Below are positions 1-25,379 of a stretch of 25,379 nt of DNA, one piece after another. This DNA is from Spirogloea muscicola. Lineage: Eukaryota > Streptophyta > Zygnematophyceae > Spirogloeales > Spirogloeaceae. Each line of letters starts with the position of its first letter. Positions within the stretch are counted from its first letter, which is position 1. Where the stretch lies: the NCBI GenBank assembly GCA_009602725.1, contig WELB01000357.1:34755-60133 (forward strand), given 5' to 3'. Made by a program: the position numbers and the translations under genes. A model generated the notes under the pieces. That model saw only the letters and a list, made by a program, of their open reading frames with translations, did not search any database and was not told where the DNA came from.

Positions 1-358
<358 letters not shown>

Positions 359-577
359 TTCTCGGGCCCGCTTACAGGCATGCATGTACAGGTGCCCTTG
401 CTAGCTGTCCCGCTTATTCAATTTCACACTCTTGATCTGCTCTATCTGCATATCAGTCTCTGACCTCCCCAGTGGTGTTCATCCTCTCTCAGCAATCTTT
501 TACACAGCTGACTTTTTTGCCTTTTGTCCTTTGTGTCAGTCTCTTGCTCACACCTGCACCCTCCAACTTGTGATAAG

Positions 578-3500
578 GTCGTTTTACATATTTGAAACCT
601 GTCCAATTGTAGGATGCAAGACCTGGAATCCAGATCAGTCCTGCGAGAATATGGGGGTGGAGGATAAATATGATATTGGCTGCTACTCTGGATCCTGCAA
701 GTGAGCAGACAATACCGAGCACTGTGGGTGGCTGTCCACACATACAGTGTCGTAGCTGCGCTGCTGTCTGAGCTTCTGAAAAATTCACCCTCCGCCACTC
801 AAGTGAACATTTCGTCAACAACGAGTCAAGGGGTCCTGCAAGGACGGTAGGAGACTACAGCGTCATCAATGACTCCAAGCTCATCTATGCAACTCTCCAG
901 CTTCACAACATTGCGGTGCGATGTGGTGTTGGAGGATGGTCGAGGTTGCGGAAACAGGCTGCCTGATGGTCGTGGATGGCCATGTTCCAATGTTACCTGC
1001 CAGTACGTCTCAAGCCCTGCAGGCGCTTCATGAGTGCAAGCTAGCAGCTCAGTGAGCTGGTCCTGACCAACTTGCTGCCATGCCAGGCTCAACTTGGGGT
1101 AGACATACAGGCACACGTGTTACCTGATAAGCTTACTTGGATCTCCCTGATCCAGCACTGCAACTAATAAGCTGGGTATGCGAAATCTCAGGCTAAATGG
1201 ACCTTGCAAAAGCCAAGGATACAATGTAGTGTGTAGTGACTGAATGCTGCAGCGTGTGCTCGTCCCTTGGCATGTGCAGGGCTGGTAGATGCACGTTTCG
1301 GAATGTTCTCACAGAGTATCTCAACCACACTTGTCTCTATGAGCAGTCACTGCAAGCAAACATGTCTCCTTATTGCTTTGATTCTCGGTGTACAAGGTAT
1401 GAGGTGCAACTTTACATACTCCTTTCTGCAATCAAGTACTGCATTGCACGCGCTCGTTCAAAAGGGGGCTGTGTTGACTTTCATTGTAGCCGATTCAAAA
1501 AGAACATCTGCCAGAAAAGCTAGTCTACTACTCCAGCAGTCTGTTGCAGCGGTAAGCTAACAATATCGTGTGATATAAGCTAACAATATCGTGTATCACT
1601 ACTCACTGTGGCAGCAATGGAACATGCGCCTTCCTGAAATTCTATGATTCTTCGAAGGTGTGCTTTGGGGACCAAGGCGTAACGTGCTCAACTACCCACT
1701 GCGAGTACGACGGGACCCCATCCTGTCATATTCAAAGTACAGTCGTACATGCAGGGACCACCGTTGATGGTTTGTACACTAGAACACATTCCTGCTTAAT
1801 AATGTGCAGTGGAGCCGGTCATTGCACAGTCCCAAACTCGTATCGAGATGGAGCACCTTGTATTCTAAGCAGCACGGATGTTGATCCTAGGTGTGCCAAA
1901 ACAGCATGCAAGTGAGTAGGTCATCATCCCTCACCTTATAGCGTCTCGTCTCTGCTAAGCCCCTGGAACACTGGCAAGAGCTGGATGTCACCACGACTAG
2001 GCAGGTCGCTTACCTACACGCCTTGCAGAGCTGCTATTTACCTGCTGAGTTGGGGATCATCAACAACGTCGTCGTCATCTAAGCATGCCAACATGTTGCA
2101 ATGTCTCCACAAGTTACTGCAGTTTCCATCCTGTCCAGAAGTGGAACTTGCGTGAAAGAGTCCAATGGGATGACCAGTTGCGATTATGACATAGGTCATC
2201 ATGATTCAAATGACTACCACGACTACATTCCACCACATCCATGTGTGACATATACGTGCAATCCGATGTGAGTGGGTGTTGACCTCCTCTCATGTCAGCT
2301 GTGCCTGCTTAAAACCATGCACCCAGCACGTTGCCCCTGCCTTTGGTGATGTCAATCCGACAAGTGGTGCTTGGGTCTTGACGATGCTGAATTAAGTGGA
2401 ATGTAGAGTTCTGACAGCCAGTCTTCCTCTGACATTGACAGAAACCTCACCTGCTCTGATCGTCATGTGGCTCCGGATCACACCCCATGTGATCCAGATG
2501 ATCCGTGCGGCAGAATGTACCAATGCTTGTAAGACCCGCACTGACGCGCGTGGCTTTGCTTGCGGCACACCTTGCGGCATACTTTTGCTTGGTCTCCGTG
2601 GCGCTCTAATCATGAATGCACTGTCTTTTGAATACACAATCCGAATGTTGATTATAGACCTGGCGAGCATGTGCACCATCTTGATCTGCGAGGTGGCTGC
2701 GGCCAGCCATGCTTGCCAAAGGCCACTCTTTTAATTGCTCTTCACGTCCTTCCGGTTGAGCAAAGCGGTCGTCCGCCTGCTTTTGACCTCGTTATGATGG
2801 TAATATTGCAAACTGGTGCAGTGGTGGATCATGCTACCTTAGTCATGCTCCCCCCCTGGTCAATGGCACAACGTGTGACTCACCGGATGGAGCACGTTGC
2901 GATGACCGCATTTGCAGGTCTTACCTGCTTACCTGGTCTCTTTGGACTGCCACCTTTGCTTGCCAAGCTTGCACATGGCTCCAGCCCCAGGGTCGTCAGG
3001 CAAGGCGCTGGCTTGTGCCTCGCTTGTAGATGATGCCAAGCTGACCTTTTGCATGATGTTCAGGGGCGGGGTGTGTGAGGTCGCGAGAAAGTACCCAGAC
3101 GGAACCATTTGTGACACGGTTGACCCTGCCAAAATAGACCTCCGCTGCCAAGTCACCTCATGCAGGTCAGCATTTCTACTTCCGAGCTCTTCAGAAGCCC
3201 ATTCATTCAGTTGAGCGGTGTTACTTGAGACCATCTTGTTTGCTGGTTGTTGGTCTGATGTGTTTTGGTGGAGTGCACGATACACATTGGCTTCTACCAC
3301 CAAAAGTTGGAAAAATGGCAAGGCAGACCATTAACCCTTTGTGCTGGTTAAAGTCTGTTGGTTAGTGCTCGTCTGCGATACCTGTTCATCAGAATGGCAC
3401 TTGCATTTGACTGCAGCAATGGACAATGTACTCATGTCGTCAGCAACAAGCCGAACAGCACCGTGTGTGGTTCGACCGAGGTTGACACACCTTGCGAGAG

Positions 3501-3672
3501 CAATGAATGCTGTGCCCACTGTGATGGCATGGGCCATTGTGACAACAACGCAAGAGACAACCAGTCTTGTACAGTATGCACCGCTGATTTCAACTGTGGG
3601 GAAGGTACAAGTGGATGCGAGCCCAATGGTTGTTCCTGCCATGGAACCTCTTGCTCTCTCAACTTTCCTTGA
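578..3672 (+). CDS. Cysteine-rich modular protein, multi-exon, 5' end not seen
   Basis: Nine exons can be read: 578-700 (start least certain), 901-1002, 1280-1396, 1615-1911, 2139-2267, 2442-2528, 2822-2917, 3064-3165 and 3417-3672 (TGA at 3670-3672). Each starts after AG and each except the last ends before GT (mostly GTGAGT, GTAAGA or similar). Introns are 146-293 nt. All junctions are phase 2, all internal exon lengths are multiples of three, and the joined frame of about 435 codons has no stop. Most exons encode one module of the form C-x2-G-x-C, then often D/N-G-T-x-C, then D-x-R-C or similar, with the intron just after the last Cys. Examples are CSGAGHC, CSNGQC and HCDGMGHC. The dense Cys pattern with N-x-S/T sites implies disulfide-bonded extracellular modules (inference). 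I recognise no named family; it is loosely like Cys-rich regions of ADAM-type or EGF-like proteins. No signal peptide or membrane segment was found, so upstream exons are probably missing. Confidence 0.72.
1553..1594. repeat. 23-nt-period tandem duplication in an intron
   Basis: A 19-nt block, TAAGCTAACAATATCGTGT, occurs at 1553-1571 and again at 1576-1594. It lies in the intron before the exon at 1615. It looks like a simple local duplication. Confidence 0.85.
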
Positions 3673-4789
3673 GCACGCATGCACCCCAATCTACTCGTGC
3701 TCAGGGGTGCTGTAGTGGTGTAATCGGCATACTCATAAGATAGAGCCTTAGGATGCACAGGACACAAGAGGTGTGATAAGGTTGCGCCCTTCAGATGCTG
3801 CTGCCCAGTCAGCCGCAGTGTCATAGTACCATGTCAATCAGTCTCTCCTGATGGGTGGTCTGGGGCATGCTCATCCATGTTGCCGAGCCGCTCTTGGATA
3901 GGGGGGTCCAATGTGGAGTTGCAATTGTGGCTCATGACGACAATTGGCACACAAGCGAAAATGACCAGGTAGATGGTGATTATATGTGCCCGCTGCGGCC
4001 GGTCCCTCACAGCAAAGCTCGTGAGGGTCGCTCCACCGTGTCCATAGAAACGTTGACCACCCTTTGCTGGGACTGTGCTGGCCCGTGCACTATCTGCTGC
4101 ATCTGGCATGTGGCTGAGGCTCCTTGATCGACCTCCAAACCGTATGCCGGCTGACTCTCCAAGTGAAAAGCACGTGCTTGGACAGCAAGGGGGCTCCATG
4201 GCCAAGCGTTGGGCGTTGGGATCGAGCACGTATTCAAGCTACAACTGTCACTTCCGGTAAGCCGACTTGCTAACCCTCAATGTCCACGAGTCTATAAGTA
4301 CATCAATAATTGCTGGGTAGACTTGGTGGGATAGGTCGGGCGTTCCACTAGCACGAGCTGCCAGCCCAGGGTTCTTCCTCCTTGCTGGCCCTACGCACCA
4401 TGCGGTGCTGGTGTGGAGGGCTCCAAGGCTTGAGAAGCCCGTGCGAGGTTGCCAGCTCGTCTGAAACGGATAACATGTCGCTTGCCCGCCTCCTTAACAT
4501 CAATAGCTGATAAGATGGGCCTATTGTTGTACTGTTGGCTTGCGCAAGTCGTCGCACAGCCGCTTAATGCTTTGCAAGTCGCAGCTGCCACGCCCCTTTT
4601 TCAAACAGGTGGCGGCGCCGCAGCCGCACCTTGCGCCCCGTCTTTTCTTGCGGCAGGCGAACCAGCAAAGGTCGAGGGAATCACGGGAATACTGTCCAAG
4701 CTGTACGTTCGGTCCCTGACAGGCAGCATAGAGCCGAATGCGTCCGTTTTAGGATACCCTTAGCCAGCTCAATTCCCCATTATCAGGAC
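3673..4789. other. No clear gene; possible stray exon ending at 4257
   Basis: This stretch follows the stop of the Cys-rich gene. No ORF here has convincing domain content. One candidate is an open segment ending in a good phase-2 donor at 4257/4258 (CG|GTAAGC), matching the intron phase of the upstream gene. It is polar and could be a cytoplasmic-tail exon if the gene is longer than I modelled. I could not find a matching acceptor pair, so I leave it as a possibility only. Confidence 0.3.
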
Positions 4790-4842
4790 TTTTGTAAGGC
4801 TTGAATTGGCCTCTCTTCAAATTCATGCGCACCGCGCGCTTA
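4790..4842 (+). repeat. Lineage III LINE 3' UTR motif (GCGC hairpin)
   Basis: This segment matches two antisense segments, at about 20406-20455 and 21148-21205, which lie just downstream of LINE stop codons. The shared pattern is TTGGCCTC, an A/T-rich gap, CATGCGC, three bases and GCGCGC. The GCGC-N3-GCGC part can form a 4-bp stem. Here no coding part is attached, so it is a solitary tail, in plus orientation. Confidence 0.6.
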
Positions 4843-4952
4843 CTCTTTTTGGATTTTTGCTTTGGGGCCGATCAACCGCCACAAGGAAGCACTCCGACAC
4901 AGCGGAAGACTTGCCCATGTGGCGCTGCCGCTAGGCAGCAGCTCCACCTCCT

Positions 4953-4970
4953 GTAACCCCTGCTAAGCAG
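4953..4970 (-). repeat. 18-nt antisense match to LINE ORF ends
   Basis: The reverse complement, CTGCTTAGCAGGGGTTAC, is identical to the last codons (L-L-S-R-G-Y) of several lineage II copies, for example near 24741, 25345 and 23823. It sits directly upstream of the GC-rich 5' leader of the intact LINE. The flanks do not match, so it is a very short remnant or a sequence of other origin. Confidence 0.55.
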
Positions 4971-5080
4971 GTTGAACGGCTCCCCACCCTCCCCGCCGCC
5001 GTCCGCGGCCGCCGCCGCCGCCGCCGCCGTCCGCTGCCCGCTGACTCGCGTGCGCCAGCGCCCCCGCCGGCCCCGACGCC

Positions 5081-8000
5081 ATGCTGGGGGCTGCTAAGAG
5101 CCGAGGCGGCTCGCGCAGCTCTTCGCTTCGGCGCGCCGCTCGCTCTTACGGCACCCGCAGCACGACTGCTGCGTCGAGGGCCGCCACTGCGTCAGGGGCC
5201 ACCCTGCCCATCCTCCCAGCGGCCCCTCCAGCTCCTCTCCCTCCCCCTGCTCCAGCGGGTGCGGAGGCCGCCGCGAGCGAGGGTCGCAGCCCTCAGATTG
5301 TGCGCACGCCTGTGGCGACCACGACATCAACGTCGACACCGGAGCCCGAGTTCCTTGGCGTCGGAGTGTCTGCGCCTGTCGAGCAAGCCCAGCTGCTTGC
5401 ACATCCAAGCTCGGCCACCTCGGATGCAGACTCCGAAACTCCGAACATGGACCCGCGAGTTGGCATTGTCGTCAGCCCACCACGATCAAGTGATTCCCCC
5501 ACCTGGCGGCCTTTGAGTTTGTTGGCTCTGCTCCGTCCCTCTCCCCCCCCAGCTCCACCCTTGCACTCTCCAGTTCATCCCCCAGTGCCCGCTCCGGAGC
5601 CGCCACCGTTGCTCCCTCTACCTCCTCTGTTACCTCTACCTCCGCCGCCGCCTGCGCGGGTTGTGGAAAGCTGTCATCAAGCCGGAAGCCGCCCTGGACC
5701 CGGTCGCCGTCGGCAGGGCCGCTCTTCTCAACAGCGCCCAGCCCGCACTGGCCTCGGAGAAGCCCCAGCCACGCGGGTCCCCTGTCCGGGCTGCCAGCGC
5801 CGTTACCGCCCAAGAGGATTGCCAGTCCATGCTCGTTCATGCCAGAACCAACGAAACCGCGAAGAGCAGGCAGCAACGTCGCACCTGCCGGGCTCAGCCC
5901 GTCCTCCACCACCTCCCTCTCCCGAGAGCTGGCACTGGGCAGCAACAGTGGACCTCCTTCCCCTCCTCATCCCCGACGGGCTCCACAACCTCCGCCACAT
6001 TCCCAAGTGGGCACGACGTGGGTGCTGCAAGGTGCTGACGCCCATCCTCTCACGCGTGGAAGCTGACCCTCTGGACGAGGCGGCCTGGGCGCTGTACCTG
6101 CTCTTCCCCAAGCTCGTGCTTGGCCCTCTTCCCTCCTTTGGCGTTGGTGGCCGCAAATGCCTTCAGGACAGATTGGCTCGCTTCGCCAGCGGCAAGTGGG
6201 AGGAGCTGGCTCAGCAGCGTGCAGCAGCCGCTCGGGTCGCGCTCTCAGAACGACGTGCACGTGGAGGCACCCGCAACCAGCCCTCTCAACAGTCCATGAT
6301 TGGCAACCTAGCGCGTGCAAGACGCTTTGGCAGAGCAGGAGAGCTCTCTCGAGCCGCTCAGGCCCTCTGCCCCGACCCCTTGGCAGCAAACAATGAGGCC
6401 ACTGAAGCCACCTTGCGCCAGCTGCATCCTCCTCCTCAGCACCCTCTTGAGCCCTGGGTTGGCGAGCTCCCCACTCCTCTTGAACTTTCAGCAGATGCGC
6501 TCCGCACGGCCCTCACCAAAGCCCCCCGAATGGTGTCTGGAGGCCCTTCTGGATGGCTCTTCGAGCACCTACGGGACATCTTCCAAAATGGAGACGAAAG
6601 AAGCTTCTCTCTGCTCCTCTCCACCTGCCGGCACATCACCAGAGCCACCATCCCCCCCCGCATCGCCGACGCTCTCAACTCCAGCCACCTGCTGGCCCTG
6701 GCCAAGCCGTCAGGTGGTGTCAGGCCCATCGCCATGACAGAAGTAATAATGCGGCTGGTGACCAAGGCTTTGTGCGGCGAGCTAAAGTCCCAGCTGTCCA
6801 CCCATTTTGCACCCCACCAATTTGGTGCTGGCATGTCCTGCGGGGCAGAGGCCCTCGTCCACGGGATCCGCGCAGCGCTGGATGTCAACCCATCACACAT
6901 GGTCCTTGGATTGGACATAGCCAATGCATTCAACACTGTGGAGCGCAACGCCATCATGGAGGAGCTGCGTGATCACTTCCCCTCCTTAATCCCCTATTTC
7001 CTCATGGCCTATGGCCGGCCAGGGCGGCTGCTGTGGCGTTCGGAGGAGTCTTGGACGACCTTATGGTCCACAACTGGCACACGCCAGGGAGATCCCCTCA
7101 GCCCCATACTTTTCGCCTTGGCACATTCCCGAGCACTACGGCGCACCCAAAGCCTGCACCCGAACCTCCTCTTCCCCTCCTATGCAGACGACACACATAT
7201 CGTCGGCCCACCGTCAGAAGTCATGGCGGCTTATCCCTTGCTCGTACACGAACTGAGCACAATGGGCCTGCGGGTCTGCCCCACCAAGAACGTGGCATGG
7301 TCACCACGCCCCCTCCCCACCAACCTCCAGCTCCCACCAGGCTGCCAGACCCCTGCCAATGGGCTGGCTGTTCTCAAAGTTCCCCTTGGCACACCATCCC
7401 ACATTGCGGAGGACTTGCGTGAACGCCTGCAGCAACACCTTGCCCCCCTTCCCTCCCTTCCCCTCCTCGGAGATCCGCAGCTGGCGCTGGCCATCCTTAC
7501 TCGCTGCATCGGTCAACGAGCTGGCTACCTGCAGCGGACAGTCGCCCCAACGGACATGGTGGGCGAGCTGTACAAGGAGTTCGACACCTCCCTCCGGCAA
7601 ACCCTGGCTTCCCTGATTCAACACCCATCCTTCCCCTCACCTTCATCCTCCCTGCAGGCATCCCTTCCCACACGAATGGGCGGCCTGGGCTGCCGGTCAC
7701 TTGAACAGACGGCGCAGGCAGCCTTTCTCGGTTGCTGGCACCAGGTTGCCTCCCTTCTTCCCTTGCGCTTCCCTTGCCTGGCCGGCCCTGCAGCCGAGGT
7801 GGAGGAAGGCTCCTTGGCATTCCAAGTACAACTGAGGAGCATCCGGGAGTCAGCACTCGGCTCCTTCCCGTCCCTACAACCCCTCCTCACCCCCTTCTCA
7901 GCGCTTGCTCAAGCACCAGACAAAGCGGCACAGGCCAGACTCGTTGCGGCAGTTGAGGACGAGCGTCGCAAGGCGTTGAGGACGATGCCGGATATCAAGA

Positions 8001-8848
8001 CCAATCCAAGGAGTCTGGCACGTCTCACATCGCTCGCAACGCCTGGGGCAACGGATTGGCTCACCACACACGCAATCCACAACGCTTTCAAAATCAGCCC
8101 TGAAGCATTCCGGACGCTTCTCCAGCTGTTCCTGGGCCTGCCCCCGACCTGCCTGATTGGAGTAACTCAGTGTGAGTGTGGCTTCCGTACGGAGGGCGGA
8201 GACCTAGCCACCCACATGCTGCGGTGTCCCACAGGCCCTGAGGTGGTGGGCGTCCACAATCTCCTACGGGACGCCCTGGCGGGCTTGATGCGCGACGCCG
8301 GCTACCGCGCCATCGTTGAAGTGAGCAATGTAATGCCCATCACCACGGATTCCCAGGGAGGCCATCACCGTCGCACCCTGGACATTGTGGGTGTACAACC
8401 TGGCGGAGGCCCACGAGCTTTGGTTGATGTGGTGGTGACTGAGGCATACAAGAGTTCCGCTTCCACACACATTGCTGGCCACGCAGTGGGAGGTGCTGAG
8501 CAGAAAAAGCTCCGACACTACTCAGACTACCCCCGCAGTGACCACCTCCTCCCGGCCGCAATCGACACTTTCGGCTGCTTGGGTCCTCGCTTCCATACCC
8601 TACTCGAGAACATAGCGAGTCTGGGATATGCACGACGCGAGGATATGCTCCCAGCCCAGATGGGTATGCCGGCAGCCTATCTGTCATTTCTGCGACGTCG
8701 AGTGTCAACCTGTCTGCAACGAGCTCAGGCGTATGCTCTGCATCAGAAAGCTGGTCGAGCCTTAGCTGCTGGCACAAGAGCTAGTCAATTGCCGTCCGGT
8801 ATTCGAGCGTCAGCTAGCGACCTCTATGTGCTGACTCGTGGTTACTGA
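5081..8848 (+). CDS. LINE polyprotein: CCHC finger, reverse transcriptase, RLE endonuclease
   Basis: The 1255-aa ORF starts at the first ATG after an in-frame stop (TGA at 5042), in a GCC-ATG context. Residues 1-220 are low complexity and become very Pro-rich (about 130-200). A CCHC finger follows: C235, C238, H250, C254. The RT spans roughly 470-800. Visible parts are the GGPSG-WLFEHL finger segment (about 487), K-P-S-G-G-V-R-P-I (about 543), motif A with D612 in LDIANAFN, motif B GTRQGDPLSP from 666, and motif C YADD (701-704), so the catalytic Asp residues are present. The C-terminal part has a second CCHC (C1031, C1033, H1045, C1049), then D1101 in TLDIV and D1116 in LVDVVV, with a downstream Lys. 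This is the order expected of a PD-(D/E)XK restriction-like endonuclease. Such proteins nick target DNA and prime reverse transcription from it. No apurinic-type endonuclease is seen. The protein ends in SDLYVLTRGY, the signature used here to find the truncated copies. Confidence 0.9.
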   Translation: MLGAAKSRGGSRSSSLRRAARSYGTRSTTAASRAATASGATLPILPAAPPAPLPPPAPAGAEAAASEGRSPQIVRTPVATTTSTSTPEPEFLGVGVSAPVEQAQLLAHPSSATSDADSETPNMDPRVGIVVSPPRSSDSPTWRPLSLLALLRPSPPPAPPLHSPVHPPVPAPEPPPLLPLPPLLPLPPPPPARVVESCHQAGSRPGPGRRRQGRSSQQRPARTGLGEAPATRVPCPGCQRRYRPRGLPVHARSCQNQRNREEQAATSHLPGSARPPPPPSPESWHWAATVDLLPLLIPDGLHNLRHIPKWARRGCCKVLTPILSRVEADPLDEAAWALYLLFPKLVLGPLPSFGVGGRKCLQDRLARFASGKWEELAQQRAAAARVALSERRARGGTRNQPSQQSMIGNLARARRFGRAGELSRAAQALCPDPLAANNEATEATLRQLHPPPQHPLEPWVGELPTPLELSADALRTALTKAPRMVSGGPSGWLFEHLRDIFQNGDERSFSLLLSTCRHITRATIPPRIADALNSSHLLALAKPSGGVRPIAMTEVIMRLVTKALCGELKSQLSTHFAPHQFGAGMSCGAEALVHGIRAALDVNPSHMVLGLDIANAFNTVERNAIMEELRDHFPSLIPYFLMAYGRPGRLLWRSEESWTTLWSTTGTRQGDPLSPILFALAHSRALRRTQSLHPNLLFPSYADDTHIVGPPSEVMAAYPLLVHELSTMGLRVCPTKNVAWSPRPLPTNLQLPPGCQTPANGLAVLKVPLGTPSHIAEDLRERLQQHLAPLPSLPLLGDPQLALAILTRCIGQRAGYLQRTVAPTDMVGELYKEFDTSLRQTLASLIQHPSFPSPSSSLQASLPTRMGGLGCRSLEQTAQAAFLGCWHQVASLLPLRFPCLAGPAAEVEEGSLAFQVQLRSIRESALGSFPSLQPLLTPFSALAQAPDKAAQARLVAAVEDERRKALRTMPDIKTNPRSLARLTSLATPGATDWLTTHAIHNAFKISPEAFRTLLQLFLGLPPTCLIGVTQCECGFRTEGGDLATHMLRCPTGPEVVGVHNLLRDALAGLMRDAGYRAIVEVSNVMPITTDSQGGHHRRTLDIVGVQPGGGPRALVDVVVTEAYKSSASTHIAGHAVGGAEQKKLRHYSDYPRSDHLLPAAIDTFGCLGPRFHTLLENIASLGYARREDMLPAQMGMPAAYLSFLRRRVSTCLQRAQAYALHQKAGRALAAGTRASQLPSGIRASASDLYVLTRGY

Positions 8849-8889
8849 GCGGGTCAGCTTAGCAGCAGGTGACGTACATTTGTCCAATG

Positions 8890-8944
8890 TGCTTGCCTTT
8901 GTACTTGGCCACACATGGCCTCCCCATCTCTTAATATACACGCA
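8890..8944 (+). repeat. Lineage I 3' UTR with GGCCA/TGGCC hairpin
   Basis: This segment recurs antisense at 12483-12545 and, more diverged, at about 24645-24680, each time as a LINE 3' end. The stem GGCCA (8907-8911) and TGGCC (8916-8920) is kept in all three, while the loop differs (CACA, CAA, TT). Conserved pairing with a variable loop suggests RNA structure. Confidence 0.65.
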
Positions 8945-9165
8945 TTTTCTGCTTTTTGTGCACGCGCTGCGGACTTGCCTCTCGCGGGACGCCGCCAAGG
9001 TCTCCAAAGCGAGCCGGCAACGAGCCGCGCGGGGTAGCGATCTGCAGCCGCAGGCAGCCGCAGGGCTGCGCCTCTCTTAGAGCTTCACTGAGTCCCCGAC
9101 CTCCGGTCGGATCTCTCTCTATTCCAAACAATCGTGCTTCTCCGTGCCACCCTCCCTTCTTTGCC
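8945..9165. other. Unassigned GC-rich spacer after the intact LINE
   Basis: No gene is recognised. It holds a local AGCCGCAG-rich stretch (9046-9067) and a small perfect hairpin, CCGACC-TCC-GGTCGG, at about 9097-9111. Its right end runs into a lineage II tail. Confidence 0.4.
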
Positions 9166-9169
9166 GTTG

Positions 9170-9236
9170 GACATTGTCCATTCTTTTGGGCTGGCTTTGC
9201 CAGCCCCTCTTCCTATGGGCGAGCACTTTCTTTCTC
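9170..9236 (+). repeat. Lineage II LINE tail, hairpin form GGGCTGGC-TTT-GCCAGCCC
   Basis: The module begins with the small palindrome GGACATTGTCC (9171-9181), followed by a T-rich run and an 8-bp perfect stem with a 3-nt loop (9188-9206). Then come ATGGGCGAGCAC and a TTTC-rich end. It is the first of about two dozen copies of this tail in the window. A decayed LINE copy in the same orientation begins about 110 nt downstream. Confidence 0.8.
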
Positions 9237-9349
9237 CCTCCAGGGTGTATGGGGGTCGCCCCAAGGCTCGCCCGCGAGGAGCGTGCCTGACGAGGCAACC
9301 ACGAGCTGTCTCCAGCAGGCGTCATGGCGCCGAGCATGGACTGGACTGG

Positions 9350-10565
9350 ACTGAACTGGACATCGCAAATGCCTTCAACACAGTGGAGCGCGGCGTCATT
9401 TTTGAGGAGCTGCGTGACCACTTTTCCTCCCTGGTCCCCTATTTCCTCATGGCCAATGGCCGGCCAGGGTGGCTGCTGTGACATACTGAGGAGTCCTGGA
9501 ACACGTTGTGGTCTTCAATTGGCACACGCCAGGTAGACCCCAGTAGCCCTATACTTTTCGCTTCGGCGATTTTCCGGGCACTACGGCGCACCCAGAGCCA
9601 GCACCCCAACCTCCCCTTCCCCTCCGAAGCGGACCACATATCGTTGGCCTATGTCGTTTGTCAGAAGTCATGGCGGCCTATCCCTTGCTCGTGCACGAAC
9701 GAGCATAATGGGCCTGCAGGTTTGCCCCACCAATAACGTGGCATGGTTCCTACGTGGTCTCCCCACCAACATCTAGCTCCCACCAGGCTGCCAGACCCCG
9801 GCCAATCGGCTGGCTATTCTCAAGGTACCCCTTGGCACACCCACCCACGTAGAGGAAGATGTCTGGAACGGACTGCAGAAAACCTTGCCCCACTTCCCTC
9901 CCTTCCTCTTCTTGGAGATCCGCAATTGGGCTCTGGCAATTTTTGTTCGCTGCATTGGCCAACTGGCGGGCTACCTGCAGCTGATATTCGCCCCAACGAC
10001 ATGCTGGGCATGCTGTACAAGGAGTACGATACCTCCCTCCTGCAAACCCTGGCTTCCCTGCCCTGCTACAACACCCATCCATCCCCTCACCTTCATCCTC
10101 CTTGCAGGCATCCCTCCCACATAGATGGGTGGCCTGGGCTGCTGGTTACTAGAATAGAATGCGCAGGCAGCTTTCCTTAGTTGCTGGCACCAGGTTGCCT
10201 CCCTACTTCCCTTGCGCTTCCCTTGTCTGGCTGGCCTGCAGCCGAGGTGGAGGACGGCTCCTTCGCATTTTAAGTGCACCTGAGGAGCATCCGCGAGTCA
10301 GCAGTCTGCTCCGTCCTCTCTCTGCAGCCCTCCTCACTCCAATCTCAGCGCTAGCCCAAGCAGCATACAGAGGTGCACAGGCTAAGACTCGTTGCTGCAG
10401 TCGAAGTTGAGCGTCGCAAGACGCTGAGGAGGATGCCAATTCAGGACCAACCCGAAGAGTCTGGCACAACTCACATCTCTTGCAACACCTGAGGCAACCG
10501 ACTGGCTCACCATTCACGCCATCTACTACGCCTTCAAAATCAGCCCCGAGGCCTATCGGACGCTG
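9350..10565 (+). pseudogene. Decayed internal fragment of a LINE (RT to start of RLE region)
   Basis: The segment is clearly similar to the intact ORF from motif A (LDIANAFNTVERG at about 9355) through the RT palm and thumb, to a point equal to about 8110 in the intact copy. It has an in-frame stop (TGA at 9480), a damaged YADD region (about 9625-9660, reading SEADH), and several further stops and frameshifts. Both ends are missing, which is unusual because LINE copies normally keep the 3' end. It was probably cut by a later deletion or rearrangement (inference). Confidence 0.85.
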
Positions 10566-11480
10566 TGTCATGCCACAGGACGTCGATTGACACACAGCGT
10601 CGATAGGTTAATTTGCAGACAAAGGAGTGACGTGTTAGGGTCTACGTGGCTGGCAGAACCAACAAACAAATCTGGAAAATAGAGTAGCGCAGCACGAAAA
10701 ACAGATGTAGTAACAGATGACATGGTGCAGACTGTGAAAATTGGACATGTGGCCAACATTACAGTGAACAACTTGAGAGGCAATTCACACACTTAGAACG
10801 AGAGTCCGGACCGAAGTCAAGAGATACGTACACAAGGAATGCTGAAGCAATGGTTTGCAGCAGCTTCTAACATCTCGAGACGATATTCGAGTACTGCACT
10901 TTGGACACACATAAGTTCACGATCTTCGTGGCTTACCAAGTGTGAGCCGGTCTCATGCAACTGGGAGCAGAGCTTCTCGGAGTAGGCTCTCTGGCGACTG
11001 CTCCACCACCTCTGGCACGGTCCAAGACGCGCGCTCGACACCTACGAACGCAGCAGCGGCGACGGCGGCTGCAGCGGCGGCGGGAGCGGCACAATGTCGG
11101 CAATCAGCCAGAGCGAGAGACTGGGCTGAGAAGACTGCTCGGCTCCGGCCTTCCGCACTTATGCCCAGTCAGGCAAATGCTTACATGGCTCTGGGGCAGG
11201 CCACTTGGCCCATTTGGCACCCCTGGTCCCACGGCCAGTGTAGTCTGGGACCGTGTTTAGACTGGCTACCTAACATTAACCGGTGCTAGCCTGGCCGGTA
11301 CCCAACAACACTCGTCAAGGTGGGTCACACCCATCGAACCGGGCTTTCGAGCTTTCCGGCTTCTCTTCGGGCTTCTCTTTTAAACGGTCTGGCGGCAGGA
11401 TACGCTATGCGCGCCGAGCCAGATCACGTCTCAGCGGCAGGTGCGCATCTTCCTGACCGGAGCTGAGCTGGAGGTACAGT
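10566..11480. other. Region without a recognised gene
   Basis: This lies between the broken LINE copy and the first tail cluster. It includes a GGC/GCA-rich patch (about 11041-11095). On the minus strand, 11041 to 10817 is open, with a charged helical-looking stretch (SEKLCSQLHETGSHL) that ends at a plausible donor (TTG|GTAAGC). It could be an isolated exon of an unseen gene, but no second exon supports it. Confidence 0.3.
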
Positions 11481-11499
11481 GTTCGCGACTCCTTTTCGC

Positions 11500-11725
11500 T
11501 TTTGGCCCCTTTGAACATTGTCAACACTGTTTGGGCTGGCTTCTCACAGCCCTTGCCCTCTTTGAGAGAGTCATTTTCTTTCTTTCTTCCAAAGGAGGCG
11601 AGCGCTATGAAAGAAGCACCTTCGCAACAGGAAGGAAGTGGCTCTCCCGAAGGAGACAAGGGCTGTGGAAAGCCAGCCCGAAAAGAATTGACAAAGGCTC
11701 AAAGGGGCCAAATGACGGAGGGGCC
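11500..11725. repeat. Inverted pair of lineage II tails (fold-back)
   Basis: The left arm (about 11500-11590) is a plus-strand tail with GGGCTG-N8-CAGCCC. The right arm (about 11634-11725) is a minus-strand tail with the same stem. The arms also share the outer block GGCCCCTTTGA, so pairing extends beyond the tail core. They are separated by about 44 nt. This looks like two insertions in opposite orientation rather than one exact palindrome, because the arms differ at many positions. Confidence 0.75.
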
Positions 11726-11810
11726 TAAAACTCTATTTCAGAACGGGTGAAGGATGGACCACACAGTAGTATTGAGTGAGAATAAGGGGCTGAGGGCTGT
11801 GAAGAAGAAG

Positions 11811-11875
11811 AGATGACGCTTCCAGAAGAGGGCGGTGGCAGTGAGGGCCAGCCCAAGAAAAGAGTATGAACAAAG
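11811..11875 (-). repeat. Degenerate lineage II tail
   Basis: On the minus strand, TTCTTGGGCTGGCCCTCAC and a CTTC-rich end are recognisable, but the distal half of the stem has decayed. It is an older copy than its neighbours. Confidence 0.55.
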
Positions 11876-11950
11876 TTCGAAGGGGCCAGAGAAAGCTCTG
11901 AAGCACACTGTGAATCAAGTAGCCACGAAGCACTCAGTAACCTCTGTTGA

Positions 11951-12015
11951 ATTCTTTTTGGGCTGGCTTTTCGCAGCCCTTGCCCCCATTGGGAGTGCCA
12001 CTTCTTCTTCTTTCT
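11951..12015 (+). repeat. Lineage II tail, subtype A
   Basis: This is a clean copy: GGGCTGGCTTTTCGCAGCCC, then TTGCCCCCATTGGGAGTGCC, ending in (TTC)n. The same 60 nt recurs almost unchanged at 12242, 12844 and, antisense, at 14214 and 25015. A LINE C-terminal remnant in the same orientation follows within about 100 nt. Confidence 0.85.
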
Positions 12016-12049
12016 GTTGAGCAGCGGCAGTCGGAGGAAGTAGTCTTCG

Positions 12050-12154
12050 GGTAGCGGGTCCACTGGCCAGAGCCAGAGGCACCAGTTGATGCGGGACTTT
12101 AGCTTCCCGGCAGCTAGTCTGTCGGATCTGAGGCTCCTCACTCGTAATTACTGA
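12050..12154 (+). pseudogene. LINE C-terminal remnant
   Basis: Only the end of the ORF is recognisable: FPAASLSDLRLLTRNY followed by TGA at 12152-12154. It ends like the copy at 15001. Upstream codons are interrupted. The 3' UTR that follows leads into the next tail at 12242. Confidence 0.7.
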
Positions 12155-12204
12155 GTGGTCCATCCTCCCCCTGTTTTACCTTAGCATCCTCAGGCCCCTT
12201 TGTA

Positions 12205-12307
12205 GCTGCTCACCGCCCTTAGGCCCCTCTGAACCTTTGTGAATTCTTTTTGGGCTGGCTTTTCGCAGCCCTTGCCCCCATTGGGAGTGCCACTTCTTCT
12301 TCTTCTT
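12205..12307 (+). repeat. Lineage II tail A with longer conserved leader
   Basis: The leader (GTAGCTGCTCACCG, then GGCCCCTCTGAACCTTTGTG) and the 60-nt tail are shared with the minus-strand copy at 25015-25105. The repeat unit is therefore at least 100 nt and includes 3' UTR. It ends in a TTC run that abuts an antisense LINE fragment. Confidence 0.8.
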
Positions 12308-12390
12308 GGGACTGGCACGCAGATGCAACGCGCGAGCCATGACCGCTGCAGCCAGACTGACAGGCGCAGAGACTGACAGGCGCATGGTCA
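12308..12390 (-). pseudogene. Short LINE C-terminal fragment
   Basis: The minus strand reads MRLSVS, then an interrupted segment, then ARALHLRA, as in MRLSVSLQRS...ALHLRAGRA of other copies. A partial duplication of the CTGACAGGCGCA block (about 12359-12385) is seen. It stops exactly at the TTC end of the preceding plus-strand tail, so the two are joined 3' end to cut end in inverted orientation. Confidence 0.6.
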
Positions 12391-12482
12391 GAGAGGGCAG
12401 CCGAGGACTACGAACAAAAGAAAGCTTCAAGCCTGGGGAGGGGGAGGGGGGTTTTGGGATTTTGGCTTCGGGAGGTTTTAGG

Positions 12483-12545
12483 AATGCGTGTATATTAAGA
12501 GATGGGGAGGCCATTGTGGCCAAGTACAAAGGCACGCACATTGAC
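12483..12545 (-). repeat. Lineage I LINE 3' UTR copy
   Basis: The reverse complement matches 8885-8944 of the intact element almost throughout, including the GGCCA/TGGCC hairpin (12509-12521). The match ends at the same base, which marks the element's 3' end. The coding part that should precede it (towards 12551 and above) is absent. Confidence 0.8.
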
Positions 12546-12715
12546 CAATTTTGGTGGGGGGTGGAGGGCAGGTGGAGCAGCCATGCCCACGGCCGTGGGC
12601 ACGGTGTCGGCGCCGGCCAGCGCCACAGGCGGCGGCGGGGCCCACCCCAAACTTGGCGGCGCCGCCCAGAGACAGGTCAAAGGCCTGCCCGCCCGCCGCC
12701 GCGGAAGAAGGCTCG

Positions 12716-12792
12716 CCCATGGAAGAAGTGGCACTCCCATAGAGAAAGAGGGGCTGGCAAAGCCAGCCCAAAAAGAATGGACAATGTCCAAA
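12716..12792 (-). repeat. Lineage II tail joined to part of a second tail
   Basis: On the minus strand this has GGACATTGTCC, the stem GGGCTGGC-TTT-GCCAGCCC, and the ATGGGAGTGCCACTTCTTC end. It then runs directly into ATGGGCGAGCC and CTTCTTCC, the distal half of another tail. The same junction point is seen in the doublet at 24978-25072. Confidence 0.75.
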
Positions 12793-12843
12793 GCCGAAGA
12801 ATGAGATGCCGAGGAAGGACTCCTCTACTCTACCAATCTACTA

Positions 12844-12899
12844 ATTCTTTTTGGGCTGGCTTTTCGCAGCCCTTGCCCCCATTGGGAGTGCCACTTCTA
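12844..12899 (+). repeat. Lineage II tail, subtype A
   Basis: This is a near-identical copy of the tails at 11951 and 12242. It ends in CACTTCTACC, with a shorter TTC run. It abuts the 3' UTR of an antisense LINE end (12927). Confidence 0.85.
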
Positions 12900-12926
12900 C
12901 CAATCACGACAACATACTAGGGAAGC

Positions 12927-12972
12927 TCAGTACCCGCGAGTGAGCAACATCAGGTCCGAGTAGCTCGAGGCA
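12927..12972 (-). pseudogene. Very short LINE ORF end
   Basis: The minus strand reads S-S-Y-S-D-L-M-L-L-T-R-G-Y-stop, the same ending as the larger fragment at 13198. Only about 45 nt of coding sequence remain. It follows a tail (12979-13033) directly, so the cut 5' end of this copy is joined to the end of the previous copy's tail. Confidence 0.75.
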
Positions 12973-12978
12973 GGGAAA

Positions 12979-13118
12979 GGGCTCGCCCATTGAGGATAGG
13001 GGCTGGACAAGCCAGCCCAAAAAGAATGAACAAAAAACGAGAAGGGGGCCAGAGGAAGAAAGAGCGCGCCCATAGAGAAAGGGGGCCAGCAAAGCCAGCC
13101 CAGAAAGAATGGACAATG
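12979..13118 (-). repeat. Two lineage II tails in tandem
   Basis: On the minus strand the first tail (13118-13063) has GGGCTGGC-TTT-GCTGGCCC, which keeps RNA pairing only through two G-U wobbles. The second (13033-12979) has GGGCTGG-N5-CCAGCCC and ATGGGCGAGCCC. Both are in the orientation of the LINE fragment at 13198 and lie downstream of it. The first is therefore plausibly its own tail. Confidence 0.8.
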
Positions 13119-13197
13119 TCAAAAGCCAAAAACAACAAAAACAAAAAACACACAGCTAGGCAGCTAGAGAAGAAGACACGACGAAATCACAGGAAGC

Positions 13198-14213
13198 TCA
13201 ATACCCCCGGGTGAGCAACATCAGGTCGGAGTAGCTCGACGCAGGAAATGATGCATCCAGACGCGACCCAGAAGCAGCCGCGATAGCGCGGCCCGCACGC
13301 GAGTGGACGGCATAGGCGAGGGAGCGTTGGAGGGACACGGAGAGCCGCATCCGGAAGACCTGGGCCAGGGAGCCGGCCGCGTTGAAGCCGGGCAGCCCCC
13401 CTGGCAGACCCGGCCGCCGCTCGATGACCTGCCGGGCAAGCCGCTGGAGGAGGTCCAGCCAGCCATGGCCATTGGCCCCGTGGACATCGATGGCCAGGGC
13501 TGCGAATTCGTCGGCAGGCGGGTGATCAGCATATTTCCGTTCTTTGCCGCGGGCCGCCACAGCGACCGCATGCCCAGCGGTCGTCGCCGACTTGGAGGGG
13601 TTAGCGGAGTCGACACAGTCGGTGGTCACCACATCCGCGATGATTCGTGGACCCGCCCCGGGCGGGATGGCGACGAGGTCAGCGCGCCGGGTGTGGATCC
13701 GGCCGTCTTCGTCGCGCAGGATGGGCATTATTGACGAGTGCTCCACGGCCACTTTGTAACCCGCCTCGAGGAAGACGCCTTGCATGCCGTCCCTGAGCAG
13801 GTCGTGGGATCCGGTCCGCTCGCCGCCGTGGGCACAACGAAGCATGTGGGCCGCCAGCGTCGCAGGGTCAGCGTGGCGGGCACCGCACTCACATTGCGTG
13901 ACACCGACGAGGCAGGGGGGAAGGAGGCCGAGAAGCCGCTGCACCGCCGTCCTGTAGACTGCATCGGGCATTGTGAGGGCCGCGTATATGGGGAGCGCGG
14001 ATACCCACGCCGCCGCCCCGGGGGAGGAGGCTGAGAGCAGCCTGGCGCGCCCGCGACTGTCTTGCGGCGGAAGGAGCTCCGCCACCTGGTCGTAGGCCGC
14101 TTTGTCCACGAGCGCATTGCAGCGGGCCTGGGCCCGCGGGTCGGGGGTGTGCGCCAGGTGGATGAACGGAACAACCTGCTGCGACATGTCGGGGTGGGCC
14201 GCCAGGAGCCCGA
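13198..14213 (-). pseudogene. 5'-truncated LINE with intact RLE domain
   Basis: About 338 codons are open to the stop (13198-13200), ending SSYSDLMLLTRGY. It has the CCHC (CECG...AAHMLRC) and the two Asp positions of the endonuclease (RRADLVAI and IIADVVTT), about 45% alike to the intact element by eye. The RT is absent. The open frame continues upstream without a stop through the attached tail (14214-14277) but has no ATG there. It is a truncated copy of the lineage II element, and its RLE part shows no visible damage, so it is young. No expression signal is seen. Confidence 0.85.
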
Positions 14214-14277
14214 AAGAAGTGGCACTCCCAATGGGGGCAAGGGCTGCGAAAAGCCAGCCCAAAAAGAATGCACAAAG
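14214..14277 (-). repeat. Lineage II tail A fused to the next LINE fragment
   Basis: The minus strand has GGGCTGGCTTTTCGCAGCCC, TTGCCCCCATTGGGAGTGCC and CACTTCTTTC. The LINE fragment at 14213 begins on the next base. Upstream on the minus strand is the 3' UTR and ORF end of an earlier copy (14336-14392). Confidence 0.88.
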
Positions 14278-14335
14278 GTCCGAGGAAGCGCTAAGAAACC
14301 AAAGCACACAAAGAAAGAAAGCAGCTACAAATCAC

Positions 14336-14392
14336 TCAGTAACCCCTGCTAAGCAGCCGCAAATCAGAGAGGCTAGGGTCCTGGAAGTGGGT
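14336..14392 (-). pseudogene. Very short LINE ORF end, head of a chain
   Basis: The minus strand reads ...PSLSDLRLLSRGY-like codons (CTCTCTGATTTGCGGCTGC, then CTTAGCAGGGGTTACTGA), with the stop at 14336-14338. The same end occurs on the plus strand at 24722-24756 and 25321-25364. Its 3' UTR (GTGATTTGTAGCTGC and CTTTGTGTGC) leads to the tail at 14277. Confidence 0.75.
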
Positions 14393-14491
14393 GGACAGAG
14401 CCAGAGGAGGGAAGGAGGCACTCCGCCGAGACCCGGAGGCCGCGGCCAGAGCGCGTCCTGCGCGCGTGTGAACAGCGTGACGAGCCATCAC

Positions 14492-14646
14492 GCCGCCACT
14501 CCGCTCTTCTCCTCCCTCTTTTTCGCAGCCCTTGCCCCCATTGGGAGTGCCATTTCTTCTTCTTTCACCAGGCCGCCGCTCCGCTCTCCTCCTCCCTCTT
14601 TTTCGCAGCCCTTGCCCCCATTGGGAGTGCCATTTCTCTCTTTCCC
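14492..14646 (+). repeat. 80-nt tandem duplication of a lineage II tail
   Basis: Two copies (14492-14571 and 14572-14646) share GCCGCC-CTCCGCTC, CCTCCCTCTT and the distal tail TTTCGCAGCC through GTGCCATTTCT. The proximal half of the hairpin (GGGCTGG) is replaced by CTCCCTCTT in both. The loss therefore came before the duplication. Confidence 0.85.
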
Positions 14647-14689
14647 AGTCGGCTGCTCAACTGGCAGTTCTGAGCACCCAGTGGCCAGT

Positions 14690-15003
14690 TACAGTCGCAG
14701 TGTGTGCGTATGCGGTGCACTTGCGTGGCGACCTGCTATCGGAAACGACACTACCGCCGCCTAGCTCCGACTGAGCTGGCGGGCCAGGTGGCACATCGAA
14801 GGCATCTTTGTCGGTGCAACGCCTCTAGCTCATGGGCCCAGGTCTACCGCATGCGCTTATCAGTCTCCCTCCAGCGGTCCATGGCACACGCCTTGCATCT
14901 GCGTGCTGGCCGTGCTCTCGCGGCAGCCTCTGACTGTCGCCAAGGGGATTGTTTTCCGGCAGCTAGTCTGTCGGATTTGAGGCTCCTCACTCGTCGCTGC
15001 TGA
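14690..15003 (+). pseudogene. LINE C-terminal fragment
   Basis: The last 60 or so codons are open: WAQVYRMRLSVSLQRSMA through ALHLRAGRALAAAS to SDLRLLTRRC, stop at 15001-15003. Upstream, 14764-14840 resembles the preceding segment (ELAGQVAHRRH). A piece at 14695-14745 (AYAVHLRG) repeats the C-terminal part, so two truncated pieces seem to be joined. The final Y is C here. Confidence 0.75.
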
Positions 15004-15075
15004 GTGGTCCATCCTCCACCCGTTCTGACATAGCGCTTAAGGCCCCTCCGTCATTGAGGCCCTTTCGGCCCTTTC

Positions 15076-15199
15076 AGTGTCCATTCTTTTTGGGCAGCTC
15101 GCTTCTATCTGGGCGAGCACTTTCTTTCGACCCTCTGTCAGTTCTTTTCGGGCAGGCGTTTCACAGCCCTTGCCCCCATTGGGAGAGCCACTTCTTCAG
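15076..15199 (+). repeat. Two lineage II tails in tandem
   Basis: The first (15079-15130) is decayed in the stem but keeps GGGCGAGCACTTTCTTTCG. The second (15141-15199) has GGGCAG-N8-CAGCCC, with one mismatch in the stem, followed by CCCCCATTGGGAGAGCCACT. They are the downstream tails of the fragment ending at 15003. Confidence 0.75.
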
Positions 15200-15224
15200 C
15201 TCTCAGCCACCGCCCTCTGCTGGA

Positions 15225-15720
15225 CCAGCGGTCTTCGGGACCATCGGCTCCCCCCGCCCGCCCCGCCGCGCCCGCCGCCATGGCGCCGCCCCCGCCGCCG
15301 CGGCTGCAGCTCGCCTGGGCCNGCCAGCCCGAGCGCGGCGCCCGCCTCCTGGCCGCTCACCACGCGGCTCCACCGGCTCGCCCCAGTGGGCACCACCACC
15401 CCGACCGTACGGCTCCTCCTCCTCCTCCACCTTGCGCTTGGCAGCAGGTCCTGACAGCGGCCCCGCCGCAGCTGGCCATGCGGCAGCACTGCGCGCCCAG
15501 GCGCGCCTCCTCCTGAGCCCATGTGCCTGGAGCCCCTTTGGCGGGCCAAGCGCCAACCTCCAGTCTCGAGCTTCTGTAACACTCAATGCTGCTCAAGGAT
15601 CCAGACTTTGGCCAATGCAAGCCGTGATACGTTGACCATATAGATTTTCTCAAGCGCATGCAAACAGAGACATGACATGCTGCAAACTTGCGTCGTTTGC
15701 CCCACACCTGCGTGAGCTTC
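15225..15720. other. GC-rich stretch before the LRR gene; no gene assigned
   Basis: CpG-rich with GCC runs, and one ambiguous base at 15322. Open frames exist in several phases but show only low-complexity Pro/Ala. A Leu-rich segment at about 15408-15446 (VRLLLLLHLALGS) before a possible donor at 15448 resembles a signal peptide. It has no in-frame ATG nearby and its phase does not fit the first LRR exon. It may be promoter or first-exon DNA of the LRR gene, or the 5' end of another LINE. Confidence 0.35.
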
Positions 15721-15724
15721 GCAG

Positions 15725-18406
15725 TTGCTGCGCTCCAAGCCTTCAAGTCCGCGGTAGGCAGCCCCTCGATCCTGTCGAGCTGGACTGGGAGCAACCCATG
15801 TGTGGGCTGCAATACTATTGGTACCAGCTGCTCCTGGTACGGCATCGAGTGCACTGGGAGCAGCCGCGTTAGCTCAATGTGAGTACTATGAAGTGGTGGG
15901 ATATATGTTGTAAGCGAACATGTCAGCAAGCAGGGTGTGCAAGGGCTTTCAGTATGTCGACTGGCCCGGCAGCTACCCTGCATCACCGCTTCAGTGCATG
16001 ATGGTCATTCATATGCTGTTTCAGCAGGTGTCAAAACACGTGCTTTCACGTAACACACACAGTTGCTTGCAAAGCTGTGATATAGACAATAATGGTCAGT
16101 CTTTCTGATGCAGCTCATTGCATTTTCAGAGCAATTGTGAACGCCAACCTCAATGGCACCATCACGCCCTCGATTGGCAACTTGACAAGCCTGACGCGTT
16201 TGTGAGTCACATCTGCTGTCAGCTCATATGCAATCGTGGATTACCACCAGCTTTGCTGGGACCTGAGCATGAGCAGCACGTCCTGCCAATTGCACAACTT
16301 GGTGTGCTTGAGGCCTGAGCCATCCCAGGCCTTCCACGATAACGAGCACCACCACATCACACTGTCACTTGCACCTGTGTGTGTCAGGTACCTCTACGGC
16401 CCTCGTCCTTCTCTGCGTAGCCTACCAGCTGAGTGGACTGATTGGCCAGGACATGCTTGCTTGGCACGTGCAGAAACCTGGACCACAATTTACTGAGTGG
16501 ACCCATACCAAGCACCATCGGGCAGCTGGCTCAACTTACCCTGCTGTAAGTTGTACGAAACGTGTCGGCTCTCGTGCGTTCTGCACATTGTGAGTCTTGT
16601 AAGGACCACAACTGGGGCTTCAGTGCTTGCTATAGGCTGCTTCTTTGAAATTGTCATTCCTTCATATACTGGTGGAGGCTTGTGCTGGTATTGTTGAGGC
16701 TCTCCCAAGGCACACCTCTGTCCATACACCACTCTTTGAGTCCACTGCCAGAGTGTTAGTGACACCCTGACGGCAAGTGTGGTGTCCTTTGTCAAGCCTT
16801 AAGACATTCGCTGTGGGTGTATGTGCATCTTACACGCAGCCACCTCTGCTGCAACAATCTCACAGGCGCAATACCAGACAGCATCACTCGCCTCTCAGTT
16901 ATAGTCACACTGTCAGTTGCCACCAATTGACAAATTACTCACCGCACAAGCGAATGTAGCTCTTCTTGTGCGATTGAAAAGTGTGAGGATCGTTGGCCAA
17001 GCTTTTACTTCAATTGCACCATGGAGGTTTTGCAGCATTCTGAATTACACGACCTCACTGGTCCGTTTCCATTTGTTGATGATGCAAACACGTACAAGCT
17101 TTTGGAGTTGTAAGATGGCTGCGCAACTTCTCAGAGCCACGGCATTGCTGGACCCCTCATGCCGGGCCAAGCCCTCTATGTTGCCACTTGCCTTGGGTTG
17201 AACGGCCTTGCTATACTGAGCAGCAGCATGCTTCTCAAATATGGCCGCTGGTCAGACGTGCTGCCGTGCCTCTGGCTGCTGGATACCTTGGCATGGGCTT
17301 GGACAAGCCCAATACCCAAGGTATTAACAAAGTTATTTTGCACTGCCATGACAGACAGGTCGCACATAACAAGCTCTCTGGCGAGGTCAATAATGTGGCA
17401 TTTCTCCCCAGCCTCAAAGTCTTGTACGTCCTGCAAGCCTCCATCTCCGCTCCTTGGCGTGGCATGCTCAGGGCTGCAAGTATAAGCTGCCGGGCACGTG
17501 ACACGCTGGCCTTGGAAGATAGGCTGCTGCTTGCAGAGCCAGACATGCATCCGAGCTGACCTCAGTGGTGCCGTCCATGCATTTGCAGTGACATTTCATA
17601 CAACAACTTGACGGGTTTCTGTCCAGGGGGTTATTTGACGAGTCCCTTTCGAGGGGGTTTGGCATCATCGCAGTACTTGCAAGGCATGTAACTTGCATCG
17701 TCAATGCCTTGTAGGTCGAGCACCATCTTAAGTAGAGCCTGCTCTTCTTTGTCTCTTGGCAGGAGCCTACAGTCATACATACTATTTGGGCCGCATGACG
17801 TTCCTGTGACTTGGAGCATAACCCTGAACTAATCAAATCTCAAGAGCAAGGGACTGACTGATCATTATAGGATGAGCTTGTGGCTTTGTGGCCTGTCCAT
17901 GCTTGACAGAAATATAGCGGGGAACAGTTTCTATGGCATCCTTGACTTCGACTTTCAATCTGTGCCGATCCTCCAGACGTTGTATGCAGACTGTTTCCTG
18001 ACGACTCAGCTGGCTCCTTTAGGTTGTTGTGCATGCCAACAGACTTGCAGCCATCTTAGGGGTCCTCATCTATGCAGAGTCTGAAGATGTGAGTTGCTGA
18101 CAGCAGCATGGTTGCTGCCAACATGGTGTCTTATTTGGCAGCGATGCCTCTGGAAATCAGTTCGAGGGGGGCTTCCCTTCATACCTGCAATATATACTCC
18201 CACCTTCTAACACCCCTGCAGCTCTGAGGGTGTTGAATCTCACAGGAAATTACTTTGTCGGCTCAGTCCCGAAGAACCTGACGGTACCCGGGCTGTCAAT
18301 CCGCATCGCCCAAAACTGCTTCGAGCGGCCTGCAAAGCATCAGAGGCCAGCCTCCGTGTGCAAAGGGCTGCTTGGACCACGTGAGACCCCCCTTCATTCT
18401 TTCTGA
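15725..18406 (+). CDS. Plant-type LRR protein, multi-exon, one frameshift (possible pseudogene)
   Basis: Nine exons can be read: 15725-15878, 16130-16201, 16474-16545, 16840-16911, 17036-17109, 17355-17423, 17589-17687, 17910-17981 and 18142-18406. The first encodes an LRRNT_2-like cap: AALQAFKSAVGSP, LSSW, paired Cys, then SWYGIEC and RVSS. The next exons each encode about one plant-type LRR (N-x-L-S/T-G-x-I/L-P), for example NLDHNLLSGPIPSTIGQL and NNLTGAIPDSITRL. Four are exactly 72 nt and junctions are phase 2, so each intron splits the Leu/Ile codon that begins the next repeat. The last exon holds one or two LRRs and a C-terminal Cys cap (NCFERP and SVCKG), with TGA at 18404-18406; a donor at 18381 is an alternative. 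Exon 17036-17109 is 74 nt and breaks the frame. No kinase or membrane segment is seen, and the signal-peptide exon is missing. Role inferred: secreted or surface ligand-binding LRR protein. Confidence 0.8.
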
Positions 18407-18436
18407 TTTTCCTCTCGTGTCCCAGACCAACCACAC

Positions 18437-18514
18437 ACCCCCCTTTTCCCTCCTCCTCCCTTCCTTGCCCCCCTCCCCAACCCCCTCCATCCCTTGTACA
18501 TCCCCCCCCCCTCT
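18437..18514 (+). repeat. Polypyrimidine-rich tract
   Basis: A run of C and T with few purines follows the LRR gene's stop. It could form triplex DNA or be 3' flank low complexity. Open frames on the opposite strand here (Gly/Glu-rich) are by-products. Confidence 0.7.
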
Positions 18515-18758
18515 TGACTGACGACATCTTGGCCTCGGCTGGCCATGTGGATCGCGAGGAAGGCTGTGCGACAAGAGCGACGGGGAGACCAGCCTCAGCG
18601 CTCGACAGCGGCGGCAGCGGTGGCGGCGGCGCGTTGCAGCGGCAGGATGGCGTGCAATCTCAGATTGGGATCCCAGCCGGTCGATACAAAAGGGTCGCGG
18701 CCGGCCCAGATAGGCCAGTGTGACCGCTAGGTACCGCTAGGCCAAATGTGACCATGCA
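18515..18758. other. No gene recognised; GGC-rich patch
   Basis: It contains a CAGCGGCGG-type patch (18604-18650), and a small direct repeat ACCGCTAGG (18723-18731 and 18733-18741). A further exon of the LRR gene could lie here if the donor at 18381 is used, but no acceptor or domain supports one. Confidence 0.3.
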
Positions 18759-18816
18759 AGAATCTGACGTTTTGGCATCTCCTTTCAACACTCCCACCTG
18801 CCAAATGTCAGATTCT
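18759..18816. repeat. Imperfect inverted repeat, 17-18-nt arms
   Basis: AGAATCTGACGTTTTGGC (18759-18776) pairs with GCCAAATGTCAGATTCT (18800-18816), with one bulge or mismatch around a 23-nt loop. Arms can be extended by a few bases (TGCA). The loop holds TCAACA-CTCCCACCTG, whose complement looks like an LTR-retrotransposon polypurine tract followed by TGTTGA. Confidence 0.75.
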
Positions 18817-18967
18817 GCAGCAATATGACTACTCTAAGGCAGCTCTGATGTTGTGAGTACTGAAGCATGCAAGCTCATCCACACACATGCGAACCCACAA
18901 GAGAGACATGGCCATGAGAGGGGGATTCTTACCCTCCATCTCAGGCACTTCACATACACTGTGTTCA

Positions 18968-19186
18968 CCCCTTTTGGGTATTTGAGGACTGAACTAGCCC
19001 CATGCCTCTGACACAGAACATGTGCTTGTCACGCGACACTGCCTTCGTCAAGCAGTCTGCTACTCTGCCGCGCCTTCCTGTTACTGACTTGGCGATCCTG
19101 AGTGGGCCCTGAACAGCCCATTCCCAAACTGCAGCTCTGCGGTATGTAGATAAATGCTCTCTAGAGCTCTCTAGACCCCCCTCCAT
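18968..19186 (-). pseudogene. Ty1/copia-type polyprotein C-terminal remnant (RNase H end)
   Basis: The minus strand is open for 73 codons and ends QSSNTQKG-stop. The segment VADCLTKAVSRDKH...RGMGLV matches the well-known copia ending (A-D-x-L-T-K-x-L/V-x-R-x-K-H ... M-G-L). The preceding part (about 30 residues) is compatible with the last RNase H helix but decayed. Nothing upstream is recognisable. A possible polypurine tract and LTR start (TGTTGA) lie downstream, at about 18801-18785 on the minus strand. This is an old fragment. Confidence 0.6.
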
Positions 19187-19555
19187 CTGCCACCCCCTTT
19201 TCCTCCGAGAGGGCGTTTTCCAGGTCTTTCTAGACTGCCAGGTCGCTCTGCAAAAGATTGTACATTATGCCTACCCGATCCGTGAGAGGGTTAACACGGC
19301 ACGTCAACCTCACTTGCCAACACGCCTGGTGGTGGCCCCCTCATCGCCGCTGTGTGGTCATATTGAACAACTATGACTGTAGCAGCCTGGTCACATTGGT
19401 CGGAAAGTTGCTGTCGAGTGCGCAGATCATATGACAGGAGATGCATTTGTCCCATCGCTACAAAGGGCGTTTAGGGCTCAGTGGCCTGACTTCTAGCGGC
19501 TTGCTTGACCCAGCAGCTGCGGTAGGAGGATGAGCAGCCCAACTTTTACAAAGCT
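19187..19555. other. No gene or repeat recognised
   Basis: Mixed-composition DNA with stops in all frames. A short CTCTAGAG(CT) duplication occurs at about 19158-19172, next to the copia remnant. Confidence 0.4.
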
Positions 19556-19708
19556 TGCCCGAAGTGGAAAGCTAGCCCAGGAAGAATGAACAAGTTACAT
19601 GGTCGAAAGGGCGCCAGAATCACAGCGCCAGAACCACACAGCTATGCAAGAGATTACAGCGCACGGGAGCTTAGTAACCCCGAGTCAGCAGCCGCAAGTT
19701 GGAGTAGA
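19556..19708 (-). pseudogene. Short LINE ORF end plus 3' UTR and tail remnant
   Basis: The minus strand reads YSNLRLLTRGY-stop (stop at 19671-19673). It continues into a 3' UTR (AGCTCCCGTGCGCTGTAATC, then TAGCTGTGTGGTT) that recurs at 20310-20380, and a decayed tail (GGGCTAGCTTTCCACTTCGG, about 19592-19556). Confidence 0.7.
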
Positions 19709-19709
19709 G

Positions 19710-19900
19710 AAGCAAATACAGCTGATGATGTGGCAAAGGGCTGTGACAAGCCAGCCAGAGTAGCTGAAACAGCTCTGAGAATGTGAGGCAATGGCTGTGC
19801 GAGGCCATCCCATAGAAGTGAAGTGAAGCCCAAAATAGAAGACTCCTCCAGTAGAGGGCGATGACTGTGAGTGGCCAGCCCAAGAAAAGGATGGATAAGT
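19710..19900 (-). repeat. Run of about three decayed lineage II tails
   Basis: On the minus strand, starts such as CTTGGGCTGGCCACTCACAG (about 19888), GGGATGGCCTCGCACAGCC (about 19812) and CTGGCTGGCTTGTCACAGCC (about 19760) follow each other in one orientation. Each is followed by CATTGCC- or CATCGCC-like and CTTC-like sequence. They lie between two truncated ORF ends and read as an array of old tails. Confidence 0.55.
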
Positions 19901-19956
19901 GATGAAGGGGCCAGAGCATGTGCTGAAGCCCACAGCGACTCAAGTGGTCACGGTGC

Positions 19957-20190
19957 TCAATAGTCCCTGGTGAGCACTTGCAGGTCAGGGAATCTAGTCT
20001 CGGGGTAGCAGGTCCCCCCTCGATACCCAGAGGCTGCAGCCAGGAGTCGACCGCCACGCAGATGCAACGCGTGCGCCAGTGACCGCAGCAGCGGCACTGG
20101 CGAGCGCATGCGGTACATCTGGGCGAGAGATGAAAGACTTCTGGGCGAGAGAGCCCAGGAAAGAAAGAAACAGCTCTTTGAATGCAAGGC
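19957..20190 (-). pseudogene. LINE C-terminal fragment
   Basis: The minus strand reads SLAQMYRMRSPVPLLRSLA, then HALHLRGGRLLAAASG, to FPDLQVLTRDY-stop (19957-19959). About 55 codons are recognisable. Upstream it meets the tail at 20197 through a short CTTTCTTTCC-rich stretch. Another frame of the same DNA is open but has no LINE similarity. Confidence 0.75.
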
Positions 20191-20196
20191 AATGGC

Positions 20197-20312
20197 TGTC
20201 AGAAGAAGTGGCTCGCCCAATGGGGGCAAGGGCTGTGAGAGGCCAGCCCAAAAGAAGTGAGCTCTTCCGAAGGGGGCGGAGGCTGTGAAAAGCCAGGCCA
20301 GAGAATATGGAC
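20197..20312 (-). repeat. Two lineage II tails in direct tandem
   Basis: The older copy (about 20312-20260: GGCCTGGCTTTTCACAGCC, then GAGCTCACTTC) ends at the first base of the younger copy (20256-20197: TTTTGGGCTGGCCTCTCAC, AGCCCTTGCCCCCATTGGGC). The junction is CACTTC|TTTTGGGC, with nothing between. Confidence 0.75.
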
Positions 20313-20402
20313 AAGGTCCTAAATGGCCGAAAGGTGCGAAAACCACACAGCTACGCAAGAGACTACAGCGAGTGGGAGCTTACTAACCCCGAGTCAGCGA
20401 GA
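20313..20402 (-). pseudogene. Short LINE ORF end with 3' UTR
   Basis: The minus strand reads L-T-R-G then TAG-TAA (20380-20385), followed by the 3' UTR block AGCTCCCACTCGCTGTAGTC and TAGCTGTGTGGTT shared with 19600-19670. It is the head of the minus-strand chain running down to 19556. Confidence 0.65.
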
Positions 20403-20455
20403 AAGAAGGCGCGCAGTGCGCATGAGATCGAAGGAGAGGCCAACACTAGCCTTAC
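20403..20455 (-). repeat. Lineage III 3' UTR motif
   Basis: The minus strand has TTTTTGTAAGGCTAGTGTTG, GCCTC and CATGCGCACTGCGCGCC, the same block as at 4790 and 21148. It lies about 45 nt downstream of the ORF end at 20498. The GCGC-N3-GCGC stem is kept with loop ACT. Confidence 0.65.
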
Positions 20456-20497
20456 AAAAATTTTGGTAACGAAGTAATGAGTTGGCTGAGGGGGGCA

Positions 20498-20910
20498 CTA
20501 ATATCCTCGAGTGAGCACATACATATCTGACAAGCTAAGCTGAGGAGCCAGACCACCACCACGGAAGCCATTAGCCTGGCCTAACGCACGCCCAGCACGC
20601 TGTGTATCGCGAGTACCTTGGAGCACTGTACCCTCAATGGTTGCTGCATCCTATAGCAGGCAATGCTGGGCTTGCGGGACGCTAAGATGCCCTAAGCTAC
20701 CCGCCCGAGCACGTTGGCGGACATCGACATGTTGTGCCAGGCGATGGAGGAGGGAAGACCACTTCGTTTCGTAGCCGCCGTGTATGTCCATGGCGCATGG
20801 GAACAAGTGGTCGCCCGGGGGGGCGGTCCTCATAATGTCGCTCCTCCTTCTCCGCATGATCTGTCGCCCAACCTGGCACAGTCGGCGTGGGTGCCCCCCA
20901 GTCAGCAGGC
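20498..20910 (-). pseudogene. Lineage III LINE C-terminal fragment
   Basis: The minus strand shows AEKEERHYED, then DHLFPCAMDIHGGYETKWS and SLLHRLAQHV in shifted frames, and ends SLSDMYVLTRGY-stop (TAG, 20498-20500). The middle has frameshifts. It matches the fragment ending at 21275 best. Its upper end is joined to the end of a different LINE copy. Confidence 0.75.
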
Positions 20911-21062
20911 GAAAGTCGATTAAACTTGCAGCTAGAAAAGAAGCGAGGCACCCCGACGAGACCCGGAGGTGGCAGCCAAAGCGCGGCCTGCCCGCAAGTG
21001 CGCTACGTGACCGGTGGAGGAAGAAAAACGGATAGCCGCACACTGAAAACCTGGGCAAGCGA
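20911..21062 (-). pseudogene. LINE C-terminal fragment joined to the next copy
   Basis: The minus strand reads NAAGSLAQVFSVRLSVFL, a frameshifted middle, then AASLIDFRLLT. There it passes, without stop or 3' UTR, into the fragment that ends at 20498. The 5' side abuts a plus-strand tail (21079). It is the C-terminal end of a lineage II copy. Confidence 0.65.
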
Positions 21063-21078
21063 CCCAGCGGCGTTGTTC

Positions 21079-21140
21079 ATTCTTTTCTGGGCTGGCTTTT
21101 CTCAGCCCCTAGTCTCAATGGGCGAGCCCTTTTTCTTCTT
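21079..21140 (+). repeat. Lineage II tail, subtype B
   Basis: TTCTTTTCTGGGCTGGC, then CTCAGCCCCTAGTCTCAATG and GGCGAGCCC with a TTCTTCTT end. Subtype B differs from A in having CTCAATGGGCGAGC in place of CCCATTGGGAGTGC. It is flanked on both sides by antisense LINE material. Confidence 0.8.
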
Positions 21141-21147
21141 GAAGGGA

Positions 21148-21205
21148 AGGCGCGCGGGGCGCATGAAATGAAATGGAGGCCAATTCAAGCAAATACATTG
21201 TTTAG
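21148..21205 (-). repeat. Lineage III 3' UTR motif
   Basis: The minus strand has TTTGCTTGAATTGGCCTCC and CATGCGCCCCGCGCGCC, about 70 nt downstream of the ORF end at 21275. Here the stem is GCGC-CCC-GCGC. Similarity to the 20403 and 4790 copies stops near the GCGCGCC(TTC) end, probably the element's 3' end. Confidence 0.65.
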
Positions 21206-21274
21206 TCAGAGTCTAGGGCAAACTAAACAGGGCTACATAATACGGAGACCTAAACTAAGGTGCCTAAGGTGACA

Positions 21275-23735
21275 TCAGTATCCACGGGTGAGCACAAACA
21301 AGTCCGACAAGCTTACTTGGGGAGCTGGAGCGCCACCACGAAAGCCGGAGGCCTGACTTAGAGCGCGCCCTGCACGTTGATGAAGAGCCAATGCTTGCGA
21401 GCGCTGCAAACTAAGTGAGAGCTGCATTCTATGATATGCAACTAAGGCCTGCGGAATGCTGGAGTGGCCCAAGCTGCCCCCCCGACTTAGACGACCCGCA
21501 TCAACCAGCCCGGGCCAGATCCTTGTTCAGGGAGGACAATTTTACGCCGTAGCCTCCGTAGATATCCATGGCACACGGATAAAGATGGTCCCCTCGGGGA
21601 TGGTCCTGGTAGTGCCGCTCCTTCTTGCGCTCCACGCTGGACGTGGCCTAGCCAGACACGGTTGACGTGGGTGCGCCAGCCTTGCATGCGTTGATAAGTA
21701 CCACGTCCAGGAGCAGACGAGGCCCACCGCCCCGGGGGGTGGCGACCACATCCAGACGCCGCACATATGGCTTGCAGCGGCTTGAGGAGATTGGCATGAT
21801 GCCGGACACCTCCATCGCCGGATGATACCCCGCCTCTCGCACAATTCCAAACATAGTGTCCCTGATTAAGTCGTGGGAGGCAATGCGCTCACCCCCCTCA
21901 ACACATCTCCGCATATGAGCAGCTAGATCGATCATCGGCAATGTGGCCACACTCGCACTGGCAGATGGCAGCCAAGCAAGGGGGGGGGAGGCCGAGGCGG
22001 TGGTGGAGCGCTGTGCGAAACAGGTTGTCTGTGAGCCGAAGGGACTAGTATATCGGCAGAGCGTTTAGCCACTCAGACGCGCCCGTGGAGCTGATGGAAA
22101 GGAGCCAGGTGGGGCCACGTCCATCGTCCTTGAGCAGTCTTTTCAATTCAAGGCGGCCTGCACGTCCCCAGCGTGAGTGTAGTGCGCCTGCGCTTTCCTG
22201 TCAGAACAGCGTGCCCATGCGGCAAAATCTACATGACCCTCTGCAGGTGTTGGTAAAGAGCGCGAGAGGTCATGCAGTGCTGCGGTCAGGGAAAGCTGGA
22301 AGGGTAGGTTCTCTGTTGCAACACCCGCTATAGTGGGTGCTAAAACAGCCTGGCCCCTCAGGATGAAGCGACTGGAGATGGTGGAGGCCACTTGGGCCCA
22401 GCAACCCAGGTGAGCTGCTTGGGACAGGCGAGCCAGTGGACGGCACCCAAGGCCGCCTTTGCTGGTAGGAAGGGTACACTGTAGGATGGCAGCCGGCGTG
22501 GCAGATGCATTGGGATGGTCCACCAGGCCGTGAAGAGCCTGTTGGAGTTTGGAGTCCACGGTAGAGTAGATGGCGCTTAGTGCAGAGGTGGGGGGAACAG
22601 TCCGCAACAGGTAAGTGGGACGCTGGGCCACATAGCGGGTGAGGATGGCCACCGCAAGCTGCGTGTCCTGTAAGGAGGGGAGGGCCGGAAGGGTCTGGAG
22701 ATGGTTCTCAAGGGTGGACTCCACAACTTGCTCCACATGCCGAGCAGCCCCCAACGGGGCTCCAAGCACCACCATGCCGATTGGTGGGGTCTGGCACCCA
22801 GCCGGCAGCTTGATGGAGGGAGGGATGCCGGCTGGAGACCAGGCTGAACCCTTCTCGGCCCGGATGTTGAGGCCGAGGCTGTGAAGCTCGCGCTCCAACG
22901 TGCTGTAAGCGCTGGTGACTTCAGTCGGGAGTCCCACCATGGTGGTGTCGTCGGCGTAGCTTGGGACTAGCACAGCAGGGTGGGCCTCCGCCGTATTACG
23001 CAGCGCCCGTAGGTGTGCCAGTGCAAAGAGGAACCCAACCAAAGGCTCCCTGCCGGGTGCCTGTGCTGGATTGCAAGACCACCTGTGACGTGCCCGCTCC
23101 CCAGAGCAGGCGGGAGGGTGCTCCGTAGGAGCACCGGAAGAAAGGGATGAGGGAGGGGGAATGCGTGCGCAGCTCCTCGACGATGACACCTCTGTCAACG
23201 CTGTTAAACGCATTCTTCACGTCCACTGAGAGCGCCATCCAATCGGAATTGCAATCCAGGGCATCCTGTAGACCATGAACCACTGTCTCCGCGCCTGCAG
23301 ACAGCCCTGCGCCAAGCTGGTGGGGGGAGAAGTGGAGCTGCGCCGCCTCTCTGTTCTGCTGGAATAGGGTCTTTGAAACCAGTCGGGTAAGGACCTCGCC
23401 CATCGCAAGTTGGTCGGACGCCTCCGGTGGGCTTGGAAAGAGCGAGCAGGGTCCTGCTGTGAGTGCCGCCCGGGCCTTGGGTGGGAGAAGGCCGCGCGCC
23501 ACCGCTTGGCACACTTTGTGCAGCAGACTGAAGTCACCCGCCTCGTCGTCCAGCCAGAGCTCGCGAAGGTGTTCAAAGAGCATGCCCGAGGGCCCTCCAG
23601 CTGCTTTCCGGCTCTGCACCAACGCTGTCCGAAGGGCTGCTGGGTTGAGGTCCACCAAGGTCGGGGGCTGGAACTCCTTGAGCCAAGGGGGGTAGGGAAG
23701 GAAGCGCGGCCAGAGTGACTGGTGGCTGGGAAAGG
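21275..23735 (-). pseudogene. Large decayed LINE copy (lineage III), RT to C-terminus
   Basis: The minus strand is recognisable from the RT fingers (AALRTALVQSRKAAGGPSG, about 23640) through motif A (LSVDVKNAFNSVDRG, about 23220), motif B (GTRQG, about 23060), motif C (VPSYADDTTMVG, about 22950) and the thumb. It continues through the RLE CCHC (AAHMRRC) and D...D segment (RRLDVVAT, LLLDVVL), to SDLFVLTRGY-stop at 21275-21277. The frame is broken within motif B, near 22143, near 21950, near 21648 and near 21500. It is cut at the 5' end next to a tail-like hairpin (23722-23746). It cannot encode an active protein. Confidence 0.85.
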
Positions 23736-23746
23736 CCAGCCCAAAG
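23722..23746 (-). repeat. Tail hairpin at the cut end of the large LINE copy
   Basis: The minus strand has TTTGGGCTGGCCTTTCCCAG, then CCACCAG. The stem GGCTGG/CCAGCC is kept, but the second half of the tail is missing. The LINE sequence starts right after it. Confidence 0.55.
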
Positions 23747-23809
23747 GTAGGGGCTTGGGGGCGGGGGGGTGGAGGGTCCTGCTCTGGCTCTGGCCGGCTC
23801 TGGCTGCGT

Positions 23810-23982
23810 CTCTGACCGGACGCTGCTTAGCAGGGGTTACTGAGTGATCCATAGCTGCTTTATTTCTTTGTGTGCTTGTTTTACTTAGCGCTTCCCCTGG
23901 CCCCCTTCTCGTCCTTTGTTGATTTTTTTTTTGGGGCTGGCTTTTCCAGCCCCTATTCTCAATGGGCGAGCACTTTCTTCTT
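23810..23982 (+). mobile_element. Minimal LINE copy: ORF end, 3' UTR and lineage II tail B
   Basis: It holds L-L-S-R-G-Y-stop (TGA at 23841-23843), a 3' UTR (TAGCTGC, TTTGTGTGCTTG, GCTTCCCCTGGCCCCCTTCT), and a tail with the best stem seen, GGGGCTGG-N5-CCAGCCCC (23935-23955). It then ends in CAATGGGCGAGCACTTTC and TTCTTC. The next LINE fragment begins at 23983. Confidence 0.8.
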
Positions 23983-24610
23983 CGCCGGGACCCACTGGAC
24001 CAGAAGTGGTGGGCATTCACAACCTCCTTCGCGATGCCCTGGCGGGCTTGATGCGCGACGCCGGCTACCGGTTGTGGAAGTCACAACATCATGCCTATCA
24101 CCACTGACGCCCAGGGACGTCATCATCGCCGCACACTTGACATTGTGGGCGTGCAACCTGGTGGAGGACCACGGGCCCTGGTCGACGTTGTTGTTACGGA
24201 GGCATATAAGGGCCCAGCACCGACACACATCGCTGGGCATGCAGTGGGCGGTGCAGAACAAAGAAAACTGCGGCACTAGTCCGATTACCCCCGATGCGAT
24301 CAGCTCCTGCCAGCGGCAATCGACATCTATGGCTGTCTGGGTCCTCGTATCCACACTCTCCTTCAAAACATTGCCATTCTAGGCTACACTCGACGTGCAG
24401 ATGTGTTTCCGGCTGAGATGGGCTTGCCAGCTGCATATCTGTCGCTCTTGCGACCACGAGTTTCGGCCAGTTTGCAGCGCGTTCAGGCTAGTGGCTTGCA
24501 CCAGAAAGCTGGGCGAGCTTTCAGAGCTTGGTGGCAGAGGAGCTCCGCTTCTGGCATCTAGTATTCATGCATCGATTAGTGACCTTTATGTTTTGACCCG
24601 TGGTTATTGA
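23983..24610 (+). pseudogene. Lineage I LINE, RLE region to C-terminus
   Basis: It matches the intact element from about residue 1050: EVVGIHNLLRDALAGLMRDAG, a small deletion, then MPITTDAQGRHHRRTLDIVG, ALVDVVVTEAYK and HIAGHAVGGAEQ. It ends ASISDLYVLTRGY-stop (24608-24610). Several frameshifts and an in-frame stop after LRH (24280-24282) break it. It starts directly at the TTC end of the preceding tail. Confidence 0.85.
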
Positions 24611-24639
24611 GCGGGTCAATATGCTGTAGGTTATGTAGA

Positions 24640-24705
24640 TCTTCAGATGTGCTTGCCTTGATACTTGGCCATTTGGCCTACATTTGTTTGTAATGTACGG
24701 AATTT
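24640..24705 (+). repeat. Lineage I 3' UTR with GGCCA/TGGCC hairpin
   Basis: AGATGTGCTTGCCTTGATAC then TTGGCCATTTGGCC corresponds to 8889-8920. The stem is GGCCA (24667-24671) and TGGCC (24674-24678) with loop TT. The sequence beyond differs from the intact copy. Confidence 0.65.
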
Positions 24706-24707
24706 TA

Positions 24708-24896
24708 CTTCCAGGAGCCTAGCATCTCTGATCTGCGGCTGCTTAGCAGGGGTTACTGAGTGATTCGTAGCTGCTCTGTTTTTTTGTGTGCTTGTTGTCC
24801 TTAGCGCTTCCCCTGGCCCCCTTCTCGTACTCTGTTCCTTCTTATCGGGCTGGCTTTTTCAGCCCATATCCTCAATGGGCGAGCACTTTCTTCCTG
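24708..24896 (+). mobile_element. Minimal LINE copy: ORF end, 3' UTR and lineage II tail B
   Basis: It begins at CTTCCAGGAGCCTAGC, shared with 25315 onward. It encodes SISDLRLLSRGY-stop (about 24722-24756), and carries the same 3' UTR as the copy at 23843. It ends in the tail GGGCTGGCTTTTTCAGCCC, with CAATGGGCGAGCACTTTCTT. Confidence 0.8.
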
Positions 24897-24977
24897 AGAG
24901 CAGCAAGGGACTCAGCGTCGTGAGGTGCTGGGGTGGCTGGGTCCAGAGCTTGGGCAGCACGGGAAACGTGAAGGCTG

Positions 24978-25105
24978 AAAAAGAAGAAAGTGCTCGCCCA
25001 TTGAAAGAAGAAGAAGTGGCACTCCCAATGGGGGCAAGGGCTGCGAAAAGCCAGCCCAAAAAGAATTCACAAAGGTTCAGAGGGGCCTAAGAGCGGTGAG
25101 CAGCG
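24978..25105 (-). repeat. Lineage II tail A inserted at half of a tail B
   Basis: The minus strand has the extended leader (CTGCTCACCGCTCTTAGGCC, then CTCTGAACCTTTGTG), a complete subtype A tail and (TTC)n. It then continues at AATGGGCGAGCACTTTCTTC of subtype B with no gap. The proximal hairpin half of tail B is not present next to it. Confidence 0.8.
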
Positions 25106-25364
25106 GTGGCTTGAGCTACTTAACCAGCTCGCCCGCCACGCAATCGCCCGTCGCTTCCATGGTGAACCGGTAGACTTTCCTGCAGCCGGGTCGCTGGCGC
25201 AAGTGTATCGCATGCGCTTGGCCGTCTCGCTGCAGAGGTCCATGGCCCGTGCGCTGCACCTTCGTGCCGGGAGAGCCCTCGCTGCTGCCTCTGGCTCTGT
25301 CCAGGGGACCCACTTCCAGGACCCTAGCCTCTCTGATTTGCGGCTGCTTAGCAGGGGTTACTGA
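25103..25364 (+). pseudogene. LINE C-terminal fragment reaching the window end
   Basis: About 86 codons are open: WLELLNQLARHAIARR, AAGSLAQVYRMRLAVSLQRS, then ALHLRAGRALAAASG to LSDLRLLSRGY-stop (25362-25364). The 3' UTR (GTAATTTGTAGCTGC) runs off the window. The frame is intact, so the copy is young. It stands head-to-head with the antisense tail on its left. Confidence 0.8.
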
Positions 25365-25379
25365 GTAATTTGTAGCTGC

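Follow-up and report, generated by a model that had tools for sequence, protein, structure and literature searches.

Organization of the locus

The window, i.e. the whole stretch of 25,379 nt of Spirogloea muscicola DNA analysed here, contains one full-length LINE ORF (5045-8848, + strand; 1267 aa) and a population of short tail sequences. The LINE carries a reverse transcriptase (RT) domain in one long ORF (Pfam RVT_1, E=1e-18) as well as a zf-C2HC_2 match (E=4e-4) that is nevertheless below the family cut-off. It belongs to another lineage than the tail-bearing elements, and its 3' end, delimited by eye, is CTTGGCCACACATGGCCTCCCCATCTCTTAATATACACGCATT at 8904-8946 (+), with a relative also seen by eye around 12483-12548 (-). 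An earlier note had attributed the tails to an RLE-type LINE; several LINE families do carry them, yet the full-length LINE of the window ends differently.

When up to two mismatches were allowed, pattern GGGCTGGCTTTT occurred 24 times in the window; 100 dinucleotide shuffles averaged 4.06 matches and reached at most 11. Likewise, a tail model of 88 positions (R1), built from 70 copies that partly came from the window itself, gave 23 matches at E<=0.01 (11 on the + and 12 on the - strand) spanning 9153-25094, in agreement with the two dozen or so copies initially noticed on both strands.

The first of them is a type-C tail (9153-9237, +; 72.2 bits with R1). A facing doublet is composed of a + strand tail (11497-11584; model match), whose 3' end points towards its neighbour, and a type-A tail (11628-11716, -; model match and type assignment); a diverged tail lies beyond (11803-11894, -; model match). 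In type-A tail 11930-12011 (+), homology to the family consensus stops ~20 nt before the hairpin, and type-A tail 12215-12303 (+) ends a 5'-truncated LINE with, by eye, an ORF end upstream in the same orientation. A type-C tail (12718-12805, -; model match) is followed on its strand by a 3'-box fragment (12704-12721). The type-A tail at 12839-12895 (+) is solitary, being an insertion of 57 nt devoid of any LINE body. It is flanked by a 10-bp target site duplication (TSD), TCTACCAATC, at 12829-12838 and 12896-12905, present as a single copy in the empty site L053 (C1:1370086-1371187), whose flanks are 94-99% identical.

Further downstream, a type-B tail (12968-13049, -; model match and type assignment) adjoins a type-C tail (13051-13137, -) belonging to a LINE with its ORF in the open frame 13198-14331 (-). 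This frame ends in ..LMLLTRGY*, the stop lying 96 nt before the hairpin; its later part is the C-terminal part of a type-C LINE, zinc-knuckle-like and RLE-like, and its start is a read-through of an inserted type-A tail (14209-14297, -), the upstream flank of which resembles, by eye, a type-B 3' UTR. At 14487-14643 (+), one tail truncated inside the hairpin was doubled by an 80-bp tandem duplication; two independent insertions at 14539 and 14619 were considered and rejected because the upstream flank is repeated as well. A type-A tail is found at 15122-15201 (+; model match and type assignment).

Three diverged tails (19540-19614, 19728-19756 and 19830-19919, model matches) occupy 19540-19919 (-), and region 20202-20335 (-) comprises a type-E tail (20254-20335) and a type-A-like one (hairpin at 20230-20249). 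Family homology stops ~15 nt before the hairpin in a type-B tail (21073-21140, +) and ~5 nt before it in a type-D-like tail (23691-23745, -). Two type-B tails (23895-23984 and 24811-24897, both +) displayed, by eye, a 3' UTR and ORF end upstream. Finally, the TTC end of a type-A tail (25006-25094, -; model match and type assignment) is abutted by a type-B 3' box without hairpin (24983-25003, -).

The tail module and its hairpin

The 153.1-Mb assembly gave 68 matches to chlorophyll a/b-binding proteins, with LHC chains as the best PDB relatives, which places the host in the green lineage; no gene for the large subunit of RuBisCO was found in it. In this assembly, the exact 12-mer GGGCTGGCTTTT occurred 7,048 times, against once for the same pattern read backwards, and three tail types together amounted to at least 16,914 copies, with no occurrence of the reversed-pattern controls. 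Mean column identity was 59% in the 70-copy alignment (A1), indicating a 3' tail common to the copies. Its nearly invariant core comprises 54 positions, from 16 nt before GGGCTGG through GAGC, so that the module size of about 60 nt given beforehand was a fair estimate; a weaker majority consensus begins ~28 nt before GGGCTGG. Under a strict test, the hairpin was absent from 43 of 183 3' boxes, an upper figure since it includes diverged hairpins (at least those at window 13075, window 15107 and C1:644749).

The stem of the hairpin has a high G+C content and is almost the same in all copies. RNAalifold retained only a 5-pair stem for the 70 copies, with a covariation term of -0.01, and none of the five pairs was changed on both sides, the stem hardly varying. 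Mean folding z-scores relative to shuffles (at most 12 copies per family) were -3.4 for family B, -3.5 for C, -1.7 for F, -1.5 for G, -1.2 for A, -0.7 for both D and E and -0.3 for H. An outer stem was considered as the origin of the B and C scores and was discarded, as swapping arms between families did not generally weaken pairing. The hairpin may plausibly act as the RT recognition signal.

The tail as 3' end of several LINE families

An ORF end '..LTRGY*' was found upstream of some copies, in the same orientation, in seven of the eight tail types. In 108 of 296 copies, this motif or a close variant lay no more than 330 nt upstream and with the same orientation, at typical spacings, the characteristic distances of the upstream stop being 97 nt (A), 76 or 88 nt (B), 96-99 nt (C), 70 nt (D) and 51-52 nt (H). 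The module is thus the 3' end of related LINEs, as had been proposed, and these look like single-ORF, RLE-type elements. Also as proposed, many copies are devoid of a coding part. Genome-wide, the ORF-end motif was recorded 10,785 times (control 2) when all LINEs carrying it are counted, and one RT motif 143 times (control 7) for all lineages together.

At the protein level, where module-bearing families were compared through their C-terminal parts only, the type-B LINE part was 43% identical to LINE 5045-8848 and 61% to the type-C part. Columns CEC..H..C and D..GPR..DVVxT were conserved in a 4-sequence alignment, one sequence of which starts after CEC; matched by eye, they correspond to what we take to be a zinc knuckle and a PD-(D/E)XK endonuclease motif. 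Pfam searches gave no match in this C-terminal knuckle/endonuclease-like region or in ORF 13198-14331, and structure prediction of a C-terminal part from four sequences yielded a mean pLDDT of 41. A weak similarity of the RT to R2 was detected in PDB (E=7e-4, single sequence). Judging from the motif read by eye, the endonuclease of module-bearing LINEs may be of the RLE type. The insertions seen were outside 28S rDNA and their TSDs, mostly 5-10 bp long, varied from site to site.

5' truncation of the copies

Genome-wide counts for family D decreased from 3,500 at +5 (tail) to 1,423 at -96 (ORF stop) and 212 at -358 (ORF), with controls at 0. This corresponds to a loss of about 0.9% and then about 0.7% per nt, an approximate decay rate since the mismatch counts relied on different 30-mers, one of them coding. 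A second, independent estimate came from 100 exact 12-mer copies of C1:53498-2274950, 73 of which could be assigned to a family (A 26, B 47). Over six successive intervals, the loss ranged from 0.5 to 1.3% per nt, the last intervals having only 12 and 2 copies at risk. Moving upstream from the hairpin, it was 0.87% per nt over the first 30 nt, 1.3% over the following 30 and 1.08% at 100-150 nt, and the 73 assigned copies displayed neither a preferred 5' end nor an accumulation of 5' ends at the hairpin.

Family homology ended within 60 nt of the hairpin in 40 of these 73 copies. With a partner-based measure, this was the case for 31 of 100 copies, and for 19 of the 80 that had at least 10 close partners. 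Median extension was 54 nt for the consensus-based and 126 nt for the partner-based measure; the two differ because the former stops early in the variable 3' UTR and the latter is bounded by the length of the partner copies. If copy lengths followed a single exponential with a mean of 110-140 nt, fewer than the 143 RT motifs recorded would be expected, and a second, processive class must therefore exist.

Insertion sites and neighbouring copies

Of 206 tail boxes, 17 were candidates with a TSD of at least 5 bp at >=85% identity together with an empty site, compared with 2 of 1,648 control positions (1/1,030 random, 1/618 near tails). The TSDs sought around solitary tails are thus present, and tail-only copies are genuine insertions. 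Empty-site candidates were obtained for 25 of the 206 boxes. Inspection of 24 rows led to the acceptance of 11, representing ten sites; the 13 others were set aside because the target was itself a tail, the TSD was 0-3 bp or both flanks were below 40 nt. The ten accepted inserts measure 17, 25, 31, 31, 50, 52, 57, 59, 87 (two-sided) and 98 nt. For several of them (205027, 987570 and the window site) the empty site is single. The 17-nt insert has one TSD mismatch, and an alternative reading gives 20 nt and a TSD of 5 bp; for the 31-nt insert at 205027, reading by eye also allows 26 nt and a 14-bp TSD. The 25- and 31-nt inserts, all with TSDs at their ends, contain none or almost none of the hairpin. 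Longer TSD-flanked inserts displayed ten lengths from 151 to 681 nt (32 rows from 296 copies, TSD >=5 bp at >=0.83 identity), among which three (174 nt, 197 nt and one of 268 nt) have an older tail as their target and two (309 and 681 nt) are composite; further passing rows had short flanks or concerned sites already accepted, and were left out of the ten lengths. As empty sites can be found only in repetitive targets, the TSD sample consists of nested insertions.

The copies are clustered: in a set of 100, 25 gaps were shorter than 1 kb, where 4.2 would be expected. Neighbouring boxes less than 500 nt apart (106 pairs from 206 boxes) were in tandem in 68 cases, heads-in in 19 and with 3' ends facing in 19. 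Downstream of the hairpin start, homology between copies extended over a median of 46 nt; in 35 of 100 copies it continued past 90 nt with one partner or more, partly through physical overlap of neighbours. Constant flanks, envisaged in the earlier note as the mark of segmental duplication, are thus mostly not observed, which argues against such duplication as the general cause.

In L050, an 87-nt insert (C1:1342464-1342504) lies within a single 9-bp TSD (GATGAGCTG), and L016 provides the empty site. The insert is made up of two truncated tails whose 5' ends meet, an inverted one that is type-C-like and one of type B. Similar head-to-head layouts occur at C1:56187/56246 and C1:426426/426467, without clean TSD evidence. 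Tentatively, and with more doubt than confidence, one target may have been primed from both 3' ends, with each cDNA starting in a LINE RNA's 3' tail, possibly on RNAs of two different families, and the short cDNAs joined head-to-head. The lack of an excess of heads-in pairs argues against frequent two-sided insertion. The palindromic pattern GCCAGCCC N0-19 GGGCTGGC was recorded at 50 places genome-wide (control 1), and was rejected as a count of head-to-head junctions since the hairpin's own arms can give rise to it in other arrangements.

Origin of tail-only copies

Tail-only copies probably result from target-primed reverse transcription that started on longer LINE RNAs and was aborted early. 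The LINE protein would nick the target, presumably through its RLE, and reverse transcription would begin at the 3' end of a long LINE RNA and halt after tens to a few hundred nucleotides in most recovered copies; the stub would then be joined to the target, mostly leaving a TSD of 5-10 bp. With a stop chance of ~1% per nt, thousands of copies would be reduced to the 3' UTR, hairpin and TTC end, or less. Doublets and arrays would mainly arise because new stubs insert into and beside older ones.

The idea that the module is mobilised almost alone, SINE-like, which the earlier note had put forward, finds no support in these results. A short tail RNA, transcribed or processed and mobilised in trans by LINE proteins, would fit thousands of tails with TSDs next to few RT-bearing copies, yet it is unlikely: the copies have no common 5' head, their smoothly spread 5' ends disfavour a discrete element, an Rfam search of the window gave no match, and TSD-flanked inserts lacking nearly all or all of the hairpin exist. 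If the hairpin is needed, inserts shorter than its region must derive from a longer RNA. Arrest of the RT by a stable hairpin as the source of the short copies, an idea to which the G+C-rich, nearly invariant stem lends itself, is in turn highly improbable since the loss per nt displays no excess there.

Erosion of old LINE copies by deletion, leaving only the 3' end recognisable, would agree with the divergence of many copies and with extension measures that hinge on similar partners. However, stubs of 25-98 nt with TSDs at both ends and matching empty sites are complete insertions, and 19 of the 80 well-partnered copies also end close to the hairpin; this reading is very unlikely overall and not tenable at the ten accepted sites. 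Duplication of a few tails, whether segmental or in tandem, has one clear case in the 80-bp repeat described above, and clustering, tandem neighbours and the copies with extended downstream homology speak in its favour. As a general origin it is extremely improbable, given the early end of median downstream homology and the TSDs differing between sites. Early-aborted reverse transcription of longer LINE RNAs is thus our preferred reading.

Relationship to known systems

Neither UnaL2 nor ZfL2 is known to be an RLE-type LINE. The stringent-type LINEs UnaL2, ZfL2-1, ZfL2-2, R2Bm, R2Dm and SART1 share with the present elements a short conserved 3' tail capable of forming a stem-loop. R2 is included in the stringent type since its 3' UTR is required, and stem-loop recognition was measured in that type, whereas it is only deduced here (PMC4176376). 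No partner SINE of the module-bearing LINEs was found in this study. When LINE 5045-8848 is considered together with the module-bearing C-terminal parts, the single long ORF and the domain order (N-terminal zinc-finger-like match, RT, putative C/H knuckle and C-terminal endonuclease-like region) are like those of the RLE-type, single-ORF LINEs R2, R4/Dong, CRE, NeSL, HERO and Utopia (domain order in PMC5678591); knuckle spacing differs, being CX1CX11-12HX3C here instead of the published CX2-3CX7-8HX4C.

The inverted piece in L050 is the 3' tail of another family. In L1 twin priming, by contrast, it is upstream sequence of the same RNA. Truncation, TSDs and the idea of priming from both ends are nonetheless common to our copies and to the 5'-truncated and 5'-inverted L1 copies (PMC4245944). 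That paper places 5' inversions almost only in L1, with TSDs mostly of 10-20 bp, against 9 bp in L050. If general, two-sided priming would yield some inverted doublets in one step, unlike L1 twin priming.

Among the best-ranked matches in the open literature, none described RLE LINEs of algae or plants with copies reduced to the tail. Dense, short, TSD-flanked repeats are not necessarily SINEs, and a repeat that lacks any body need not be an independent element. Very short LINE stubs are a record of the way in which reverse transcription comes to a halt. In this 153-Mb genome, the 16,914 or more tails and the TSD-flanked stubs as short as ~25 nt make it possible to measure, from sequence alone, both the stop chance per nucleotide and how very short cDNAs are joined.

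Distribution and LINE attachment of the tail

About two dozen copies of a roughly 60-nt hairpin-containing module had been noted by eye in the window, and searches bore this number out. A 12-mer of exact tail sequence displayed 24 window matches at up to 2 mismatches against 4.06 expected, and a tail model built from 70 copies, window copies partly among them, gave 23 matches at E<=0.01. Across the assembly (153,112,186 bases, 471 contigs) the exact 12-mer occurred 7,048 times (reversed control, 1) and the patterns of tail types A, B and D 4,908, 8,506 and 3,500 times, respectively (controls, 0 each), i.e. 16,914 times together. The same assembly, in which the window occupies positions 34755-60133 of contig C357, contained 68 matches to chlorophyll a/b-binding proteins, whose nearest PDB relatives were LHC chains; this places the host in the green lineage.

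Analysis of the surroundings was based on 100 exact copies from C1, another contig of the assembly (C1:53498-2274950), and on 296 copies in total when fuzzy and window copies were included. Among these, 191 shared 45 nt or more of upstream sequence and had sufficient flank for clustering, and eight tail types (A-H) took in 154 of them. In 108 of the 296 copies, an ORF end reading ..LTRGY* or a near variant preceded the tail by no more than 330 nt and in its orientation; seven types had at least one such copy (few copies being involved for E (5), G (1) and H (2)), type F having none. This supports the earlier note's view of the module as a LINE 3' terminus. Typical upstream distances of the ORF end were 97 nt (A), 76 or 88 nt (B), 96-99 nt (C), 70 nt (D) and 51-52 nt (H), while larger ones in the list may stem from a neighbouring element.

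One type-B and one type-C LINE were 61% identical in their C-terminal parts. The full-length LINE of the window (5045-8848) was 43% identical to the type-B LINE and, read by eye, carried a quite different tail; the module is therefore the 3' terminus of a single LINE group and not of all such LINEs in this genome. The full-length element, with its second kind of 3' end, spans 5045-8946 (+ strand), displaying a hairpin-capable GGCCACACATGGCC and the end AATATACACGCATT; its ORF-end letters CTGACTCGTGGTTACTGAG recurred among the ORF-end matches listed, and a 5'-truncated relative lies at about 12483-12548 (- strand). Elsewhere in the window, an intron-containing gene resembling plant-type leucine-rich repeats by eye occupies 15900-18400, and the start of the window (1-360) has about 122 consecutive A and then CG/CA simple repeats.

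The hairpin stem was near-invariant across tail copies, and no covariation was observed in it. The putative endonuclease of these LINEs, recognised by its motifs, was not confirmed by Pfam search or structure prediction.

Target site duplications

The search for target-site duplications (TSDs) around solitary tails proposed in the earlier note proved successful. With tail and control positions searched alike (at least 5 bp at 85% identity or more), a TSD with an empty site, i.e. related sequence without the insert, accompanied 17 of 206 tail boxes, against 1 of 1,030 positions picked at random (five sets) and 1 of 618 picked no more than 400 nt from a tail (three sets). The solitary tail at 12839-12895 of the window (57 nt, from 14 nt before GGGCTGG to GCCACT) displayed TCTACCAATC on either side, and its empty site in stretch L053 of C1 a single TCTACCAATC, with 94-99% flank identity. 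Many empty sites fell within other LINE copies, which is partly a bias since they are visible only in repeated sequence.

Doublets and arrays

Tails were clustered (25 gaps below 1 kb vs 4.2 expected for 100 copies), and some of the doublets are nested insertions. Neighbouring boxes at most 500 nt apart (L009-L082 and window) formed 68 tandem, 19 heads-in and 19 facing pairs. Tandem neighbours thus outnumbered opposed ones (38), which would fit a preference of new copies for the orientation of an older tail when they land in it or behind it; the count pools nested insertion and tandem duplication. Another doublet is an 80-bp tandem duplication at 14487-14643 of the window, which carries a tail cut short within its hairpin.

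One doublet is clearly a two-sided insertion: at C1:1342464-1342504 (L050), a type-C-like tail in inverted orientation shared one 9-bp TSD with a type-B tail, their 5' ends meeting and their 3' ends pointing outward. The same head-to-head layout without clean TSDs was recorded at C1:56187-56246 (L009) and C1:426426-426467 (L021). Because heads-in pairs displayed no general excess among neighbouring boxes within 500 nt, two-sided insertion is treated as rare. Two insertions in L051 (C1:1345641 and C1:1345986) had identical target letters, gccagggaacgcTCAGTaacctctagtcag, which are the end of the type-D ORF read in antisense and possibly form a preferred insertion site.

Comparison with published systems

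Stringent LINEs have a 3' stem-loop that is recognised (PMC4176376), and restriction-like-endonuclease (RLE) LINEs have a domain order (PMC5678591) in common with the LINEs described here, in which the endonuclease region is putative. Junctions have been described for L1, ZfL2-1 and Nimb-2_DR, with 5' inversions nearly confined to L1 (PMC4245944). Utopia is distributed in Amoebozoa, SAR and Opisthokonta (PMC4640811), and Dualen and L1 LINEs are mentioned for Chlamydomonas and relatives (PMC8226300). Among the papers listed by the literature searches, no account was seen of tail-only RLE LINE stubs dominating a genome.

Origin of short copies

Genome-wide type D counts fell from 3,500 for the tail itself to 1,423 at position -96, and further to 212 at -358, a loss of about 0.9% per nt and then 0.7% per nt. 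The 5' ends of the 73 assignable C1 copies (27 of 100 being unassignable) gave 0.87, 1.3, 0.53, 1.08, 0.83 and 0.67% per nt over consecutive intervals covering 0-400 nt, with only 12 and 2 copies at risk in the last two. Tail-only inserts (stubs) with TSD and empty site measured 98, 59, 57, 52, 50, 31, 31, 25 and perhaps 17 nt. Nothing but sequence 3' of the hairpin was present in the 25-nt stub and in one of the 31-nt stubs; of the hairpin itself, the other 31-nt stub kept the last bases alone. Scored with a strict pattern, 43 of the 183 3' boxes were without hairpin, at least 3 of the 43 having a diverged one. Provided that recognition requires the hairpin, such stubs could derive only from a longer template. 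Longer TSD-flanked inserts measured 151, 174, 196, 197, 219, 268, 268, 309, 406 and 681 nt; those of 174, 197 and one of 268 nt sit in older tails, and those of 309 and 681 nt are composite. Together, the genome counts, the 5' ends and the TSD-flanked stubs point to one process behind the short copies.
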